In this document: one piece after another, positions 1 to 62,462 of the stretch | Layout: each line of letters begins with the position of its first letter | Numbering within the stretch: position 1 is the stretch's first letter | IMG/VR virus record: IMGVR_UViG_3300032235_001256 | Span: 1-62,462 of that record | Direction: 5' to 3' (one strand) | Origin: a virus | DNA: 62,462 nucleotides | Position numbers and translations under genes: made by a program | Notes under the pieces: generated by a model | Told to the model about the DNA's origin: nothing | Seen by the model: the letters and a program-made list of their open reading frames with translations, nothing else | Databases searched by the model: none

Positions 1-1235
1 GTAATTCTGAAATCGTCAATGTAGCCGTTCAAGTATCTCAGCGCACTGCCAGACCGATACAGACCGACGTGGAAGGTTTGTGGAAGAGTTGAGATAACAG
101 ACGTCGCCGCTGACGCAGCAAGTACGCCATTGATAAATAGCCTTACCGTTGTGCCATCCGACGCGACAGCAACGTGCGTCCATGTGTTCAGTGACACCAG
201 TCCTGCCGACGAGGCCGCAACCCAGACCGGCGTAGCCGATCCACCAAATCCGGCCGCAGTCATGCCTCCGTTTGGAAGCACCGACAGTGCAACTCTGTTC
301 AAGTCCGAGGTGGTCGTGCCGTTGAAGAATATTCCGCTTCCATGTGTTGCAACGCCATATGAGTTAAGATAGAACCAAGTCTCAACGGTATAAGAGTTGC
401 TCAGCCTACATTGGCTGCTGCTTACCCGCAGGGCATCGTCGGTGCCATCAAAATACGCGCTCGACCCGCCGAATCTGTTTTGGGCCGTGCTAATTGCGGG
501 ACTGCCAAGTCTTGTGACGGCGAGGCTGTTTACGCTGCTATCTACAAAACTCGTGCTGCCATTTGTTCCATCCGCCTTCAGTAGTAGTGAGACGCTTGCA
601 AAAGACGGGTCCGTAGCGGCGGCAACCGACAGCGTAACTGTAGCTGCGGCAGAATCCGCCGTGCCATCATTAACCTTGAAAGTAAAGCTGTCTGAGCCGG
701 AATAGCCGCTGCTGGGAGTGTACGTCAGGTTCGGGGCCGTACCCGTCAGTGAGCCATTGACAGGATTCGTTACAACCGTGTACGTCAGTGCGCTGCCTTC
801 GACATCGCTGCCAGCTAGAGTTATCGCAGTTGCGGTGTTATGGTTCACCGATACGCTCTGGGCAGTGGCCGCAGGCGTGTCATTGACGGCAGTCACTGTT
901 ATTGAAACAGTGGCCACGGCCGAGTCTGCTGTGCCATCATTAGCCTTGAACGTAAAACTGTCCGAGCCGTTATAGTTCGCGCTGGGCGTATATGTCAGAT
1001 TTGGAGCCTCGCCACTTAGGGTACCATTGCTCGGGCCGTCAACCACCGCGTAGGTTAGTAGATCGCCATTGGCATCGCTGGCAGTGAGTACGATATTAAC
1101 CGCAGTATCCTCGGGCGTTGAAATGCTCTGACCCGCAGCCACAGGGGCCGCAGGGCTAGCGCCCGGTCTAACGAGATTCGAGGATTGAGAGACCGCTGAT
1201 ACGGCCGGATTTGATACACCAAAATGACGTGACAT
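1..1235 (-). CDS. Adhesin-like virion protein, Ig/cadherin-like repeats plus LamG-like domain (partial)
   Basis: The frame opens at the ATG ending at 1235 and stays open to the left edge, so the C-terminus is missing (about 411 residues visible). After a short leader beginning MSRHFG come two roughly 90-residue repeats of the bacterial Ig/cadherin-like type (key words LTYTPSANYNGSDSFTFKAN and then NPVNGSLTG), followed by a concanavalin A/LamG-like domain with FGGSSAYFDGTDD and WFYL. It is a close paralogue of the next gene on the same strand and shares its upstream sequence. Such domain sets in phages are usually tail or capsid surface adhesins that bind glycans. Role as a virion surface protein is inferred. 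A good SD (ggag-like, in ctctccg read on the minus strand) lies just before the ATG. Confidence 0.8.
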   Translation of the reverse strand, partial: MSRHFGVSNPAVSAVSQSSNLVRPGASPAAPVAAGQSISTPEDTAVNIVLTASDANGDLLTYAVVDGPSNGTLSGEAPNLTYTPSANYNGSDSFTFKANDGTADSAVATVSITVTAVNDTPAATAQSVSVNHNTATAITLAGSDVEGSALTYTVVTNPVNGSLTGTAPNLTYTPSSGYSGSDSFTFKVNDGTADSAAATVTLSVAAATDPSFASVSLLLKADGTNGSTSFVDSSVNSLAVTRLGSPAISTAQNRFGGSSAYFDGTDDALRVSSSQCRLSNSYTVETWFYLNSYGVATHGSGIFFNGTTTSDLNRVALSVLPNGGMTAAGFGGSATPVWVAASSAGLVSLNTWTHVAVASDGTTVRLFINGVLAASAATSVISTLPQTFHVGLYRSGSALRYLNGYIDDFRI

Positions 1236-1300
1236 AGACTCTCCGAAGATCACTGGCCTTGCGTAGGTTTTACTTGGCCATAATGCAATATATTTAGTAA
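1236..1300 (-). repeat. Duplicated 65-bp upstream block, copy 1
   Basis: The 65 bases upstream of the minus-strand start at 1235 match the block 2708-2772 upstream of the paralogue with only a handful of substitutions. Both contain the SD, the stretch CTACGCAAGG (minus strand), and TACTAAATATATTG at the far end. The duplication therefore included the expression signals, not just the coding sequence. Confidence 0.8.
1281..1300 (-). promoter_or_regulatory. Candidate late promoter (TACTAAATATATTG)
   Basis: On the minus strand the sequence reads TTACTAAATATATTGCATTA, with the TAAATA core at 1291-1296, 56 bases before the start codon. It resembles T4-type late promoters (TATAAATA), and the same core precedes the minus-strand genes starting at 2707, 10914 and 19013. 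Promoter function is inferred from position and repetition only. Confidence 0.4.
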
Positions 1301-1322
1301 CCGCTGCCCGGGGCGCCGCGCA

Positions 1323-1354
1323 ACAAAGAACCCGCTGCAAAGCGGGTTCTTTGT
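1323..1354 (-). terminator. Bidirectional hairpin terminator after the second adhesin gene
   Basis: A perfect 14-bp stem (ACAAAGAACCCGCT / AGCGGGTTCTTTGT) closes on the 4-base loop gcaa. The T-rich arm is present on both strands. It lies 19 bases beyond the stop of the minus-strand gene 1373-2707 and separates it from the partial paralogue, so the two adhesin genes are separate transcription units. Confidence 0.85.
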
Positions 1355-1372
1355 ACCAGGAATTGCCTCCTA

Positions 1373-2707
1373 TCAGCTGCCCGAGGTCGGTAGTGAACCC
1401 GGGGGCGTGAAGTTCGCCGTGTATCGGGCAACACCCTTGGTGATGCGAACATCATCCAAGTAGCCGAATAGCGTACTAGTACCAACCCTGTTTGCGCCGA
1501 CAGCCAGCCCGAGATTTCCGGTCACGTTAGATGTGTCCGTGAAGCTGGTAAAGGGATACGTACCTGGGTTTACTCCATTATTTATGTTCTGCACTACTCC
1601 GTTGACGAAAAGTCTGCATACTCCACTGCTTCTCGTAAAGGCAAGGTGTACCCAGGTGTTTCTGTGTGCCGCCTGCGTCGCTGCAGCGCTCCATATATTG
1701 GCAGAATTGTCACCTTGTAAAGTTACCTGCAGCTTCCGCCCAAAGCCTGAATCTCCGTAGCGAATCTGTACTGTTTTTGCGGTACCCCAGGCTATAGAGG
1801 CAACTATCTGATAACCTGCGCTCTCGCTAGTCAGGTATACCCAGGACTCAAAGGAAAAGTCACCAGTGCCCAGTTGAAAGGCATTATTGGCTGCAACAGT
1901 CAAGTAGTCGCCGGTGCCGTCGAAAAAAGCACTGGATCCGCCGAACTTGCTCTGTGCGGTGCTAATCTTGGTATTGCCAAACCTTGAGATGGCAAAGTTA
2001 TTAGCACTGCTGTCGACAAAGCTTGTGCTATTATTTACACCATCTGCTTTTAATAGTAGCGAAACGCTTGCAAACGACGCATCCACCGCGGCGGCAACCG
2101 ACAGCGTAACCGTAGCTGCGGCAGAATCAACCGTTCCATCATTAACCTTGAAAGTAAAGCTGTCTGAACCGGAATAGCCGCTATTCGGAGTATACGTCAG
2201 ATTCGGCGCCGTACCCGTCAGCGAGCCGTTTGAAGGATTCGTCACAACCGTGTACATCAGCGCATTGCCATCGATATCGCTGCCGGCTAGAGTTATCGCA
2301 GTTGCGGTATTATGGCTCACCGCTACGCTCTGGGCGGTGGCCGCAGGCGTGTCATTGGCGGCAGTTACCGTTATAGAAACGGTGGCCAACTCTGAATCTG
2401 CTGTACCGTCGTTAGCCTTAAACGTAAAGCTGTCCGAGCCGCTATAGTTCGCGCTGGGCGTATACGTCAAGTTCGGGGCGGTGCCCGTCAGCACGCCATT
2501 ACTGGGGCCGTCAACTACCGCATAGCTCAACAAATCGCCATTAGCATCGCTGGCGGTGAGTACGATGTTCGCTGCAGTATCTTCTGAGGTCGAGATGCTC
2601 TGACCCGCAGCGACCGGTGCCACCTGGGGGTCGGCCGGCCTAGCGAGATTCGAGGCCTGAGATATTGCTGCTGCAGCTGGATTTGATATACCAAAATGAC
2701 GTGACAT
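1373..2707 (-). CDS. Adhesin-like virion protein, Ig/cadherin-like repeats plus LamG-like domain
   Basis: A complete 444-residue paralogue of the gene at the left edge. Residues about 28-115 and 116-205 are two Ig/cadherin-like repeats (ATVSITV and ATVTLSV strand ends, YSGSDSFTFK in both). Residues about 212-437 form a LamG/concanavalin-like fold (FGGSSAFFDGTGDYL, FSFESWVYL, LGLAVGANR, GYLDDVRITKG). There is no signal peptide or membrane segment. Known proteins with this layout bind carbohydrate, and in phages they decorate tails or heads. Its own promoter-like block and downstream terminator make it an independent unit oriented against the main morphogenesis genes. Exact location in the virion is not shown by the sequence. 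Confidence 0.85.
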   Translation of the reverse strand: MSRHFGISNPAAAAISQASNLARPADPQVAPVAAGQSISTSEDTAANIVLTASDANGDLLSYAVVDGPSNGVLTGTAPNLTYTPSANYSGSDSFTFKANDGTADSELATVSITVTAANDTPAATAQSVAVSHNTATAITLAGSDIDGNALMYTVVTNPSNGSLTGTAPNLTYTPNSGYSGSDSFTFKVNDGTVDSAAATVTLSVAAAVDASFASVSLLLKADGVNNSTSFVDSSANNFAISRFGNTKISTAQSKFGGSSAFFDGTGDYLTVAANNAFQLGTGDFSFESWVYLTSESAGYQIVASIAWGTAKTVQIRYGDSGFGRKLQVTLQGDNSANIWSAAATQAAHRNTWVHLAFTRSSGVCRLFVNGVVQNINNGVNPGTYPFTSFTDTSNVTGNLGLAVGANRVGTSTLFGYLDDVRITKGVARYTANFTPPGSLPTSGS

Positions 2708-2772
2708 GAGCTCTCCGGAGATCGCTAGCCTTGCGTAGGTTTTGCTTGGCCATAATACAATATATTTAGTAC
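2708..2772 (-). repeat. Duplicated 65-bp upstream block, copy 2, with candidate promoter
   Basis: Counterpart of 1236-1300. On the minus strand it reads TACTAAATATATTGTATTATG at the upstream end (TAAATA core at 2763-2768), again 56 bases before the start codon, followed by the conserved leader and an SD (CTCCGGAGAGCTC). Conservation of spacing and core between the two copies supports a regulatory function, but no transcription start is visible directly. Confidence 0.7.
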
Positions 2773-2856
2773 CACTGGCCGCCCGGCTAGAGCATCACAG
2801 CTGCGAAACCTATTATTACGGGCGAATGGAGGTAGTGTCAAAAAACCGGGAGCCCC

Positions 2857-4908
2857 ATGAAATTTCCTCTGTTTAAAGTCGCCGGCATACTGAAGGCCTC
2901 AGAAAAAATGGTTAGCACGGTGACGACCGCTCTATCTGATCTGGCAGTCCAGTACTATGGAAACACCGTGCTCGCCCCACGACTCGACGACGCCGAGCTA
3001 ACAATAGCTTCTTTTTACTCAGAGGTAAGCGATGACGCGCCCGGGCTCTTGCCAGATCTATCGAACCTAGGCAAACTCCTTATGAACGAGGTACTGCAAG
3101 ATGCTCCAAAGGCAGACGGCAAAGCACGATGGAAAGAGCTACTGGCGTCCTTAAACGAGAAAAAGCTTGCATTAACGCCAACCGATGAAGAATCTGATTA
3201 CACGTCTCTTCGCGATACGGTCGAGCAGATAACGCTGCTTTCTGGCGCGAAAGCGTCTAAAGGGCTGATGATTCCGACCCCGACAGCCGAAGCCATTGTG
3301 CCAAAAGCGGGTCTCGAAGCCCTAGCCAGCGCATTGAGGCAGATGTCAAAATATCCTATATCTAACATAGACAAAGATCAGAAGGCAAAGAATAAAGCGG
3401 CCCGTGCAGAGCTCCTATCCCAGTTATCCGACTCTTTGCAGGATTCAGTGCAAATAGCATTCAAACCTAATCGTGGGGCGCGCACTCAGCTGCTCAGTGC
3501 CGACGAATACTACTCCAAGCTTCAAGATCTGCATAATCGAACTAAAGCGTCCCTGGCCGCCGCCCTGGATAAAATAGATACGATACGCAGCAACTTTGGC
3601 ATAAGCGCTGGAAAAGGCAGTCAAAAAACCTATGCCAAGAAGCTAAGTGTAGACGAGGCATGCGATGGCAAAGAACTTAATCTAGCAAAAGCCGCAGAGG
3701 TCGAGTCACTGATGGTTGTCGTCGGCGCCTCGGCAAAAACTAATTCCGCTGCGTATGTGCCCATTTCTGCGTCACAGAAGGCTTCATCCGATATACCTAT
3801 CTTTTTTAATGCTAATGTTATTGGAGAACTAGTTCACTCGGCCGTAACCCAACATGCCGTAGCCGATCCGCTAGAGCTAAAAGAAATTATTGCCGAAGGA
3901 TGGCGAGACATAGTCTCCCATGAGCTTGGACATGTAATCCAGGCCATGCATAGCCGTACCTCGGGCGGGGCGAGCCAGATGCGCGGCAAAATGCGTTATG
4001 ATGCTCTTGATGACAGCGGCATACTAAAAAAAGATCTAAGCGAAGTTGTCAAAAACAGAGTGCGTGATCTCGCCGGCAAGACCAAGGCTCTCCAGCCGAC
4101 AGACAAAGACTATCATGCAAAAATAACGGACTTGGATAAAAAGAGACAGGAGCTGAGCGACGCCCCCCCTCTAGTAAAGGAGTTTGAAAAGCTTAGAGCC
4201 TCGTACGAACGAACGGCTGCCAATAAAGACGCATTCCTGCCGCGAATGAATCAGATAGCCGAGCGCCTTGTGCAAATTGGCCTGTTCCCGCATGGAATAG
4301 ATACAGAGGCACTGCGAATAGAGCATGATAGCCAGGATGCAGAATTCTTTACCGAGCTTGGCAACGCAGCCGGCGAGCTTGATCAGTACATGGCCGCTTG
4401 GGTGCCAGATGGCGTCATTAGTGGCATGGTAAAGGTCTTTGCAGGGCAGCTTGAAAAGGCGCAGCTGAAGGCATCCATCTCTGAACTCAAGAGGCAGCTG
4501 AAGGATGCCAGCACGGCAGTTGCCAGTGCAGCCGGAGACGGCAGTACGAAGACTGCGCTGTCAGGCATTGCATTTTTTAAGAATAATAACTATTTTGGAA
4601 GCACTCAAATAGCCGATCATGTCCGTTCGTCCGCAGACTTTATAAATAAAATGACAAAACAGCCTGACGAGACCGGCACTGACCGCGCATTCAGACTCGA
4701 GCAGGAGCAACTGAATATAGCCCTTGATCAGTATGAAGGAGAGCTATCGCAGATACTAGAAGTGGACCATCATAAGTTCTTTGAACATCTTTATTCTAGG
4801 TATAAAAATTACCGCGACGAGGTAGCGCTTGCCAAGTGGCAGCGTGCCGTCTCAGAGCTATATACGCATGCTATCTCCGCTAGAGATGCCAGGTTCAGGG
4901 TCGAGTAG
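2857..4908 (+). CDS. Putative zinc metallopeptidase with FPLFK N-terminal tag
   Basis: A 683-residue protein starting MKFPLFKVAG. The motif HELGH at residues 355-359 (His355, Glu356, His359), within a hydrophobic helix after IVS, is the zinc-binding signature of gluzincin/metzincin-type peptidases. A conserved third ligand could not be assigned. Flanking regions are long, charged and helical with predicted coiled coil (for example residues about 410-470 and 530-570). No signal peptide was seen. The FPLFK tag is shared with the next two genes and with the hydrolase at 19366, which suggests common routing into the virion (inference). The start has SD GGGAG, and the stop lies 7 bases before the next start. 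The protease substrate is unknown. Confidence 0.7.
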   Translation: MKFPLFKVAGILKASEKMVSTVTTALSDLAVQYYGNTVLAPRLDDAELTIASFYSEVSDDAPGLLPDLSNLGKLLMNEVLQDAPKADGKARWKELLASLNEKKLALTPTDEESDYTSLRDTVEQITLLSGAKASKGLMIPTPTAEAIVPKAGLEALASALRQMSKYPISNIDKDQKAKNKAARAELLSQLSDSLQDSVQIAFKPNRGARTQLLSADEYYSKLQDLHNRTKASLAAALDKIDTIRSNFGISAGKGSQKTYAKKLSVDEACDGKELNLAKAAEVESLMVVVGASAKTNSAAYVPISASQKASSDIPIFFNANVIGELVHSAVTQHAVADPLELKEIIAEGWRDIVSHELGHVIQAMHSRTSGGASQMRGKMRYDALDDSGILKKDLSEVVKNRVRDLAGKTKALQPTDKDYHAKITDLDKKRQELSDAPPLVKEFEKLRASYERTAANKDAFLPRMNQIAERLVQIGLFPHGIDTEALRIEHDSQDAEFFTELGNAAGELDQYMAAWVPDGVISGMVKVFAGQLEKAQLKASISELKRQLKDASTAVASAAGDGSTKTALSGIAFFKNNNYFGSTQIADHVRSSADFINKMTKQPDETGTDRAFRLEQEQLNIALDQYEGELSQILEVDHHKFFEHLYSRYKNYRDEVALAKWQRAVSELYTHAISARDARFRVE

Positions 4909-4915
4909 GAGCCGT

Positions 4916-7300
4916 ATGACTTTTTCGCTTTTTAAAACCGCAGAGCTGGGCAGCGCAAAGCGCAACTTCGGCACAGGCACTTATTCCTGGGATGCGATTC
5001 CAGCGATACGCGACGCTGTCTACGGGCAATTCTCGCTCGTAAATACCGAAAACCTACCGTGGCTAACCAATCTGCTCGGCATTGCCGTATTTGACTTGCT
5101 TGAGCGGATAGCCGCACCGCGTCAGTCCAGAGATGAAATTCTCGCCGCAATCCTGATAGATCCCGCATTCTCTGGCAAGGACGCATCATCCCCCGAAGTT
5201 CGCCAGGAGCTAGGCAATCGGATGCGGGCTCAGGCCGGACAAAAAACCGCATCTCCTGCTGAAGTGATAGCTTTTGCAAACTCCGACGCCGGGCGCTCAT
5301 CACTGCAGGCCGCCATGGCATCGGCCGGCCTTCCACTAGAGGAGCTGCACACCTATATAGAATTTGCCGCTGGAAGAAATCCACAGGACTTTTCCGACCA
5401 CATTAGCGCGTCAGCTTTTGCTAGGCGCGTTAACGAGCTGCGCGCAGAGGCAGCCCGGGCACAGCCACAAAGCACCATCGGTACCGCGGAGTCCCGTAAC
5501 GAAATAATGGACTATATTCGGCAGCACCCCAGCCTGGATGGCGGGTTAACGATTGAGGCTTTCGGAGCCACGCATCATACTCAGACCAATGCGGAAGCCG
5601 GCAAGGCGCTGGCCGAGCGCTGTCTTGCTGAACAGAACGAAGGCGGGGGCGTTTGCGTTCACTCCATTCACCTAAACAAAGTGCTAGGTGGCCTTTCACT
5701 GTTCGCTAGCGTAAGAGGACCCAAGCGCGAACATGTGGCCACTATAAAGTTTGAAGACGGACTGGTGTACGAAATAAAAGGCCATAATAACGGACTCGTC
5801 GCCAATCAGCTGCAGGCTTCAGAAGCTAAAAAGCAAACCATGCGGTCGGCGATCAAAAGCTATGTGTCGAAAATGCTGACCGATGGCGTAGTCGATGGAT
5901 TTAGCCCAGCTGGCGAGGCAGACTTTGCAAACTTGTTGCATCCGGAAGAGATAAGTAGCGCCCTCAGCGCCGGCATAGAGGATTATTCCGCCATCCTACC
6001 TAGCCACGAGTTGTCATCCGAACAAATTAGAACTATTTGGGACCGCATAAGCAGTGACAGGTCGCGTGCAAAAGAATTCGCCGCTATGGCCGGCAATAAA
6101 AATACTCCTTCAGAAATTCAGCGCGATCTACTCGCCATCGGAGATAAATCTGTCGACGCTGCCCTCGCACGAAATAAAAATCTAGATCCGGAAGTTCATG
6201 ATCAGCTGTCCATGCACGCTGACAGACTTGTTCGCCATCGCGCCCTGGCTCATCCGCTTGGCAAGAATAAAGAAATCGATCAAGAAGAAATTCTTAAAAT
6301 GTTGGGTAGCCGAGACTCCAAGGTAGTCGCCCGTGCCGCAGCTTCACCGCTTGCTCCGAAAGAAAAACTACTCGAGCTCGGCGCGAATCCGCTTACTGAT
6401 CCTAATATAAAAGCGAATCTCCTCATAAATCCAAACCTTAAGCTAGAGACAAAGCAGGCTATTTTCGACACACTGCATATATCGGCGCAGTTGTCTACCT
6501 TGAACTCTTCGACATATGGCGCAAACTCGGAAGACATAAGGCAACTTAAGTTGCCAAAGAGCGCCAGACCTGATGGGCTTGACGGCAAGCAGCTGATCGA
6601 ATTTACCAAGCATGTGCAGAGCTCCGACGGCCTGAAGCTTGCTCTGGACAGCGTAAATGCTGATGAATTCGTCCTCAGCTACGTGGCCCGCAACAAGGCC
6701 GCAACGCCCGAGATACTAAGTGCTATTCTGGAGGATCCGCGGCGCAAGAGGGATGCCCTCGCCGCCGTGGCCGGCAACGAGGCCGCAACGCCCGAGATAC
6801 TAAGTGCCATTCTGAAGGATACGCGGGCGGACGCCGCCGTTCTCGCCGCCGTGGCCGGCAACAAGGCCGCAACGCCCGAGATATTCTATGCTATTCTGAA
6901 TAATAGGGGTATTCTTTTTGAGGCGCGGCGCAAGAGGGATGCCCTCGCCGCCGTGGCCGGCAACGAGGCCGCAACGCCCGAGATACTAAGTGCTATTCTG
7001 AAGGATACGCGGGCGGACGACGACGTTCTCGCCCGCGTGGCCCGCAACAAGGCCGCAACGCCCGAGATACTAAGTGCCATTCTGAGGGATATACGGGCGG
7101 ACTACTATGCCCTCGCCGCCGTGGCCGTCAGCAAGGCTGCAACGCCCGAGATCCTCCGTGCTGTTGCCGAGCGCACACGCAGCACTGACGTTAAACTTCG
7201 CATACAGAAGCGTCTCGAGGAAATGGGGAAAATGGCGGGCGAGCGTGGCATGTTCCCGCTATTTAAGCGCAGCTCCAGGCAGTTCCGCCTCTTCCGCTAA
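4916..7300 (+). CDS. PcfJ-like domain protein with C-terminal leucine-rich-variant repeats
   Basis: The chosen start (ATG 4916, protein [10 protein letters not shown], 794 residues) follows SD TAGGAG. An in-frame start 29 codons upstream lies inside the preceding gene. Around residues 200-310 a pattern like PcfJ proteins is visible: Cys247-x-His249, a G..LFASVRGP strand, ATIKFEDG and EIKGHNN. PcfJ-like proteins occur on plasmids and in phages and their biochemistry is poorly known. From about residue 370 onward there are degenerate then near-identical 28-residue helical repeats (consensus [16 protein letters not shown]) of the leucine-rich variant type, a solenoid likely to bind protein. The extreme C-terminus carries a second tag copy, MFPLFKRSS. 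Function is unknown; cargo or host-interaction roles are possible. Confidence 0.65.
6683..7204 (+). repeat. Tandem coding repeats (six 28-34 residue LRV units)
   Basis: Units begin at 6683, 6767, 6851, 6953, 7037 and 7121. Five are 84 bp (28 codons); the third is 102 bp with six extra codons. The core DNA AAGGCCGCAACGCCCGAGAT recurs almost unchanged. The segments starting near 6739 and near 6925 are nearly identical for about 95 bases, which points to recent duplication or gene conversion. Older, divergent copies precede this block. Confidence 0.85.
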
Positions 7301-7344
7301 CCCGCGCCATACTTGCGCATAGCAGCCAAACTACGGGAATTCGC

Positions 7345-7762
7345 ATGAACTTTCGGCTTTTTAAACGCGCCAGTCCGGCACTAGCCGCCGGAGCCGCGAT
7401 AGTAGCCAGCAGCACCGGCAGAATACTGCTCCAACTGCGCGCACCTCATCTAAGCGCCGGTGGCACATGGAGCCTTGTAGGCGGTGGCGTCGAACCAGGC
7501 GAATCACCCGAACAAGCGCTGTTTCGCGAAATCACAGAAGAAACAGGCGCCGCACTAAGCGGCAAACCCCCAACACCTGTACACAAGTAATAAAAAACAC
7601 CTACAGTACCGCAGTTATCTGCTGCGCATCCCAGAAGAATTCGAACCAGTAAACAGCGAAGAATCTACCGAGCACCGGTGGGTAGATGCAACCGATCTGC
7701 CTCAACCACTGCACCCAGGGATGAAGCCGTTGATGCCAATCCTGCTGCGAGCACTAAAATAA
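7345..7762 (+). CDS. Nudix hydrolase read through a +1 frameshift at CCCCC (or broken gene)
   Basis: The ATG-initiated frame gives 81 residues starting [10 protein letters not shown] and containing a full Nudix box (GGVEPGE, seven residues, REITEETGA), then stops at 7590. The next frame continues with sequence typical of Nudix C-termini ([33 protein letters not shown]) to TAA 7760-7762. Dropping one C from the run 7567-7571 (codons AAA CCC C) joins the two into a 138-residue protein of normal family length. Nudix enzymes hydrolyse nucleoside diphosphate derivatives. Options are programmed +1 frameshifting on CCC-C, a real inactivating insertion, or an assembly error in a 5-base homopolymer. 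The FRLFKRA tag links it to the two genes before it. Confidence 0.7.
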
Positions 7763-7789
7763 ATGCAATTTAACCCGGCGGAGGCCCGC

Positions 7790-7812
7790 AGCCCGCTTGC
7801 GGGCTTCTTGTT
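7790..7812 (+). terminator. Hairpin terminator after the Nudix gene
   Basis: AGCCCGC-TT-GCGGGCT followed by TCTTGTT, 28 bases after the Nudix stop. It ends the transcription unit of the three tag-bearing genes and marks the left boundary of the sigma-like/HNH cassette. Confidence 0.75.
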
Positions 7813-7903
7813 GCGCGCCCGGTAAAATACACCAGACCGCCGGCCATAAAATGTAATTCCATACGAGCTAGGTTGAAAATTTTATTAGCAGTCGAGGTGA
7901 TTT

Positions 7904-8338
7904 ATTTCTAAGTCAAGCAATTCACAGTATCTTTATCGCGAAGTCGTCGTTGATCCCGTTATCCTGTCTACCGTCTATCTCAGGAACGCCACCTATAACA
8001 TCAACGAAGTTGAGTTGATGGAGGAGCTGAAGGAGCTGCAGGATAGACTGATCGCTAAGATCAAAGAGGTCATTGATACGTGTCTAACTGAGCGACAGCG
8101 GGAGGTGATGATACGGACCTTCCTAGAGCAAAGGACGCAGATGGAGGTGGCTGACATGCTAGGGGTATGTCAAACGACTGTACATAAGATTATCTCTGGT
8201 AATATCGACTATTCCAATGGAGGGAGACGTTACGGCGGAGCACTGAAGAAGATAAAGAAGATCTGTGAAACCGACCCGGATGTCACCCAAATCCTCGCTC
8301 GTCTCGAGGAGATAAAGGGACTTCTCAGCGAAACCTGA
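7904..8338 (+). CDS. Sigma-70 region 4-like helix-turn-helix protein, apparent ATT start
   Basis: The first ATG (8015) would give 107 residues, but the frame reads convincingly upstream (SKSSNSQYLYREVVVDPVIL) to an in-frame TGA at 7898-7900. The only sensible start there is ATT at 7904, placed just after a strong SD (GAGGTG, 7894-7899), giving 144 residues. The C-terminal half contains LTERQREVMIRTF and MEVADMLGVCQTTVHKII, the pattern of sigma region 4 / helix-turn-helix DNA-binding domains. No region 2 is present, so it is unlikely to be a full sigma factor. It may be a regulator linked to the adjacent HNH gene. The ATT start is inferred from reading-frame coherence; the 8015 ATG remains possible. 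Confidence 0.6.
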   Translation: MSKSSNSQYLYREVVVDPVILSTVYLRNATYNINEVELMEELKELQDRLIAKIKEVIDTCLTERQREVMIRTFLEQRTQMEVADMLGVCQTTVHKIISGNIDYSNGGRRYGGALKKIKKICETDPDVTQILARLEEIKGLLSET

Positions 8339-8342
8339 CCTT

Positions 8343-8448
8343 CAACCTCTTCGTCTGGTTATATTTGGCTATCAAATATACACGTACAGACTGGCAGAGC
8401 TCGAGCCGTTCGAGCAAAACTGCTACAGTCCACAGAACGAAGAGGTTG
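8343..8448 (+). promoter_or_regulatory. Structured leader that can sequester the RBS of the HNH gene
   Basis: Outer arms CAACCTCTTCGT (8343-8354) and ACGAAGAGGTTG (8437-8448) are perfectly complementary over 12 bp. The right arm contains the SD of the next gene (GAGG, 8442-8445; ATG 8453). Two hairpins are nested inside: TATATTTG-gctat-CAAATATA (8360-8380) and GCTCGA-gccgt-TCGAGC (8399-8415). The whole makes a multi-branch RNA fold closing over the ribosome binding site, starting 5 bases after the sigma-like stop codon. Translational control or an RNA-level switch is inferred. Confidence 0.65.
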
Positions 8449-8452
8449 ATTT

Positions 8453-10228
8453 ATGATAGGTACAAAGATAGGTCACTTAACTGTCACGGCAGAGCTGCCA
8501 AGGGAAAACTACAAGGCATACTGGGAATGCACGTGCATCTGCGGTGCCAAGCGCCGCCTTCAGCAAAGCGCAATGCTCGCATCGGCCCGTGCAGGCGAAG
8601 ATATGTATTGCTCCTCTACGTGCAAGTCTGTTCAGCAAACCCTTGCCCGTGAAATGGGAAATGTTTACGGAAATATGACAGTCATCGGAGCTGAAGCTTC
8701 CACTGATAACCAGGGTGTGCTGGCAGTGTTGCGCTGTTCATGTGGTGCAATTTCTAAGCGGCGTTTTTCCAGGAAGGCTGATTGGGAGAGCTGCACGTCT
8801 GAGTGTGCGGCAGAAACAAAATACAAAAATCAGATCGGTGCAAGGCATTCCTCTTTGACCATTACTGGTGTTGCTCGTGATCACGAGGGGCAGTGGTGCT
8901 TCCAGGCTGACTGCGATTGCGGTCGGAAGACACTTACTCTGGCTCGCAAGGTTCTTGACGGCTCTACCCATGGCTGTGGTATTTGCCGCCATCAGCGCGT
9001 TGCGTCTCACCCAAAGCAGATAAAATCTGCGCAGGTTATTGCCGAAGCCGAGGATCTGACTGGCCGGGAATACCCAGCATACATGGTAATTGAGCGCACA
9101 AAGCATTTCCGTCGTGCTCGGCCTGCGTGGAATTGTCGCTGCCGATACTGCGATTCTGTTGTCGAGGGTCTGAGGCGCGAGGATATTGAGGCAGTTGAGA
9201 CGAACCCGCTTGTTCCAAGTGGCTGCTCGTCGTGCGCAAAAAAGCGAGCTTTTGTCGGCAAGATTGCAGGTCTTGTTGGTACAACTGTTGCCGGCATGAA
9301 GCTGGTTAGCTTTATCGGGACGGACAGTGGACATTCTGAGTGGAACTGTGAATGCCCTGGCTGTGGTGGGCAATCTCAGCAGCGCATGAACTACCTAAAG
9401 GAGGCAGAGAAAAAAGGTCGAAATGTTTACTGTTCTCTGTCCTGCTACCACCGTTCAACCGCAAGCGTTGATATCGGCAAAACATACGGCTCACTAACGG
9501 TCGAATCGCTCAACAAAGACGCTACTGACGCAAACAAGATCGTAATGGTAAACGCCTGGTGTGTTTGCGGGGATGTTCGGGTCGAGGCTCTTACAAAGCT
9601 GCGCATGAATAAAACTTCTGCCTGCAGTGATCGCTGCTCGGCAATTGCTCGCCGCAAGACTCAGCTTGTTGGAAAGCGCTTTGGCAAAGTGGTTGTCACT
9701 GGGATTGGAGTTGCGGCTCCGGGTGAAAAGTACGAAAATGAGATTGTTGCCCGAGTGGTATGCGACTGCGGCAAGACTCACTCTGCTACTCCGTATAAAC
9801 TAGAGAATGGCCTGGTGACAAGCTGTGGCTGCGCACTCACAGACTATCGTGCAGATTTTAGCGGGGAGAACAACCCGAATTGGCGCGATGGCTCAACCGA
9901 AGAGGTGCAGCGAGCTCGTACTAGCCAGGAGTATTTTGACTGGAGAAATGCAGTATTCGCTCGCGACAGCATGACTTGCCAGTGCTGTGGTCACGTTGGG
10001 CCGACTGGCGGAGCTGGCATGAATGCGCACCACAAGTATAATTTTTCAAAATACAAAGAGCTGCGTTACGATGTTGATAACGGCATTACGATGTGCCGTG
10101 GTTGTCACATTGGGTTTCACACTGACTACGGCAATCAGAATAATACCCCAGAGCAGCTTTCATCTTACCTCGCCAAATACGGAACCTTCCGCCAGAAACG
10201 TGAACTCCTGGCGGAAGGCGGTGCTTGA
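8453..10228 (+). CDS. Multi-zinc-knuckle HNH homing endonuclease-like protein
   Basis: A 591-residue protein built from about seven divergent modules of the form G..iG.ltV......W.C.C.CG......L, each with paired Cys residues (CTCICG, CRCRYC, CECPGC, CVCGD, CDCG, SCGC), a DNA-binding zinc-finger arrangement found in phage free-standing endonucleases. The C-terminus (about residues 495-560) is an HNH nuclease: CQCCG, then the HH pair near residue 525 (NAHHKYNF), DNGITMC and CHIGFH. The expected role is DNA cleavage that promotes spread of its own cassette. It is flanked by terminators (7790 and 10252), is preceded by a structured leader, and appears to use fewer ATA codons than its neighbours, consistent with transfer. 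The number of finger modules is unusually large. Confidence 0.8.
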   Translation: MIGTKIGHLTVTAELPRENYKAYWECTCICGAKRRLQQSAMLASARAGEDMYCSSTCKSVQQTLAREMGNVYGNMTVIGAEASTDNQGVLAVLRCSCGAISKRRFSRKADWESCTSECAAETKYKNQIGARHSSLTITGVARDHEGQWCFQADCDCGRKTLTLARKVLDGSTHGCGICRHQRVASHPKQIKSAQVIAEAEDLTGREYPAYMVIERTKHFRRARPAWNCRCRYCDSVVEGLRREDIEAVETNPLVPSGCSSCAKKRAFVGKIAGLVGTTVAGMKLVSFIGTDSGHSEWNCECPGCGGQSQQRMNYLKEAEKKGRNVYCSLSCYHRSTASVDIGKTYGSLTVESLNKDATDANKIVMVNAWCVCGDVRVEALTKLRMNKTSACSDRCSAIARRKTQLVGKRFGKVVVTGIGVAAPGEKYENEIVARVVCDCGKTHSATPYKLENGLVTSCGCALTDYRADFSGENNPNWRDGSTEEVQRARTSQEYFDWRNAVFARDSMTCQCCGHVGPTGGAGMNAHHKYNFSKYKELRYDVDNGITMCRGCHIGFHTDYGNQNNTPEQLSSYLAKYGTFRQKRELLAEGGA

Positions 10229-10251
10229 TCAGATTATTTACTTAAGCAATG

Positions 10252-10282
10252 AAACCGGGTTGTTGGCGCAACCCGGTTTTTC
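10252..10282 (+). terminator. Hairpin terminator after the HNH gene
   Basis: Perfect 11-bp stem AAACCGGGTTG / CAACCCGGTTT with a 6-base loop and a T run, 23 bases after the HNH stop. It closes the sigma-like/HNH cassette; the A-rich left arm would also allow function on the minus strand. Confidence 0.85.
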
Positions 10283-10324
10283 TTACAGCCCGTGATCCGG
10301 TGAACGGTTGTCTGCAGACACCAA

Positions 10325-10349
10325 CAAAAAACCCGCTTCGCGGCGGGCC
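10325..10349 (-). terminator. Terminator of the insulated minus-strand gene
   Basis: On the minus strand, GGCCCGCCGCGAAGCGGG is followed by TTTTTTG. It sits just past the stop of the gene 10357-10914. A near copy occurs at 11028-11056, on the upstream side of the same gene. Confidence 0.75.
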
Positions 10350-10356
10350 ATTTGTT

Positions 10357-10914
10357 TCAGATTTTCTCGCCTGGAGGCATTTTGAAGTAATGTGGCTTAT
10401 CCTTATCGAGTCCTGATTTGGGCTGCAGGTGCATGACATAGTTTTTCATAGCCTGCGCATCCTCGCCCTCTAGCAGGCCGCTGCGGATGTCTTCATCTAT
10501 GATTTCTTTTAGGTGCTCAAGCGCCATGTTTGCCTCGAGCGACTTACGGCCCTTGTTGGTTGACGTGAGGCTTTTAATAGCGTCTAGGGTGCCCTGCAGT
10601 TCCTGAATGTGCTGTAGTGCGTCCTTGTTACGCTTGCCGGTGGTGCCGGTATCGGAGAAGACGGCTGGATCGATCCTTGATGCGCGCTCCTGCACCTTTC
10701 GGAGGTAGGCGCTCATTAGATTTAGATTTCTGTTGGTCGCTTCGATGTCGCCTTCGACAATCGCGGGATGCAGGCGGTCCGCGCGCTCCACATATTCCTC
10801 GGCAATCTTCTGAAACCGATCCCCGATATCCATGGCCAGGCGAGCCTTGCGAGCGTCGCCCTTCTGTAGGAATTTCTGCGCCAGGTCATACGCAGCAGCA
10901 GTCTTTTTAAACAT
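10357..10914 (-). CDS. Hypothetical helical protein, insulated minus-strand gene
   Basis: Start chosen at the ATG ending at 10914 (MFKKTAAAYD, 185 residues) because it has an SD (AGAGGG) and because the longer in-frame extension would translate a tandem repeat and a terminator hairpin. The protein is highly charged, predicted mostly alpha-helical, and has no recognised domain, signal peptide or membrane segment. It is the only gene between two nearly identical terminators and points against its neighbours, the architecture of a moron-type accessory gene with its own promoter. The opening FKKTAAAYDLAQKF loosely recalls the LFKxA tags nearby, but too weakly to call. Function unknown. Confidence 0.65.
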   Translation of the reverse strand: MFKKTAAAYDLAQKFLQKGDARKARLAMDIGDRFQKIAEEYVERADRLHPAIVEGDIEATNRNLNLMSAYLRKVQERASRIDPAVFSDTGTTGKRNKDALQHIQELQGTLDAIKSLTSTNKGRKSLEANMALEHLKEIIDEDIRSGLLEGEDAQAMKNYVMHLQPKSGLDKDKPHYFKMPPGEKI

Positions 10915-10926
10915 GGAGCCCTCTCT

Positions 10927-10986
10927 ATGGGGCCCGGTATGGGGCCCGGTATGGGGCCCGGTATGGGGCCCGGTATGGGGCCCGGT
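10927..10986. repeat. Five exact 12-bp tandem repeats ATGGGGCCCGGT
   Basis: Five uninterrupted identical copies start at 10927, 10939, 10951, 10963 and 10975, each holding the palindrome GGGGCCC/GGGCCC. They lie 13-72 bases upstream of the minus-strand start at 10914, between its SD and a TAAATA motif at 11004-11009, so they would fall in the 5' leader or operator region. Role unknown: protein-binding array, RNA structure or a slippage-prone expression tuner. Confidence 0.9.
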
Positions 10987-10997
10987 TAAACTTTCAT

Positions 10998-11015
10998 ATT
11001 TCTTATTTACAGATT
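10998..11015 (-). promoter_or_regulatory. Candidate late promoter (TGTAAATAAG)
   Basis: On the minus strand, CTGTAAATAAGAAATATG lies 90 bases before the start at 10914; without the 60-bp tandem repeat the distance would be 30. The TAAATA core matches those before the other minus-strand genes. Function inferred. Confidence 0.35.
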
Positions 11016-11027
11016 CATAGATGCAAC

Positions 11028-11056
11028 AAAAAAGCCCGCTTCGCGGCGGGCCTTTT
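11028..11056 (-). terminator. Second, nearly identical terminator upstream of the minus gene
   Basis: GCCCGC / GCGGGC stem with TTTTTT on the minus strand and CTTTTG on the plus strand. It differs from 10325-10349 by few bases, including the flanking AACAAAAAA. It would stop antisense transcription entering from the fibre region, isolating the 10357-10914 gene. The remaining 140 bases to 11197 hold the fibre leader and no gene. Confidence 0.7.
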
Positions 11057-11196
11057 GCCAAGGCCAGATCCCTCTTGAGGTGCCAAGAATTGGCGGGGCG
11101 GCCGGCGGGCGATGTCAATTATAGTGTAGTCGTGTCAAGCTACTTATTATTAAAACAGCCTTAAAGCCGAAAGCAGCTGCGCATTCCGGAGATCCA

Positions 11197-14100
11197 ATGA
11201 CTCTTAGACACTATGCCTGGAAAATTCGTCTCGGCAACACCGAGAACTTCCTTGATATTGATGATCTAACGGATGGATATCTGTTATGGCGAAATGGCTC
11301 CAAGGTGATGTCTACCTTGATTGACCAGGGCAAACTAAGCCTGAGCGCCCCGCAGAACCCGAATGACGCGGCGACCAAGCAGTACGTGGACGACAATCTA
11401 AATACTGACGAGTCGGCCCGTGTTGCAGTAGATACCCATCTACAGGCACAGATCGACGCGCTCATAGGTACTTCGCTGACCAGCGGCGATAAAGGTGATA
11501 TCACTATTGCGGTGGATGGCTATGCCTGGACAGTTGATACTGGCGCGGTTACGAACGCCAAACTCGCTGCTGTCGCCAGCGGTATTATAAAGGGGCGCTC
11601 ATCTGCTGGTACTGGCGCAGTCGAGGATCTGACTGGAGCTCAGGCTACCGCTCTGCTTGATGTATTTAGCGTGGAAGCCAAGGGCCTGGTCCCCGCTGCT
11701 GCCAGTGGCGGAACGACAAATTTCTTGCGAGCTGACGGTGTTTGGGCAGCTCCTCCTGCGGGCACCGTTACCGGAGTTTCTGTAGCTTCTGCCAATGGCT
11801 TGGCTGGCACGGTGGCTAATTCCGGTACGACTCCGGCAATTACGCTATCGACCAGCGTTACTGGTGTTCTTAAAGGCAACGGTACGGCCATAAGTGCAGC
11901 GGCGGCAGGCACCGATTACGCGCCGGCCACAAGCGGCTCTGCGATCCTAAAGGGTAACGGCGGTGGCGGATTCGCTAGCGCTGCCTCGGGCACTGACTAT
12001 GCCCCGGCTACAAGCGGGTCATCGATTTTGTCCGGCAACGGCAGCGGTGGTTTTGGCAGTGTAACCGTTGGAACCGGCCTTTCATTTGCTGCCGGAACCC
12101 TATCCAATAGCCAAGTGGGCCTTACTGATGGCGACAAGGGCGACATTACGGTTGCGTCTAGCGGCGCATCTTGGACTGTGGATGCAAATGCCATAAGCAA
12201 TACAAAGCTTGCTGATATGGCTACTGCTACCTTTAAGGGTCGGACTAGTGCCGGCAGTGGAGATCCAGAGGACCTCACAGCAACCCAGGCGACCGCTCTG
12301 CTGAACAATTTCACAAGCACCCTTAAGGGCTTGACTCCTGCTAGCGGCGGAGGTACTGCTAACTTCCTGCGTGCTGACGGCACCTGGGCCGCGCCGCTCG
12401 TTACTGACGGCGACAAAGGCGATATTGCGGTCGCTAGCAGCGGTACTTCATGGACGATTGATTCCGGGGCCGTTACCAATGCCAAGTTGGCAAATATTGC
12501 CACCGCTACTTTTAAGGGCAGGACTACTGCTGGCACCGGTGCTGTTGAGGATCTAACGGGCACCCAGGCTACAGCACTACTTGATGCATTTACGACCACT
12601 GCAAAGGGCCTTGTTCCTGCTGCTACAGGGGGAGGAACTACAAATTTCTTGCGTGCAGATGGAGCCTGGGCTGCGCCGCCCGCAGGTACTGTTACTAGTG
12701 TATCTGTGGTATCAGCAAATGGTATTGCCGGTACTGTTGCGAATGCGACAACTACTCCGGCCATTACGCTATCAACTAGCATAACGGGCCTTCTGCAGGG
12801 CAACGGCACCGCCATCAGTGCTGCCACGATTGGTACGGGCCTGTCATTTACTAGCGGCACGCTGTCAAATACCCAGATCGGTCTTACTGACGGCGACAAG
12901 GGCGACATCACTGTTGCCAGCAGTGGCACTTCATGGACTATTGACTCTGGAGCGGTTACGAATGCCAAGCTGGCAAACGTAGCAACTGCAACCTTCAAGG
13001 GCAGAACTACTGCCGGTACGGGCGCTGTCGAGGACTTGACTGCTACGCAGGCCACAGCCTTGTTGAATACATTTACTACCGCGGCTAAAGGCCTTGTTCC
13101 TGCTGCAACAGGCGGCGGCACTACAAACTTCCTACGTGCAGATGGCACCTGGGCAGCTCCACCAAATAGCGGTGGCACAGTTGCCAGTGTATCGGTAGTG
13201 TCCGCGAATGGTCTTGCTGGCACTGTTGCAAATGCTACAACAACCCCTGCAATAACCCTTTCAACGAGCGTCACCGGTCTGCTAAAAGGCAACGGCACTG
13301 CCATCTCTGCAGCTGTCTCAGGTGTAGATTATGCTCCTGCAGGTAATTATGTAACAATAGACACCGCCCAGACAATAACTGCAGCAAAAGCGATTGATGT
13401 TGCCGATGACGGTGCTCCTGCTCTGCGCATAACGCAGCGAGGTACGGGCGAGGCGCTGCGGGTTGAGGATGCTACCAATCCCGACTCAAGTCCATTTGTA
13501 ATCAACAAGGATGGAAGCGTTGGCATAGGAACGGCCGATCCTGGTGCAAAATTACACGTAGATAGTGGCAGCACTGGATGGGCTAAATGGGGAGCCTCTA
13601 TAGCAAGCGCATCTTACATGTCTTTTGTAAGAGGCGGAACATCAACAGAAGTCGGCTACATAGGGACTGATGGAGGTGGTATTTTAGCCGGTGGAACTGG
13701 CGACAACTTTGGCATCAGATCAGAGGGCGACCTTCTACTGATGGCTGGTTCTGCAGAGCGCGCAAGAATCACTGGGAGTGGCCGTGTTGGCATAGCAACA
13801 GCCTCCCCTGGCGCTATGCTTGATATAAATACCTCTGGTTCGACCTCTGTTACTCTGTATTCTGCGGAATTCCAGTCATCATCCGGTACGACAAACGCCG
13901 GCCGAGTTCTTTTCAGCCAAGGCAGTACATACGCGATGGCAATTGCTCCAACTGGAACTAGCGGAACCACCGGGCGAATCGACTTTCAATACATCACAAG
14001 GAGCACTGGCGCTGTGTCGACGACGCCCCTATCCATCCGTGGTGATGGTAACGTCGGCATTGGAACGACATCGCCAAGCAAGAGGCTGCATGTCAGCGGC

Positions 14101-15009
14101 AGCGGACTGCTGATCGATGGCGCCAGCTCGGTAGAGAGCGCTCCGCTTGCTGCGAGGCTAATAGTTGATAGTGGCGCTAGCACCGGCCATACCCTGGCCG
14201 ATCTGAGGAATAGCAATGGTTCGACACTATTCGTCAGCGGAACGAATGTCGGTATTGGCACTTCTTCTCCATCTGCCTCTAATCGACTTGCCATTGAGGC
14301 AGGCACTAATAACAATTTTGCCAGTGTAGCTATATCAAATACCTATATTAGCACTGGAACGTGGGAAATCTCAGTCCCCGGCACCGGTAAGACTCTGGTA
14401 TTCTCTTATAATGGAACTCAGAGAGGATTCCTGAGCAACGCTGTCAACGTATCCAACATCGACTTCACGGGCCAGCATCGGAGTGTCTCGAGTGAGCAGA
14501 CGCAGCTAACAAACGCTGATATAGGTTTGATTGTGGTATCTGATGGCTATTATCAGTCTATATCTGGTGCTAGAAATATCGGAATTAACGAGGCGCTGCC
14601 GAAAGTCAGGCTGAGTAACCAGCGCAGGCAGAAAAGCGTTTTTGGTGTCATATCGGAGAAGGAGGACGGTGACTCGCTAACCCGAGAGTACTGGGTGGGT
14701 AATTTTGTTAATGTTTACGACAAGGGGTCAGATGACAGCCGCCTTGTTATAAACTCTCTCGGGGAGGGCGCGATCTGGGTTTGCAACATAAACGGAAGCT
14801 TTGAAAATGGAGATTTCATCACATCCTGCGAAGTCCCTGGATATGGAATGCGACAGGACGATGATCTCATGCACAATTATACGGTCGCAAAGATAACGTG
14901 CGATTGTGACTTTGATCTAGCCAGCACTACCTACGTGTGCCAAGAGTTCGAGTTTAACGGGATAATGTACAGAAAAGCATTTGTCGGCTGCACGTATCAC
15001 TGCGGGTAG
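11197..15009 (+). CDS. Tail fibre protein 1 (GDKGDI-repeat shaft, Cys-rich C-terminal domain)
   Basis: A 1270-residue fibre. Residues about 1-65 are the family anchor ([18 protein letters not shown], then DAATKQYVD) shared with the fibres at 15172, 52435 and 55075. The shaft consists of several repeats around [37 protein letters not shown] and [10 protein letters not shown], typical of phage tail fibres, followed by VGIGT-SP-LHV repeats. The last about 185 residues form a distinct domain ([43 protein letters not shown]) with about eight Cys, probably the receptor-binding tip. SD CGGAGA precedes the ATG. Role in host recognition follows from the family; the receptor is unknown. Confidence 0.88.
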
Positions 15010-15171
15010 CCTTTCGACAGACATCATGCGCTGGTCCTGGCGTCATACACCGGTCGTCACTCAAGTGCGAGTGGCGGCCGGCGGCGGTATTTCGGCGCTG
15101 CTAATTATATTATATACTAGGCAAGAAATAGCAGACAGGCAAGCTAGTAAGCTAATTAACTTGGAGACACC

Positions 15172-18100
15172 ATGACTTTTAGGCCATATACTGGAAAAGT
15201 CCGTCTTGGTAATTCAGAGACTTTTCTAGATATCTCTGAACTTTCAGATGGATACGTACTTTCTCGCGAGGGAAATCAGATCGTTGCAACGCTCATCGAT
15301 CAGAGCAAGCTATCTCTCGACACCCCGTCAAGGGACGCTGATGCCGCTACAAAGGGCTATGTTGACTCAGAGCTCAGCTCAGAGGAATCTGCTCGCATCG
15401 CTGGTGATGCCGGCCTTCAGAGCAGCCTGACGTCAGAAGCGTCAGCTCGCGTAGCTGCCGATGCTGCTCTTCAGGTCGAGATTGATACTGAAGAATCTGC
15501 TCGCGCTGCCGGCGATGCATCTCTGTCAACCAGCCTGGGCAATGAGGCCTCTACTCGTGCCGCCGCAGTCGTCGCTCTCCAGGGCAGCGTTGCCGGTGAA
15601 GAGTCTGCTCGTATTGCCGGCGACAGCAATCTGCAGACGCAGATCAACAACCTGCTCTCAAACGTCACTCCCGAGTCACTTGACTCGCTGAGCGAGATTG
15701 TCTCTGCCTTCCAGGATGCCGACGGCTACCTCCTTGAAGTGGTTCAGAACCTCTCGACCGGCTCAAGCTCGGCACTTGGCATCGAGATATCCGCCCGTGC
15801 CGCTGGCGACGCGGCCCTGCAGGCTGAGATTGACACGGAAGAGTCTGCCCGTGCAGCCGGCGATGCCGCGCTCACGACCAGCCTCGGTGTTGAGACCTCG
15901 GCCCGTATTGCCGCTGATGCAGCTCTCCAGGTCGAGATTGACACGGAGGAGTCTGCCCGTGCTGCCGGTGATGCAGCTCTTTCTACCAGCCTCGGGAACG
16001 AGGCCTCGGCCCGTGCTGCTGCTGATGCAGCTCTCCAGGTCGAGATTGATGCTGAGGAGTCTGCTCGTGCCGCTGGTGACGCTGCTCTCTCCACCAGCCT
16101 AGGAAACGAGGCGTCGGCTCGAATTGCTGCCGATGCGGCCCTGCAGGTAGAGATTGATGCCGAGGAATCCGCCCGCGCTGCTGGCGATTCCGCTCTTACG
16201 ACCAGTCTAGGTGGCGAGACTTCGGCTCGCGTGGCAGCTGATGCTGCCCTCCAGGTCGAGGTCGACGCCGAGGAGTCGGCACGTGCTGCAGGCGATGCGG
16301 CGCTTTCAACCAGCCTTGGTCTCGAGACATCTGCTCGCGTTGCTCAAGATGGTTATCTGCACGATCTCATTGTTGACGAGGTCGAGCGCGCCTCGGGAGC
16401 CGAGGAGGCTCTGCAGGGCAATATCGATGCCGAGGCGTCAGTTCGTGCTGCTGCCGTTATCTCTCTCCAGGGTGAGATTGATACTGAGGAGTCCGTCCGT
16501 GCTGCCCAGGACACAGTCCTACAGGGCAATATTAACACCGAGGCTTCCGCTCGCGTCGCTGCGGATGGCGCCCTGGCTAGCGATCTGGACCTAGAGGAGT
16601 CCGCTCGTATCGCTCAGGATCAGAATCTTCAGAACAGCATTGGCTCCGAGGCGTCTGCTCGTGCGGCTGCTGATGCGGGTCTTGCTGGCGATCTTGATAT
16701 TGAGGAGTCTGCTCGTATTGCTGGCGACAGCAATCTGCAGACGCAGATCAACAACTTGCTCTCAAACGTTGATCCGGCGGCACTCGACTCGCTCAGCGAG
16801 ATTATCTCTGCATTCCAGGATGCCGATGGCTATCTGCTTGACGTGGTTCAGAACCTCTCAACCGGATCAAGCTCAGCCCTTGGCCTTGAGACCTCGGCCC
16901 GTATCGCTGCCGATGCAGCGCTTCAGGTCGAAGTTGACGCCGAAGAGTCTGCTCGTGCGGCAGGTGATGCGGCTCTCACGACCAGCCTAGGTGTTGAGGC
17001 CTCTGCCCGCATCGCTGCTGATGCAGCCTTGCAGGTCGAGATTGACGCCGAAGAGTCCGCCCGTGCTGCCGGCGACGCTGCTCTCAGCATCAGCCTCGGC
17101 AACGAGACGTCTGCCCGCATTGCTGCCGATGCAGCGCTGCAGATCGAGATCGACACCGAGGAATCCGCCCGCGCTGCTGGCGATGCTGCGCTGTCAACCA
17201 GTCTCAGTAATGAGACGTCTGCTCGCGTAGCTGCCGATGCAACGAAGTTGGCGCTCTCTGGCGGCACCATGACCGGCGCCATTGCCATGGGCAATAACAA
17301 GGTCACTGGCCTTGCAGCAGGTACCGATGCTAGCGATGCAGTTACGCTTTCGCAGCTGCAGTCCGCCATCACGGACATCGATCCTGCCGGTAGCACTGGT
17401 CAGATCCAGTTCAATGCCGATGGCTACGACTTCGGTGCTAGCGCCAACCTGGCATGGGACAATGCGCAGAGCTCACTGTTCGTGGGTGGCGCAGCCAAGG
17501 TAAATGGCGTAGTCTCGCTAGGCGAGGTCGCCGAGGTTCCGGCCGGTGAGGCGGGTTATGGCAAGCTGTTTGCCAAGAGCGACGATGGCCTGTACTTCGT
17601 TGACTCAGAGGGCGTGAATCACTACGTCCTCCTCGACGGCTACGTTCAGCTGTCTGGTACGTCTGTAGCGCTCGACGCCAGCCCATCGCTGCCGGTTTAC
17701 CGCAGCCTGAGCATGACCGACGCCACGACCTTTACCACGTCAAATCTTGGTGTTGGTCGCTCTGTCACCGTTCGCCTCGTTGCGGGGGCGGCTCAGCGTG
17801 CGGTAACCTTCCCAGCCGGATGGAGCTGGCTCGGCGGTGCAGTACCAGCTGCTATACCGGCCAACAAGGTTGCGCTACTCTCGTTCATTGCCTATGGTCC
17901 AGCCGACACTGATGTAATTGCTGCTTGGTCGTATAACGACTCTGAGGCGATCAGCGGCGGCGGCACGACTGGCCAGGTTGCTTTCTACGATGGCATCCGC
18001 TCAGTCTCCGGCGAAGCCAACCTGACATGGGACGCCGAAAACGACCGCCTTGTGGTCGGTACCGTTGCGTCACCAGCTGCCAATCTACACGTAGGCGGCA

Positions 18101-18597
18101 GCGCCCAGGTAGATGGTGCGGTCACGATGAATGGTGCAGTAACCATCGGCGATGGTTATGCTGATGTAGTTACCGTAAATGGTACCGCTACATTTAACCA
18201 GCCGGTTTCGATGGGCTCCAACAAGATCACAAATCTTGCCACCCCCTCGAGCGACAATGATGCTGTCAACCTCGCCTTCCTTGAGTCACGTCGTCTGCTG
18301 ACGATTCAGACCATTGCTGGCTCTGGTAGCGTCAATGCGACAACTGATGTCGTGTTTGTGACCGGTTCCGGCAGCTCCGTCATCCGTCTCCCCGAGGCGG
18401 TTGCTGGCAACGCTGGCAAGGTAATCGTTGTCAAGAAGCGCAACTCCGGCGCCGAAGATAACGTTGGTACCGCTTCGGGCTCTGGCCAGGCCATTGATGG
18501 CGCAGTCGCCGACTCGTCATCAAACCTCCAGGAGCTGATGCTTCTGAATGAGTCGCTGACCTTTATCAGCGACGGCAGCAACTGGTTCATCATCTGA
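15172..18597 (+). CDS. Tail fibre protein 2 (coiled-coil ESARAAGD-repeat shaft)
   Basis: 1141 residues. It has the same N-terminal anchor as fibre 1 (RPYTGKVRLGNSETFLDI), then a long series of 24-26 residue repeats built on EESARAAGDAALSTSLG and ARIAADAALQVEID, a trimeric coiled-coil-like shaft. It is interrupted twice by a 45-residue module (NLLSNVTPESLDSLSEIV, then DADGYLL) at about 15640-15790 and 16740-16890. Residues 685 onward are beta-rich head sequence (GQIQFNADGYDFGAS). The last about 95 residues are a beta domain ending DGSNWFII that recurs in three other proteins here. SD GGAG sits before the ATG; a strong terminator follows. Confidence 0.88.
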   Translation: MTFRPYTGKVRLGNSETFLDISELSDGYVLSREGNQIVATLIDQSKLSLDTPSRDADAATKGYVDSELSSEESARIAGDAGLQSSLTSEASARVAADAALQVEIDTEESARAAGDASLSTSLGNEASTRAAAVVALQGSVAGEESARIAGDSNLQTQINNLLSNVTPESLDSLSEIVSAFQDADGYLLEVVQNLSTGSSSALGIEISARAAGDAALQAEIDTEESARAAGDAALTTSLGVETSARIAADAALQVEIDTEESARAAGDAALSTSLGNEASARAAADAALQVEIDAEESARAAGDAALSTSLGNEASARIAADAALQVEIDAEESARAAGDSALTTSLGGETSARVAADAALQVEVDAEESARAAGDAALSTSLGLETSARVAQDGYLHDLIVDEVERASGAEEALQGNIDAEASVRAAAVISLQGEIDTEESVRAAQDTVLQGNINTEASARVAADGALASDLDLEESARIAQDQNLQNSIGSEASARAAADAGLAGDLDIEESARIAGDSNLQTQINNLLSNVDPAALDSLSEIISAFQDADGYLLDVVQNLSTGSSSALGLETSARIAADAALQVEVDAEESARAAGDAALTTSLGVEASARIAADAALQVEIDAEESARAAGDAALSISLGNETSARIAADAALQIEIDTEESARAAGDAALSTSLSNETSARVAADATKLALSGGTMTGAIAMGNNKVTGLAAGTDASDAVTLSQLQSAITDIDPAGSTGQIQFNADGYDFGASANLAWDNAQSSLFVGGAAKVNGVVSLGEVAEVPAGEAGYGKLFAKSDDGLYFVDSEGVNHYVLLDGYVQLSGTSVALDASPSLPVYRSLSMTDATTFTTSNLGVGRSVTVRLVAGAAQRAVTFPAGWSWLGGAVPAAIPANKVALLSFIAYGPADTDVIAAWSYNDSEAISGGGTTGQVAFYDGIRSVSGEANLTWDAENDRLVVGTVASPAANLHVGGSAQVDGAVTMNGAVTIGDGYADVVTVNGTATFNQPVSMGSNKITNLATPSSDNDAVNLAFLESRRLLTIQTIAGSGSVNATTDVVFVTGSGSSVIRLPEAVAGNAGKVIVVKKRNSGAEDNVGTASGSGQAIDGAVADSSSNLQELMLLNESLTFISDGSNWFII

Positions 18598-18617
18598 TGG
18601 CTAGAGACTGAAAAGAG

Positions 18618-18647
18618 ACCGGGCCCTGAAAAGGGCCCGGTTTTTAT
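18618..18647 (+). terminator. Terminator after tail fibre 2
   Basis: ACCGGGCCC-tgaaaa-GGGCCCGGT followed by TTTT, 20 bases past the fibre stop. It separates the fibre operon from the convergent minus-strand genes. Confidence 0.9.
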
Positions 18648-18662
18648 TTGCACGAGGACGTT

Positions 18663-19013
18663 TCAGAATTCGGTTTTTGAGACTAGGTCCAATACTGCAT
18701 CGACTTTGTCAGCGGCATCACGCTGGCCAGCAGAATCAAGCGCAGCAGCTACCTTGACCAGCTCGCCCATGAGGGATGCCTTGCGGCTCTGACGAGCATT
18801 TAGGGCAAATTGAATCTGACCGAGCAGCTCGCGCTGAGCCTTGGTCAGCTTCTTGTCGCCCTCTGCCATCTCCTGCAGCTCTTTCTTTTTCTTCTTTAGA
18901 AGAGAGGTCGGAATCTTCTTGTCTTCCGGGATATTGAGCTTCTTGTGTAGCTCGCCCTTTTCCTCTAGGCTGACCGCTCCTTGCATCCACTTGTTGTCTT
19001 TTCCTTTTGCCAT
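18663..19013 (-). CDS. Small charged hypothetical protein with C-terminal helical-hairpin motif
   Basis: 116 residues beginning MAKGKDNKW, with SD CGGAG. The N-terminal and middle parts are Lys/Glu-rich and helical (LLKKKKKELQEM). The C-terminus (about residues 84-112) reads ELVKVAAALDSAGQRDAADK, one of several copies in this phage of a motif LxxVAxxLDxxGxxxxADxxD. No known domain was recognised. It lies convergent with tail fibre 2, downstream of the 75-residue gene on the same strand, with a TAAATA-type motif 41 bases before its start. Confidence 0.7.
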   Translation of the reverse strand: MAKGKDNKWMQGAVSLEEKGELHKKLNIPEDKKIPTSLLKKKKKELQEMAEGDKKLTKAQRELLGQIQFALNARQSRKASLMGELVKVAAALDSAGQRDAADKVDAVLDLVSKTEF

Positions 19014-19046
19014 TTTTACTCCGGATAGCTTGCTAGCTGATTATCG

Positions 19047-19064
19047 TTCGAGATATTTAGTAGT
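19047..19064 (-). promoter_or_regulatory. Candidate late promoter (ACTACTAAATATCTCG)
   Basis: On the minus strand, TACTAAATATCTCG (core 19054-19059) lies 41 bases before the start at 19013. It is identical over TACTAAATAT to the motifs before both adhesin genes at the left end. Function inferred from recurrence. Confidence 0.4.
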
Positions 19065-19291
19065 CATGAGTCTGATAGTACATCTATCTCTACGTGGAAT
19101 CCGCGACTATTAAATGCTGCTATGGCGGCCTCATCTACGGCAGAGGATCGTGGATAGGCGAACTCTACCCTGCTTTTTACTATATCCAGAGCCCTTATGT
19201 ATCCTATCTTTCTGTGACCAAGGTAAACCTGAATGCCCTCATTCTGACTTGTAATATGGCCAATTATAAGTGAATCTGCTTCGATATTCAT
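19064..19291 (-). CDS. Small hypothetical protein
   Basis: 75 residues (MNIEADSLIIGHITSQNEGI), a compact mixed alpha/beta sequence without signal or membrane segment and with no family recognised. It is the first of two minus-strand genes and diverges from the hydrolase at 19366. The SD is weak (GCAAAG just before the ATG), so confidence in expression is moderate. Gap to the following minus-strand gene is 50 bases and contains a promoter-like motif. Confidence 0.55.
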   Translation of the reverse strand: MNIEADSLIIGHITSQNEGIQVYLGHRKIGYIRALDIVKSRVEFAYPRSSAVDEAAIAAFNSRGFHVEIDVLSDS

Positions 19292-19365
19292 CTTTGCCGA
19301 AAGTGTATTGAGCTTTTTAGGCAGACGTGTATTCTTTTGCGCTATTACTTATTGCCGCATTAAAC

Positions 19366-20115
19366 ATGGCAAATTTTCCACTGTTTAAGCGCGCCGGGCG
19401 AGAGCTGCGATCCGAAGCAGGTATTGTCGATTTCATAAAAGATCTTGGATCCAAGGCCATCGACCTACTGGGTCCTGATATTGCAAAAACCATAAAAGAC
19501 TTGCCCGAAACTTTTTTAACAGGTATTGCCGATAAGGGTAGCGATTTGCATAGCAGCAAGAATCCTTCGCCCGAGCAGGTGAAAAAATACATTCAAAAGG
19601 TGATTTCTGAGCGCGAGAGCACCAGGCCAAGTGGCAAGAAGATTACCGTTACAAAGCTGCATACCGTTCCTGGCCCTGCCGGATCCGATGACGCATTCTA
19701 CAACAAGATCTTAACTGGGATCGGGGCTCCTGCAACTCCGGAAAATAAAAGGTTCATGTACGCTTGGCGGGCAGCCGAGGGAGGACAGGCTGCCTTTAAT
19801 CCATTTAATACTACGCAGGGCGCTCCGGGTGCAACGAACTATAATACAGCTGGCGTCAAAAACTACACCGGTGAAGATCAGGGCGTAGCGGCAACCGTAA
19901 AAACTCTGTTAAATGGCAGGTATAGCGAGATCATATCTGCGCTTCGCGATGGAGGGCCTGGTGCCTCTGCGGCAGCTGCCCAGGCTCTTGCTCGCAGTCC
20001 GTGGGGGACTGGAGAGCTGGTACTTAGGGTCCTGAAGGGCAGAGGTCAGCGCAAGCCCATTTACCAGCTACCTGAAGCCGAAGAGGAAGGCGAAACTATT
20101 CATATGAATAGCTAA
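19366..20115 (+). CDS. Putative peptidoglycan hydrolase (lysozyme/transglycosylase-like) with FPLFKRAG tag
   Basis: 249 residues from ATG 19366 (MANFPLFKRAG). A GTG 13 codons upstream would add a hydrophobic leader, but neither start has a good SD. Residues about 120-235 look like the lysozyme-like domain found in phage virion and tape-measure proteins: AWRAAEGGQAAFNPFNTT (candidate catalytic Glu in AAEGG), YNTAGVKNYTGEDQG, AATVKTLLNGRYSEII, then SPWGTGELV. Such domains cleave glycan strands during DNA entry or lysis. The N-terminal FPLFKRAG matches the cargo-tag candidates at 2857, 4916 and 7345, which fits a virion-carried enzyme better than a holin-dependent endolysin (inference). Confidence 0.65.
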   Translation: MANFPLFKRAGRELRSEAGIVDFIKDLGSKAIDLLGPDIAKTIKDLPETFLTGIADKGSDLHSSKNPSPEQVKKYIQKVISERESTRPSGKKITVTKLHTVPGPAGSDDAFYNKILTGIGAPATPENKRFMYAWRAAEGGQAAFNPFNTTQGAPGATNYNTAGVKNYTGEDQGVAATVKTLLNGRYSEIISALRDGGPGASAAAAQALARSPWGTGELVLRVLKGRGQRKPIYQLPEAEEEGETIHMNS

Positions 20116-20124
20116 TTCCGATCT

Positions 20125-20145
20125 TTGCTTGTAAATATAACTATC
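20125..20145 (+). promoter_or_regulatory. Candidate late promoter (TTGTAAATATAAC)
   Basis: TAAATA core at 20132-20137 in the 85-bp gap before the gene at 20201, 64 bases upstream of its ATG, the same arrangement as the minus-strand motifs. Function inferred. Confidence 0.3.
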
Positions 20146-20200
20146 AATCCGGAAGCTCTAATTTAAACGAGGTCCCGTAATTACCGGCACTTGGAGATAC

Positions 20201-20674
20201 ATGAAATCGGACATTGACTGGAAATCCCTTGAGCTAGCACTGAATCCGCCGACCGACAGGTCAATTGACTTTGCTTCAGCATCTGGTCAGTTTACGAAGG
20301 TCGCGTTTGATGTTTATAAGAAAATCGGAGAAGAGGGCCTGTGGGAGCTGCGCGAGGCTGAAGATGGCCGCAAAGTTCTTGTGGCTCTCTACGAGGAGGC
20401 TGCTGAAAACATTAAGACAGCCTCGGTTAACGAGTGGTCTGCTCACCCAGATTCCTCCAGCAAGTTTGTGACCCTTGCCTTCCGCGGCGCTCCGATTTAT
20501 AAATTCGCTGCTGCAGATTACGGATTTGACGAGGCGAGTGCCGGTCAATTTGCTAGCTTTGTTGTATCAAAGGCGCGTGATAGCTCATTCGTCGACCAGT
20601 TGGCCGATAGCCTAACTCCGGCCCGTCGCGCCCACCTGCTAGATCTTATCAGTGATCAGGGGAAAACCAAATGA
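20201..20674 (+). CDS. Hypothetical protein
   Basis: 157 residues starting MKSDIDWKSL, with SD TTGGAG. Mixed alpha/beta, acidic, no recognised domain. It overlaps the next gene by four bases (ATGA), so the two are probably translationally coupled. It heads a three-gene block (20201-22704) closed by a terminator and lying just before the small-terminase candidate, so a structural or packaging role is possible but not shown. Confidence 0.75.
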   Translation: MKSDIDWKSLELALNPPTDRSIDFASASGQFTKVAFDVYKKIGEEGLWELREAEDGRKVLVALYEEAAENIKTASVNEWSAHPDSSSKFVTLAFRGAPIYKFAAADYGFDEASAGQFASFVVSKARDSSFVDQLADSLTPARRAHLLDLISDQGKTK

Positions 20675-22170
20675 CCGATATTAAGCGTCAGCTCCAGGCT
20701 TTTCTAAAGGCTGCAAGTGCGGCCGTAGCCGAGGACTCAAAGGATTACTTTGTTTCCGATGTTCTTAATCGTATTGACGCAGCCTATGCCCGGACGCGTG
20801 ACGGCAGCCTTCACGCGCTACATAATGTCGTGGCCACCAAAGCTGATCAGGTCGTAATTAGCCGCGCAGATCTGCGCGACAGCTGGATGCGAGTTGCAAG
20901 CCTCGGTCGGGCCGATGTTGTGCGCGACGAAATCGGCGACTTGCTTGGCGATGCCGCCCCTTCGAGCGGCGTAGTGCGTAGCTCCGAGCAAACATCTATG
21001 AATGCCGGCAAGTCTGCAATCGATATTTCGGTAGATGATTCCGCTAAGTACGCTGCCCTATTTGGCGAGCACGTTGCCACCAACAGCATTCGCCTTGGCA
21101 TGGAAACTATCCAGGCCGAAATGAAAGATTACGGTCTTGACAGCAAGCTTACCCTCGCTGCGCAGGACTCGCGTTTTGCCGTGTTTGCAGCAGAACTCAC
21201 TGACGGCAAGCGCACTGCTAGCGCCCTGATCCCAACCGAAGTCCGCAATGGCGCGGTACTGCTGCCATCGGTTTTCTTTGGCGCAAACTTCTCCGAGTTC
21301 AACAAGGAAAATCTCGGCAGTTGGGCAAGCACCGGCAGCAAGACTACTGTCTCCGCCGTTGGCCTACTCGACAAGCTCAACAACCTTGCTGGCCCAGCCG
21401 TCATCAAGGCTGCTGCAGACGCCTGGGATGCGGACATCGGCGTTGCCGGTGGCACCGGCTTTGATCTTGGTTCGCTTGAGTCGCCCGTTCTCGCTCCAGC
21501 CGAGCTGCCAGCTGAGCTGAGCCCTGCTGCTAAGCAGATGGGTGGAGCTGATTTTGAGCAGGTGTTCAAAGAGGCTACCCTGAAGTGTGGTCCCGAGAAG
21601 CTTGCCTCTGCTCGCCAGATGCTCGCGAACCAGCTCCGTTTTGCCAATGTCCGTCACGACAAGATTGTCGTAGAAAGCGAAATTGATAATGGCCTGCGCC
21701 TAGGTACTCATGTTCGCAGTGCCTCCGGAAAGCAGTACATCACTGTCCCTGTTGAGTTCGACGGTGGCAACGTGCTCCTGCCGGGCTTCTTCCAGGCCGG
21801 AAATCGCGTATGCGAGTTCTCTGATTCTTCGCTGCAGCGCATTGCATCAGAGTCCGACTCCTCGTTCAATGCCGCTGCTTCTAGCTTTAAGAGCCTGAGC
21901 TTTAGCGACCTGTACAAGGTAGTGATCAAGAATGCCCAGTTTGGCAACCTAGCTGGTGCGGAAGAGGCGATGGCAGTAATTCTGCAGGAGCACGGCGAGG
22001 ATCTTCACCGCCAGGCTTTCCAGGATATGGTTTCTGTTATCCAGAAGAGCGCCACCATGGAGCGCAGCGACCTCGACAAGTATGCCGACGACCTCGCCGC
22101 TGGTGGTAGCGAAACTGCAAATTATGTTTCAAATCGTGTAAACGCGGCCATGTTCGGCCTACTGGATTGA
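20671..22170 (+). CDS. Probable structural protein with duplicated beta domain
   Basis: 499 residues. Two divergent copies of one beta-rich domain are visible: residues about 165-215 (ALIPTEVRNGAVLLPSVFF) and about 330-385 (ITVPVEFDGGNVLLPGFFQ), each followed by an acidic helical part. The remainder is helical and ends in an alpha-rich tail (SVIQKSATMERSDLDKYADD). No enzyme motif, signal peptide or membrane segment. Start ATG overlaps the previous stop; three bases separate it from the next gene. Codon use is of the highly expressed type with many C-ending codons, consistent with a virion component. Family not recognised. Confidence 0.75.
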   Translation: MTDIKRQLQAFLKAASAAVAEDSKDYFVSDVLNRIDAAYARTRDGSLHALHNVVATKADQVVISRADLRDSWMRVASLGRADVVRDEIGDLLGDAAPSSGVVRSSEQTSMNAGKSAIDISVDDSAKYAALFGEHVATNSIRLGMETIQAEMKDYGLDSKLTLAAQDSRFAVFAAELTDGKRTASALIPTEVRNGAVLLPSVFFGANFSEFNKENLGSWASTGSKTTVSAVGLLDKLNNLAGPAVIKAAADAWDADIGVAGGTGFDLGSLESPVLAPAELPAELSPAAKQMGGADFEQVFKEATLKCGPEKLASARQMLANQLRFANVRHDKIVVESEIDNGLRLGTHVRSASGKQYITVPVEFDGGNVLLPGFFQAGNRVCEFSDSSLQRIASESDSSFNAAASSFKSLSFSDLYKVVIKNAQFGNLAGAEEAMAVILQEHGEDLHRQAFQDMVSVIQKSATMERSDLDKYADDLAAGGSETANYVSNRVNAAMFGLLD

Positions 22171-22173
22171 CAT

Positions 22174-22704
22174 ATGCTGAAAATCGCAAAGCTTGAGCAA
22201 GAAATCAGCAACCTTGATAAGTCCGGCACGGACGAGGACACCCTTGCCGCTGCAGCCCTGGACTTCGCTGCCTACGACACAGACGATCTGCGCCGCGTCG
22301 CAAGCCTCGTAGCCGGATTTGCAGATGCCCTTGATGCCGATGGTCACCGCATAGCGGCTGATCGCCTGGATCGCGTACTGAGTAAGTTTGCATCGAATCC
22401 GGAGGCGTTCTGGGACCCACCAAAGCGCCGCAGCACAGAGATGTTGCCGCCCAATCGCTCTGCGCTTGGAGACATTGGCGCCAGCCTTAGCACCCGTCAC
22501 TCACCCGACTTGCCAGGGGTCCAGTTGGCTCGAGTATCGGATGGCGTTTATCGTGATCCGGTAACTGACAAGATTTATGATTTTAACAAGGGCTTTGTCC
22601 TAGATGACGGAACCAAGTATGTCGGAGGGTCGGTATCTGCACAAACACCGGCCGGCAGCGAAAGATTCCGGCCACTGCGACAACAAATCGAATTCGGCAA
22701 GTGA
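22174..22704 (+). CDS. Hypothetical protein with helical-hairpin motif
   Basis: 176 residues (MLKIAKLEQEISNLDKSG). Residues about 42-75 contain RRVASLVAGFADALDADGHR followed by IAADRLDRVLSKFAS, one of the clearest copies of the recurrent LxxVAxxLDxxGxxxxADxLDxVL motif. The C-terminal half is short-stranded and Pro/Gly-containing (YRDPVTDKIYDFNKGF). No catalytic motif. It is the last gene of the 20201-22704 block. The repeated motif suggests a shared binding partner with other proteins of this phage (inference). Confidence 0.7.
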   Translation: MLKIAKLEQEISNLDKSGTDEDTLAAAALDFAAYDTDDLRRVASLVAGFADALDADGHRIAADRLDRVLSKFASNPEAFWDPPKRRSTEMLPPNRSALGDIGASLSTRHSPDLPGVQLARVSDGVYRDPVTDKIYDFNKGFVLDDGTKYVGGSVSAQTPAGSERFRPLRQQIEFGK

Positions 22705-22711
22705 TTTGTTA

Positions 22712-22741
22712 CCGGGGCCCAGGCGGGCCCCGGGTCATTTG
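22712..22741 (+). terminator. GC-rich hairpin terminator
   Basis: CCGGGGCCC-aggc-GGGCCCCGG (22712-22733) followed by gtcattt, eight bases after the stop at 22704. The stem is very stable but the T run is poor, so termination may be partial. Confidence 0.6.
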
Positions 22742-22752
22742 TAATATAAATC

Positions 22753-23457
22753 ATGGCAACAAAAAACAAAATCCTTGGACATATAGATCGTGACATTATC
22801 ATCAAAATGCTTTCTGATGGAGAAAGTCCTCAGAACGTAGCCGAGTTTCTTAAAAAGAAATATCCCGGCAAGCACAACGCACATTTGAATGTACACTGGC
22901 GCACAATACACGATTTTCGTGATCGCTTCATGCCCTCTGGCAAGCTGAGCAAGATCGCCATCCAGGAGAGCGAAGTTCCACGCTGGGCAAAGGAAAACGC
23001 TGAGATCAAAGCCGAGCTAATCAAGTCGTCCGCCTATCAGGAAGCTATTGCCAAGCTTGCGCAGGAAGAGATAAACGTAAAGAAGGAGCTTGTCCAGCTT
23101 CTTACGATAATCAAAGGCCGCATGGAATTCTACTACAACGAGCTGCATGCCAGCGGCAAGATGGACGAGCGCAATGAGAAGGTGCTCCTAGAGCAAATGA
23201 AGCTGCTACTATCTATCTTGCAGCAGCAAGACAAGGCCGATACGGCCGCATCGGTCCAGTCAGCGGAAGTAAGCGTGAATATAAATATTGTTCGCGACCA
23301 TGCAACGGTTATCCGTGACGCAGTACGAGATACGCTCGATAGCGTAGATCCAAACTTAGCGATTGAATTCATGGAGCGTCTGAACCTGAAGATGAAGGAG
23401 CTCGAGTACACGGAGACCACCGGCCTTATCCCTCTTGGTGGGAGGATCAATGTTTAA
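22753..23457 (+). CDS. Candidate small terminase subunit
   Basis: 234 residues. The N-terminus (about 8-60) has a DNA-binding-like helical arrangement (IIKMLSDGESPQNVAEFLKK), followed by long amphipathic helices (about 95-160, LVQLLTIIKGRMEFYYNELH) and a C-terminal helical segment. Position 4.5 kb upstream of TerL, at the head of the packaging gene run, and this HTH-plus-coiled-coil layout fit a TerS that recognises phage DNA and feeds TerL. No sequence signature is decisive. The gene overlaps the next by eight bases. Confidence 0.5.
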   Translation: MATKNKILGHIDRDIIIKMLSDGESPQNVAEFLKKKYPGKHNAHLNVHWRTIHDFRDRFMPSGKLSKIAIQESEVPRWAKENAEIKAELIKSSAYQEAIAKLAQEEINVKKELVQLLTIIKGRMEFYYNELHASGKMDERNEKVLLEQMKLLLSILQQQDKADTAASVQSAEVSVNINIVRDHATVIRDAVRDTLDSVDPNLAIEFMERLNLKMKELEYTETTGLIPLGGRINV

Positions 23458-24832
23458 TTTCAACGAAGACAAACTTGACAATGAGATGCTGGAGTGCTTG
23501 AAAAGCATTTCTGCTAAAGCGGACAGGTGCGGAGTTGATCAACAGGATCTGGTGAAGTTCCTCTTCCTAGATAGAGTTTTAACAGATGCCCTCAGACATC
23601 TAAATGCAAAGCTATCAGAGTCAGACTACGAAGATCTCCTAGGCCACTTTGTCAGGTCAGAGGTCAGTACGCTAAAAGAAATAGCGAAAGAACTAGTGTC
23701 TGTTTTAGGCAAGAGCAAAGATCCTAATGAGACCCTGTCCTTCTCTCTTGGTAAAGAATTAAAGAAGGAAGCTTACCCTATGCGGGTAGATACAGCTGTA
23801 TATACGGGTATAAAAAGGATTTTCCCCTCTCTGGCGTCTCGGGCGGCAAGCCTTATATCCTCAGGCGTTTTAGAGGCAGACGCGATTCGTAGGGTGATTT
23901 CTGATCTGGACATGGATGACCGCTTGGCCTTCCTCTCCTGGTATGGATTAAAGTACAAGTCCGGTAGGAATTTAGGCTACCTGAGTGCCCAGGAGGACGT
24001 TTTGATTAAAAAGGTTGCATACGGCCCCGAGGGCCCAGATAGCGCATTCGTCTACCAGTTCATGAGCAAGCAGCCTGCCCAGGCAGCCCCTGTTGCGCAG
24101 CCGGCGCGCGACCACCAGGCGGATCCTATGTCTGCAGAAGAGTTTAAGAAGATGCGCGACAAGATGGTCGGCCGGACTTTTGCTATTGACAAGCTGCTAG
24201 AAAAATATCGTCACCTGCTTAAGGAAGAGCAGTTCGATGCAGTCGAGGATAGCCTCAATGTTCTTCGCAAGAGCATTCGCAAGCTCAAAGTTGCCACTCT
24301 TCAGGATGTTATCGAGAAGGTGGCCTTTACTGCGGAGCAAAATGATTGGTTCGAGGGCGCCGACGTAATTCGCAAGATAGCTGCTCCGGATGAAGCGTTC
24401 GTAAAGGTTGCTGGCTCTATTTCCCGCCCAGATGACCTAGAGGCTGTCCTAAAGTCGCTTGAGGAGATCTCAGCGTTCCTCCGCCAGCGCGCGATCATCA
24501 GGGAGCTGTCGGCCAGGGATATTGATATTTTTAATCTTGGCTTCGGCCATATGCCTGAGATCGGCGACGCCGCCGCAAAGCTAATGGAAGCCTTCAACGG
24601 CTCCGCGAACAAGATCGATGATCTCGTCGGCAAGCTCCGCGCAGAGCTCCAGCAGCAGACCGCTCCAAAGATGGCTCCTGCTGTCGTTAAAACGGTCGTC
24701 AAGCCGCAGGATCTTCCGCTCGTCAAGGCACTCGAGCCACCACCTCCGGAAGCATCTGAGGGCACTACAGAATTAGCTGCGCCAGATGCACTGCCGCTCG
24801 CACCACCACCTGTGTTGCCGCCCAAGGTTTAA
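23450..24832 (+). CDS. Hypothetical virion-region protein, Pro-rich C-terminus
   Basis: 460 residues from ATG 23450, chosen because GGGAGG lies eight bases upstream. Mostly helical; residues about 225-300 are a coiled-coil-like stretch (LLEKYRHLLKEEQFDAVEDS), with EQNDWFEGADVIRKIA resembling the recurrent hairpin motif. The last 50 residues are Pro/Ala-rich (LEPPPPEASEG, PLAPPPVLPP), likely flexible. No enzyme motif or membrane segment. It lies between the small-terminase candidate and a nucleotidyltransferase with only 2 bases before the next start. Function unknown. Confidence 0.75.
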   Translation: MFNFNEDKLDNEMLECLKSISAKADRCGVDQQDLVKFLFLDRVLTDALRHLNAKLSESDYEDLLGHFVRSEVSTLKEIAKELVSVLGKSKDPNETLSFSLGKELKKEAYPMRVDTAVYTGIKRIFPSLASRAASLISSGVLEADAIRRVISDLDMDDRLAFLSWYGLKYKSGRNLGYLSAQEDVLIKKVAYGPEGPDSAFVYQFMSKQPAQAAPVAQPARDHQADPMSAEEFKKMRDKMVGRTFAIDKLLEKYRHLLKEEQFDAVEDSLNVLRKSIRKLKVATLQDVIEKVAFTAEQNDWFEGADVIRKIAAPDEAFVKVAGSISRPDDLEAVLKSLEEISAFLRQRAIIRELSARDIDIFNLGFGHMPEIGDAAAKLMEAFNGSANKIDDLVGKLRAELQQQTAPKMAPAVVKTVVKPQDLPLVKALEPPPPEASEGTTELAAPDALPLAPPPVLPPKV

Positions 24833-24834
24833 GA

Positions 24835-25542
24835 ATGGAAACCGTTGCCTCTATAATGAAGCAGGTAGCATCATTGGCAGCAGCCAATGGTTTACCTAGG
24901 CCATTTATAGTTGGCGGTGCAGTCAGAAATATGATAATTGGAGCTGATCCGGTAGACTACGACATTACCTGTGGCAGCCCAGATAATCTTATTCTGGCAG
25001 ATCTGGTTGCGGAGTACTTTGGCGTGCCGATTTACGAAACAGGCAGCGGCTCCAAGAAGATGGTTGTGGATGGCATAGAGCTGGATTTCAGTCCGCACAT
25101 GCTCTACACAGAGCACAAGGATGGGCCATTCGCGTCCGAACTATACAGCCGGGACTTTACGATCAATACGATGATGATCGCCTGCGACGATGGCCACTTT
25201 GTTGATGTTTGCGGTGGGCTGGAAGATCTAAAAAGCAAAACTTTACGCTGTCCACTGAGCCCCGAGGTCACGTTTCGCGATCCGGTCAGGCTCCTGAGGG
25301 CGATAAAGTACATCGCAGAAGGAATGCAGCCAGAGCAGCAGCTTGAAGACGAGCTGATCAAGCAGTTCCATAAAATTGAAAAGATCAATCACAGACATGC
25401 TGGCAGGATTATAAACGATGCGATTCGAAAAAATCCTGAAATAGTCAGCTGGCTGTACGAGCACGATCTTATCAAGCACATACCAGTTACCAAGCTCGTA
25501 ATGAGGGAGCTGGCCCGCCAGAGGATGCTGCACCATGTCTGA
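24835..25542 (+). CDS. CCA-adding/poly(A) polymerase-type nucleotidyltransferase
   Basis: 235 residues with the class II head domain: GGAVRN at 27-32, metal-binding DYD at 41-43, third carboxylate in ELDFS (about Asp84), RDFTINTM at 106-113 and DPVRLLRAIKYI at 150-160. Class II tRNA nucleotidyltransferases add or repair the tRNA 3'-CCA; this copy is short, keeping the catalytic and neck parts but little body/tail. The substrate could be tRNA ends damaged during infection, or another RNA. It sits oddly inside the packaging operon and overlaps the next gene by eight bases, so it is co-expressed late. Confidence 0.8.
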   Translation: METVASIMKQVASLAAANGLPRPFIVGGAVRNMIIGADPVDYDITCGSPDNLILADLVAEYFGVPIYETGSGSKKMVVDGIELDFSPHMLYTEHKDGPFASELYSRDFTINTMMIACDDGHFVDVCGGLEDLKSKTLRCPLSPEVTFRDPVRLLRAIKYIAEGMQPEQQLEDELIKQFHKIEKINHRHAGRIINDAIRKNPEIVSWLYEHDLIKHIPVTKLVMRELARQRMLHHV

Positions 25543-25927
25543 TTTAAAGCGCTGGAAGCAAAACATTATAAACGAAGCTCTTGCCCTGCACAGGGATCAC
25601 GGGCCTGACGCTGGATGCATTATTCTGGCAACTTCCGGCTGGTCAGAAGACCATCCGCTGACGGGCGATGATGCTCGCGTTCCGCCGTTTTTTAGGCAAA
25701 ACTATGACTACGGCTCGGGCGAGGGCCTCCAAGGCCAGCTGGATGAGTATCGCAAAAGAGCCGCCAAGTCGCTGAAAAAGCGGGTGTACGAGGCCTATGC
25801 GCTTGATTCCGCAATCCCAACAGAGGCTTATTGTGGGAAAGAAAGAAATCGCAAGTACTGGAAGTCTGCTGGTTCCAGCAAGGCAGTAAGAGATTTCTTG
25901 AAGTATATAGAACAGGTGTCATGTTGA
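25535..25927 (+). CDS. Hypothetical protein
   Basis: 130 residues (MSDLKRWKQNIINEALALHR). Charged with several aromatic residues (FFRQNYDYGSGEG, NRKYWKSAG); a small basic C-terminal half. No recognised motif. It overlaps both neighbours by 7-8 bases, which argues that it is a real, coupled gene of the packaging operon. Confidence 0.7.
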   Translation: MSDLKRWKQNIINEALALHRDHGPDAGCIILATSGWSEDHPLTGDDARVPPFFRQNYDYGSGEGLQGQLDEYRKRAAKSLKKRVYEAYALDSAIPTEAYCGKERNRKYWKSAGSSKAVRDFLKYIEQVSC

Positions 25928-26466
25928 AAAAGCTAGCTGTCATCCGGACTCCAGATGGAATAAATCGCTGCCCATTTGGCCTTGGTATTCAGGTGGCCTG
26001 TCGCAATGCCGGCGATTCTGTCCTGCGGATGGAGGCCCTGGCGAATGTCGACCCAGAATCCAGGGACGTGCAAAAGCAGCACAATGTTGCTGTTTACGCC
26101 ATGTACGGTCAGGGCCGGTGTGTGTTTGCCGACAAGCTTGCTGAGAACGGCAAGGTAGTACACTGCGACTATGGCGAACCGGGAGCTGGCATATCCGACT
26201 CGGCCATGGATCCCATACAGGTATATCCCCGCATGTTTGGAGCTATGGGCATTCATGGTTACTATAGCTATCCACTAGCCAGTTACTGGGATAATCCCGG
26301 GAATGCAAACCTGTTCGACGGCATCTATGGCTATGCCAGCCAGGATGAAGCCGGGCTAATAATAAATGCAAATTCTACGGAAAACACAGAATTAGTAGGC
26401 CCTGATCTGGAAAAAACACAGCAGGTCCTAGATGATTTGTTCGCTGATGAGGAAAACAATGAATGA
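25921..26466 (+). CDS. Hypothetical protein
   Basis: 181 residues from ATG 25921 (MLKKLAVIRTPDGINR); an upstream in-frame start lies inside the previous gene and was not used. Contains Cys-bearing segments (RCPFGLGIQVACRNAG, GRCVFADKL, VVHCDYG) and a Gly/Tyr-rich middle (GIHGYYSYPLASYWDNPG), ending acidic. The Cys spacing does not match a zinc finger I know. Overlaps the next gene by eight bases. Function unknown. Confidence 0.7.
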   Translation: MLKKLAVIRTPDGINRCPFGLGIQVACRNAGDSVLRMEALANVDPESRDVQKQHNVAVYAMYGQGRCVFADKLAENGKVVHCDYGEPGAGISDSAMDPIQVYPRMFGAMGIHGYYSYPLASYWDNPGNANLFDGIYGYASQDEAGLIINANSTENTELVGPDLEKTQQVLDDLFADEENNE

Positions 26467-27334
26467 CGATCTTCTTGACATTATCAATGACGACATCCTA
26501 CTTGGTGAAGGGGATGATGGCTCTGTATTCGAAGTAGACATTCTTCCTGGCTCGGACAAGTCGCTGGACCGCAACAAGGACAGCGATGAGGACGAAGAGA
26601 CCGACTGGGAGCACCACGGCGATCACGGAAAGTTTCTCGCCTACCTGGCTCAGAAGATGGACGCGATCCCGCGTCACAAGGGGCATACTACGGTTGGTTG
26701 CGAGCGCGCCATTGCATATCTAAAGCGTCTCGACGCCGAGATCAGCAAGGCTATTCGCTCGGACGAAAAGAATATTATTGACGAGGAAGAGGCCGAGGGT
26801 ATTCGCGACAAGATTTATGATTATGTTGCCCGGTTGGAGGAGGCGCTCGAAGGCCTGGCCTCCAAGAAGTCGCGCCGCAAGACTGCAGCCTTCAAGCTAT
26901 CCTCGTCCGTATTTACGCGTATTGGCGCCGACGGCGACCCGGCTTACTACATTCGAGCCGAAACTGACGGTCAGGAGACCCTGTTGCCGGTAAACCTCGA
27001 AGAGCCATCGGACATCCAGGTTCGCGCCTATATGGAGTGGGAGTCAGGTCAGTTCAAGAAAGAGGCCTCGTCAGCCCGTATCGTGCTCATGGCAGACCCT
27101 TTCCTCCATGAGATCACGAATATTATAATTCGCTCACATGTGACCTATGGTCGCAACATTGAAACAGTCTATCGCGATCTGGCCAAGAAGTACGACTTCA
27201 CTGATCGAGACCACCTGTCAGTCCACTCCCTGCTACGTGAGAAGGGCATGTTGATTGACCGCGATTTTAGCCGGATCGGAGAGGAAGTCAACATCGGCAC
27301 CCAGAGTGTGGGCAACAAGTCCTATCCGGCCTGA
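26459..27334 (+). CDS. Hypothetical acidic protein
   Basis: 291 residues from ATG 26459 (MNDDLLDIINDDILLG) with SD GATGAGG. The first 60 residues are strongly acidic (KDSDEDEETDWEHHGDHG). The middle holds Lys/Arg-rich KKSRRKTAAF, the rest is mixed alpha/beta, and residues 225-280 look like a small winged-helix or HTH-like alpha region (IETVYRDLAKKYDFTDRDHL). No decisive motif. Part of the tightly overlapped operon leading to TerL. Confidence 0.72.
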   Translation: MNDDLLDIINDDILLGEGDDGSVFEVDILPGSDKSLDRNKDSDEDEETDWEHHGDHGKFLAYLAQKMDAIPRHKGHTTVGCERAIAYLKRLDAEISKAIRSDEKNIIDEEEAEGIRDKIYDYVARLEEALEGLASKKSRRKTAAFKLSSSVFTRIGADGDPAYYIRAETDGQETLLPVNLEEPSDIQVRAYMEWESGQFKKEASSARIVLMADPFLHEITNIIIRSHVTYGRNIETVYRDLAKKYDFTDRDHLSVHSLLREKGMLIDRDFSRIGEEVNIGTQSVGNKSYPA

Positions 27335-27341
27335 GGCAAAT

Positions 27342-27851
27342 ATGACCATTTGGGACGAACTTTATAAGGATCTTGTTAAAAGCGAGCTAAAGCAGGACGG
27401 CCTTAGTGCCGAGTCTGGCGAGCATTTCAAGACCGTTGAGGCCAAAGTAGACGAGCTGCGCGCCAGGGTTTGCCTTGACTCCGCCTCGCACCTGACCAAG
27501 CAAGCCTCTCTTAAGAAGCAGGCCTCTGCCAGCTTCAAGCTTGTTATCGCAGGAGATGTCGAGCACGATCTCGCTGAGATCAAGTCCTATATTGCAGGCC
27601 TAGTAGATCTACGCCGGTCAGGCATAGACGGGCTGCAGGTAATGGATGATATCAAGAATAAGTTTGCTCATAAAGCAGAGCTTGTACGCGAGCACAAGGC
27701 TGAACTAAGGGATTTTATCGAAAAGCTGCTGTCCAAGTACAAGCTCGAGATGCCCCCTCCTACTCCAGTTCTATATAACAAGCCAGAAGGCAGCGCTTCA
27801 AAAGAAGATAACGAGACTTTCGAAAACATATCAGACAAGCTAAAGCACTGA
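27342..27851 (+). CDS. Hypothetical helical protein
   Basis: 169 residues from ATG 27342 (MTIWDELYKDLVKSEL), with SD GAGG; an in-frame start 29 codons upstream overlaps the previous gene. Nearly all helical with coiled-coil character (VEHDLAEIKSYIAGLVDL, LVREHKAELRDFIEKLL) and a Lys-rich middle (HLTKQASLKKQAS). Last gene before TerL. Length and helicity would also suit a small terminase, so it is an alternative TerS candidate. Confidence 0.7.
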   Translation: MTIWDELYKDLVKSELKQDGLSAESGEHFKTVEAKVDELRARVCLDSASHLTKQASLKKQASASFKLVIAGDVEHDLAEIKSYIAGLVDLRRSGIDGLQVMDDIKNKFAHKAELVREHKAELRDFIEKLLSKYKLEMPPPTPVLYNKPEGSASKEDNETFENISDKLKH

Positions 27852-27874
27852 ATGTGGCATCAGATTGCAATAAG

Positions 27875-27893
27875 TCCGGCTTCAATAGCCGGA
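27875..27893 (+). terminator. Weak hairpin in the TerL leader
   Basis: TCCGGC-ttcaata-GCCGGA followed by tttatgttt, in the 64-bp gap before TerL and ending about 20 bases before its SD. The 6-bp stem and broken T run make it at best an attenuator; it could also affect TerL translation. Confidence 0.4.
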
Positions 27894-27915
27894 TTTATGT
27901 TTATGGAGAAAGCAG

Positions 27916-30846
27916 ATGGTAAGCCCTAAGAAAGTCAAGGCATTAACGTCAAAAGACATCTTCAATGAAATCAAGAGAGATATCTCGATCATTGATCCCG
28001 TTAGCTTTGCAGAAAATAACCTGACCATAGACGGAAAACCATTCGACCTATCCGGGTCAGGATGGAAGTACATGGCAGAAATATACCGGGCAGTATCCGC
28101 TCAGGTAGAAAATAAAGAGGCCAAACCGATAGTTCTGCTAAAAGGCCGTCAGGTCGGCGCCACTATCATGGCCGGAGTGCTGAGCCTGCACATGGCCAGC
28201 TCTGGACTATACAGCACGGAATCAGGCAAGCCACCCATTCGAGTGATGCACGTTTTCCCAGATCTCAAGCGATGCGGCGTCTATGCAAAAGATATTCTTG
28301 CAAATCTAATAAGCGGCGCCAAGGATAACTACGTTGGCAAACGAGCTCTAAAGGTTACTAGGACGGTAGATCTAGAAGATACACAGACACAGAAAAACTT
28401 TATCGGAATGAGCAAGATTCGCGTCGACTCGATAGGCAAGTCCGGCGACCGTATTCGTGGTAGCACGCAGGATGTTTTGCTTTACGACGAGTGTTTCGTA
28501 GGTAACACATTCATCAAGACGGAAACTGGCAAGATAAAGATAAGCAAAATATACGACATGTTTGCTGCAGGAAAAGAGCTGCCTATCGTCAAGACGATAA
28601 ATGAGCAGACAATGGAGTTTGAGCACAAGAGGGTAGTCCACGCATGGAGGCGCGAACCCAAGCCTGTATTTGAGCTAAGATGCGGCAAGTACAGGGCGAA
28701 ATGCACTAAAGATCACAAGTTTTTGACCGAAGAGGGGTGGGTAGAGGCCCAGAATCTTAAGGTTGGAGATTTTGTAATTGGAGATCCCGGCAATAAATCA
28801 CAGTACCTTCGTGCTATAAATGATGACCAGCTCCAGATCGTACTAGGCTCGTTCCTGGGAGATGGAAATCTTCAAGAATACGCCAATAACTCCTATCGAC
28901 TTCGCGTCATGCATGGTTCTCGCCAGGAAAACTATGCAAAATGGAAGGCTGAGATGTTTGGGGTAGAATGTGTATTTGTTCCAGAACAGGGCAAGTACAA
29001 GAAGCCGGGATGGTGGTTCGCGACAAAGGGTTTCGGAATTCCGAACTGTTCTTTCCCGAAGAATCAGAAAAACAGCTGTCCACAGTGGGTTATCGACAAG
29101 ATAGACTGGAGAGGCGTCGCTATATGGTTCATGGATGACGGAAGTAACAATGCCAAAACTAAGCGCCACATAACCCTGCACACAAATTCTTTTGATGAAG
29201 ATTCGGTAGATAGGCTGGTTGCCAAGTTAATAAGCATGGGAGTCGCGTGCAAAAAAGCCATGGTATCTGGCAAGTATTTTGTCATAAAGATAAACAAGGA
29301 AGGGTCGGATGTTTTCCTTAATAAGGTTGCGCCATACCTACACTCAGATCTGCACTACAAGACTGATATTGTATGTGACACCGGCGATCTGCATTCTTGG
29401 GATTCGCAGTTTAAACCATATTCGTACAACGTAGTATCGGCCTTCAAGGATCTAAACCGCGAGGAAGCTGTTTACGATATAGAGGTCAAAGATAATCACA
29501 ACTTTATCGTTACGGGTCGCAATAGTAGCCAACTGCAAGACGGAGGTATTCAGGCCAAGAACTGCCAGGACATGACCCGCAGCGCTATAGAAAATACGCT
29601 AAAGGTTCTAACTGCAACCCCATACGGTGCTCCTACCAAGGGCGTACAGGTATTTTTCGGCACTCCCAAGCACTCCGGGTCTTTCTTCTGGACAATGTGG
29701 GAGGACTCAGACCAGCGCTTTTATCAGTTGCGATGCAAGCACTGCGATCACTACTTTTTCCTGTATAATCTAGAAAATGATGACTGGAATGAGATATGGA
29801 TCAAAGAAAACCTAATCAAGTGCCCATCATGCCTTAAGACGCAGGACAAGCGCGAAGCGGTCGACCTGGGCCGCTGGATATCGACCCGTCCAACTAATGC
29901 GAAGGGCGATCCGCAGAAGTATATAGGCTATCACTTCAATATGATGCTCAGCCCGCTGTTCACAAAAGAAAACGTTCTCGAGTACTGGCCGCAGCACAAC
30001 AAGAATGCATCGGAGCGAGCATGGCGAAACGAGACAAAAGGGCAGTTCTATTCGGCTAGCGAGGTTCCAATTACCCTTGAGGAGCTGTATGCTACTGCCC
30101 TGGACGAGTCCAGGGGCGTAGCAAAAAGTATAACAAACCCAGCAGGAAAGAATTTTTTTCTTGGCATGGACTGGGGCGAGAAGGTAGAGTCGGATGCAGA
30201 TCTAGAGGTAAAGCGCGGCAAGTCTTTCACCTGTGCGGTTATAATGTCGGTTGATCATACGGGTGTGTTGACCGTAGAAAATGCCGTAAGGCTAAAGAAG
30301 AACGACCCAGACTACAAAATGAATGTTGTTCGCAAGCTAATAGCTGATTTTCACATAGACCAGTCAGCAGCCGACTTCTACTATGGCAACGATTTTGTTC
30401 GGCTAGTGCAGCACAATGAAGGACTTAAAGATAAATTCCTTGGCTGCACAAACCTGAGCAACTCCAAGCGTGCCTTCTCGTATGACGAAAAAGACCTAAT
30501 GGTAGGCGTGAACAAGGATCAGGTGCTTGACGAGATATTTGCGCTATTTAAACGCGGTCGAATCAAGATCCCGGCAAAGGGAGACAGCCTTGAGCTACTG
30601 GGCTGGCTTGTTGATCACATCACTTCAATGGAAACCCATACGAAGACGAAAGATGGCATAGTACTTAAGACGTACAAAAAGGGGGTCATCCAGAACGACG
30701 GACTAATGGCACTGATGTATGCTTATACAGCTTACAAGTTCATGGTAACTCGCAAATTTACTGAGCAGAGTACCGAGGGTGTAAACAAAAAGAAGCAGGA
30801 TGACGTAGTCGTTCCCATCGTTGGCTATATCCCAAGAATGCGCTGA
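27916..30846 (+). CDS. terL: Terminase large subunit interrupted by an intein
   Basis: A 976-residue precursor; removal of the 357-residue intein (residues 193-549) leaves a 619-residue terminase. ATPase: Walker A-like KGRQVGAT at 76-83 (Ala where the usual P-loop Lys stands, as in some terminases, with a Lys earlier), Walker B VLLYDE at 187-192, coupling motif FFGTP. A zinc ribbon follows (CKHC and CPSC). Nuclease domain begins at FLGMDWG (catalytic Asp), with acidic residues further on. The ATPase-zinc-nuclease order resembles lambda gpA-type terminases. The enzyme translocates DNA into the prohead and cuts concatemers, together with the portal encoded next. SD GGAGAAAG; the portal start is eight bases past the stop. 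Confidence 0.92.
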   Translation: MVSPKKVKALTSKDIFNEIKRDISIIDPVSFAENNLTIDGKPFDLSGSGWKYMAEIYRAVSAQVENKEAKPIVLLKGRQVGATIMAGVLSLHMASSGLYSTESGKPPIRVMHVFPDLKRCGVYAKDILANLISGAKDNYVGKRALKVTRTVDLEDTQTQKNFIGMSKIRVDSIGKSGDRIRGSTQDVLLYDECFVGNTFIKTETGKIKISKIYDMFAAGKELPIVKTINEQTMEFEHKRVVHAWRREPKPVFELRCGKYRAKCTKDHKFLTEEGWVEAQNLKVGDFVIGDPGNKSQYLRAINDDQLQIVLGSFLGDGNLQEYANNSYRLRVMHGSRQENYAKWKAEMFGVECVFVPEQGKYKKPGWWFATKGFGIPNCSFPKNQKNSCPQWVIDKIDWRGVAIWFMDDGSNNAKTKRHITLHTNSFDEDSVDRLVAKLISMGVACKKAMVSGKYFVIKINKEGSDVFLNKVAPYLHSDLHYKTDIVCDTGDLHSWDSQFKPYSYNVVSAFKDLNREEAVYDIEVKDNHNFIVTGRNSSQLQDGGIQAKNCQDMTRSAIENTLKVLTATPYGAPTKGVQVFFGTPKHSGSFFWTMWEDSDQRFYQLRCKHCDHYFFLYNLENDDWNEIWIKENLIKCPSCLKTQDKREAVDLGRWISTRPTNAKGDPQKYIGYHFNMMLSPLFTKENVLEYWPQHNKNASERAWRNETKGQFYSASEVPITLEELYATALDESRGVAKSITNPAGKNFFLGMDWGEKVESDADLEVKRGKSFTCAVIMSVDHTGVLTVENAVRLKKNDPDYKMNVVRKLIADFHIDQSAADFYYGNDFVRLVQHNEGLKDKFLGCTNLSNSKRAFSYDEKDLMVGVNKDQVLDEIFALFKRGRIKIPAKGDSLELLGWLVDHITSMETHTKTKDGIVLKTYKKGVIQNDGLMALMYAYTAYKFMVTRKFTEQSTEGVNKKKQDDVVVPIVGYIPRMR
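28492..29562 (+). other. Intein with LAGLIDADG homing endonuclease inside TerL
   Basis: 357 residues, in frame. Block A begins CFVGNTFIKTETG (Cys1). Block B has the TxxH motif in CTKDHKFLT. Two LAGLIDADG motifs are LGSFLGDG (Asp124) and AIWFMDDG (Asp215-Asp216), both with intact acidic residues, so the endonuclease may be active. Block F is VYDIEVKDNHNFIV. The C-terminus reads GGIQAKN, followed by Cys+1 of the extein, so the usual penultimate His is Lys. Insertion is directly after the Walker B DE pair, so only spliced protein can be an active motor. Splicing is inferred from intact blocks A, B, F and the terminal Asn/Cys. Confidence 0.9.
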
Positions 30847-30854
30847 GGTAGAAT

Positions 30855-32708
30855 ATGGTAGATAATCACAACAAATGGGGAACTGTTGATTGGCAAGCTC
30901 CTCCCGAGCCGCTCGCTCTTGCATCGCGACCAGATGGCAAGACGCCCTATCGACCACCGGCTTATTCCAATGTATCTGTACCAGAGCGTACCCGCGAAGC
31001 CGCGATTAGCGAAGCGGCGCTGCGTTCCCTCGGACCTGAGCGCCGCGCTCAGGTTGAGGAAGAGATCCTGAAAAAGAGCGCTGTTGGCGGCGATTCCCGT
31101 ATAGCACTTGGAACTGCTGTCGCAGCGGGCAAGCAGAGCCTTATCAAGACCGCCGCCGCCTCAGAGCTAGGCGGCCAGCTGCACATTGCAGGTCGTGGCA
31201 ACACGACCAATATGATGCCAAATCTGTACTCGCCGCTATTCCTGACGGCAAACCTACAGCTGCCGCGTGACCGTATTACTGCAAATGCATGGAATCGTGC
31301 GTTTTACGAAACTAATCCCCTAGTTCGCAACGCTATAAATTTACACGCAACTTATCCGATCAGCAAGATGACCATCAAGTGCAAGGATAAGAAGATCGAG
31401 AGAAAGTATCTCGAGATGGCAAAGCGTGTTGATCTATTTAACGTAGTACAACAGGTGGCGCTAGAGTACTGGATGATTGGCGAGGTCTTTCCATACGCCG
31501 AGTATGACGAGACTCGCAATATGTGGTCAAAAGTATACTGCCACAATCCTGATTATGTAGTCGTCAAGCGCACGCCAGTGCCTGGTGAATCCATCATTGC
31601 ACTCAAGCCAGACCCCAAGCTGCTGCAGATTGTCCAATCAAACGACCCTGTTCACCGCGCCTATCGCGACAAAATGGATCCGGGCCTGCTAGACGCAATT
31701 GCCCGCAATGAGTACATTCCGCTGGACAACTTTAACATCAGCCACCTGAAGAACGAGTCAACTGCGTACAATACGCACGGCTCTTCTGTCATCGTTTCGG
31801 TATGGAAGGATCTTGTTCTATGGGATCTTTTCCGCGAGAATAAGTTTATCCAGGCCGACGCGATGGTAAATCCGATGACTTTGGTAAAGGTTGGCGCATC
31901 GAATGCTGATGGTCACTATCCGCGCCAGGAAGAGCTAGCAGCCATGCGAGATGTGTTTGAGCATGCTCAGTATGACAAGGATTTCAAGGTATTTACTCAT
32001 CCGGATGTCACGATTGAGCGAGTTGGCTTCAATGGCGGCATTCTTGATATTTCTGCCGACTTGAACTTTATTCTGGATAACATCTTCATCGGTCTAATGG
32101 TACCCAAGGCAGTTATTACGCAGGAGGGCGCCTCATACGCGTCGGCCTCTGTAGCGCTAGACGTCATTCGACAGAGGTATAACAACTTCCGTACGAAGAT
32201 GACCAACTGGCTCGTAAACAAGATCTTTGCTCCGATGGCAGAGGCCAATGATTTTTATGAGACAATCGACGGCCAGAAGCACCTGGTACTACCCGATGTA
32301 GAGTGGAATCAGATGACCCTGTATGATGTCGACACATACATCGGGCACCTGCTCAATCTTATAGAGAAGACTCCTCCAACTGCTCCTGTGGGAGTTAGTC
32401 GCGGTACCGTGTATCGCAGCCTTGGCCTAGACTTCCAGGATGAACTAGCCAATCAGCGCAAGGAGGCCATCCAGATGGCGATTCTTGCAAAAGAAATGGC
32501 AGCGATTGCAAAGATGTCTCTCTCAGAACTGCGTACGCTTGATCCCGATGCACCTATCATAGAGAAGGACGAGGCACCTCTCCCGGGGGTAGGGGCAGAG
32601 GCTGCACCAGAGGGCGGAATGCCTCCCGACATGGGAGGTGGGATGCCTCCTGATATGGGCGCCGGGCCTCCGCCGGGTGGCGCAGAGCCACCGCTGCCAC
32701 CGATGTAG
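30855..32708 (+). CDS. Portal protein
   Basis: 617 residues immediately after TerL. The core (about 130-510) has features of large phage portals: AWNRAFYETNPLVRNAINLH, EYWMIGEVFPYAEYD, LVLWDLFRENKFIQADAM and the long helix region DVIRQRYNNFRTKMTNWLV. The C-terminus is Pro/Gly/Met-rich (GGMPPDMGGGMPPDMG) and probably disordered inside the capsid. The N-terminal 100 residues are also low in structure. The portal forms the dodecameric DNA channel and nucleates head assembly. Identification rests on sequence pattern plus position between TerL and the protease/scaffold region. SD GAGGTA. Confidence 0.82.
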   Translation: MVDNHNKWGTVDWQAPPEPLALASRPDGKTPYRPPAYSNVSVPERTREAAISEAALRSLGPERRAQVEEEILKKSAVGGDSRIALGTAVAAGKQSLIKTAAASELGGQLHIAGRGNTTNMMPNLYSPLFLTANLQLPRDRITANAWNRAFYETNPLVRNAINLHATYPISKMTIKCKDKKIERKYLEMAKRVDLFNVVQQVALEYWMIGEVFPYAEYDETRNMWSKVYCHNPDYVVVKRTPVPGESIIALKPDPKLLQIVQSNDPVHRAYRDKMDPGLLDAIARNEYIPLDNFNISHLKNESTAYNTHGSSVIVSVWKDLVLWDLFRENKFIQADAMVNPMTLVKVGASNADGHYPRQEELAAMRDVFEHAQYDKDFKVFTHPDVTIERVGFNGGILDISADLNFILDNIFIGLMVPKAVITQEGASYASASVALDVIRQRYNNFRTKMTNWLVNKIFAPMAEANDFYETIDGQKHLVLPDVEWNQMTLYDVDTYIGHLLNLIEKTPPTAPVGVSRGTVYRSLGLDFQDELANQRKEAIQMAILAKEMAAIAKMSLSELRTLDPDAPIIEKDEAPLPGVGAEAAPEGGMPPDMGGGMPPDMGAGPPPGGAEPPLPPM

Positions 32709-32711
32709 TGC

Positions 32712-33131
32712 ATGAATATCAAATCCGATATAGCTGCATACAGAAAAGGGGATCGAGCCGCAGAAATGCGGCTTGCCGCTTTTGTCCGTCAATGCGAATC
32801 TCGCCAGGATGCTGCCGGGCTAGATATCCTGGTCGATGCCGGAGGTAGAGTTGGGGACCTGGCGCGGCGTGCGACTACCATCGTGCAAGTGGCATTAGAT
32901 GGCAACAAAAAAACTTCTGCGGTCAAGCGCAAGTTGCGCGATTATCTGGCACAGATCGACAGGCTAGGCTTTAATACCGATGTCGCCAAAGAAGATCGCA
33001 GATGGGTGCCGCTATTGCGCGAAGCGGCTCAGCTCAGGTGGTCGATAAAGCCGGATCAAGAAATGTATAATATTGATCTAGAGATAAGGAATAAGATACG
33101 CAGAGCCGCGCAACTTGGTGTTAAAATATGA
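32712..33131 (+). CDS. Hypothetical protein
   Basis: 139 residues (MNIKSDIAAYRKGDRAAEM), basic and helical, with no recognised domain. Three bases after the portal stop and overlapping the M23 peptidase gene by four bases (ATGA), so co-translated with it. Its SD is weak, so it probably depends on coupling with the portal gene. A head-assembly or chaperone role is possible from position only. Confidence 0.7.
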   Translation: MNIKSDIAAYRKGDRAAEMRLAAFVRQCESRQDAAGLDILVDAGGRVGDLARRATTIVQVALDGNKKTSAVKRKLRDYLAQIDRLGFNTDVAKEDRRWVPLLREAAQLRWSIKPDQEMYNIDLEIRNKIRRAAQLGVKI

Positions 33132-33730
33132 AGACTCAGGTTCAAAAAGTAAAAGAGCGACTTGAGAAGTGGCGCGCGCCGATTGCGCGTCGCATGGAGC
33201 AGGCCGTGTCAGAGACAACTCTTCCTGACATACACGACGAGGACCATGGTCATGGCGATGAGCCAGCAGATGCCGCCAAGAGCCTACCGGCCGGTGCTCG
33301 GCCTCCTCGGGTAACATCTGGATTCGGCACGAGAGTTAGCCCTATTGACGGGGTTAGGCGCATGCACTATGGCGTCGATATTGGGGCGGGCAAGGGTCCC
33401 ACGTACGCAGCCGTAGATGGATACATTCTGCACGCAGGGCCAGCCGGCACTGCAGGAAATATGGTAGTGATCTATCGCAAAGGCAGCGACGGGAATGGCC
33501 ACCAGTACAAGTATATGCACCTTGACTCGATATCAGTGACACAGGGTCAGAGAGTGAAGAAAGGGGATCTTATAGGCACTATGGGTGAGACGGGCCGCGC
33601 CAAAGGTGTACATCTGCACTTGGAGCACCTGATGCTGGTACCGGCGGGGGATAAGTTTCAAAAACTGCACATCCCTCCTACGGCAGAGGAGATAAGCACG
33701 GCAGTACCAGGAGCAATCAAGGGCAAGTAG
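33128..33730 (+). CDS. M23-family peptidoglycan endopeptidase
   Basis: 200 residues. A LytM/M23 domain spans about 62-185: GFGTRVSPIDG, zinc ligands His80 and Asp84 in MHYGVDIG, catalytic His131 in YMHLD, and His162/His164 in GVHLHLE. The first 55 residues are charged and low-complexity without a signal peptide. M23 enzymes cut peptide cross-links in peptidoglycan. Its place in the packaging/head operon and lack of an export signal suggest a virion-associated enzyme for DNA entry rather than a lysis endolysin (inference). Confidence 0.88.
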   Translation: MKTQVQKVKERLEKWRAPIARRMEQAVSETTLPDIHDEDHGHGDEPADAAKSLPAGARPPRVTSGFGTRVSPIDGVRRMHYGVDIGAGKGPTYAAVDGYILHAGPAGTAGNMVVIYRKGSDGNGHQYKYMHLDSISVTQGQRVKKGDLIGTMGETGRAKGVHLHLEHLMLVPAGDKFQKLHIPPTAEEISTAVPGAIKGK

Positions 33731-33802
33731 GTCGCCGCCCAATGCAAACATAAGAATAAACTAGTACGATATTGGGCCGATTTTGAGTCAAATAGGAGCG
33801 CT

Positions 33803-34696
33803 ATGCCCAAGTATCTGAGCAAGGCACAGGAAAAAACCTGGAGGAAGGCAAAGAAAGCCTTCAAATCCCAGTCCGGTCGCAAGCCGGGCAAGAAGGATTG
33901 GCCATTGGTCATGCATATTTTCAAGAACATGAACAAAACTGCCGCGAATATAGTGATCGAGCCTTACGAAAAATACGTTCAGGATGGAATTGAGCTTGCA
34001 GAAAAGGTCATGGGCTCCGGCTATTTCTCAGGAATTAAGAAAATAGTCGTGCAGACGGGCCAGACACATCATTACGGGCAGGTCTTATCTGATGATCCAG
34101 GGACAATATATATATCTGCAGACAGGATAGAGCGCGAATTTGCGTCAATTCCGCTGGAGCGGGCTTTTCAAATGGCCTCAACCCTTTGCCATGAGACCGC
34201 CCACATAAAATCGAAGTTCCAGGGCGGGGAAAACCCTGCCCTTGCCGAGGAGCAGAAATTTGCTCACCTGTTTGGAGAGAAGATAAAGGCAAATCCAAAG
34301 GATTTTGAGAAATTTACAAAGGCAGCCTCCCGCTCAGCCGACATAGTACGCATGGCGCACATGGCAGATGCTAGCGGCCACTATGCAGCAGCAGCTTTTC
34401 TGGATACGGCGCTAATGAAAAGTGCTGCCGACCAGATTGATGCCGAGCAAATAATCAACGGCGTTGGCGCCCTGATCGGCTACATGGTCAGCAGAGTGTC
34501 TCCTGAGAAGCGGGTTAGCTTCAAGCAGAGCATAATTCGTAAAATCAGTCAGGTAGGTACCGATCTTGCTCAAAAGAGAAAGAATCCGTCCGCTGGTATC
34601 GGGGCGGTATTTGGCCTACTAAAGAACCTGCTATCAGGCCTAGATGCATCCCAGATTTCCTATATTATGGGACAGATACTGTCGAGGTACTCATGA
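33803..34696 (+). CDS. Putative zinc metallopeptidase (HETAH), helical-hairpin motif
   Basis: 297 residues with SD AGGAG. His130-Glu131-x-x-His134 (TLCHETAHIKSKF) lies in a hydrophobic helix, followed by acidic residues around 148-150 (ALAEEQKFAH) that could give the third ligand. The N-terminus is basic (YLSKAQEKTWRKAKKAF). Residues about 178-205 read RMAHMADASGHYAAAAFLDT, a copy of the recurrent hairpin motif. The C-terminus is helical. It differs completely from the other two HExxH proteins at 2857 and 60126. Substrate unknown; a virion or host-targeting protease is possible. Confidence 0.65.
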   Translation: MPKYLSKAQEKTWRKAKKAFKSQSGRKPGKKDWPLVMHIFKNMNKTAANIVIEPYEKYVQDGIELAEKVMGSGYFSGIKKIVVQTGQTHHYGQVLSDDPGTIYISADRIEREFASIPLERAFQMASTLCHETAHIKSKFQGGENPALAEEQKFAHLFGEKIKANPKDFEKFTKAASRSADIVRMAHMADASGHYAAAAFLDTALMKSAADQIDAEQIINGVGALIGYMVSRVSPEKRVSFKQSIIRKISQVGTDLAQKRKNPSAGIGAVFGLLKNLLSGLDASQISYIMGQILSRYS

Positions 34697-35391
34697 TAAA
34701 AAACGCAGGACCGGAGCCCACCGGAATAACGGATCCATCTACTGGTAAGAAGGTTTACGTCTCGACCACGGCTCGGATTACTTTTCGCAAGCTGCACCCC
34801 GAGTGGGTAAAGGCAAAGGTAAAGAATTCAGCCCTAAATGATGAGATTGCCAAGCAATTTGCCGCAGCTCCTGTCCTAGAGATATTTCTTTCAAAGAAGA
34901 ACAAGAGCGAGGCCGGCGACGTCCGAGGAACCGAGTCTAGCAAGTTCGTGTGCATACATCGTAATTCCTATGTTCTCGTTATTGCCGCAAAAGGTGCCCA
35001 CAATCTGCCTGCTCCACCAGCTCCAAAAGAGCTGCCTGCATCCATTAAGCTTGCAGAGCAAAATACAAGAGTAGCGGAGGGTCGAGATGATTTCTTGCGC
35101 GCCCACCGAGGATGGCTAGCAGACCATTACTTTAGTCTTTTTATTGGCCAGGCTGCTCTTGACGAGAAGGGCGCTCAGATGCTGCGTGAATATGCCGAAA
35201 AGAATGGCGGCTTCAAGGCTATCAAGAATATGACTGCCGACCAGGCCAAACAGATTGTCAGCAATCAGGCCAGTGCAATGGCGCGAACCATGCTTTCCGA
35301 GGATCAGCGTGGGCAGCTTACGCGGGAGCCGGGCCTCCTGAATGATCGTCCGGGTAATCTGGCAGTGCCTTTTGCATTTCCTCTTGAGTGA
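34693..35391 (+). CDS. Hypothetical protein
   Basis: 232 residues (MIKNAGPEPTGITDPSTGKK). N-terminal half mixed alpha/beta (SSKFVCIHRNSYVLVIAAKG), then a Pro-rich linker (LPAPPAPKELPASIK), then a helical C-terminal part (FLRAHRGWLADHYFSLF). Overlaps the previous stop by four bases with SD GAGGTA. No catalytic motif recognised; operon context implies a late virion or assembly protein. Confidence 0.75.
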   Translation: MIKNAGPEPTGITDPSTGKKVYVSTTARITFRKLHPEWVKAKVKNSALNDEIAKQFAAAPVLEIFLSKKNKSEAGDVRGTESSKFVCIHRNSYVLVIAAKGAHNLPAPPAPKELPASIKLAEQNTRVAEGRDDFLRAHRGWLADHYFSLFIGQAALDEKGAQMLREYAEKNGGFKAIKNMTADQAKQIVSNQASAMARTMLSEDQRGQLTREPGLLNDRPGNLAVPFAFPLE

Positions 35392-35403
35392 GTGGTGAGC
35401 AGC

Positions 35404-35955
35404 ATGCGTAAAAACTCAAATGTGGAATTTTCCGTTCCGGTTTCAGAAGGCGAGAAGGCTCGCGCAACAGATCTCAGAGATAGGATCAAGGACTTTTGCG
35501 AGCATATCGAGAAGTTCAATGAGTTTTCCGAAGTCCTAACCGAATCGCTGGACCAGATAACATCTGGAGACCAGCTTATTCCGATTGGTGCGCTTTTCAA
35601 GAAGTACCAGTACAAGTTGCGGGCACATTTCAATAACTGCGTGAAGTCTTTCTCCCTTGTTCTAGTGTCATATGGCAAGCTATATTCTGAGTCAAGAACC
35701 GACCAGATACGAGATGTAATACTCAGTACATTCTCAGAGGCCCGCACCGAATTTATAAATCTAATGAGCATAATGGATGATTTTGATGCAGAGAGCTTTG
35801 TCGCGGACGCAAAAGCATCTCAGCAACAAATCAATAATTATCTGGAAAAAGTACTGGTTAGCGCCCGCGATGAGTGGATCTCGCACATAGACAAGAATAT
35901 ACTTGGAAAACTAAAGCTGGCATCCGATTTCTCGCTCGTAAAGGTAACAAAATGA
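35404..35955 (+). CDS. Hypothetical coiled-coil protein
   Basis: 183 residues from ATG 35404 (MRKNSNVEFSVPVSEG), preferred over the GTG four codons upstream because GGTGAG is well placed. Mostly long helices with heptad character (LRDRIKDFCEHIEKFNEF, FVADAKASQQQINNYLEK). No membrane segment. Ends in a four-base overlap with a 50-residue gene. Function unknown. Confidence 0.72.
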   Translation: MRKNSNVEFSVPVSEGEKARATDLRDRIKDFCEHIEKFNEFSEVLTESLDQITSGDQLIPIGALFKKYQYKLRAHFNNCVKSFSLVLVSYGKLYSESRTDQIRDVILSTFSEARTEFINLMSIMDDFDAESFVADAKASQQQINNYLEKVLVSARDEWISHIDKNILGKLKLASDFSLVKVTK

Positions 35956-36104
35956 TAATCAAATACGGAACATCTGACCCCGCCACCCTTGTAGACACGA
36001 AGAATATTCCTTCGTGGCTAAGCGATGAAACGGTGCCGGTAGCCACTGGCACTGACGAGTCAGAGTCCCCTTCCGACCAGGAAGGCAGCGCGGAGGAAGA
36101 ATGA
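35952..36104 (+). CDS. Small acidic protein
   Basis: 50 residues from the ATGA overlap with the previous gene (MIIKYGTSDPATLVDTKNIP), ending in a strongly acidic tail (DESESPSDQEGSAEEE). It also overlaps the protease/scaffold start by four bases (GAATGAGC). This chain of overlaps supports a real gene. A longer in-frame reading would start inside the previous gene and is not used. Function unknown; small acidic proteins beside scaffolds can be assembly helpers. Confidence 0.6.
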   Translation: MIIKYGTSDPATLVDTKNIPSWLSDETVPVATGTDESESPSDQEGSAEEE

Positions 36105-39100
36105 GCATTATCAAGAGTGGTTTTATTGCCGGCAACTCTCTGGGAATAGTCAGCAATGCAAAGCTGAATGATGACCCGGCGGTGCACGCTCGCTTTGCTG
36201 CCGTGACCGACACTCTGCGAGCGGAGCAGAAGAAGCGGGGCGCCACCGAGCTGTCGCCATATGTTGACGATTTTCTTTATGCTAGCTGCATCATGATGCA
36301 TGCTGCCGAATCAGCTCTTATCAACCAGGAGACCGGAGAGGTCATTAAGACCGCTGATGGCAAGCCTGTCGCGGGTTGGTTTGAACGCTATGACGCATCA
36401 GACGGTCGTGAGACTGCTCGCTGGGTTAGTCCCGATGGCGTTCGCCCAACTAAGAATAACAATGGAGACATCTTTCCAGAGTCAGAGCTGCTAAAAGCTT
36501 ATAAAAACTGGATTGGTAAGCCGCTGTGCAAGGATCATGTTTCAAGCTCAGTCGATGGCATCCGTGGCGTAATAGTTGATACTTTTTATGACCCAAAGTT
36601 CAAGCGTGTTCATGCGCTCTTTGCGCTTGACAAGAAGAACTATCCAGACCTCGCCCGCAAGGTAGAGGCCGGATACGCCACAAACGTCTCAATGGGAACC
36701 GCCGTCGGTCGCTCGATCTGTAGCGAGTGCCAGAATGTGGCCACCGTAGCTTCTGAATTTTGCGGTCACGTAAAGGCGCGAACCCATTACGGCGAAATAA
36801 ATCTTGATCTGAATCCAATCGAGCTCAGCATTGTGGTTACAGGAGCAGATCCTCGTGCCAAGATTCGTAAAATTGTTGCAAGTCTCGATGAATATCGCGC
36901 GCAGGCAGATGCGCTGCGCAAGATTAAGGGCGTGCCGCTCGAGGTGCTTGCTGCCGTTGATAGCGAGATTGGCAGCCTACAGGAAGATGTCACAAGAGGC
37001 ATCCCGCCCGGGGACGTATCGCTTGATCGCTTGTTTGAACTGATTGGCCTTGTAGAGGCTAACGATGAAAAAACCGGCGCTCTAGGAATGGCGGCGTCGA
37101 AACTTTTCGAGTACATGAACGAGGTTGGTCTGAGCGCTATCCATTTGGCTCTCCTTACCTCAGGTGACGATAAGAGCGAAGAACTCTTCAAGGCCTTGTC
37201 AAGGATAAAGAATCTTTCTGACTCCGAGGATATGGTCAAGGAGGCATCCAAGGCAATCGGCAGGCTCACCGAACTTGCGCTTGGTGTATCTGACAGTGTC
37301 ACTAGTACGACCCCTTCTTCCGCGACCGGATCGTCTCCGCTGGGCGATGACGCCCGGTCCGGAACAGGGACCAGAGGGCCCATGACTGGCGATCCGACCG
37401 GCACAGCCAGCTCAGGCACAGGGATTGATCCGTTTGGGCGGAACAGTACGTCTGGTGGACACGGATCTCCTCCAGAGGGCGATTTGTTTGGGCTAGCATC
37501 CGTATATAGGGACGTTCCGTTGAAAAAAGGTGCAGCCGAGTACAAAAAAGATTCTGATGCCATTTCTGAAAGAATAACATCTATTAAAAACAGTTTGGAT
37601 AGTTTGAAATCATGTCTCCCGACCCAGAAGGCGGGAGTGGGAACAGGAGATATTATGACGTTTGATGAACTACGGAAGCGTGCTAATCTGCGTAAGAAAG
37701 CTTACATGCAGGGCACAGAAGAGCCAAAGGCCTATGCCCCCATGGGCGATCCAGATCTACGCGAGGGCGATCACCACCTCCACGGCGAGGAGCTCGACAC
37801 TTCCGTAGCCAATCCAGACCAGAAGGTTAAAGAGATGCTTCACCGCGCATCTTTGGATGAGCGCCGCGCCGCCCGCGCAGAGAAGCTCAAGGCCATCGCC
37901 GAGACAGCAGTTGTTGTCAAAGATCCGTCTGGGAAGCCAGCCGGCGTTATCGCCGACAAGAAGTTCGTTCCAGCGGCTAAGGCTGACGACGGCCATGCGG
38001 AAGACGACGCACAGGCTTATGATCAGGACGCGGATGATCTCGTCAAGGCTGAAGCCGCACTCCTGCGCCGCCTAGAGATCCTCAAGGAAGCTGCCAAGAA
38101 GAAGGGCAAGAAGGCCGAGAAGAAGGACTCGGAAGATGAGAAGAAGGAGCCCAAGGCAACAAAGGGCATGAAAGGCATGAAGGAAGAGCATGATGCCAAG
38201 GCCGCAAAAGGCGCGAAGCCCATGAAGAAGAAGGCATATCCCCAGGGCACCGAAGAGCCAAAGGCTTACGCCCCCATGGGCGACCCGGATCTCCGCGACG
38301 GCGATCACCACCTCGGCGGCAAGGAGCTTGATACCAAGGTTGGCAATCCAGACCAGAAGGTCAAGGAGCTCATTCAGCGCGCAGGCCTCAAGGCCCGCCT
38401 GACGAAGTCTGCCAATGTTGAGCGCTCACGCTGGTCGGTGCTTGCAGGCGACAAGGAAGTCTTCACTGTCACTGCTGGCGACGCATACAATGTTCACCTC
38501 AATAAGCAGAGCGACGTTGCCGGCAAGACCTGGGGAGAGCTATTTGTATCGCCAGAGTACGGCAAGCAGCTCATGGCTCAGATTCGCGCAGGCAATATTT
38601 CCAAGCTCGCGGCCGAGCTCGATGCAGCCAAGGAGTCAGCTGCCGATGCTCCGATGCCAGCTCCGCCGGCTGATGCTGGCATGGCTGCGCTCCCAGCTCC
38701 AGCTCCAATGGTTGAGCCAGCTCCAGAGCCTGCTCCTGGCAACGAAGCCGATGACATGAAGGATCGCGTCATGGGCGCTCTTGAGAAGCTCGAAGGCTGC
38801 GTTGCTGACCTCAAGGCCGCAGTCCTTGGCGATGATGCCGGCGTTAGCGATGTGGACGTAGAGGCGCCAATGGCCGCCACTGCCTCTCTGCAGCGCGGTA
38901 TGTTCGAGGCTCACGCTTCGCTAAACTCACTCGCCAGCGAACTTCGCTTTCTCGCCCGCGATGCCGACCTGGCTGATCCAAGCGTTCGCCTCGCCGCTCG
39001 CGCTGCGATTCGCGACAGCCACCTGGCCGTAATCGAGGCAAATGAGCGCATTGCTGCGTATCAAGATGCCTGCGCCGAGGACGACGCTATGGCTCTTGAT

Positions 39101-40021
39101 GACGAGGAGCTTGATCAGGTAGCCGAAGAGGTTGAGAGCGCCATCGATGAGCACATCGAAGGCGACCCATCTCACGATGACCTGGAACAGGCCCTAAACG
39201 ACCTTCGCGAAGAGCTCAAGGCGCTCGAGGACAAGGTCGAGGACGTCGCAGAGCTGGTAGAGGAGAAGGACGAGAAGGACGAGGACGAGGAGAAGGAGGC
39301 TGATGCCATGGATGATATGTCCAAGCGCGCCGCCATGCGTCAGCAGCTCGTTGCTCGCGCCGCGAAGATGGACATGGTCAGCTCCGACCCGATGCTCAAC
39401 GTTCACGGCAAGGGCGAGGGCAAGCTCGACTTCGGCATGAAGACGACCGGCGATGCCGACTCAGACGTCCAGAGCGTATTTGAGGCTCAGGAGATGGCGA
39501 TGAAGACCATGGAAGGTGTCAAGAAGGCTGCAGCCGGAATTGCTACCGCCGTACGCCAGGGCACGATCAAGGAGTCACAGCTCGACGCCCTCGTAGCCGT
39601 GGCTGCCGTTGACGCCGAAGCGGTTAAGTACTACCGCGAGTACTTCGGCAAGACCGACAGCGAGTTCGCCAAGGGTCTTGTTTCTGAGTTCAAGAAGTCA
39701 GCTAGCTCGAACGAGGACATCGGCTTCCGCTACAAGCGCGCTTACGCGGTCGCTATCGACGCCCAGGCCCGCGGCCTCATCAGCCAGGGTCGCGCCGCTC
39801 TCGACGAGTGCGCGGAGACCCTTGCTACCGGCAGCGATACTAACTTTGACAGCTTCAAGCGCATGGTTGGCAACGTCAAGCCACAGGCCCGCACCGCCGG
39901 CATCGTCCCACAGATGGGCGTAGTCGACGGCGCCGAGTCCAACACCCGCACCGCCTCGGATAAGGGCAGTGTAGATGTCCGCGACTGGCGCAGCCTCGGC
40001 AAAGCTCTGTTCGACATCTGA
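36101..40021 (+). CDS. Prohead protease-scaffold fusion protein
   Basis: 1306 residues. The N-terminal about 270 residues look like a serine-type prohead protease: His146 in CKDHVSSSVDGIRG and Ser197 in TNVSMGTAVG, about 50 residues apart as in HK97/T4-type assembly proteases, then a Cys/His cluster (CSECQNVATVASEFCGH) seen in related phage proteins. Residues 330-515 are a helical then Gly/Ser/Thr-rich linker. From residue 519 (MTFDELRKRANL) the protein is scaffold-like: charged, helical, with a 53-residue internal duplication, a DEDEEKEAD acidic stretch and Ala-rich helices. Protease and scaffold fused in one gene, located before the capsid genes, fits a head-maturation module. Catalytic assignment is by motif only. 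Confidence 0.72.
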   Translation: MSIIKSGFIAGNSLGIVSNAKLNDDPAVHARFAAVTDTLRAEQKKRGATELSPYVDDFLYASCIMMHAAESALINQETGEVIKTADGKPVAGWFERYDASDGRETARWVSPDGVRPTKNNNGDIFPESELLKAYKNWIGKPLCKDHVSSSVDGIRGVIVDTFYDPKFKRVHALFALDKKNYPDLARKVEAGYATNVSMGTAVGRSICSECQNVATVASEFCGHVKARTHYGEINLDLNPIELSIVVTGADPRAKIRKIVASLDEYRAQADALRKIKGVPLEVLAAVDSEIGSLQEDVTRGIPPGDVSLDRLFELIGLVEANDEKTGALGMAASKLFEYMNEVGLSAIHLALLTSGDDKSEELFKALSRIKNLSDSEDMVKEASKAIGRLTELALGVSDSVTSTTPSSATGSSPLGDDARSGTGTRGPMTGDPTGTASSGTGIDPFGRNSTSGGHGSPPEGDLFGLASVYRDVPLKKGAAEYKKDSDAISERITSIKNSLDSLKSCLPTQKAGVGTGDIMTFDELRKRANLRKKAYMQGTEEPKAYAPMGDPDLREGDHHLHGEELDTSVANPDQKVKEMLHRASLDERRAARAEKLKAIAETAVVVKDPSGKPAGVIADKKFVPAAKADDGHAEDDAQAYDQDADDLVKAEAALLRRLEILKEAAKKKGKKAEKKDSEDEKKEPKATKGMKGMKEEHDAKAAKGAKPMKKKAYPQGTEEPKAYAPMGDPDLRDGDHHLGGKELDTKVGNPDQKVKELIQRAGLKARLTKSANVERSRWSVLAGDKEVFTVTAGDAYNVHLNKQSDVAGKTWGELFVSPEYGKQLMAQIRAGNISKLAAELDAAKESAADAPMPAPPADAGMAALPAPAPMVEPAPEPAPGNEADDMKDRVMGALEKLEGCVADLKAAVLGDDAGVSDVDVEAPMAATASLQRGMFEAHASLNSLASELRFLARDADLADPSVRLAARAAIRDSHLAVIEANERIAAYQDACAEDDAMALDDEELDQVAEEVESAIDEHIEGDPSHDDLEQALNDLREELKALEDKVEDVAELVEEKDEKDEDEEKEADAMDDMSKRAAMRQQLVARAAKMDMVSSDPMLNVHGKGEGKLDFGMKTTGDADSDVQSVFEAQEMAMKTMEGVKKAAAGIATAVRQGTIKESQLDALVAVAAVDAEAVKYYREYFGKTDSEFAKGLVSEFKKSASSNEDIGFRYKRAYAVAIDAQARGLISQGRAALDECAETLATGSDTNFDSFKRMVGNVKPQARTAGIVPQMGVVDGAESNTRTASDKGSVDVRDWRSLGKALFDI
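37655..40021 (+). CDS. Nested in-frame scaffold protein (internal start)
   Basis: ATG 37655 is in frame with the fusion gene and is preceded by a near-ideal SD, AGGAG, with spacing of about five bases. It lies exactly at the border between the flexible Gly/Ser-rich linker and the scaffold-like part and would give a 788-residue protein starting MTFDELRKRANLRKKAYMQG. Lambda C/Nu3 and similar pairs make protease-scaffold and free scaffold in this way. Internal initiation is inferred from the SD and the domain boundary. Confidence 0.6.
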   Translation: MTFDELRKRANLRKKAYMQGTEEPKAYAPMGDPDLREGDHHLHGEELDTSVANPDQKVKEMLHRASLDERRAARAEKLKAIAETAVVVKDPSGKPAGVIADKKFVPAAKADDGHAEDDAQAYDQDADDLVKAEAALLRRLEILKEAAKKKGKKAEKKDSEDEKKEPKATKGMKGMKEEHDAKAAKGAKPMKKKAYPQGTEEPKAYAPMGDPDLRDGDHHLGGKELDTKVGNPDQKVKELIQRAGLKARLTKSANVERSRWSVLAGDKEVFTVTAGDAYNVHLNKQSDVAGKTWGELFVSPEYGKQLMAQIRAGNISKLAAELDAAKESAADAPMPAPPADAGMAALPAPAPMVEPAPEPAPGNEADDMKDRVMGALEKLEGCVADLKAAVLGDDAGVSDVDVEAPMAATASLQRGMFEAHASLNSLASELRFLARDADLADPSVRLAARAAIRDSHLAVIEANERIAAYQDACAEDDAMALDDEELDQVAEEVESAIDEHIEGDPSHDDLEQALNDLREELKALEDKVEDVAELVEEKDEKDEDEEKEADAMDDMSKRAAMRQQLVARAAKMDMVSSDPMLNVHGKGEGKLDFGMKTTGDADSDVQSVFEAQEMAMKTMEGVKKAAAGIATAVRQGTIKESQLDALVAVAAVDAEAVKYYREYFGKTDSEFAKGLVSEFKKSASSNEDIGFRYKRAYAVAIDAQARGLISQGRAALDECAETLATGSDTNFDSFKRMVGNVKPQARTAGIVPQMGVVDGAESNTRTASDKGSVDVRDWRSLGKALFDI
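37694..37852 (+). repeat. Scaffold internal duplication, copy A
   Basis: Encodes KKAYMQGTEEPKAYAPMGDP, then DLREGDHHLHGEELDT and NPDQKVKEMLHRA. Matches copy B at 38228-38386 at about 75 percent identity over 53 residues. DNA differences are spread over codon third positions, so the duplication is old and kept by selection. Confidence 0.85.
38228..38386 (+). repeat. Scaffold internal duplication, copy B
   Basis: Encodes KKAYPQGTEEPKAYAPMGDP, then DLRDGDHHLGGKELDT and NPDQKVKELIQRA. A Lys-rich stretch (KKKGKKAEKKDSEDEKKE) separates it from copy A. Two copies of a conserved peptide could be two capsid- or portal-binding sites. Confidence 0.85.
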
Positions 40022-40040
40022 GCGAGAGCCGAAGCCAAAG

Positions 40041-40070
40041 AAAACCCCGCCGCACCCGGCGGGGTTTTCC
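40041..40070 (+). terminator. Terminator after the protease/scaffold gene
   Basis: AAAACCCCGCCG-cacc-CGGCGGGGTTTT, 12-bp perfect stem, 20 bases after the stop. Ends the long packaging/assembly operon. Confidence 0.9.
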
Positions 40071-40094
40071 GTTTTCGTTATTTTCTCGACGCAG

Positions 40095-40115
40095 ATCAAT
40101 AAATGTAAATAATGG
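40095..40115 (+). promoter_or_regulatory. Candidate late promoter (ATGTAAATAATG)
   Basis: TAAATA core at 40106-40111 lies between the preceding terminator and the small gene at 40182, 71 bases before its ATG. This is the one place where a new promoter is required by the operon structure. Function inferred. Confidence 0.4.
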
Positions 40116-40181
40116 TATCCGCCCCGCGGATGTCCGGTACCAGCAAGGCAAGGAACATCGATCAGCCGAAAAGAGGCGCTC

Positions 40182-40325
40182 ATGTTTGACTTTAGCCAGT
40201 TTGAGATTCAGTCAGAGATACGCGAACTAAGGGAGTTGGGTCTAGATTCTGAAGAAATAGACGGATATATATGCTTCTTTTGGGATTTCCCTATAGAAAG
40301 TGAGGAAGGTTATGGCAACAATTGA
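40182..40325 (+). CDS. Small acidic protein (47 residues)
   Basis: ATG 40182 follows SD AAGAGG and encodes 47 residues (MFDFSQFEIQSEIRELRELG, ending YGNN). The sequence is acidic, helical then aromatic (DGYICFFWDFP). Its end overlaps the start of the next gene by 14 bases in another frame. Good SD, position right after a terminator and promoter-like motif, and the overlap support it as the first gene of the capsid-region operon. Function unknown. Confidence 0.6.
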   Translation: MFDFSQFEIQSEIRELRELGLDSEEIDGYICFFWDFPIESEEGYGNN

Positions 40326-40521
40326 TATTGCAGACGAAATTGCAGCCGGCATGCAGCAGGCGATCAAAGAGAACTCACCAGCACCAGAAGCCGGCTATTT
40401 CTCTGGCATTGCGCAGCAGCTCGCCGGCACTGCGAGCGAGCTTGATCAGGCCGGCAGCCCGCTCGCTGGGAATGTTGATGCGCTGCTCAACAAAATGGTA
40501 AGCGTGCTAGGAGAAGACTGA
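40312..40521 (+). CDS. Small protein with C-terminal helical-hairpin motif
   Basis: 69 residues from ATG 40312 with SD GAGGAAGG. Mostly helical; the C-terminal half, GIAQQLAGTASELDQAGSPL then AGNVDALLNKMVSVL, is a full copy of the recurrent LA..LD.AG....VD.L motif, so the protein is little more than this motif plus a short helix. Overlaps the next gene by one base (TGATG). Useful as the minimal example of the motif. Confidence 0.72.
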   Translation: MATIDIADEIAAGMQQAIKENSPAPEAGYFSGIAQQLAGTASELDQAGSPLAGNVDALLNKMVSVLGED

Positions 40522-41228
40522 TGCTTAGGCCAATTCATGTTGGTAGAAACTGGCCGACTCAGCGGCCTCTTGATCCAAATGCCACCTTTTTGCCTGGCAT
40601 GATTGGCCAACATAAGCTCGTTGGTAACGAAATCGTACTAGGCGTCAGCGACGGTATTGCTCCATTCGGTATAATTGAAGACGTCAGGGAAGTTGCCCAT
40701 GTGCGTCCGGTGATTGATGAAATTGTTCTTGTCACTCCCTCTGAGTCAGAGATTGACCTAAGCACCGGGGTGCCGCTACTTGCTGTTGACAAGATTGCAT
40801 TCCTCAAAAATGCGAATATTCTGCAGTATAGTTTCGCCTCTGACATAGCAGGGGTAGAGCTAATTGCAGTGAATGGAGCAGTGAACATCGTCGCTGGAAC
40901 CGCACTGAATGCGCGCATCAGCCCCATATCTACGACTAATGACAGCGTAATGGTACGTGCTAGGTATTCTTATTATGTGCCAAATCGGCCGGGGGATGAT
41001 TCCACGCTGGGCAGCAACAAGGTAACTGTTTGGCCAAACCCAAGCGGCTGCATTTTTGCTACTGACCAATACGAGACCGCCGTTCCTTACCCACTTAATG
41101 CTGCTCTTTATGTCAGCTCCGGTGGCCGGCTTACGAGCGAGCAGCTAATGGATTCCCAGCCAGCGGTGGCCATGGTGTGTGTGCCTCCTACGAGTGTAAA
41201 CCCCATGCTTGAATTCATGTGGTTGTGA
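40521..41228 (+). CDS. Probable capsid-region structural protein
   Basis: 235 residues (MLRPIHVGRNWPTQRPLDPN), beta-rich with Gly/Pro turns and hydrophobic strands (GNEIVLGVSDGIAPFGII, KVTVWPNPSGCIFATD, AALYVSSGG). No enzyme motif, signal or membrane segment. The pattern recalls phage head-decoration or capsid-stabilising proteins, and it lies among late head genes, but no family can be named. Start codon overlaps the previous stop. Confidence 0.7.
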   Translation: MLRPIHVGRNWPTQRPLDPNATFLPGMIGQHKLVGNEIVLGVSDGIAPFGIIEDVREVAHVRPVIDEIVLVTPSESEIDLSTGVPLLAVDKIAFLKNANILQYSFASDIAGVELIAVNGAVNIVAGTALNARISPISTTNDSVMVRARYSYYVPNRPGDDSTLGSNKVTVWPNPSGCIFATDQYETAVPYPLNAALYVSSGGRLTSEQLMDSQPAVAMVCVPPTSVNPMLEFMWL

Positions 41229-41235
41229 GGTTGAT

Positions 41236-41838
41236 ATGAATAAGAAATTGTCCCTGTTTGCAAGCATGTTTGAGGCCGATACGGGTATGGATGTTCGTGA
41301 CGAGTTTGTATCCGCCTGGGCAGATGCACTCACGCAAAAGAATAACCAGCGCAACCGCAAATTTGTTGCAACGGATGTGGATAACTGGCTCAAGACCATG
41401 CACGAGGAAATTGCCGAGTGCGATGAGTCGGCGACCGTGCGCGTGTGGCTCGATGAGCTAAATGATCTTTTTTGTGTTTCGGTTGTTGATGCGTCGGGCT
41501 GCTCCGAGTTCTGCGTTGCCTCGCCCCGCAACCCCAAGACGGAGACAGAGGAGCTCATTCTAGCCGTAATCAATGGTGGTCCGGAGGCGCAAGAGGCTTT
41601 CCGTGGCGCAGTGTTGAAGCTAAAGGGCGACAGCCCAGCGGAGACCGTTTCAGACAAGAGAGAAGAGCGACTAGCTGACTCTGTTGTCGTGGACGATGAC
41701 GATATGAGCGATGACGAGCTGGATGAGCTAGCGGACAAGCTGGATAAAACCGCCTCGCTGCTAGCTAATAATCAATCTGCAGCGTATATGGTCGAATTAG
41801 CAGCCTCTCGTCTTCGAGAGATCAAAGCAGGTGAGTGA
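41236..41838 (+). CDS. Hypothetical protein with helical-hairpin-like C-terminus
   Basis: 200 residues from ATG 41236 (MNKKLSLFASMFEADTGMDV) with SD GAGGTTG. The N-terminal half is alpha/beta (VRVWLDELNDLFCVSVVDAS). A strongly acidic segment (VVDDDDMSDDELDELADKLD) leads into LDKTASLLANNQSAAYMVEL, a variant of the recurrent motif. Overlaps the next gene by one base. Function unknown. Confidence 0.72.
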   Translation: MNKKLSLFASMFEADTGMDVRDEFVSAWADALTQKNNQRNRKFVATDVDNWLKTMHEEIAECDESATVRVWLDELNDLFCVSVVDASGCSEFCVASPRNPKTETEELILAVINGGPEAQEAFRGAVLKLKGDSPAETVSDKREERLADSVVVDDDDMSDDELDELADKLDKTASLLANNQSAAYMVELAASRLREIKAGE

Positions 41839-42227
41839 TGTCTAAGTTTGTAGATGTAGACGGTATACTGGCAGAAGTGCAAAAGAAGATGGCTGGGCAG
41901 ACCACTATGCCGAAGAGCGTTTTCCGACAGGAAGAGGCCCGCGCAGATGTGGATGTTCAGTCAGAGCTAAACAAGCGAGCTGAGGCATACTTTAGCGACA
42001 TGCTTGATGATGTTCACAAGAAGTCAGTAAAGCTCGATGGTATTGACGCAACGGTGATGACCGCCCAGGATCGCCAGGCCGTAGCCATGAAAATGCTTGA
42101 TGCAGGCAAGCGCAAGAAGCTTGCTGCGGTTGCCGATCAGCTGCGAGTGGTGGCCGACCAGGCCGACGCTTCAGGACTTTTTAAGCAGGCTGCCTCGCTC
42201 CGCGAAGCTGCTGCAAAGCTTTCTTGA
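41838..42227 (+). CDS. Hypothetical helical protein with C-terminal helical-hairpin motif
   Basis: 129 residues (MSKFVDVDGILAEVQKKMAG). Helical throughout; the C-terminus, KLAAVADQLRVVADQADASG then LFKQAASLREAAAKLS, is another motif copy (AD..DASG...QA..L). The TGATG overlap couples it to the previous gene. Together with 40312 and 41236 it forms a run of three consecutive genes ending in related helical tails. Confidence 0.75.
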   Translation: MSKFVDVDGILAEVQKKMAGQTTMPKSVFRQEEARADVDVQSELNKRAEAYFSDMLDDVHKKSVKLDGIDATVMTAQDRQAVAMKMLDAGKRKKLAAVADQLRVVADQADASGLFKQAASLREAAAKLS

Positions 42228-42240
42228 TTAGGAGTTTGCC

Positions 42241-42993
42241 ATGAGCATCAGGAAAAAGAAGGCCGAAGCTATTATCGGCGGACTCATGGTGGACCTGGCC
42301 GCCAGCGGGGCTTTTGACGCCCTTGCCATCGTACGCCATGCTAGCAGGCGTACCGGCACCGGGTCCACAGCTTTTGTTGTTGCGCCAGATGACCCCGCAT
42401 GGGCCGATCTTTTTCGCGAGCTGAGCGTTGTCAAGAACACAGTTCCGACCCTGTCAGGAGCCGCAGAAAGAAATGCAATCAGGCATCTTGAGTACGCAAT
42501 TAAAAACCGCACCGCTGCTGTTCCCGCCCTGATAGAAGATCTTGACCGGGCTATAGACGGAAACATTGCCAACTACGATGACATTCGAGTGGCTAAGGAC
42601 GCCATGGCCAAGATGAAAAATGCCACCAAGAGTATTGGCGGCCCGGCAATGTCGCAGGAGGGCGGCGCTGCTGGCGCGACAGAAAAGGCATTTAATGACT
42701 ACATAGTGGGGGGCGCCAAAGAGCTTGAGGCCTTCTTTGCCAAGTACCAGATAGAAGACAATCCTAAGAGTGAATACTGGAGTGAGCCACACTTCAATAT
42801 CGCCAAGAGCCTTCTGCTAGACGATAAAAATGTTCAAAGGCTGGTGTCGCATTATAACAAGAAAGATGATGCCAAGGCCAAGCTTATGGCCCGCCCAGAC
42901 TTTCCACAGGGAGCTTTTGAGCTGTACAAGTATGTCTCTGCCCAGATAAAAAAAGCTTCATCCGAATTAGACAAGCTCCCCTCGCGCATATAA
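42241..42993 (+). CDS. Hypothetical helical protein
   Basis: 250 residues (MSIRKKKAEAIIGGLMVDLA) with SD AGGAG. Helical and charged with an Ala/Gly-rich middle (GGPAMSQEGGAAGATEKAF). It contains no enzymatic motif. Position ahead of the peptidoglycan-binding and membrane-active proteins suggests a virion-internal protein, but this is context only. Confidence 0.72.
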   Translation: MSIRKKKAEAIIGGLMVDLAASGAFDALAIVRHASRRTGTGSTAFVVAPDDPAWADLFRELSVVKNTVPTLSGAAERNAIRHLEYAIKNRTAAVPALIEDLDRAIDGNIANYDDIRVAKDAMAKMKNATKSIGGPAMSQEGGAAGATEKAFNDYIVGGAKELEAFFAKYQIEDNPKSEYWSEPHFNIAKSLLLDDKNVQRLVSHYNKKDDAKAKLMARPDFPQGAFELYKYVSAQIKKASSELDKLPSRI

Positions 42994-43002
42994 GGAGATG
43001 GC

Positions 43003-44163
43003 ATGACGCTCAGCTTAACTTCTATTCCAACAGCTCCTGATGCCTCTCCAAAGGGCCTCTCCGCTTCTCCTGGCGCCGGCCGGAAGGGGCTCGGTGCTGA
43101 CTATGTCGTTGCCCTCCAAAAGGCTCTAAGGAGCAATGATCCCACGATTGATCTCGGGAAAACAGGGCCCCTGAAAGATGGAGTAGACGGCCGCTACGGC
43201 AACAAGACTCGCGATGCTGTCAAGGCAGTCGCAAATAAGCTTGGAATCAAGGATCCTCTTGACAATTCCGGCCGCCCCAGCGCAGAAATGAACGCGAAGC
43301 TTGGCCTAGCAAATCCGCCGCCCAGGCCCTCCGCACCAGGCGCTCCGGCAACACCTACGCCTCCTACCGACAAAGGAGCAAAGGCTCCCGCTTCCGAAAA
43401 CGAAGACAAGGATGTTCTAAATCAATTCACGCTATCAGACGGCACAGTGTTCCTGATGGTCCCCTTTTTGCGCGGCTTCCCAAGAGGAGGCCTAACCCTA
43501 GAGGACGAGCCTTGGGCTGCCGTTCAGGCTTTGCGCCAGATGCAGTATGCCCTTGAATCAGGCGGTCTAAAGGTAGATAATAAGTTGCCGAAAAGCTTCC
43601 AAGGCATATCCACCATTGAGGAATATGATAACTACATGGACCAGGTCCGCGCGACTGTCCTAGAGATACAGACAAAATGCAGACTTGTTGCAGATTCTTT
43701 TATAGCCGCAGTCAATCGCAGACGAAAGGAGCTTGGACTGCCGCCAGCAAGCAAACCAGCCACCAAGGGGAGCAAAGACGAGGTCTACGGCTTCGAATTA
43801 GCCTACTGGAACGGCGCTCTAGCTGGGGTTAGCATTGCCACTAGTGCTCAGGCGATACTGAGCACTAAACTCCTGCAGTTTATCAGGGGAACGAGAAGGC
43901 CACTGTTGACGCTTCTCAAAGAATCTGTGGATGTGAACCCGCTCTTTAAAGACTCGAAACTAAATGATGCTGCCGCCAAGGAGATCGGCAGCATAATTGC
44001 TGAGACCCAAACTGAGCTAGCCAGGCAAATAGACCCAGCTGACTCTGCATATTACTTCACATTCAACAAAGACCCTCCGGAGATGAAAAGCAGGCTGCAA
44101 AAGGTGCTGACAGATAGCGCCACAGTGCAGGAAATTAGGCAAGCTATTATCGATCAGGCCTAG
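43003..44163 (+). CDS. Peptidoglycan-binding-like virion protein
   Basis: 386 residues with SD AAGGAGA. Residues about 25-105 resemble a PG_binding_1 domain (YVVALQKALRSNDPTIDLGK, GVDGRYGNKTRDAVKAVANK), followed by a Pro-rich linker (PPRPSAPGAPATPTPPTDKG) and a 240-residue helical part. PG_binding_1 modules anchor proteins to cell-wall peptidoglycan. With the two following genes, which have hydrophobic Gly/Ala segments, it may form a set of ejection or pilot proteins (inference). Confidence 0.65.
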   Translation: MTLSLTSIPTAPDASPKGLSASPGAGRKGLGADYVVALQKALRSNDPTIDLGKTGPLKDGVDGRYGNKTRDAVKAVANKLGIKDPLDNSGRPSAEMNAKLGLANPPPRPSAPGAPATPTPPTDKGAKAPASENEDKDVLNQFTLSDGTVFLMVPFLRGFPRGGLTLEDEPWAAVQALRQMQYALESGGLKVDNKLPKSFQGISTIEEYDNYMDQVRATVLEIQTKCRLVADSFIAAVNRRRKELGLPPASKPATKGSKDEVYGFELAYWNGALAGVSIATSAQAILSTKLLQFIRGTRRPLLTLLKESVDVNPLFKDSKLNDAAAKEIGSIIAETQTELARQIDPADSAYYFTFNKDPPEMKSRLQKVLTDSATVQEIRQAIIDQA

Positions 44164-44203
44164 TCCTAGGGCCTAATTTTACTTGCAGCTTGGTAGAGGA
44201 AAG

Positions 44204-45298
44204 ATGAACATCATAAAGACTTGGGAAGAATATAAAAAATCAGACCACAGGGTGCCAGAGTTCGACCGAGCTCTGGCAGGCTTTGCAGATGCTCTTGGTA
44301 TCGACAAGGATCGTGCCATAGATGCCATTTCCAAGCTCGTAAGCCAAGATCCATCTCTCGCCCGCACATCTTCGTCTGCATTTCCCCTGATCAAGTCTGC
44401 GAACTCCGCTGCTACTGATGCAGTGAATGATATCCTTGGATTCCTTAAAGCGCTAGAAGGAACAGATGATGACGCCATTCAGGCTGCCAGGGCGCAAGTA
44501 GACGGAATACTGGCCGGAGACGATCTGAATCGTAAAAAGGCTCTGCATGAGGCCATAGGTATACATAAGACGATTTATCCAAAACCGGGTTTTGCGCAAA
44601 AACTAAGTACGTCATCGCTCAGGCCTCTTACCGACCTTCTTTCAAAGGGGCCCGAGAGCCTCTCCGACCTTAAATACATCAAGGGGATGTGGAAGACTGA
44701 GGGCCATCTTCAAAGTGTGATAAAAAAGCTTCTTGATGCAGCTGCCGATGGCGATCAGGATGCAATAGATGATTTCGTAGAGATGTCTAAGACAGGCAAG
44801 GGGAAGGAGTATCTGGCGGGCGTGGATAAAAATACTCTCGCCGAAAAGATCACAAGCATATCCCGTCGTGCTCCAGGCAGGATAAATACAAGGGATATAA
44901 TGAAGGCCCACGAAGTCGTTGGTCGCAGTCTTGCCTCCGCTGCCGCCCGTGCAGCGGACCCTAATCGCCTCTGGAATATACTGGGCGACACCTTTGGCAG
45001 GCACAGAACCGTCATGGATCGTCTTCGCGCGGTATGGCGTGCGACAAAATTCTTGCCAGGTATACTTAAGTTCGTAGTTGTTCCAGGGGCTCTCATTGGC
45101 GGAGCAGCGTACGGCGTCAACAAGGCCTACGAGGGCATTAGGGAATTTTTCGGCGACACTGGCACAGACGCCTCTGCGCCCCCGGGCGCAAGTGGTCCCG
45201 GAGGAACCTCTGCAGCCCCTGGCTCCCCTGCCGCTGGTAGCGGTACTGTCGCAGATCGAGTTCGCGGAGAGCTGCAAAAAATCTACTCAAAAGAGTAA
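44204..45298 (+). CDS. Putative virion-internal protein with one membrane-like segment
   Basis: 364 residues from ATG 44204 with SD GAGGAAAG. Largely helical. Near residues 285-310 FLPGILKFVVVPGALIGGAA is long and hydrophobic enough to enter a membrane, followed by a Gly/Pro/Ser/Ala linker (DASAPPGASGPGGTSAAPGS) and a short charged tail. No signal peptide. A lone hydrophobic helix in a soluble late protein is typical of ejected pilot proteins. Family not recognised. Confidence 0.65.
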   Translation: MNIIKTWEEYKKSDHRVPEFDRALAGFADALGIDKDRAIDAISKLVSQDPSLARTSSSAFPLIKSANSAATDAVNDILGFLKALEGTDDDAIQAARAQVDGILAGDDLNRKKALHEAIGIHKTIYPKPGFAQKLSTSSLRPLTDLLSKGPESLSDLKYIKGMWKTEGHLQSVIKKLLDAAADGDQDAIDDFVEMSKTGKGKEYLAGVDKNTLAEKITSISRRAPGRINTRDIMKAHEVVGRSLASAAARAADPNRLWNILGDTFGRHRTVMDRLRAVWRATKFLPGILKFVVVPGALIGGAAYGVNKAYEGIREFFGDTGTDASAPPGASGPGGTSAAPGSPAAGSGTVADRVRGELQKIYSKE

Positions 45299-45333
45299 AG
45301 ATATACTCTACAAAGGCTAGTGAAGAGGTACAA

Positions 45334-47043
45334 ATGACGATTGCCGATGAAATTGCAAAAGAGTTTGCCAAAAATCTGGCAGATAAACGAGCCGCAGCGC
45401 GCCAGCAGCTCGTTGCCGCTGCCGCCGACACAGAGAAGGCAATCCGCGAAAAGCGCCCGCGCAAAAGCGATGAAAAATCAATCATAGAGGAAGCTCACCC
45501 GGGCGAGGTTTTCGTTGCAGAGTCCGACGGCCTAGGGGGCATGGTTGGAAATCCAGAGCAGGTTCATGAGCAGATTCTTAATGCCCTGAACCGCCGTCCG
45601 TCCGCCTTCCCCTATCAGGGTCTTGTTGCAAATGCAATGCTGGACTTCGAGAAGACTGCCGAGACGCTCGAGTCACATGACCTACATGACGAAGCCGATG
45701 CTGTGCGAAAAATCGCGCAGGATTTGCTTGCGGTGTTGCAAAGGCGAGCGCAACTAGGCTCCACGACTCCGGGAGGAGTTGCAGATCCCGAGATTCTTGA
45801 TCCAGATCCCGATCAGACGCAGTCATCGAAGATACACAGGGCACCTGATATACAGGAAGCCGAATTAGTATCGGGGGAGGGTCGGACGACAAGTCAAACG
45901 CCCACCGAAACCAGGCCTCGCGACAATAGCGGCGTCGTATCCAAAAGTATCGAACAAACATCAAAAAATGCAAAAAAAGCGGGCGGCGCCCTTAGCAAGA
46001 TAAAGGGATTTGGAGGAAAAATTCTGGGCCCAATAGGACTGGTGATATCTGCGTGGGACATCATAGACTCCGCCAGGAGTGGTGACTGGGCCTCCATCTG
46101 GACCACTGCCGGTGGCGCAGCAATTGGTGCGGCTGCGGCTGCGGCGGGCGTAACTGCGGCACCGGCACTAATTGCCGCCGGCGTAGGCACTGCCGTGGCA
46201 AATGGGATTAGCGCAGCCTTGACTGCCACTGCTCAGGATGGGATAGACGTAGATCTAGCCGAGCTTGCAGCGGACATTGAATCAGAAGTTGCCGATGATT
46301 CTTACGACCCTGCCGCTTACACAGATCCGGTTAAAAAGGAGAAGGCAGAAGCTGCTCGCAAGGCTCTAGAGGCCATGCGCGAGCGGATAAACAGCATATT
46401 GCTAGCCAGGAAGACATTGGAGCGCGAGGCCGGAAAGGGAGAGCAGATGGATCCCGGCACTGTAGGAGTTGCTATCGCCAGTATCGCCGAGAACAACAGG
46501 GCACTGGGAGAGGCATTTGCGCAATTCGAGAAGGCGGGCAGCGAACTTGACCTAACTTTCCTTCGTGACACACTTGGCTTTGGATTTCCGAAGATCAAGA
46601 ATCGCATTTCAGATGTTAATGAATCAGTTTCAGAGTTTGAAAATGCGATGGAGGAGCTCTACACCAAGATCAAACCTCAGGTCGATACTATTCGCAGCCA
46701 GCTAGAGGACCAGGAAGGGCGCGCATCACAGTTGATGAAGGATATTTCATCTGGAGCTGCCACTGGGTACGGGGTAAGGACCTCGCTCGGTCTTCCTACA
46801 AAGCTAAAGAGTGACGTAGACAATCCTGATCACGTAAAGGAAGTCCAGGGCTTTCTGGGAGTGCGAGAGACCGGTGAGTGGGATGAGCCGACGATGGACA
46901 AGATTCGCAAGATACGCAATCGCTGGATCGGCTTTCACATCGATATGGCCAAACACGTCACGGAGGACATCTTGAAGGCTTCCACCAGGGAAGAGCTGGA
47001 TGATCTTGAACAGCTCTGGCAAAACAGACTCGCAGGCAACTGA
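45334..47043 (+). CDS. Putative pore-forming/ejection protein with hydrophobic core and C-terminal PG-binding-like part
   Basis: 569 residues with SD GAAGAGG. Residues about 105-140 carry a hairpin-motif copy (KTAETLESHDLHDEADAVRK). About 225-305 is a colicin-like Gly/Ala hydrophobic stretch in two halves (ILGPIGLVISAWDIIDSA; AGGAAIGAAAAAAGVTAAPA) that could span a membrane twice. About 330-480 is coiled coil. Near 490-530 VKEVQGFLGVRETGEWDEPT resembles a peptidoglycan-binding repeat. The layout fits a protein injected with DNA to make an envelope channel; this is inference. Confidence 0.62.
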   Translation: MTIADEIAKEFAKNLADKRAAARQQLVAAAADTEKAIREKRPRKSDEKSIIEEAHPGEVFVAESDGLGGMVGNPEQVHEQILNALNRRPSAFPYQGLVANAMLDFEKTAETLESHDLHDEADAVRKIAQDLLAVLQRRAQLGSTTPGGVADPEILDPDPDQTQSSKIHRAPDIQEAELVSGEGRTTSQTPTETRPRDNSGVVSKSIEQTSKNAKKAGGALSKIKGFGGKILGPIGLVISAWDIIDSARSGDWASIWTTAGGAAIGAAAAAAGVTAAPALIAAGVGTAVANGISAALTATAQDGIDVDLAELAADIESEVADDSYDPAAYTDPVKKEKAEAARKALEAMRERINSILLARKTLEREAGKGEQMDPGTVGVAIASIAENNRALGEAFAQFEKAGSELDLTFLRDTLGFGFPKIKNRISDVNESVSEFENAMEELYTKIKPQVDTIRSQLEDQEGRASQLMKDISSGAATGYGVRTSLGLPTKLKSDVDNPDHVKEVQGFLGVRETGEWDEPTMDKIRKIRNRWIGFHIDMAKHVTEDILKASTREELDDLEQLWQNRLAGN

Positions 47044-47168
47044 GGGATTATCGAGAGAGCTGGCATCACATTTTTGCAGCCAACAACTAATAAAGGGTGT
47101 AATATGTGATGTTTTAGGGGTCAAGACGCAGTCTGGCCACTCCAAACTAAATAAGTGAGGTAATTACA

Positions 47169-47843
47169 ATGGCTCTATATCCTGTTCAGCCCGGCATTCA
47201 GCCGCTTGGCCTTTTTGATGTTCTTGACACCGAGCTCGCCGCCCTAAAGGGTGGTGAGGTCATGACCCTCGGCACCGCTCCCGTGGTCAACACCAGCACC
47301 GAGACCGCCGTTCCCGACGTTCTCGACGGCTACCACCTTAACGCGGCAGCCACCCGCCCCGTTGCGCAGCTCGCTGCGTCCGGCGCGGCGTTCGTTGCCC
47401 TTGCCGATGAGGGCACTGGTCCCGACTACTTCACCATGCTCGGCACGGTCGTCGGCGGCAAGGCCGGCCTCGTTGTCAGCGCTGGCGCCGTACTCGGCCC
47501 GCACACCGCTACCGCTTCGGGCAAGGTCACCCTTTGGGACAAGCCCGGTCTCTACGAGGTCACTCTCGACTCGATGGCCGGCGACTTCGTCAGCACGCTG
47601 ACCAGCAGCGGCCTCACCCCCGGCGTTGTTGTCGGTTTTGGCAGCGGCGTGGACAAGGGCAAGCTTGCCCACAACGGCTGCGCGAACAAGGTTGCCAGCT
47701 CAGGCTGTGCGATCTTTGTCGAGTTCGCTCACTCGCAGAGCCTCGTCACCACCCCCGCCTACCTGACCGGCGCGACCCAGACGTTTGATCGCGTCAAGGT
47801 CATGTTCCTCGGTTCAGCTGGCGCCGGCAAGGCCCTGACCTGA
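47169..47843 (+). CDS. Putative head decoration protein
   Basis: 224 residues with SD GAGG. Beta-rich, Gly/Ala/Val/Thr-rich, no charged helices (AVLGPHTATASGKVTLWDKP, YEVTLDSMAGDFVSTL). Codons are strongly C-ending, like the major capsid gene, indicating very high expression. It is a single-gene unit with its own terminator immediately upstream of the capsid gene. A decoration protein is the best fit; a tail-tube protein is an alternative. Confidence 0.62.
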   Translation: MALYPVQPGIQPLGLFDVLDTELAALKGGEVMTLGTAPVVNTSTETAVPDVLDGYHLNAAATRPVAQLAASGAAFVALADEGTGPDYFTMLGTVVGGKAGLVVSAGAVLGPHTATASGKVTLWDKPGLYEVTLDSMAGDFVSTLTSSGLTPGVVVGFGSGVDKGKLAHNGCANKVASSGCAIFVEFAHSQSLVTTPAYLTGATQTFDRVKVMFLGSAGAGKALT

Positions 47844-47864
47844 TAGCGACCTGGGAGTTGCTTG

Positions 47865-47896
47865 AAGAGACCGCTTCGGCGGTCTTTTCTTTTTTG
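47865..47896 (+). terminator. Terminator after the decoration-like gene
   Basis: AGACCGC-ttcg-GCGGTCT with extended A/T pairing, followed by TTTCTTTTTT, 22 bases after the stop. A stable UUCG-type tetraloop. Confidence 0.9.
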
Positions 47897-47898
47897 CA

Positions 47899-47943
47899 CT
47901 ATTAATTCTGCTAGCCCTTATCGTACGCAGCCTATTAATTCTG
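47899..47943 (+). repeat. Two 12-bp direct repeats 33 bp apart upstream of the capsid gene
   Basis: CTATTAATTCTG occurs exactly at 47899-47910 and 47932-47943, an offset of 33 bases or about three helical turns, with a third AT-rich relative (GTAATTAATTTTG) near 47956. They sit between the preceding terminator and the capsid gene leader. Possible binding sites for a transcriptional activator; no known site was matched. Confidence 0.5.
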
Positions 47944-48027
47944 TAGGTGTTTAGCGTAATTAATTTTGGTGACTACGTGTCCCCAAAGTGCAAGTAAGAG
48001 TAAGTTAAGTTCACTTCGGAGAAAACA

Positions 48028-49032
48028 ATGTCAAATCTTTTTGATAACTCAGGCGAGCTCGGTGGTCTTACCACCCGCGACGCGCTGAAGAGCCTCGTTC
48101 GCATTGCCAAGGTCCTCGAGGAGGGCATGCCATCCAACGCCGTTGCCGCCGGCCGTCCTTCGACCACCGAGTCGCAGCGCGACGAGCTCGTTCGCCAGGC
48201 CATCCTCGACCAGGGCGGCAAGGTCGCTCTTGCTCAGGCCATGGCGCTCCCAATCCGCCGCAACCTTGATTACTCGGGCGTTGCTCGCCGCGGCCTCGTT
48301 GTTGACGAGCTCGCCACCGGCGTCCTTCCCCTCTATGAGCGCGACATCGACGTTGCCGCTTTCGTAATCTCGGCGAACGGCGCCGTTCCAGAGAGCCCCG
48401 TCCGTGGCGACCGCGTATTCGTCCCAGAGTTCGACATCGCCTGCCACCCACTCGTCCGCATCCGCGAGGCCCGTCAGCGCCGCTTCAATGTCATCGAGCG
48501 TACGGTCCAGAAGGCCAAGCAGGAGATCGCTGCCACCGAGGACGCGAACTTCTTCGCCGCCCTCGACTTCGCCAGCGACGCCGCCCTCGGCGGTGAGAAC
48601 ACCGCTCAGGTTCTCGGCGCCCGCATCTCGCGCGCTGATATGGTCGAGATCAAGTCAGAAGTTGATCAGTGGGACCTGCTCACCAGCAAGTTCTTCATGA
48701 ACATCCGCGACTTCCAGGACCTCCTCCTCTGGACGTCACAGGGTGGTACCTCGGCTGCTGAAGTCGACCCCGTCACGCACCGCGAGATCCTCCAGACCGG
48801 CCTCTACGCCAAGCTCTTCACCGCCGACATCATCGTCAGCAAGCTTGTTCCGTTCGGCAGCGTCTTCGGTTGCGCTGAGCCCGACATGGTCGGCGTCATG
48901 CCAATCCGCCAGAACGTCGAAGTCGTGCCAAACGACAAGATGGATCGCCTCAGCCTCGGCTGGACGGTATTCGAGACCATCGGTATCGGCATCGTCAACG
49001 CCCGCGGCGTCGCCGTCGGCCGCAAGTCCTGA
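48028..49032 (+). CDS. Major capsid protein (HK97-fold type)
   Basis: 334 residues with SD CGGAG. Recognisable features: N-terminal helical arm (DALKSLVRIAKVLEEG), then LPLYERDIDVAAFVISANG, VRGDRVFVPEFDIACHP, the spine-helix region (RFNVIERTVQKAKQEIAATE), DLLTSKFFMNIRDFQDLLLW, and a conserved end (VVPNDKMDRLSLGWTVFETI). Codon use is the most biased of the window, nearly all C- or G-ending for Arg, Ala, Ile and Val. It is a monocistronic unit between two terminators. It assembles into the shell on the scaffold encoded at 36101-40021. No obvious protease-removed delta domain precedes it, consistent with a separate scaffold. Confidence 0.85.
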   Translation: MSNLFDNSGELGGLTTRDALKSLVRIAKVLEEGMPSNAVAAGRPSTTESQRDELVRQAILDQGGKVALAQAMALPIRRNLDYSGVARRGLVVDELATGVLPLYERDIDVAAFVISANGAVPESPVRGDRVFVPEFDIACHPLVRIREARQRRFNVIERTVQKAKQEIAATEDANFFAALDFASDAALGGENTAQVLGARISRADMVEIKSEVDQWDLLTSKFFMNIRDFQDLLLWTSQGGTSAAEVDPVTHREILQTGLYAKLFTADIIVSKLVPFGSVFGCAEPDMVGVMPIRQNVEVVPNDKMDRLSLGWTVFETIGIGIVNARGVAVGRKS

Positions 49033-49050
49033 GCTTAGCTCTGGTCTGAA

Positions 49051-49083
49051 AGAGGGGTCGCCGCAGGGCGACCTCTTTTTTAT
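49051..49083 (+). terminator. Terminator after the major capsid gene
   Basis: AGAGGGGTCGCC-gcag-GGCGACCTCT followed by TTTTTT (two-base bulge in the left arm), 18 bases after the stop. The next 112 bases to 49196 hold only a 14-codon ORF (49136-49180) that is not called. Confidence 0.85.
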
Positions 49084-49195
49084 TGCGCCGTCTGATGCTG
49101 TTGACTACGAGCATCGACCGAATGAAGCAGAGCATATGGCTTTGTTTGGCAAGATGTTGCGCAGGCAGCAAGTAGTGTGATCAGGCAGGTGAGAC

Positions 49196-49552
49196 GTGAG
49201 CTTATTCGACTTATTATTTCGCAAGAGCTGTGCAGTGGAGTCTCACCCTGCCGATGGGTACCTGGCACAGCCGCCAGGGCACGACACCATTGTGCGCCCA
49301 GGCACATATCGTTTTAATAATCGCCAGGTAGATATTCTCGGTTTTCTGCCCAATGGCAAAATGAGCGCTACTCTATTCCTATGTCATGCGGGCTCGGGAA
49401 GCTGCTCAGAGTGGGGCACCTACGAGTTTTCTAGGGTATCGTACGACAAATCCCAAGAGATATGGGAAGCTATTGTTGGCAAGTCAGGCATAGTTATTCA
49501 TGTGACAAAACACCACGGCGAAGTAGCGCTGAAAATAGAGGTTGACAGATGA
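49196..49552 (+). CDS. Hypothetical protein (GTG start)
   Basis: 118 residues from GTG 49196, with SD AGGTGAG. Small beta-rich protein (TYRFNNRQVDILGFLPNGKM, GTYEFSRVSYDKSQEIW). It overlaps thyA by four bases (ATGA) and so belongs to the nucleotide-metabolism cassette by coupling. No family recognised. Confidence 0.7.
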   Translation: MSLFDLLFRKSCAVESHPADGYLAQPPGHDTIVRPGTYRFNNRQVDILGFLPNGKMSATLFLCHAGSGSCSEWGTYEFSRVSYDKSQEIWEAIVGKSGIVIHVTKHHGEVALKIEVDR

Positions 49553-50406
49553 CTGAAGCTTCCTATCTAAATATAATGCGTCAGATTCTTGATGAAGGGG
49601 TTGACGTAGAAAATGATCGCACAGGAGTTGGAACCCGAGGCATCTTTGGCGCTCAGATGGCATTTGACATGGATGACGGGTTTCCCCTACTGACCACTCG
49701 TCGCATTGCGTTTCGCATTGCATTCGAAGAGATGATGTGGTTTATCAGGGGGCAGACAGATTCCAAGATCCTTGAGCAGAAAAAAATCAACATTTGGAGG
49801 GGTAACACTACACGTGAATTCCTGGATGCAAAAGGACTGGCTCATCTCCCGGAAGGTGACGCAGGAAAGAACTACAGCTGGCAGCTACGCAACTTCAACG
49901 GCAGCCATGTGGGCTCCGGCTACGATCAGTTGGCCGCAATTGTATCTGGAATAAAGACAGATCCATCCAGTCGCCGCCATTTTGTTAGCTACTGGAATCC
50001 GCAGCAGGTGCTGACAGAGGCAGCTCTGCCGCCCTGCCATGTAAGCTGGGCAGTGCAGATTGCCGGAGGCAGGCTAAATCTATCCTTCCAGATGCGGTCT
50101 AATGATTTCTATCTAGGAAATCCGACAAATATCGCAGGATACGGGTTCCTGCTGCACGCCCTCGCCAATTTGGCCGGCTATCGTCCCGGCCGACTTGTGT
50201 TCCAGGGATCTGATGTGCATCTGTATAAGAATCAGTTAGATAACGCAATGATACAAGTCACTCGCGAGCCGCTGCCGTTGCCAGGATTTCGCATAAACAA
50301 ACATCTGTCTACTTTAGATGACCTGCTTGCTCTGCAGTATTCTGATGTAGAGGTAGTGGGGTATGCGCACCACCCAGATTTGCCAAAGGTTGAGATGGCG
50401 ATATGA
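49549..50406 (+). CDS. thyA: Thymidylate synthase
   Basis: 285 residues with all main ThyA landmarks: NDRTGVGTRGIFG, FPLLTTRR, FEEMMWFIRGQTDSKIL, W..N..REFLD, the catalytic Cys163 in LPPCHVSWAVQ, QMRSNDFYLGNPTNIAGYGF (Asn194, the dUMP-recognising position, is kept, so it should use dUMP rather than dCMP) and SDVHLYKNQLDNA. It converts dUMP and methylene-THF to dTMP and DHF for phage DNA synthesis. Overlaps folA by four bases, giving a matched pair in which DHFR regenerates THF. Confidence 0.95.
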   Translation: MTEASYLNIMRQILDEGVDVENDRTGVGTRGIFGAQMAFDMDDGFPLLTTRRIAFRIAFEEMMWFIRGQTDSKILEQKKINIWRGNTTREFLDAKGLAHLPEGDAGKNYSWQLRNFNGSHVGSGYDQLAAIVSGIKTDPSSRRHFVSYWNPQQVLTEAALPPCHVSWAVQIAGGRLNLSFQMRSNDFYLGNPTNIAGYGFLLHALANLAGYRPGRLVFQGSDVHLYKNQLDNAMIQVTREPLPLPGFRINKHLSTLDDLLALQYSDVEVVGYAHHPDLPKVEMAI

Positions 50407-50855
50407 GTAAATTGATCGGGATAGCTGCAGTATCGGAGAATGGCGTAATTGGTCGTGGCAACTCCCTGCCGTGGCACCTGCCAGAGGACTTGGCCTGGTT
50501 CAAATTCGTAACCCTGGGCCATACGCTTGTGATGGGTCGCGCCACCTATAATTCCATAGGCCGCCCACTTCCTGGCAGAAAAACGTATATTCTCACGAGA
50601 TCGCCATCCATCCCCTCGGAGATCAGCAGCCTGGCCGAAGCGCACTCGGACTCAGGCTTCATCTTCTTGTGCGGCGGCTCAGAGGTATATGCACAGTTTT
50701 TATTTGACTGTGACGAGTTGCTGATTACTCATGTAAAGCAAGAGGTTGACGGCGACAAGTATTTTCCTTATTTTCAACACATGTTCCATGCGACAGAAAC
50801 ACTCCGGTCAAACGATGAGTATGATATTATCAGATATGCGAGGAATCCACGATGA
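50403..50855 (+). CDS. folA: Dihydrofolate reductase
   Basis: 150 residues, clearly DHFR: IAAVSENGVIGRGNSLPWHL, the active-site acid Asp29 in PEDLAWFK, VMGRATYNSIGRPLPGRK, TRS, LCGGSEVYAQF and DGDKYFPYF. It reduces dihydrofolate produced by ThyA. Slightly shorter than the about 160 residues of E. coli DHFR. ATGA overlaps on both sides place it in the 49196-51229 cassette. Confidence 0.95.
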   Translation: MSKLIGIAAVSENGVIGRGNSLPWHLPEDLAWFKFVTLGHTLVMGRATYNSIGRPLPGRKTYILTRSPSIPSEISSLAEAHSDSGFIFLCGGSEVYAQFLFDCDELLITHVKQEVDGDKYFPYFQHMFHATETLRSNDEYDIIRYARNPR

Positions 50856-51229
50856 AGCATTCTAGTGCCGCCTGGCGTTGGGGTTCTGCGGAGCATCGGG
50901 CAGAAGTCATAGCGTCCGCACTCCATTGTTTTTTTAATAAGAGCGCCTACGAGCCGGATTTGCGCGGCCTAACCAGCCGAGTGGCCGTGATCGCCGACAG
51001 CGACTTTGATGACGAGTGCATTATAATTGGAAATCTTGCAGGCTTCATTTCTTTTGAGATAAATGCAGCAAGCCCTTATGTCGGTGGTGGTGAATTCATG
51101 GATTGGGCCATGAGCAGTGCTGCCAGACTCGAAGGTCTCGCCTCTCTCGATCTTTCTCTAAAGATAACGGGACGCAACTGCGTCCCGCTAGCGATCTGCC
51201 TTATGCGCAAGAAGGGATCAGGCCTCTAG
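50852..51229 (+). CDS. Hypothetical protein of the thyA-folA cassette
   Basis: 125 residues (MKHSSAAWRWGSAEHRAEVI), overlapping folA by four bases. Alpha/beta with an acidic middle (VIADSDFDDECIIIGNLAGF) and a basic C-terminus (CLMRKKGSGL). No motif recognised. Its last 12 bases overlap the convergent minus-strand gene. Confidence 0.68.
   Translation: MKHSSAAWRWGSAEHRAEVIASALHCFFNKSAYEPDLRGLTSRVAVIADSDFDDECIIIGNLAGFISFEINAASPYVGGGEFMDWAMSSAARLEGLASLDLSLKITGRNCVPLAICLMRKKGSGL
51168..51187 (-). terminator. Hairpin within the 3' end of the plus-strand gene, possible minus-strand terminator
   Basis: CGGGACGCA-ac-TGCGTCCCG, nine perfect pairs. On the minus strand it is followed by TTATCTTT, 30 bases past the stop of the gene 51218-51565, so it could end that transcript while lying inside the opposite coding region. 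Weak T run. Confidence 0.4.
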
Positions 51230-51565
51230 TCCGCCCTCGAATGACTCAACAACGCCGGCTCCGTGTTCACGCTTAAGCTCTTCGATTTTGCTAGCGGCCG
51301 CACTGCGAGCCGCTTTTACGTTTTTGCCAATAAACCTGATCGCCGGACCCATCGGGTTCGGATTCTCCAGTTCGTGGACGGTTATTTCGCAAGCGACCAT
51401 GCCCTTCTCCCGCTTAAATGTGACATGAACCGACTTTTTTACTTCCTGTTCGGCGAGGATTAGCAGGTTAGCGGCCGCATCCATATGAGCTGCAGCGCGG
51501 AACATGCCGGCTTGGTCTAGCTGGTTGGCGAGCGCGTAGATGTTCTTTATAATAGTTTTGTTCAT
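51218..51565 (-). CDS. Hypothetical protein with N-terminal helical-hairpin motif
   Basis: 115 residues from the ATG ending at 51565, preferred over starts 15 codons upstream because GGAG is well placed. Residues 1-35 (MNKTIIKNIYALANQLDQAG, then MFRAAAHMDAAANLL) are a clear copy of the recurrent motif, here at the N-terminus. The rest is a small alpha/beta region (ACEITVHELENPNPMGPAIR) with a basic helix. It is convergent with the thyA cassette. Function unknown. Confidence 0.7.
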   Translation of the reverse strand: MNKTIIKNIYALANQLDQAGMFRAAAHMDAAANLLILAEQEVKKSVHVTFKREKGMVACEITVHELENPNPMGPAIRFIGKNVKAARSAAASKIEELKREHGAGVVESFEGGLEA

Positions 51566-51650
51566 TTTGACTCCATGTTCTTTTACGCTGATTGTCATAA
51601 AAGTTTGCATGAATCAATTAAAGTAGTAATAGGTAGTAGGCCGTACAAGT

Positions 51651-51670
51651 ACCCTCGCGCAGGGTTTTTT
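51651..51670 (+). terminator. Short hairpin with strong T run
   Basis: ACCCT-CGCGC-AGGGT followed by a run of T (51665-51670). It lies just ahead of the fibre-family gene at 51703 and would block transcription entering from the left. Confidence 0.65.
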
Positions 51671-51702
51671 CGGCTGCGCGTGCAAGGCCCGGAGGAAGCT
51701 TG

Positions 51703-52347
51703 ATGTCAAGGATAGAGCCGGTTGTACCAAAATTCTTGGTAAAGAACATCAGCCGTAGCGACCTACTGGTACTAGATGTCATCCCAATCCGCCCCGGCCA
51801 GACTATCGATGTCTATAGGGCTGCAGAATACCACTCCGATTCCAGGGAAGTTACAAATAGAATCTTGCGCGACCTAGAGATGCCATCTGGCGATCTTTAC
51901 GTAAAGTGGAAGGTAAAGCGCAAGATCGAGATCCTAGAATTTCAGAATCCGATTTACCAGGGCAGCGGCCTGAATGCGGGCAAACTTCAAACCGCGAACA
52001 CAGGCTTTAATGGAGGGGTACTCGGCTTTGTCTCTGGCAAGATGACATGGATTAGTCCGGCGACGTCCACTAAGTCGATACGCTTTACCGATCAGGATAC
52101 AGCAATCGACTTGATCAACGACTTCACAATTCTAATCGACGCTTCTGCAGGACAGAGAATCGTGCAGGTCCCTACGCCGGATGTTAACGGCCATACTTTT
52201 AATCTAAAGAAGGTAGATGCGAGTACCAATAAAGTGGTGCTGGTTCCTGTTACAGGCTCGATTGATGGCGATGCGTCAAAGAGTCTTATTGTGGAGTGGC
52301 ACTCCATCACAATACAGAGCTGGAACGGCAACTGGTACATAGTTTGA
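51703..52347 (+). CDS. Fibre-family protein with C-terminal beta domain
   Basis: 214 residues from ATG 51703 with SD GGAGGA. Residues about 8-75 (VPKFLVKNISRSDLLVLDVI, RPGQTIDVYRAAEY) resemble the start of the protein at 57783 (PVFLYNPTPKPVHVKDLDLK, KPGETVDAF). The last about 90 residues (DFTILIDASAGQRIVQVPTP, KVVLVPVTGSIDGDASK, WNGNWYIV) match the terminal beta domain of fibres at 15172, 52435 and 55075. It is thus a short mosaic: an anchor of one type with a fibre C-terminal domain. Likely a tail appendage component. Confidence 0.7.
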   Translation: MSRIEPVVPKFLVKNISRSDLLVLDVIPIRPGQTIDVYRAAEYHSDSREVTNRILRDLEMPSGDLYVKWKVKRKIEILEFQNPIYQGSGLNAGKLQTANTGFNGGVLGFVSGKMTWISPATSTKSIRFTDQDTAIDLINDFTILIDASAGQRIVQVPTPDVNGHTFNLKKVDASTNKVVLVPVTGSIDGDASKSLIVEWHSITIQSWNGNWYIV

Positions 52348-52367
52348 TGCGTTTTGGCGTCAGCTAA

Positions 52368-52390
52368 TAATACTATATAAATCGCAAGTC
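52368..52390 (+). promoter_or_regulatory. Candidate late promoter (ACTATATAAATCG)
   Basis: TATAAATC matches seven of eight bases of the T4 late box TATAAATA and lies about 57 bases before the fibre start at 52435, in the 87-bp gap. Function inferred. Confidence 0.35.
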
Positions 52391-52434
52391 AATCAAGATA
52401 GGTAAGCAAGCAAGATTTTAACACAGGAGTCACA

Positions 52435-54912
52435 ATGACTTTTAGACCATATGCCCGTAAGGTTAGGCTTGGTGATACCGAGACCTTCCTTGATATTTCA
52501 AATCTTCCAGACGGTTACGTCCTCAGCCGCAAGGGCTCAGAGATCGTAGCTGAGCTCATCGGCCAGGACAAGCTCGGTCTTGCCTCGCCCGTAAACACCA
52601 ATGACGCGGCCACGAAGGGTTACGTTGATGGCGAGATGGCCTCCGAGGTCTCCTCCCGTATTGCTGGCGACGCCGGCGTTCAGGCCAACCTGACGTCAGA
52701 GATCTCATCCCGCGTTGCGGGCGATGCCGCTCTCCAGGTTGAGATCGACACTGAAGAGTCTGCCCGTGCTGCCGGCGACGCCGCGCTCAGCACCAGCCTC
52801 GGCAATGAGACCTCGTCCCGCGTTGCTGGCGACGCAGCCCTCGCGACCAGCCTCGGTAACGAAGCCTCGTCACGCGTTGCTGGCGATGCCACCGTACAGA
52901 CCAACCTTGACAGCGAGACCTCATCCCGCATTGCTGGTGATGGCAACCTGCAGGGTCAGATCAACAACCTACTCTCGAACGTCACCCCTGAGTCACTTGA
53001 CTCCCTCAGCGAGATCGTCTCCGCGTTCCAGGACGCTGATGGCTATCTGCTTGATGTGGTCCAGAACCTCTCGACCGGTTCGAGCTCAGCTCTTGGTCTC
53101 GAGACCTCTGCCCGCATTGCCGCTGATGGCGTTCTCCAGGGCAACGTTGACAGCGAAGCCTCGGCTCGCGCCGCCGGTGATGCCGCCCTGACCACCAGCC
53201 TCGGTGTCGAGACCTCTGCCCGTATCGCTGCTGACGCGGCCCTACAGGTCGAGATTGATACCGAAGAGTCCGCTCGTGCTGCTGGCGATGCCGCCCTCAG
53301 CACCAGCCTCGGCAACGAAGCCTCGGCCCGCGCTGCTGCCGATGCAGCCCTTCAGGTTGAGATCGACACTGAAGAGTCTGCTCGTGCTGCCGGCGATGCC
53401 GCGCTCAGCACCAGCCTTGGCAACGAGACCTCAGCCCGTGTAGCTGCCGATGCCGCTCTCCAGGTCGAGATCGACACGGAAGAGTCTGCCCGCGCTGCTG
53501 GCGACGCTGCTCTCACGACCAGCCTCGGCAATGAGACCTCGGCCCGTGTAGCTGCCGACGCAGCTCTCCAGGTTGAAGTTGACACCGAGGAGTCTGCTCG
53601 TGCCGCTGGCGATGCCGCCCTCCAGGTCGAGATCGACACTGAGGAGTCGGCCCGCGCTGCTGCCGACGCTGCTCTGCAGGTCGAGATTGATACCGAAGAG
53701 TCAGCTCGCGCTGCGGGTGATGCTGCCCTCAGCACCAGCCTCGGCAACGAGACATCGGCCCGTGTAGCTGCTGACGCCGCTCTCCAGGTCGAAATCGACA
53801 CCGAAGAGTCGGCCCGCGCTGCGGGTGACGCTGCTCTCACGACCAGCCTCGGCAACGAGACCTCGGCTCGTGTGGCTGCCGATGGCGTTCTCCAGGGCAA
53901 CGTTGACAGCGAGGCCTCATCCCGCATTGCTGGCGACAGCAACCTGCAGGGTCAGATCAACAACCTGCTCTCGAACGTTGATCCGGCGTCCCTCGACTCG
54001 CTCAGCGAGATTGTCTCCGCGTTCCAGGACGCTGATGGCTATCTACTTGACGTAGTCCAGAACCTCTCAACCGGCTCAAGCTCGGCTCTTGGTCTCGAGA
54101 CCTCGGCCCGCATTGCCGCTGATGGCGTTCTCCAAGGCAACGTTGACAGCGAAGTCTCGGCTCGCATTGCCGGTGACGCTGCTCTCACGACCAGCCTTGG
54201 CGGTGAGACCTCCGCCCGTATCGCCGCTGACGCGGCCCTACAGGTCGAGATTGATGCCGAAGAGTCAGCTCGCGCTGCAGGTGATGCTGCTCTCAGCACC
54301 AGCCTCGGTAACGAGACATCGGCCCGTGTAGCTGCGGATGCTGCTCTGCAGGTTGAGATTGACACGGAAGAGTCTGCCCGTGCTGCCGGCGATGCCGCGC
54401 TCACGACCAGCCTCGGTGTCGAGACCTCGGCTCGCGTAGCTGCTGATGGCGTCCTCCAGGGCAACATCGACAGCGAAGTCTCGGCTCGCATTGCCGGTGA
54501 CGCTGCTCTCACGACCAGCCTCGGTACCGAAGCTTCGGCCCGCGCTGCTGCCGATGTCACTCTCACGAACAACCTGAACAGTGAGATCTCGGCTCGCATT
54601 GCTGGTGATATCGCCACCCGTCTCCTGGCGGTTCGCGAAGTCACTGCGAGCGGCGCGATCAACGCCAGCGATGACCTCGTGCTCATCAACGGCACCGGCA
54701 GCACGGTCGTTACCCTGCCAACCGCAGTCGGTAACTCCGGCAAGAAGATTATCGTCAAGAAGATCGATAACGCTGTCAGTGGGCCAAATGATGCGGACAC
54801 TGTCGCTGCCGCCAGCGGCGAGCAGATTGATGGTGGCTCAGAAGTCAAGATCTATCTGCAGTACGAAGCGGTTACGCTCGTTTCGAACGGCGCCAAGTGG
54901 CTGATCGTCTGA
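52435..54912 (+). CDS. Tail fibre protein 3 (coiled-coil ESARAAGD-repeat shaft)
   Basis: 825 residues with SD AGGAG. It has the same anchor as fibres 1 and 2 (RPYARKVRLGDTETFLDISN), the same shaft repeats as fibre 2 (EESARAAGDAALSTSLG; ARVAADAALQVEID), and two copies of the NLLSNV-DSLSEIV-DADGYLL module (about 52960-53100 and 53960-54100). It goes straight from the shaft into the shared terminal beta domain (about residues 730-825, ending NGAKWLIV) and lacks fibre 2's extra beta-rich head. DNA of the repeats is closely similar to fibre 2, so recombination between the two genes is likely. Codon use is strongly C-ending. Confidence 0.88.
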   Translation: MTFRPYARKVRLGDTETFLDISNLPDGYVLSRKGSEIVAELIGQDKLGLASPVNTNDAATKGYVDGEMASEVSSRIAGDAGVQANLTSEISSRVAGDAALQVEIDTEESARAAGDAALSTSLGNETSSRVAGDAALATSLGNEASSRVAGDATVQTNLDSETSSRIAGDGNLQGQINNLLSNVTPESLDSLSEIVSAFQDADGYLLDVVQNLSTGSSSALGLETSARIAADGVLQGNVDSEASARAAGDAALTTSLGVETSARIAADAALQVEIDTEESARAAGDAALSTSLGNEASARAAADAALQVEIDTEESARAAGDAALSTSLGNETSARVAADAALQVEIDTEESARAAGDAALTTSLGNETSARVAADAALQVEVDTEESARAAGDAALQVEIDTEESARAAADAALQVEIDTEESARAAGDAALSTSLGNETSARVAADAALQVEIDTEESARAAGDAALTTSLGNETSARVAADGVLQGNVDSEASSRIAGDSNLQGQINNLLSNVDPASLDSLSEIVSAFQDADGYLLDVVQNLSTGSSSALGLETSARIAADGVLQGNVDSEVSARIAGDAALTTSLGGETSARIAADAALQVEIDAEESARAAGDAALSTSLGNETSARVAADAALQVEIDTEESARAAGDAALTTSLGVETSARVAADGVLQGNIDSEVSARIAGDAALTTSLGTEASARAAADVTLTNNLNSEISARIAGDIATRLLAVREVTASGAINASDDLVLINGTGSTVVTLPTAVGNSGKKIIVKKIDNAVSGPNDADTVAAASGEQIDGGSEVKIYLQYEAVTLVSNGAKWLIV

Positions 54913-54934
54913 TCTAGTTTAGATGCCTACGGAG

Positions 54935-54966
54935 ACCGCCTGGTGACCCCGGGCGGTTTTTGTTTT
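54935..54966 (+). terminator. Terminator after tail fibre 3
   Basis: ACCGCC (54935-54940) pairs with GGCGGT (54952-54957), followed by TTTTTGTTTT. The following 108 bases to 55075 hold the leader of the next gene only. Confidence 0.75.
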
Positions 54967-55074
54967 GTCGAATAACTAGATGTAACAAGCAGCTAAATGA
55001 TTCAATAATCAAGAAGTTTGTGCTGGTCCGCCTCAGGCTGTGCGGCGATTATATCAAGAGACAGGGGTTTCTGC

Positions 55075-55905
55075 ATGACATTTTACCCGTTTGCCCTAAA
55101 GCTTAAAGCTAATGACAGCGAAGAACTTCTAGAGCTCACCGCGCTGAAGAATGACGAGATGCTAGTCAAGATAGGCGACTCGATTACATCTTCACTTATT
55201 TCAGCTGATCAGATAAACAATATAAACTTTCCATCTCCAATAATCCCGACGCAGATTGCAAACAAGCAGTACGTTGATGACGCGGCAGCCAGTGTTCTTG
55301 CCAGTGTATCGCTCGATGACCAGGCTTTTCTAAGACTAGACGGCTCCCGCCCTATGCTTGGCAATCTGTCGATGGATGGCTATTCCGTAACAGGCCTAAG
55401 AGAGCCCTCCGCTCTCGCAGATGCAGCTACCAAGAATTATGTAGACTCTACCCTATCTGCTGTTATAGATGGCCTGTCTTTTGCCGATCTCGGCTTCTTC
55501 ATGACTGACGGCTCTAGGCCGATGTCAGGGCATATTGATGCCGATGGCTATCTGATAACAAATCTCCAAAGCCCGATCAATGCTCGGGACGCTGCGACCA
55601 AGGAGTACGTCGATTCGCTATCTAGGTTGGCGGTTGTGACCACTACAACTAACTACGAGATAAAGCTATCAGACAGAATTGTGCTCGGAGATGCCTCGGC
55701 CCAGCCCGTGTTCCTTGATCTGCCGTCTGCAGCCGGTCAGGCCGGCTTGCTGTTCAATATAAAGCGAATTTCTCCAGGCGATAATGATCTTTTTGTTCGC
55801 GCCGCGCCCGGTGAGACTCTGGATGGCGAGAGCGTTATTTCGCTGCTGCTTCAATGGGAGTCGATGACGGTCGTATCCAACGGAGCGAATTGGTACATAA
55901 TGTAA
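55075..55905 (+). CDS. Tail fibre protein 4 (short fibre)
   Basis: 276 residues from ATG 55075; an in-frame start 19 codons upstream has no SD. The anchor is a divergent version (FYPFALKLKANDSEELLELT). Two short repeats follow (SRPMLGNLSMDGYSVTGL; SRPMSGHIDADGYLITNL), each ending in DAATKxYVD, a common phage fibre repeat. The shared C-terminal beta domain ends SNGANWYIM. It is the shortest member of the four-fibre family, perhaps a short tail fibre or a fibre-cap protein. Confidence 0.8.
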   Translation: MTFYPFALKLKANDSEELLELTALKNDEMLVKIGDSITSSLISADQINNINFPSPIIPTQIANKQYVDDAAASVLASVSLDDQAFLRLDGSRPMLGNLSMDGYSVTGLREPSALADAATKNYVDSTLSAVIDGLSFADLGFFMTDGSRPMSGHIDADGYLITNLQSPINARDAATKEYVDSLSRLAVVTTTTNYEIKLSDRIVLGDASAQPVFLDLPSAAGQAGLLFNIKRISPGDNDLFVRAAPGETLDGESVISLLLQWESMTVVSNGANWYIM

Positions 55906-55914
55906 AAAAGAATT

Positions 55915-55940
55915 AAAACCGCTGCAGCTAGCGGTTTTAT
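55915..55940 (+). terminator. Terminator after tail fibre 4
   Basis: AAAACCGCT-gcagct-AGCGGTTTT, a nine-pair stem with flanking A and T runs, 10 bases after the stop. Confidence 0.85.
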
Positions 55941-55992
55941 ATCTATTGCGATGTAGTTCTTAGCAGCGCTATTCCTGCCAGAGGTGCGTAGG

Positions 55993-56799
55993 ATGAAGAG
56001 AGTTAACGTGGCACTTGCTGGCTCCGGTCAACTTTACCCTGCCTTTGTTGGCGCTCTAATATGCCTAAAAGAAAGAGGCATCGAGATAGTAGAAATAAGT
56101 GGAACATCTGGTGGCGCCATCATTGCTGCCGCGATATCCGCTGGTCTCGACCCCAAGGTCGACATTGCCGCCCTCGTCAAAGCAACCTTGCCTGTCAAGA
56201 GTAAGCTTTTTGATTTTTCTCTGCGCTCTATTCTGTGTAGGTGGGGCCTTATTCGCGGCAATAAAATAGAGAATAAGTTTAACCAATATCTTCATAAGAC
56301 ACTGGGAGAGTCCAGGATTCCGCTCCACATCACTGCCTCTAATATATCAGCTCGAAAGCTCAGGATATTCAGCTCTGCTTCCGATCCAGGTTTTAGCACT
56401 GCAAGGGCTATAAGGGCGTCGATATCGTTGCCGTTTATATTTGAGCCGGTTGTTATAGATGGCGATCTCTATGTGGATGGTGGCTGGATGAAGAATATGC
56501 CATCAGATGTGTTCTCTAACGGTCTTCCTGTCCTAGCTTTTAAGACAACTCCGCATTCCGGCATTGTAACAGGCATAACTGCGCTAAAGAACTATCTTGT
56601 TGCCCTTTTTGAGTCAGTCATAGATGGCGACAGAGCACATCGGCACCAGGAGTACATCTACAAAATACATATCCCAACGCGCTTCAATCCTCTGAATTTC
56701 AATGTAAATGAGGTCGAAGTAGATTTTATGATCCAAGAGGGTTATCGGGCTGCGTCCGAGTGGTTGGAAATGAATGAAGAAAAAATCTTCACAATGTGA
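55993..56799 (+). CDS. Patatin-like phospholipase
   Basis: 268 residues from ATG 55993 (SD AGAGGTG). Oxyanion loop AGSGQ at 9-13, nucleophile Ser39 in GTSGGA (GxSxG), and Asp162 in VDGG complete the patatin Ser-Asp dyad. IRASISLPFIFEP and DGDLYVDGGW are standard family landmarks. No signal peptide. Patatins hydrolyse acyl chains of phospholipids; in a phage this could weaken the inner membrane at lysis, aid entry if packaged, or act on host lipid signalling. It starts a new unit after a terminator, and its last 26 bases overlap the HNH gene. Confidence 0.88.
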   Translation: MKRVNVALAGSGQLYPAFVGALICLKERGIEIVEISGTSGGAIIAAAISAGLDPKVDIAALVKATLPVKSKLFDFSLRSILCRWGLIRGNKIENKFNQYLHKTLGESRIPLHITASNISARKLRIFSSASDPGFSTARAIRASISLPFIFEPVVIDGDLYVDGGWMKNMPSDVFSNGLPVLAFKTTPHSGIVTGITALKNYLVALFESVIDGDRAHRHQEYIYKIHIPTRFNPLNFNVNEVEVDFMIQEGYRAASEWLEMNEEKIFTM

Positions 56800-57061
56800 G
56801 ATCTGCGGAACAACGGAGAAGGCCGCCCTTCATGTGCACCATATAGTCCCCAGATGTGACCCAAGGTGTACTAACTCAAATGAAAACTTGGTTACAGTCT
56901 GTGCAAGCTGCCATCAGCTGATACACAAATCCGCCATAGTATGCGAGGGCTGGTTTGCGACTTCTGCAGGTCGGAAATTCTTCTGGCACAGGAGCGGCGA
57001 AGCACATGTTATTCGCGAGGGGATTATATTCCTAGAGGATGGCAAGGTCGAAATCAGGTGA
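56774..57061 (+). CDS. Small HNH-domain protein
   Basis: 95 residues, ATG 56774, overlapping the patatin gene by 26 bases. CEICG near the start, HVHHIVPR, NENLVTVCASCHQLIH: a compact HNH fold with two CxxC zinc pairs and the His-Asn-His residues. The following part (GWFATSAGRKFFWHRSGEAH) is unassigned. Small HNH proteins in phages can be homing endonucleases or packaging-associated nickases; being far from TerL and within an overlap, its role is open. Confidence 0.78.
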   Translation: MKKKSSQCEICGTTEKAALHVHHIVPRCDPRCTNSNENLVTVCASCHQLIHKSAIVCEGWFATSAGRKFFWHRSGEAHVIREGIIFLEDGKVEIR

Positions 57062-57109
57062 CATCGCTGGGCGATAAAGCACAGCGAGGCAGATAAAATA
57101 GCAATAGTA

Positions 57110-57150
57110 AAGGTGTAATTGCAAGCCGTCACCTGTAGTGGCTACACCTT
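57110..57150 (+). promoter_or_regulatory. Stem-loop element upstream of the coiled-coil gene
   Basis: AAGGTGTA (57110-57117) pairs with TACACCTT (57143-57150); inside, GCC..CAC pairs with GTGGC. There is no T run, so it is not a standard terminator. It lies in the 135-bp gap 57062-57196, which otherwise holds no gene. A leader RNA structure is possible. Confidence 0.4.
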
Positions 57151-57196
57151 CATGCTAACTCAGTGACGTCGAACAACAGAAAGAGAGAGGAAGAAA

Positions 57197-57484
57197 ATGG
57201 AAGACAATACCAAAAATCTAGTTGAGCGGTTTCTTGAGCGTGCTGATCGAGATGTGGCTGAGAACAGTGTCGCAGCGCGCTTGGTAAACGGCAAGCAGCA
57301 GCTTGATGAGGCCTCTGCTGCGCTGCAGCGCCTACGAGAAGAGCATCAGAAGCTGGAGCAGCGATTCGTTGGTCTCTCGCACCAGGTCAAGGCCATGGTT
57401 GATCTAGCGACTGAACTCCAGGCCCGCCATGAGGAGACCTCTGGTCGCAGCGCTGCGATGCCCGCCTCACCAGAGCCGGGTTGA
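57197..57484 (+). CDS. Small coiled-coil protein
   Basis: 95 residues with a purine-rich SD region (GAGAGAGGAAG). Residues about 30-80 are a clear coiled coil (LDEASAALQRLREEHQKLEQ; VKAMVDLATELQARHEE), and the tail is Pro/Ser-rich. No hydrophobic segment. Function unknown. Confidence 0.7.
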   Translation: MEDNTKNLVERFLERADRDVAENSVAARLVNGKQQLDEASAALQRLREEHQKLEQRFVGLSHQVKAMVDLATELQARHEETSGRSAAMPASPEPG

Positions 57485-57517
57485 TTTAATTCTAATTCAT
57501 TAAGACTGGGTGAGTAA

Positions 57518-57781
57518 ATGAAGTACACCGGAGAAGTTGTCAAGTTCAAGGATAGACAGGGCAGCTTCGGTTTCATCAGAACGGATGGGCCGAGTCCCAC
57601 TGACATATTCTTTTACTATAAGTATCTGCTAATGCCGGGCTACAAGACGGTTTCTCCGGGTACTCGTGTGGAATTCGAACTCGGCGAGAATCATCGCGGC
57701 AAGATGGCGATCAAAATTCGCATCGTCAGCCTGCCCGATGGTTCGATTCCCGAGTATAGCCTGCAAGAAGATTCTGAATAA
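57518..57781 (+). CDS. Cold-shock-domain-like protein
   Basis: 87 residues with SD GGGTGAG. An OB-fold CSD pattern is visible: G.VVKFKDRQGSFGFIRTDG (RNP1-like GSFGFI), DIFFYYKYL (RNP2-like), a loop, then VSPGTRVEFELGENHRGKMA. Cold-shock proteins bind single-stranded nucleic acid and melt RNA structure. Aromatic residues are mostly kept, but the sequence is divergent from bacterial CspA. In a genome with several structured leaders, an RNA chaperone role is reasonable but unproven. Confidence 0.7.
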   Translation: MKYTGEVVKFKDRQGSFGFIRTDGPSPTDIFFYYKYLLMPGYKTVSPGTRVEFELGENHRGKMAIKIRIVSLPDGSIPEYSLQEDSE

Positions 57782-57782
57782 G

Positions 57783-58235
57783 ATGACCACTCATGCACCG
57801 CGGCTGAACAGGCCCGTATTCCTCTATAACCCTACCCCAAAGCCTGTTCACGTCAAAGACCTTGACCTCAAGGTAAAGCCAGGCGAGACGGTTGATGCGT
57901 TTGCGTATAGCAAACACATGACAGAAGCTCGCCTGCTGCTTTCTGCTGAGCGCGGCAATCTAAAGGAGGCCCTATCTTCGGGCCTTCTGATTCTGACCGA
58001 CTCAAACAACAAAAGCACGCCTCCTGCTGTGAGATTTACAGAGTCCCGCCGTCCGATTTCGCGCCGACAGTTGCTTGCCCCACTTTCAAAAGAGAGCTCT
58101 TCTAATTTTATTGACAGGCTCCAGCAAGACTTCGGAGACCGGGTGTTGACCGCCCCCGAACAAGAGATTGCAAAAAACACTGAGAAATTAATCAACTCCG
58201 TGGACTTCGACGGGTTTGACGACCCACTGGAATAA
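57783..58235 (+). CDS. Hypothetical tail-region protein
   Basis: 150 residues from ATG 57783, one base after the cold-shock gene stop. Residues about 10-70 (PVFLYNPTPKPVHVKDLDLK, KPGETVDAFAYSKHMTEARL, NLKEALSSGLLIL) share a fold pattern with the N-terminus of the protein at 51703. The C-terminal half is Ser-rich then helical and acidic. Probably a small baseplate, neck or fibre-attachment protein; this is inference from the shared domain. Confidence 0.7.
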   Translation: MTTHAPRLNRPVFLYNPTPKPVHVKDLDLKVKPGETVDAFAYSKHMTEARLLLSAERGNLKEALSSGLLILTDSNNKSTPPAVRFTESRRPISRRQLLAPLSKESSSNFIDRLQQDFGDRVLTAPEQEIAKNTEKLINSVDFDGFDDPLE

Positions 58236-58291
58236 TTCACTATTATTTGGTAAGCATAGGTTAGCTAGCTAATCGAATAATTGGTGACGTC

Positions 58292-59179
58292 TTGAGTCAA
58301 ATCTTTTACAAGAGAGCAGCCATCCCTCCGGGCGGAGTGATTCGGCTGGAGGTCCAGTTTCGCGACTCTGCTGGTTTGGCTCGCGATACCGACCAGTTTC
58401 CGCAGATAGAGATTGCCAATAGCGATGGCGTCATTGTCCATCCGGCCTCTAGTTATGGTGTTCGCCGGCTGGCCGAGGGGCGATACAGGCTGCAATATAC
58501 TGTTCCAGATGGCTATGCTGATGGCGTGTGGCGAGACACTTGGTCTGCTACCCTCGACGGTTTTGCTAATATAGCAAATTTCGACTTCAATGTGCTTAGT
58601 CAGGGCACGATCACTGCCACGGGCGACACGGTCACGACCCCAGAGATGAAGATCGGGGATGTGCCCAAGATCAACTTTACCCAACAGGAGATCTATGGCA
58701 TCAACATTCTGATGCAAAAGCTGCGCTTTCGTCTCAGGAATACTCAGCGCAAGCCAGACGGATCACGTTGCGACATCTTGTCCATAGATGACATGGAGTC
58801 GTTCATATGGCTTGCTCTTAGTGAGTTTAATGCGACGCCGACCTTCACGTCCTATACGACTGCAGACCCATCGATTTATACGATATTTTCGGATCTTATC
58901 GTAGAAGGCGCATATTTAAAAGCGCTACCCAGCCTTATCCCAGCCGAAGCTGGTCGTGAATGGGTTGTAACAGACGATGGTATCTCTGTGACGCCTGCAT
59001 CTGTAAGCTCTGCTCTATCAAACATAATGTCAGCCCTGTATTCCGAGTATCGAGCGAAGCTTAAAGAAGCAAAGAGAAATCACCGTCCTGCTCCGCTCGG
59101 CATGGGTGCTGGCCAGCTTGCGGTCGCTCACCCGACATTTAGGCGCCTGCGCAACATTCGTTATACCGGTCAGTTCTAG
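58292..59179 (+). CDS. Probable head-tail connector/neck protein (TTG start)
   Basis: 295 residues from TTG 58292, the only start with an SD (GGTGA) in the open part of this frame. Residues 1-110 form a beta domain (FYKRAAIPPGGVIRLEVQFR, RLAEGRYRLQYTVPDGYADG). Residues 130-260 are helical (QEIYGINILMQKLRFRLRNT, SIDDMESFIWLALSEFNATP). This beta-plus-helical combination is common among phage neck or head-completion proteins. A perfect 12-bp palindrome, TTAGCTAGCTAA, lies at 58261-58272 in its leader. Family name not certain. Confidence 0.65.
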   Translation: MSQIFYKRAAIPPGGVIRLEVQFRDSAGLARDTDQFPQIEIANSDGVIVHPASSYGVRRLAEGRYRLQYTVPDGYADGVWRDTWSATLDGFANIANFDFNVLSQGTITATGDTVTTPEMKIGDVPKINFTQQEIYGINILMQKLRFRLRNTQRKPDGSRCDILSIDDMESFIWLALSEFNATPTFTSYTTADPSIYTIFSDLIVEGAYLKALPSLIPAEAGREWVVTDDGISVTPASVSSALSNIMSALYSEYRAKLKEAKRNHRPAPLGMGAGQLAVAHPTFRRLRNIRYTGQF

Positions 59180-59188
59180 GAGTTAAAA

Positions 59189-59458
59189 ATGGCAATTGTA
59201 CAAACAGGAGATCTAAATCACCAGCATTTTTCTGCATCCGCAGGGGACACAGTGGTTTTTACGAGGCCAATTGTTAATGTGATCATCAACGTACCAACGG
59301 GTGCAGCAGTTACGGTAGACTTTGACGGCTCTGCCGAGCTTGCAGGCGCGCTTCCGATGGATCTGGCAGTGGGCACGCATCAGTTTATTAATATTTTGGT
59401 AAAGAAGATAGTGGTCGCAGGTAGCGGTAGCATAACTGGTGTTGGAGTTTGTACCTAA
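59189..59458 (+). CDS. Small beta-rich hypothetical protein
   Basis: 89 residues with SD AGGAG. All-beta appearance (TVVFTRPIVNVIINVPTGAA, QFINILVKKIVVAGSGSITG), no Lys/Arg-rich helices, single Cys near the end. Looks like a small virion decoration or tail protein. Overlaps the next gene by one base (TAATG). Confidence 0.7.
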   Translation: MAIVQTGDLNHQHFSASAGDTVVFTRPIVNVIINVPTGAAVTVDFDGSAELAGALPMDLAVGTHQFINILVKKIVVAGSGSITGVGVCT

Positions 59459-59934
59459 TGAGCCTAGATCCCGGTGCAATAGTAACAAGCCTGCTCTCTG
59501 TAGAGAACGGAATTCTGGCCGGCGGCTGGGTTCTGGCAGGCTATTTGCTATTTAAGCTTTTCTCTAAAAAGGAGGCGCAGGAAACTGCGCTAGAAGCTGC
59601 GCAACGGGAACATGCCATAGAGCTCAGGACAGTGCGCGAGTCGCACGCCGAGGAGCTAAAACAAATGCGTCTGGCACATGCCGAAGAAATCAAAAGTATG
59701 CGCGATGCGCATGACAAGCGCATGGCAGAAACCGAAGATGAACTCGGCGAGCAGCTGCGCGAGGCTACTACACATATAGCAGACCTACATTCGGCACACG
59801 TTCAGGTTATAACCCAGATGGCGGACAAGCGCATCGAAGACCTGAAATCCGTGACCGAAGACTATAATGCCATGGTAGAATCCGTTAGACTAGCTCTTGA
59901 GAAAATCGCCCTGGGCTTAGGCCGAAAGCGATAA
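59458..59934 (+). CDS. Membrane-anchored coiled-coil protein (spanin- or holin-like candidate)
   Basis: 158 residues. Residues about 18-40 (ILAGGWVLAGYLLFKLF) form one transmembrane segment, followed by about 100 residues of continuous charged coiled coil (EAAQREHAIELRTVRESHAE; MRDAHDKRMAETEDELGEQL). An N-terminal anchor plus periplasmic coiled coil is the layout of i-spanins (Rz type), but there is no partner lipoprotein gene, and phage structural proteins with this layout exist too. The role is therefore uncertain. Confidence 0.65.
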   Translation: MSLDPGAIVTSLLSVENGILAGGWVLAGYLLFKLFSKKEAQETALEAAQREHAIELRTVRESHAEELKQMRLAHAEEIKSMRDAHDKRMAETEDELGEQLREATTHIADLHSAHVQVITQMADKRIEDLKSVTEDYNAMVESVRLALEKIALGLGRKR

Positions 59935-59947
59935 GCGAGGATTGTTT

Positions 59948-60157
59948 ATGGCCGATAACGAAGTCGAAAATCCGCGCAAATCGCGCAGAGACAGGTTGGC
60001 AAAGCTACGCGAGCAGATTGCGGCCATGGGCGAATGCGAGGCTTCGGGTGACCAAGAAATAGGAGAGCCCTGTTGCCTAGCAGAAGAACTTCAGAAGATT
60101 AAAGACCACATTAGAAAGAGGAATAATGAAGCTGTTCTTGCGACGCGCACAGAGTGA
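59948..60157 (+). CDS. Small charged hypothetical protein
   Basis: 69 residues from ATG 59948 (MADNEVENPRKSRRDRLAKL), with SD GAGGA. Basic N-terminus, acidic middle with a Cys pair (EIGEPCCLAEEL), basic end. Its 3' end overlaps the metallopeptidase gene by 32 bases. No known domain. Confidence 0.6.
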   Translation: MADNEVENPRKSRRDRLAKLREQIAAMGECEASGDQEIGEPCCLAEELQKIKDHIRKRNNEAVLATRTE

Positions 60158-60623
60158 TGCAGTAAGCTCTCTTCTGGAAAAAATACTCGACTTTTTGGCC
60201 GATTCTGAAGCGGTCAAGGGCATGTTTGGCAGGTACGGAGTTCCGCTAGAGCGGCTCCGTGATGTCGATATTCGCTTTGCAGACATTCCTGTTAGCGCCA
60301 AGACCAAGGACAAGATTATATTTATCAACAGGAAGTTCCTTGAGGATGGCGATTTCTCAAAGGAAATGCACTACATAGTTCACGAACTGTGCCACTGGCT
60401 GCAACAGGTATGCGACGATCCGTATGACATGATTCCTCCTCCCGGTACTGACTATCTCGATATGCCCTCTGAACTAGAGGCATTTATGTACCAGGCCCAC
60501 TTCATGCGCGAGTTCTACGGGGACGACGAAGCAGAGCAGTACGTTGACGATCTGCTGGATTTTCACGAAATAAGCGGCAAGGAGCGTGACAAAAAGCGCA
60601 CTGCGCTGCTCCTAGAAACCTAA
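60126..60623 (+). CDS. Putative zinc metallopeptidase (HELCH)
   Basis: 165 residues starting MKLFLRRAQSDAV. His86-Glu87-x-x-His90 in HYIVHELCHWLQQ, with downstream acidic residues in SELEAFMYQ (Glu116 or Glu118) as likely third ligand, the layout of small gluzincin-type peptidases found in phages. No signal peptide. The N-terminus KLFLRRAQ is a distant relative of the LFKxA tags. Third unrelated HExxH protein of this window. Substrate unknown. Confidence 0.68.
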   Translation: MKLFLRRAQSDAVSSLLEKILDFLADSEAVKGMFGRYGVPLERLRDVDIRFADIPVSAKTKDKIIFINRKFLEDGDFSKEMHYIVHELCHWLQQVCDDPYDMIPPPGTDYLDMPSELEAFMYQAHFMREFYGDDEAEQYVDDLLDFHEISGKERDKKRTALLLET

Positions 60624-60630
60624 TAATTTG

Positions 60631-60660
60631 TCAGATATAGGCTAACAAAGCTATATCTGA
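60631..60660 (+). promoter_or_regulatory. Hairpin directly in front of the ribosome binding site
   Basis: TCAGATATAG-gctaacaaag-CTATATCTGA, ten perfect pairs. The last two bases of the right arm are the GA of the SD GAGGA (60659-60663) for the ATG at 60667. No T run follows. It may modulate access to the RBS or stabilise the 5' end of a processed mRNA. Confidence 0.55.
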
Positions 60661-60666
60661 GGAAAA

Positions 60667-62462
60667 ATGACCCCAACCGCACCGGCATGGCTAGACCCTA
60701 GAAAACCAGGTCTGCGATCAGCAAAGCAAAACATTGCTGATGGTAGCGTGCTGCTGCAGGTTACCGAGGCCATTCCCAGTACCTCGTCCTTGCAGGTAGT
60801 TTATCTTATTTATGCGGGAGAGACTGCAGTTCCTGCCCGGCCGACGTTCATATCTCCAGATGTGCCCGTCCTAATTCCCGCTGCTTTTGCCGGAGGAGAT
60901 TGGCATTTTAAAGTTACGGCTACAAACGGCGCGGGACTGCTGGATTCGCCAGGTCTTTCTGAAGTGGTAGCGAGCCTCTATGCTTTTCCAGATACAGTTG
61001 CGCTTGCAGCCGATTTTGATTTAAGCGATACCACGTTTTCTCTCACAGATAGCGCCGGATACCCTGTTGATGGCTATCTAGTGATCGGAGAGGAGATCAT
61101 TCAATATGCGTCGCTTGTCAGCGGTAGTGGCACTGTAGTTGCGCGCGGATTGTTTGGATCGACAGCGGTGCCGCACTCAGCCGCGGACGAAGTTGCCCTT
61201 TGGGTTGGCGTAGAGGCGGCTTCCGCCGAGCTCGTGAGCATACCTTCATGTGGTCTAACCAGGCCCAAGTGGTTTGATCCGCGAAAGGTCGGGCTGGAAC
61301 AGGCGATTGATTTTGGAGATGGCAGTACAGTTGGCTTGCGGTGGGATTATGCGACAGTTCCTGCTGGCTTCAGTACCACTTACTACCAGATATATAAATC
61401 AAACAATCTGAAAACCATCTACGACCGCCCTCTGTTTATTACGACTGCTAACGAGGCAACCCTGACCGGGATAACTCCAAAGGAAGGCTTTTATTACGGT
61501 GTTCGTGCAGCGTATTTTCTCGCGGATTTTACGACCTCTGGCATGATAGAGCACTCGCCGGGACTATTTCAAGTACCAGAGCCAACTGAGTTGCTAGACA
61601 ATCTTATACAAGGGGCCCTCGGCCCTGTGCAGGTAGCATCTACCGCAGGATTCCCCTCCTCGGGACTGCTGCGGATTGGTCACGAGATAATGAAGTACAG
61701 CTCTCTGACAGCTACTTCATTTATGATATCGGCTCGTGATGTTTTTGCCCTGGCATGGACCGAGGATTTGCCGGCTGGCTCGTCGGTAGAGATGTTCCGT
61801 GGCGTAGATGACGCTACTGATTATTTCTGGCGCCTGAATACATCATGGGACGGATATGGCTTAGCAGCGCTGCCGCTTGAGCCCGGCGATGGATATTGGG
61901 GATTCGGCTACCTACAGGATCCAGACGGCTATAGGAATTTTCCAGTGGCGCCTCAGAATGAGGATCACTCGATACAGGATGAGGACGCAGAGAGCGCCGA
62001 GCCGTTCGACTACTGCGGCTTGCGTTCAAATGACCAATCACAGGTACTTAGCGGTGACTTCTGCGGGCCTAAAACTCCTCATGGCAGCGGTACATATCAC
62101 GGCAATTCCATGCTGGGCCAAGCAGGTGGCATTGATGTCTACGAGGGTAATCTTCAGCGTCAGGAGATGCTGCTGGGGATAACTGGTGAGCCGTTTGTTC
62201 TGCTGCGCAGAAAATGGACTGGCAAGGTTTGTCCGCGCATTTCGCATAGGACGGAGCACCCAGAGGCGCGTTGTAGCCTCTGCTACGGCACCTCCTTCGA
62301 AGGTGGATATCAGCGCTACATCAATACTCGTCTTCTGCGCCCGGCCGAAGAGAACCCGAACGGCTTCATTAATCTGAGGATAGGGCCGTATCAGGATGAA
62401 CTCGATCTAGTTGATTCTCGAGGCTTCTCTACTGAAAAGACAGACCTAAGCGGCTGGACTAC
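60667..62462 (+). CDS. Structural (baseplate/neck-like) protein, partial
   Basis: ATG 60667 after SD GAGGA; the frame stays open to the right edge (598 codons visible). Two homologous units begin PAWLDPRKPGLRSA (about residue 8) and PKWFDPRKVGLEQA (about 200), each with beta-rich fibronectin-like sequence and a later strand pair (DGYLVIGEEIIQYASL; GLLRIGHEIMKYSSL). Near residues 515-550 is a Cys-containing motif (KWTGKVCPR, HPEARCSLCYGTSFEGGY) that resembles a zinc-ribbon segment seen in phage baseplate-type proteins, here with only one Cys in the first half. Four DGY tripeptides occur. A tail or neck structural role is inferred. Confidence 0.72.
   Translation, partial: MTPTAPAWLDPRKPGLRSAKQNIADGSVLLQVTEAIPSTSSLQVVYLIYAGETAVPARPTFISPDVPVLIPAAFAGGDWHFKVTATNGAGLLDSPGLSEVVASLYAFPDTVALAADFDLSDTTFSLTDSAGYPVDGYLVIGEEIIQYASLVSGSGTVVARGLFGSTAVPHSAADEVALWVGVEAASAELVSIPSCGLTRPKWFDPRKVGLEQAIDFGDGSTVGLRWDYATVPAGFSTTYYQIYKSNNLKTIYDRPLFITTANEATLTGITPKEGFYYGVRAAYFLADFTTSGMIEHSPGLFQVPEPTELLDNLIQGALGPVQVASTAGFPSSGLLRIGHEIMKYSSLTATSFMISARDVFALAWTEDLPAGSSVEMFRGVDDATDYFWRLNTSWDGYGLAALPLEPGDGYWGFGYLQDPDGYRNFPVAPQNEDHSIQDEDAESAEPFDYCGLRSNDQSQVLSGDFCGPKTPHGSGTYHGNSMLGQAGGIDVYEGNLQRQEMLLGITGEPFVLLRRKWTGKVCPRISHRTEHPEARCSLCYGTSFEGGYQRYINTRLLRPAEENPNGFINLRIGPYQDELDLVDSRGFSTEKTDLSGWT

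What the first reader, a model, noticed from the sequence alone, without database searches (positions are those of the whole stretch)
18663..51565. Recurrent helical-hairpin motif (LxxVAxxLDxxGxxxxADxxDxxL) in about eight proteins
Copies are seen in genes at 18663 (C-term), 22174 (middle), 33803 (about 178-205), 40312 (C-term), 41236 (C-term), 41838 (C-term), 45334 (about 105-140) and 51218 (N-term), with a weaker copy in 23450. The pattern is two amphipathic helices around an LD-x-x-G turn, with Ala-Asp/Asp-x-x-Leu in the second helix. Host proteins differ in size and fold, and the motif position varies. A 69-residue protein (40312) is nearly only this motif. It may be a docking element for one common partner such as scaffold or capsid, or for each other.
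Basis: partly seen in the sequence, partly recalled or inferred. Interest (0 to 1): 0.65.

Follow-up and report, generated by a model that had tools for sequence, protein, structure and literature searches.

The report
Shared hairpin tag on megaphage proteins
A short two-helix tag, mostly at the very start of the protein, is shared by otherwise unrelated proteins (up to about 20 per genome) in one lineage of giant bacterial viruses, and it probably acts as an address label that docks them to a common partner, most likely to load them into the virus head.

Summary
The motif is real. An HMM seeded from related copies finds 101 copies in 13 related phage records and none in reversed sequences. 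A strict DNA pattern for it gives 100 stretches in IMG/VR, 0 for its codon-reversed control, and 4 in 257 Gb of bacterial and archaeal genomes. Seven of the nine copies listed in the window hold up; 23450 is weak and 41236 is not supported.

The window is a fragment of a huge phage distantly related to Bacillus phage G. Elsewhere in the lineage the motif is a modular tag: 61 of 87 copies sit at the extreme N-terminus, 9 at the C-terminus. The 89 tagged proteins fall into 78 unrelated cargo clusters, often in adjacent genes. AlphaFold predicts a two-helix hairpin (pLDDT 97). Synonymous sites are saturated while the protein sequence is kept, so selection maintains it. An MCP tree fits an ancestral tag with one loss.

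Cargo includes zinc and cell-wall peptidases, glycine-zipper proteins and an ArdC-like domain; core replication enzymes sampled are untagged. Several older copies lie in the head gene block. Best reading: a docking tag that loads cargo into the prohead, working like the T4/P1 capsid targeting sequence but unrelated to it. Docking is likely; the partner and virion location are inferred. No earlier description was found.

The parts
18681..18782 (-). hairpin motif, C-terminal, in gene 18663-19013 (116 aa)
   Evidence: HMM E=4e-13 with A2 (profile includes this copy); independent profile 1.6e-7; same place in G001 and G002
22297..22398 (+). hairpin motif, N-terminal third of gene 22174-22704 (176 aa)
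   Evidence: independent profile 3e-6; orthologs in G025 and G024 carry the motif C-terminal to the shared core instead
24296..24391 (+). weak copy in gene 23450-24832
   Evidence: found only by profiles that include it; not found by outside profiles
34325..34429 (+). hairpin motif after the HExxH domain of gene 33803-34696 (297 aa, zinc-peptidase-like)
   Evidence: aligned with canonical copies in G022, G024, G025, G041 orthologs; motif D, G, A, L, D invariant
40405..40500 (+). hairpin motif making up the C-terminal half of the 69-aa protein 40312-40521, directly after the protease/scaffold gene
   Evidence: hairpins also lie in the genes directly after the protease of G024 and G025
41725..41832 (+). 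claimed C-terminal copy in gene 41236-41838; not supported
   Evidence: best independent-profile score E=1.8
42129..42224 (+). hairpin motif at the C-terminus of gene 41838-42227 (about 130 aa)
   Evidence: leave-one-out E=2.6e-5; kept in G002 and G004
45631..45726 (+). diverged hairpin motif in gene 45334-47043 (569 aa)
   Evidence: orthologs in G005 and G006, defined by a shared AHP..GGLVEN peptide, carry canonical motifs
51458..51562 (-). hairpin motif, N-terminal, in gene 51218-51610
   Evidence: independent profile E=0.005; AlphaFold hairpin pLDDT 97
30855..32708 (+). portal protein (lineage marker)
   Evidence: phrog_16240 E=2.6e-48
36101..40021 (+). head maturation protease fused to a long acidic scaffold-like region (candidate docking partner)
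   Evidence: phrog_18299 E=4e-12
48028..49032 (+). major capsid protein (lineage marker)
   Evidence: phrog_2522 E=7e-62

Best explanation
The motif is a modular docking tag: a compact two-helix hairpin of about 31 residues, usually N-terminal and joined by an acidic, variable linker to unrelated cargo. I infer that it binds one lineage-specific partner in the prohead core (protease/scaffold or a core protein that itself carries such hairpins), so that tagged cargo is gathered into the head before DNA packaging and later delivered with the DNA. Shown here: the recurrence, modularity, selection, predicted hairpin fold, restriction to one phage lineage, and location of older copies in the head block. 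Inferred: the partner, virion location and ejection.
For: Forward 101 versus 0 reversed hits. DNA pattern 100 versus 0 for the reversed control in IMG/VR, and 4 in 257 Gb of cellular genomes, the only HMM-confirmed cellular record being a phage-like stretch. 78 unrelated cargo clusters among 89 tagged proteins, with synonymous sites saturated while pN is about 0.4. Position: 61 N-terminal, 9 C-terminal, 17 internal. Orthologs carry the tag at different ends or lack it. Tagged genes cluster. Fourteen of 17 large contigs taken by motif alone carry the window's MCP or TerL family, and the MCP tree needs only two changes. Tagged cargo includes zinc peptidases, an M15-like peptidase, PG-binding/LysM, glycine-zipper proteins and ArdC-N, against RecA, topoisomerase, primase and sigma factor among untagged controls. 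Head-block genes after the protease carry hairpins in G024 and G025 too. Predicted hairpin, pLDDT 97. Precedent: T4 CTS and the P1 DarB N-terminal 30 residues suffice to load foreign proteins (PMC9026906, PMC9024508).
Against: No virion proteome of a tagged phage was available. No conserved cleavage site follows the tag; only Ala at +7 is enriched (38%), unlike the T4 CTS. Most tagged proteins have no known function, so the cargo argument rests on a minority, and the HExxH and glycine-zipper enrichments are not significant (p=0.08 and 0.3). One tagged protein is a CCA-type nucleotidyltransferase, which need not be packaged. MCP N-terminus versus motif is only a weak profile match. The sister clade with MCP about 58% identical to the window lives almost without the tag.
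Confidence: 0.45

Rival explanations
1. Docking tag for a hub in the infected cell (takeover complex, membrane or replication-associated assembly), not for the virion.
For: Tagged genes form accessory clusters away from the head block in G022, G023, G024 and G025; most cargo is of unknown function.
Against: Sampled replication and transcription enzymes are untagged; conserved tagged proteins lie in the head block; tagged cell-wall and zinc peptidases fit virion delivery.
Confidence: 0.22
2. Homotypic tag: hairpins stack on each other like TPR hairpins, so that tagged proteins co-assemble, with core proteins bearing hairpins as the nucleus.
For: Hairpin geometry superposes on TPR hairpins at 0.4-0.7 Angstrom, though no match is significant; some proteins carry two or three copies.
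Against: Most proteins have a single copy; no partner data; the invariant acidic residues would repel unless they pair with conserved basic ones.
Confidence: 0.17
3. Chaperone or AAA+ handle: the tag recruits phage-encoded GroEL or the MoxR/VWA pair.
For: Phage GroEL is found in many tag-rich genomes and in none of the searched tag-poor relatives.
Against: Essentially one loss event, so other genes covary too; tag-rich contigs G023, G028, G030, G033, G034, G035 and G040 show no GroEL (some are fragments); GroEL clients are not known to need tags (general knowledge).
Confidence: 0.05
4. Neutral inheritance: paralogous N-termini spread by duplication, with no specific function beyond a stable helical cap.
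For: Tags in G023 reach 90% identity and lie in adjacent genes.
Against: Synonymous sites saturated with the protein sequence kept in seven of eight genomes; unrelated cargo; invariant A, D, G, A, D.
Confidence: 0.05

Closest known systems
T4 capsid targeting sequence (CTS) of internal proteins IPI-III (PMC9026906)
   Same: Short N-terminal signal shared by dissimilar, variable cargo; cargo genes are not well conserved between relatives; cargo can act against host defence.
   Different: The T4 CTS is about 10 residues and is cleaved by gp21; here a folded 31-residue hairpin, often also C-terminal or internal, with no conserved cleavage site seen.
Phage P1 DarB N-terminal packaging signal (PMC9024508)
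   Same: Similar length (30 residues sufficient) and position; loads a large antirestriction protein into the head.
   Different: Reported for DarB, not as a tag repeated on many proteins; no sequence comparison was made here.
Tetratricopeptide (TPR) hairpin
   Same: Helix-turn-helix geometry and spacing of small and large residues (A8, L11, G15, A20 positions) agree.
   Different: Single copy as a rule, no Pfam TPR match, distinct invariant Asp residues; profile alignment with a TPR consensus is poor.
phiKZ/SPN3US propeptides of ejected head proteins
   Same: Giant phages with ejected head proteins processed by a head protease.
   Different: Cleavage after S/A-X-E (PMC9026906); no shared hairpin reported in the passages read; a different capsid lineage.

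Membership tests
T4-type capsid targeting sequence | Same short signal on unrelated cargo proteins | tested here: met
   89 tagged proteins in 78 cargo clusters
T4-type capsid targeting sequence | N-terminal location | tested here: inconclusive
   61 of 87 N-terminal, but 9 C-terminal and 17 internal
T4-type capsid targeting sequence | Removal by the head protease at a defined site just after the signal | tested here: inconclusive
   No conserved site after position +8; Ala at +7 in 38%
T4-type capsid targeting sequence | Necessary and sufficient for packaging into the head | not testable with these tools
   Needs virion proteomics and fusion assays
TPR repeat | Helical hairpin of the TPR geometry | tested here: inconclusive
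   AlphaFold hairpin pLDDT 97; rmsd 0.4-0.7 to TPR proteins, but Foldseek E>3
TPR repeat | Recognised by TPR profile models | tested here: not met
   No Pfam family at E<=10 for consensus or a real copy; TPR consensus aligns over only 15 residues
TPR repeat | Tandem array of about three or more repeats | tested here: not met
   Nearly all proteins have one copy
Known phage or protein family (Pfam, PHROGs, PDB) | Significant profile match of the motif | tested here: not met
   No Pfam match and no significant PHROGs match; no PDB sequence at E<=1

The most novel reading that the evidence does not exclude
A lineage of giant phages uses one folded hairpin tag as an address for a modular payload: up to about 20 unrelated proteins per genome are sorted by it into the virion and delivered to the host, and new effectors become payload simply by acquiring the tag.
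Probability: 0.35. Interest if true: 0.85.

Novelty: new variant of a known kind. Interest (0 to 1): 0.68.

Why it matters
If right, the tag gives a sequence-only way to list the delivered proteins of uncultivated giant phages, most of whose genes have no known function, and it offers a folded tag, usable at either end of a protein, for directing cargo into very large capsids. Even without the virion step, a selected docking module on 5-22 unrelated proteins per genome is an undescribed organising principle in this lineage and makes its partner directly searchable.

Tried and rejected
TPR membership was rejected (no profile match, single copy). Targeting to a replication compartment was thought unlikely because sampled replication enzymes are untagged. 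Motif in phage G, LR745208, Rctr197k and Myrna: none; one marginal hit in Tunturi_5 (E=0.05) was discounted. tblastn of consensus and real tagged proteins in 50,697 phage records gave nothing, though the low-complexity filter may matter. A link between the motif and the MCP N-terminus was only suggestive (prob 7%, first helix only). Degenerate hairpins in head genes of the tag-poor clade are not significant genome-wide although hand-picked pairwise profile comparisons are. The search for related loci could not use the motif alignment. AlphaFold of 33803 was poor (pLDDT 61) and was not fold-searched. Three Clostridiaceae/Acidobacteria pattern hits were dismissed because their genomes give no HMM hits.

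Full report
What the window is. The window is a 62,462-base virus record. It carries a terminase with an intein, a portal, a head maturation protease fused to a long scaffold-like region, and a major capsid protein (MCP) of family phrog_2522. Its MCP is about 44% identical to that of Bacillus phage G. Its nearest long relative, G002, is a 371,675-bp contig with 99% MCP identity.

Is the motif real? Seven window segments plus the weak 23450 copy seed an HMM that recovers orthologous copies in relatives and beats reversed and shuffled proteins. A profile built only from 171 copies outside the window's close relatives finds 18663, 22174 and 51218 significantly. The copies in 33803, 45334, 40312 and 41838 are backed by orthologs. 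The 23450 copy is weak and the 41236 copy is unsupported.

How far does it reach? In 13 related phage records an iterated HMM gives 101 hits at E<0.01 and none in reversed proteins. The strict DNA pattern L..hA..LD..G...EAD.hD matches 100 stretches in IMG/VR and 4 in 257 Gb of cellular genomes; its codon-reversed control matches none in IMG/VR. Some genomes carry many copies: about 21-22 in G023 (223 kb), 16-17 in G022 and 14-17 in G002, by the two searches.

Which phages? Seventeen large contigs were found by the motif alone. Fourteen of them carry the window's MCP or TerL family, and two of the other three are fragments with other shared genes. On an MCP tree the tag-poor genomes form one well-supported clade nested among tag-rich ones, so two changes suffice: an ancestral tag and one loss. 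The tag-rich set was partly chosen by the motif, but the 12 tag-poor and 5 of the tag-rich records (window lineage, G005, G006) were recruited by MCP alone.

What it looks like. In 194 non-redundant copies the invariant or near-invariant positions are L-20, A-16, L-13, D-12, G-9, A-4, D-3 and D0. Conservation fades after position +7 into an acidic linker-like stretch. AlphaFold on 76 copies gives two helices, residues 2-15 and 19-34, at mean pLDDT 97. The hairpin resembles TPR hairpins geometrically but no match is significant. No Pfam, PHROGs or PDB family matches it significantly.

It is a module. The motif is N-terminal in 61, C-terminal in 9 and internal in 17 of 87 proteins. The 89 tagged proteins form 78 unrelated cargo clusters. 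Within one orthologous family (window 22174) the tag lies before the shared core in the window, after it in G024, and after it in three copies in G025; it is missing in G022. G004 lacks it in its 33803 homolog. Within genomes the tags are saturated at synonymous sites while pN is about 0.4; only G006, with three copies, is not saturated. Tagged genes are adjacent more often than shuffling predicts.

Cargo. Only 11 Pfam families are hit by 84 tagged proteins, against 48 by 84 untagged controls from six of the same genomes. The controls include RecA, topoisomerase, primase, 5'-3' exonuclease and sigma factor. Tagged cargo includes an HExxH zinc-peptidase family kept in five genomes, an M15-like peptidase (read from sequence), PG-binding and LysM domains, glycine-zipper proteins, an ArdC N-terminal domain and one CCA-type nucleotidyltransferase. 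This is the kind of list expected of delivered or wall-penetrating proteins, but most cargo is unknown and the HExxH enrichment is not significant (p=0.08).

Head block. Window copies 33803, 40312, 41838 and 45334 lie between portal and MCP. In G024 and G025 the gene directly after the protease holds two diverged hairpins, which align with the motif profile at pairwise E about 1e-4 (hand-picked, so not corrected). I therefore infer that the prohead core already contained such hairpins and that accessory proteins use the sharper consensus copy to dock there.

Mechanism and precedent. T4 internal proteins are drawn into the core by a 10-residue propeptide that suffices for foreign cargo (PMC9026906), and the first 30 residues of P1 DarB suffice likewise (PMC9024508). 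The present tag would work like these. It is not filed as a member, because cleavage is unproven and the tag is folded, longer and not always N-terminal.

Rivals. A non-virion hub, homotypic stacking, a chaperonin handle and neutral spread are weighed in their own sections. Phage GroEL covaries partly with the tag, but this is confounded by shared descent.

Literature. Full-text searches for such a motif in jumbo or huge phages returned no description; subscription journals are not covered.

Noticed in passing
window 2857, 4829, 7345, 19327 (and weaker 60126): A second shared N-terminal peptide, M-x(0-4)-F-x-LFK-x-A, on otherwise different proteins (HExxH peptidase, NUDIX hydrolase, others); also in G001 and G002, including a 2,698-aa ORF, but not in the more distant genomes searched.
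   Followed up: partly
G042:C5 (JAFDWS010000002.1, 1,363,254 bp, Armatimonadetes MAG SZAS-3), sampled at 30-500 kb: A low-GC stretch (0.52-0.55, samples to 500 kb; 0.60-0.62 from 560 kb on) with MCP, portal, protease and about 8 tags: a roughly 500-kb integrated or mis-joined giant phage that hints at an Armatimonadetes host.
   Followed up: partly
window 45334-47043; G006 9512; G005 336; G022 35800; G024 152315; G025 110233: Conserved peptide EDLI..AHPK.V.V.DA.G.GGLVEN..EQ in large head-block proteins upstream of MCP, at either end of the protein; perhaps another docking peptide.
   Followed up: partly
G024 65133-66770 and 126035-127672, and relatives: Two divergent GroEL chaperonin genes per genome in many tag-rich phages, none found in the tag-poor relatives searched.
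   Followed up: partly
window 27916-30846: TerL carries a LAGLIDADG-type intein; the G002 TerL ORF is about 1 kb shorter, which suggests it lacks the intein, while those of G001 and G004 are similar in length to the window's.
   Followed up: no
window 36101-40021: The repeated peptide YPQGTEEPKAYAPMGDPDLR(E/D)GDHHL occurs twice (first copy begins YMQGTEEP) in the scaffold-like part of the protease fusion.
   Followed up: no

What the first reader, a model, noticed from the sequence alone, without database searches (positions are those of the whole stretch)
28492..29562. TerL intein inserted right after the Walker B DE, with unusual Lys-Asn end
The intein splits VLLYDE from CQDM, the catalytic centre of the packaging ATPase, so virion production depends on splicing. 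Both LAGLIDADG motifs are intact. The C-terminal splice junction reads AKN/C instead of the usual HN/C, and block F is separated from it by a longer loop (GRNSSQLQDGG). Loss of the penultimate His often slows Asn cyclisation, so splicing could be slow or conditional and delay packaging.
Basis: partly seen in the sequence, partly recalled or inferred. Interest (0 to 1): 0.6.

Follow-up and report, generated by a model that had tools for sequence, protein, structure and literature searches.

The report
Mobile self-splicing insert in packaging motor
A phage DNA-packaging motor gene is interrupted, in the middle of its ATP-cleaving site, by a mobile self-excising protein insert that probably still works although it lacks a usual catalytic histidine; it is a new example of a known kind of element.

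Summary
The intein is real and its borders are exact. TerL ORF 27916-30846 carries a 357-residue intein (28492-29562) between VLLYDE and CQDM. Intein-free viral relatives L013 and L014 read VLLYDE/CQDM with near-identical exteins. It is a class 1 HINT intein with an I-SceI-like two-motif LAGLIDADG nuclease; penultimate Lys is confirmed. Lys is present in all six distinct copies of the same extein clade, including an endonuclease-free mini-intein. Copies are under purifying selection and have recently moved between phages: intein dS 0.12 against extein dS about 1.4-1.6 in one pair. All other catalytic residues are invariant or nearly so, and the long F-G loop also occurs in relatives that keep His. 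Published phage inteins already include penultimate Gly, Lys and Ser; the tested Gly one splices fully and is slowed by His. Beyond the finding: related inteins sit at the same DE/C point (Walker B) in TerL, PhoH, UvrD-like, ResIII/DEAD, DinG-like and clamp-loader ATPases; the number of cross-family jumps is unresolved. New member of a known kind; moderate interest.

The parts
27916..30846 (+). TerL precursor ORF, 976 aa, GpA-type large terminase interrupted by an intein
   Evidence: PF05876 GpA_ATPase, phrog_675 terminase large subunit 1.7e-49
28141..28164 (+). probable Walker A, KGRQVGAT (TerL residues 76-83)
   Evidence: invariant in alignment A4; assignment as Walker A is by motif
28474..28491 (+). 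Walker B VLLYDE (TerL residues 187-192), end of the N-extein
   Evidence: D191 and E192 invariant in A4; inside the PF05876 match of the intein-free homologue
28492..29562 (+). intein, 357 aa, Cys1 to Asn357
   Evidence: exact borders from intein-free L013/L014; Pfam and NCBIfam intein models
28639..28641 (+). His50 of the intein, shared by all 5 Lys-type rows of A3 and only 1 of 37 His-type rows; possible compensating residue
   Evidence: role is a hypothesis only
28705..28716 (+). block B TKDH (Thr72, His75)
   Evidence: invariant in 48 inteins
28834..29313 (+). LAGLIDADG_2 homing endonuclease domain (intein residues 115-274)
   Evidence: Pfam PF03161 1.6e-21; structural match to I-SceI Z 20.8, 2.3 A over 184 residues
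28837..28866 (+). first LAGLIDADG motif, ending GDG (Asp124)
   Evidence: conservation
29116..29145 (+). second LAGLIDADG motif VAIWFMDDGS (Asp215/216)
   Evidence: conservation
29470..29505 (+). block F VYDIEVKDNHNF (Asp329 = F:4, His336 = F:13)
   Evidence: His336 invariant, Asp329 in 46 of 48
29515..29547 (+). extended F-G loop GRNSSQLQDGG
   Evidence: family-wide feature, also in His-Asn relatives
29548..29565 (+). block G IQAKN plus Cys+1 of the C-extein (penultimate Lys356, terminal Asn357)
29563..30843 (+). C-extein of TerL, CQDM onward
   Evidence: 99.5% identical to intein-free L013

Best explanation
A mobile class 1 intein with an active-looking LAGLIDADG endonuclease sits directly after the Walker B Asp-Glu of a GpA-type phage TerL. 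The precursor should splice autocatalytically: Cys1 N-S shift, transesterification to Cys+1, Asn357 cyclisation and a final S-N shift. In the Asn step the invariant block F His336, perhaps helped by Lys356, does the work normally shared with a penultimate His. Its endonuclease lets it home into empty TerL alleles of related phages. Penultimate Lys is a stable variant of this lineage, tolerated and probably co-adapted, not a sign of decay. Shown: borders, motifs, empty alleles, purifying selection, recent horizontal transfer. Inferred: splicing and homing activity, and the role of each residue.
For: Empty alleles fix both junctions. Cys1, Thr72, His75, His336 and Asn357 are invariant in 48 relatives while position 356 is H 37, S 6, K 5. 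Window against L002: intein dN/dS 0.079, endonuclease part 0.095. Mosaic history: L003 against L011, intein dS 0.12 but extein dS about 1.4-1.6; window against L011, extein about 91% DNA identity but intein about 67%, with the change at the intein edges. Model pLDDT 91.7, pTM 0.89, matching the Ssp DnaB intein at Z 21.2, 1.3 A over 134 residues, and I-SceI at Z 20.8. Literature: non-His penultimate residues are compatible with efficient splicing, and the block F His can substitute (PMC4031507; PMC5050341).
Against: No splicing or cleavage assay exists. The precedent intein that was tested has Gly, not Lys. Some published inteins do improve when His is restored (PMC4031507, PMC5050341). The sequences are uncultured contigs.
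Confidence: 0.82

Rival explanations
1. One reading: loss of the penultimate His makes Asn cyclisation slow or conditional, so splicing delays packaging and acts as a timing switch.
For: Penultimate His normally assists Asn cyclisation; some inteins speed up when His is restored (PMC4031507). A precursor with a split Walker B should be inactive. TerL acts late, so a delay might be harmless.
Against: The long loop is family-wide and independent of His. The tested phage intein without His splices completely and is slowed by His (PMC5050341). His-, Ser- and Lys-type copies sit at the same TerL site in related phages with no visible difference in context. No regulatory element was found or tested.
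Confidence: 0.12
2. The intein is decaying and splices poorly or not at all; the contigs carry defective or dying TerL.
For: Loss of a usually conserved residue.
Against: Intact ORF and invariant catalytic residues, low dN/dS in intein and extein, recent transfers of Lys-type copies, Lys also in the endonuclease-free mini-intein L015.
Confidence: 0.03
3. The true C-terminal junction is elsewhere, for example GRN/S in the loop.
For: An Asn followed by Ser lies at residues 344-345.
Against: Intein-free L013/L014 join DE directly to CQDM, which leaves only AKN/C.
Confidence: 0.01

Closest known systems
TerL1-e intein of mycobacteriophages (Kelley et al. 2016, PMC5050341)
   Same: Intein in the Walker B motif of a phage TerL; TerL inteins tested there splice and some cut intein-free alleles
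   Different: Host TerL is Terminase_1, here GpA-type; that survey of mycobacteriophages lists only Terminase_1, Terminase_6 and a terminase-like host. Exact junctions were not compared
Mycobacteriophage inteins with penultimate Gly, Lys or Ser (PMC5050341)
   Same: Class 1 inteins lacking the penultimate His; Lys is among the residues listed
   Different: The one tested is the RDF intein with Gly; no Lys-type TerL Walker B intein is described in the passages read
I-SceI / I-WcaI LAGLIDADG endonucleases
   Same: Fold and double-motif arrangement of the nuclease domain
   Different: Here nested in an intein; about 20-23% identity; target site not tested
Ssp DnaB and Mtu RecA inteins (solved structures)
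   Same: HINT splicing fold, 1.3-1.8 A over about 135 residues
   Different: About 25% identity; other host proteins; the extended F-G loop of this family is not typical of canonical inteins

Membership tests
Class 1 intein | In-frame insert absent from homologues, with exact junctions | tested here: met
   L013, L014 intein-free
Class 1 intein | Cys/Ser/Thr at +1 and Cys/Ser at position 1; block B TxxH; terminal Asn | tested here: met
   Cys1, Thr72/His75, Asn357, Cys+1
Class 1 intein | HINT fold | tested here: met
   AlphaFold model and structural matches
Class 1 intein | Penultimate His (usual, but not defining; absent in about 5% of functional inteins) | tested here: not met
   Lys356; frequency from PMC4031507
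Class 1 intein | Autocatalytic splicing | not testable with these tools
   needs expression of the precursor
LAGLIDADG homing endonuclease (I-SceI-like) | Two LAGLIDADG motifs with acidic catalytic residues, and the fold | tested here: met
   PF03161, conservation, I-SceI match
LAGLIDADG homing endonuclease (I-SceI-like) | Cuts the intein-free allele and homes | not testable with these tools
   indirect support only: mosaic intein/extein divergence
GpA-type large terminase | PF05876 ATPase domain across the Walker B region | tested here: met
   L013 residues 52-297, 2.9e-13
GpA-type large terminase | Overall terminase fold | tested here: inconclusive
   AlphaFold model unusable, pLDDT 35

The most novel reading that the evidence does not exclude
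The window's intein belongs to a phage-centred intein lineage with an extended F-G loop whose endonuclease has repeatedly carried it into the same Walker B codon pair (GAY GAR / TGY) of non-orthologous P-loop ATPases: terminases, PhoH, UvrD-like, ResIII/DEAD, DinG-like and clamp-loader proteins. Spread would follow a protein motif rather than gene orthology. Within it, Lys-type members evolved a different Asn-cyclisation catalyst, perhaps with His50.
Probability: 0.3. Interest if true: 0.6.

Novelty: new member of a known kind. Interest (0 to 1): 0.4.

Why it matters
It gives a well-bordered natural case with empty, His-, Ser- and Lys-type alleles at one TerL site, suited to testing how inteins live without the penultimate His. 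The phages also show sharp intein-only mosaicism, a direct record of homing between phages. If the wider Walker B pattern holds, it would show how mobile inteins cross between unrelated ATPase genes through a shared motif.

Tried and rejected
Alternative junction GRN/S: rejected by the empty alleles. Loop as a sign of impaired splicing: rejected, since it also occurs in His-Asn relatives. L001 first looked like a gut-phage TerL relative; reading it showed a different ATPase, UvrD-like by its motifs, with the intein at the same DE/CQD point. Tree-based proof of repeated jumps between ATPase families: not obtained. AU tests do not reject TerL inteins (p 0.51) or SF1 inteins (p 0.68) as single clades, though the long-loop Walker B group separates from RecA/PolA-site inteins at 99/94. 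Single or double origin of Lys: unresolved; L015 joins the window clade at only 86/61. Conserved DNA target beyond codon needs: bases around the junction are mostly what the DE/CQ codons demand, so nothing could be concluded. Structure of mature TerL: model useless. A limited literature search (7 searches) found no description of a Walker B intein family across ATPase families, but most subscription papers are not held, so this absence is weak.

Full report
What is there. The window is a 62,462-base virus record without tRNA genes found. The ORF 27916-30846 encodes 976 residues. Its outer parts match phage large terminases (phrog_675, 1.7e-49; PF05876 GpA_ATPase) and its middle matches Intein_splicing and LAGLIDADG_2. 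It is the only intein found in the record.

Borders. A scan of viral contigs gave 17 relatives. L013 and L014 encode the same TerL without the insert; the N-extein is 100% and the C-extein 99.5% identical, and they read VLLYDE/CQDM. This fixes the intein as 28492-29562, Cys1 to Asn357, with Cys as +1 residue. L016 and L017 are also intein-free but have Ile at +1; more distant intein-free homologues have Val or Tyr there.

Anatomy. Cys1, block B Thr72 and His75, block F Asp329 and His336, and Asn357 are present. Across 48 related inteins Cys1, Thr72, His75, His336 and Asn357 are invariant and Asp329 is kept in 46, while position 356 is His in 37, Ser in 6 and Lys in 5. The AlphaFold model of the intein is good (pLDDT 91.7, pTM 0.89). 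It matches solved inteins over residues 1-357 (Ssp DnaB, Z 21.2, 1.3 A over 134 residues) and I-SceI over residues 102-292 (Z 20.8, 2.3 A). It is therefore a class 1 intein with an I-SceI-like double-motif endonuclease.

The Lys-Asn end and the loop. At the same TerL site, relatives have AKN (window, L002-L004, L009, L011, L018), LKN (L015, a 161-residue mini-intein without endonuclease), LHN (L005), SHN (L008) and TSN (L007, L010, L012). All share the long loop with a GG between blocks F and G. Among 54 distinct inteins compared, the tail after NHNF is about 18 residues in most TerL members and 9 in RecA-site inteins such as L083. So the loop is a family feature and is not linked to loss of His. 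The penultimate residue changes at least six times by parsimony over the tree, for example Ser in L024 whose sisters L036 and L037 keep His. All Lys-type rows also have His50, against 1 of 37 His-type rows; this may be shared ancestry or compensation and is only a lead.

Is it functional? Between window and L002 the intein has dN/dS 0.079 (endonuclease part 0.095) and the extein 0.01-0.02. Extein and intein histories differ sharply. L003 and L011 have extein dS about 1.4-1.6 but intein dS 0.12. Window and L011 have exteins about 91% identical in DNA but inteins about 67%, with the change at the intein edges. Window and L002 have intein dS 0.20 against extein 0.41-0.46. Inteins have thus moved between related phages recently, and the moving copies are Lys-type. 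In an essential packaging gene this is hard to reconcile with poor splicing. These are simple counting estimates, and dS above 1 is imprecise.

Literature. A review states that about 5% of functional inteins have another residue than His at the penultimate position and that restoring His helps some and harms others (PMC4031507). A survey of mycobacteriophage inteins reports TerL inteins in Walker A, Walker B and the C-motif, efficient splicing of those tested, cleavage of intein-free alleles, penultimate Gly, Lys or Ser in some, and a Gly-type RDF intein that splices fully but becomes slow once His is introduced (PMC5050341).

Interpretation. The position right after the Walker B Asp-Glu makes the unspliced motor almost surely inactive, so dependence on splicing is well founded (inference). 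Slow or conditional splicing is possible but has no positive support here. The best explanation is an efficient, mobile intein whose Asn step relies on block F His336, with Lys356 tolerated or helpful.

Beyond the finding. A search with six of these inteins returned 80 loci. Together with the earlier loci they gave 54 distinct inteins, 49 of them at hhhhDE/C followed by Q or H. The list is biased because it is ranked by similarity to the query. Pfam confirms the hosts as GpA-type TerL (L023, L013), PhoH (L031, L047, L048, L064), UvrD-like (L050, L055), ResIII/DEAD (L042, L058), DinG-like with Helicase_C_2 (L051, L057) and a DNA polymerase III delta-prime-type clamp loader (L067). In cellular genome contigs the same DE/C point is seen in TerL-like, PhoH-like and DnaX-like flanks (L099, L100, L106; by motif only). 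The tree separates the long-loop Walker B group from RecA/PolA-site inteins (99/94), but short-loop Walker B members fall on the other side. AU tests do not reject single clades for TerL or SF1 inteins. Movement between ATPase families must have happened, since these host proteins are not orthologous, but its number and direction are unknown.

Verdict. Confirmed observation; interpretation partly supported; new member of a known kind; interest 0.4, mainly for the allelic series and the Walker B pattern.

Noticed in passing
L026, L028, L070 (TerL ORFs): TerL genes with two inteins about 8 extein residues apart: an upstream one lacking Cys1, looking like class 3 (Cys in block F, ends PTHN/T), and the Walker B one.
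   Followed up: partly
L016, L017 at the TerL Walker B site: Intein-free alleles 90% identical to the window's TerL with Ile instead of Cys at +1, which could not serve as splicing nucleophile and might resist invasion.
   Followed up: partly
L061, L062 at 4001-4423: A 141-residue mini-intein of the same group in a small helix-turn-helix-like protein, not at a Walker B motif.
   Followed up: no
window 15172-18597 and 52435-54912: Two long proteins with in-frame 54/108-base tandem repeats (ARAAGDAAL...IDxEES type), probably tail fibres or other coiled-coil structural proteins.
   Followed up: no
window 24835-25542: PolyA_pol head domain protein (CCA-adding-enzyme-like nucleotidyltransferase) encoded a few genes before TerL, although ARAGORN finds no tRNA in the window.
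   Followed up: no
window 49549-50855: Adjacent thymidylate synthase and dihydrofolate reductase genes.
   Followed up: no
window 55984-56799: Patatin-like phospholipase gene in the phage genome.
   Followed up: no
window 10926-10986: Perfect 12-base tandem repeat, 5.1 copies, within a minus-strand ORF, encoding TGPH repeats.
   Followed up: no
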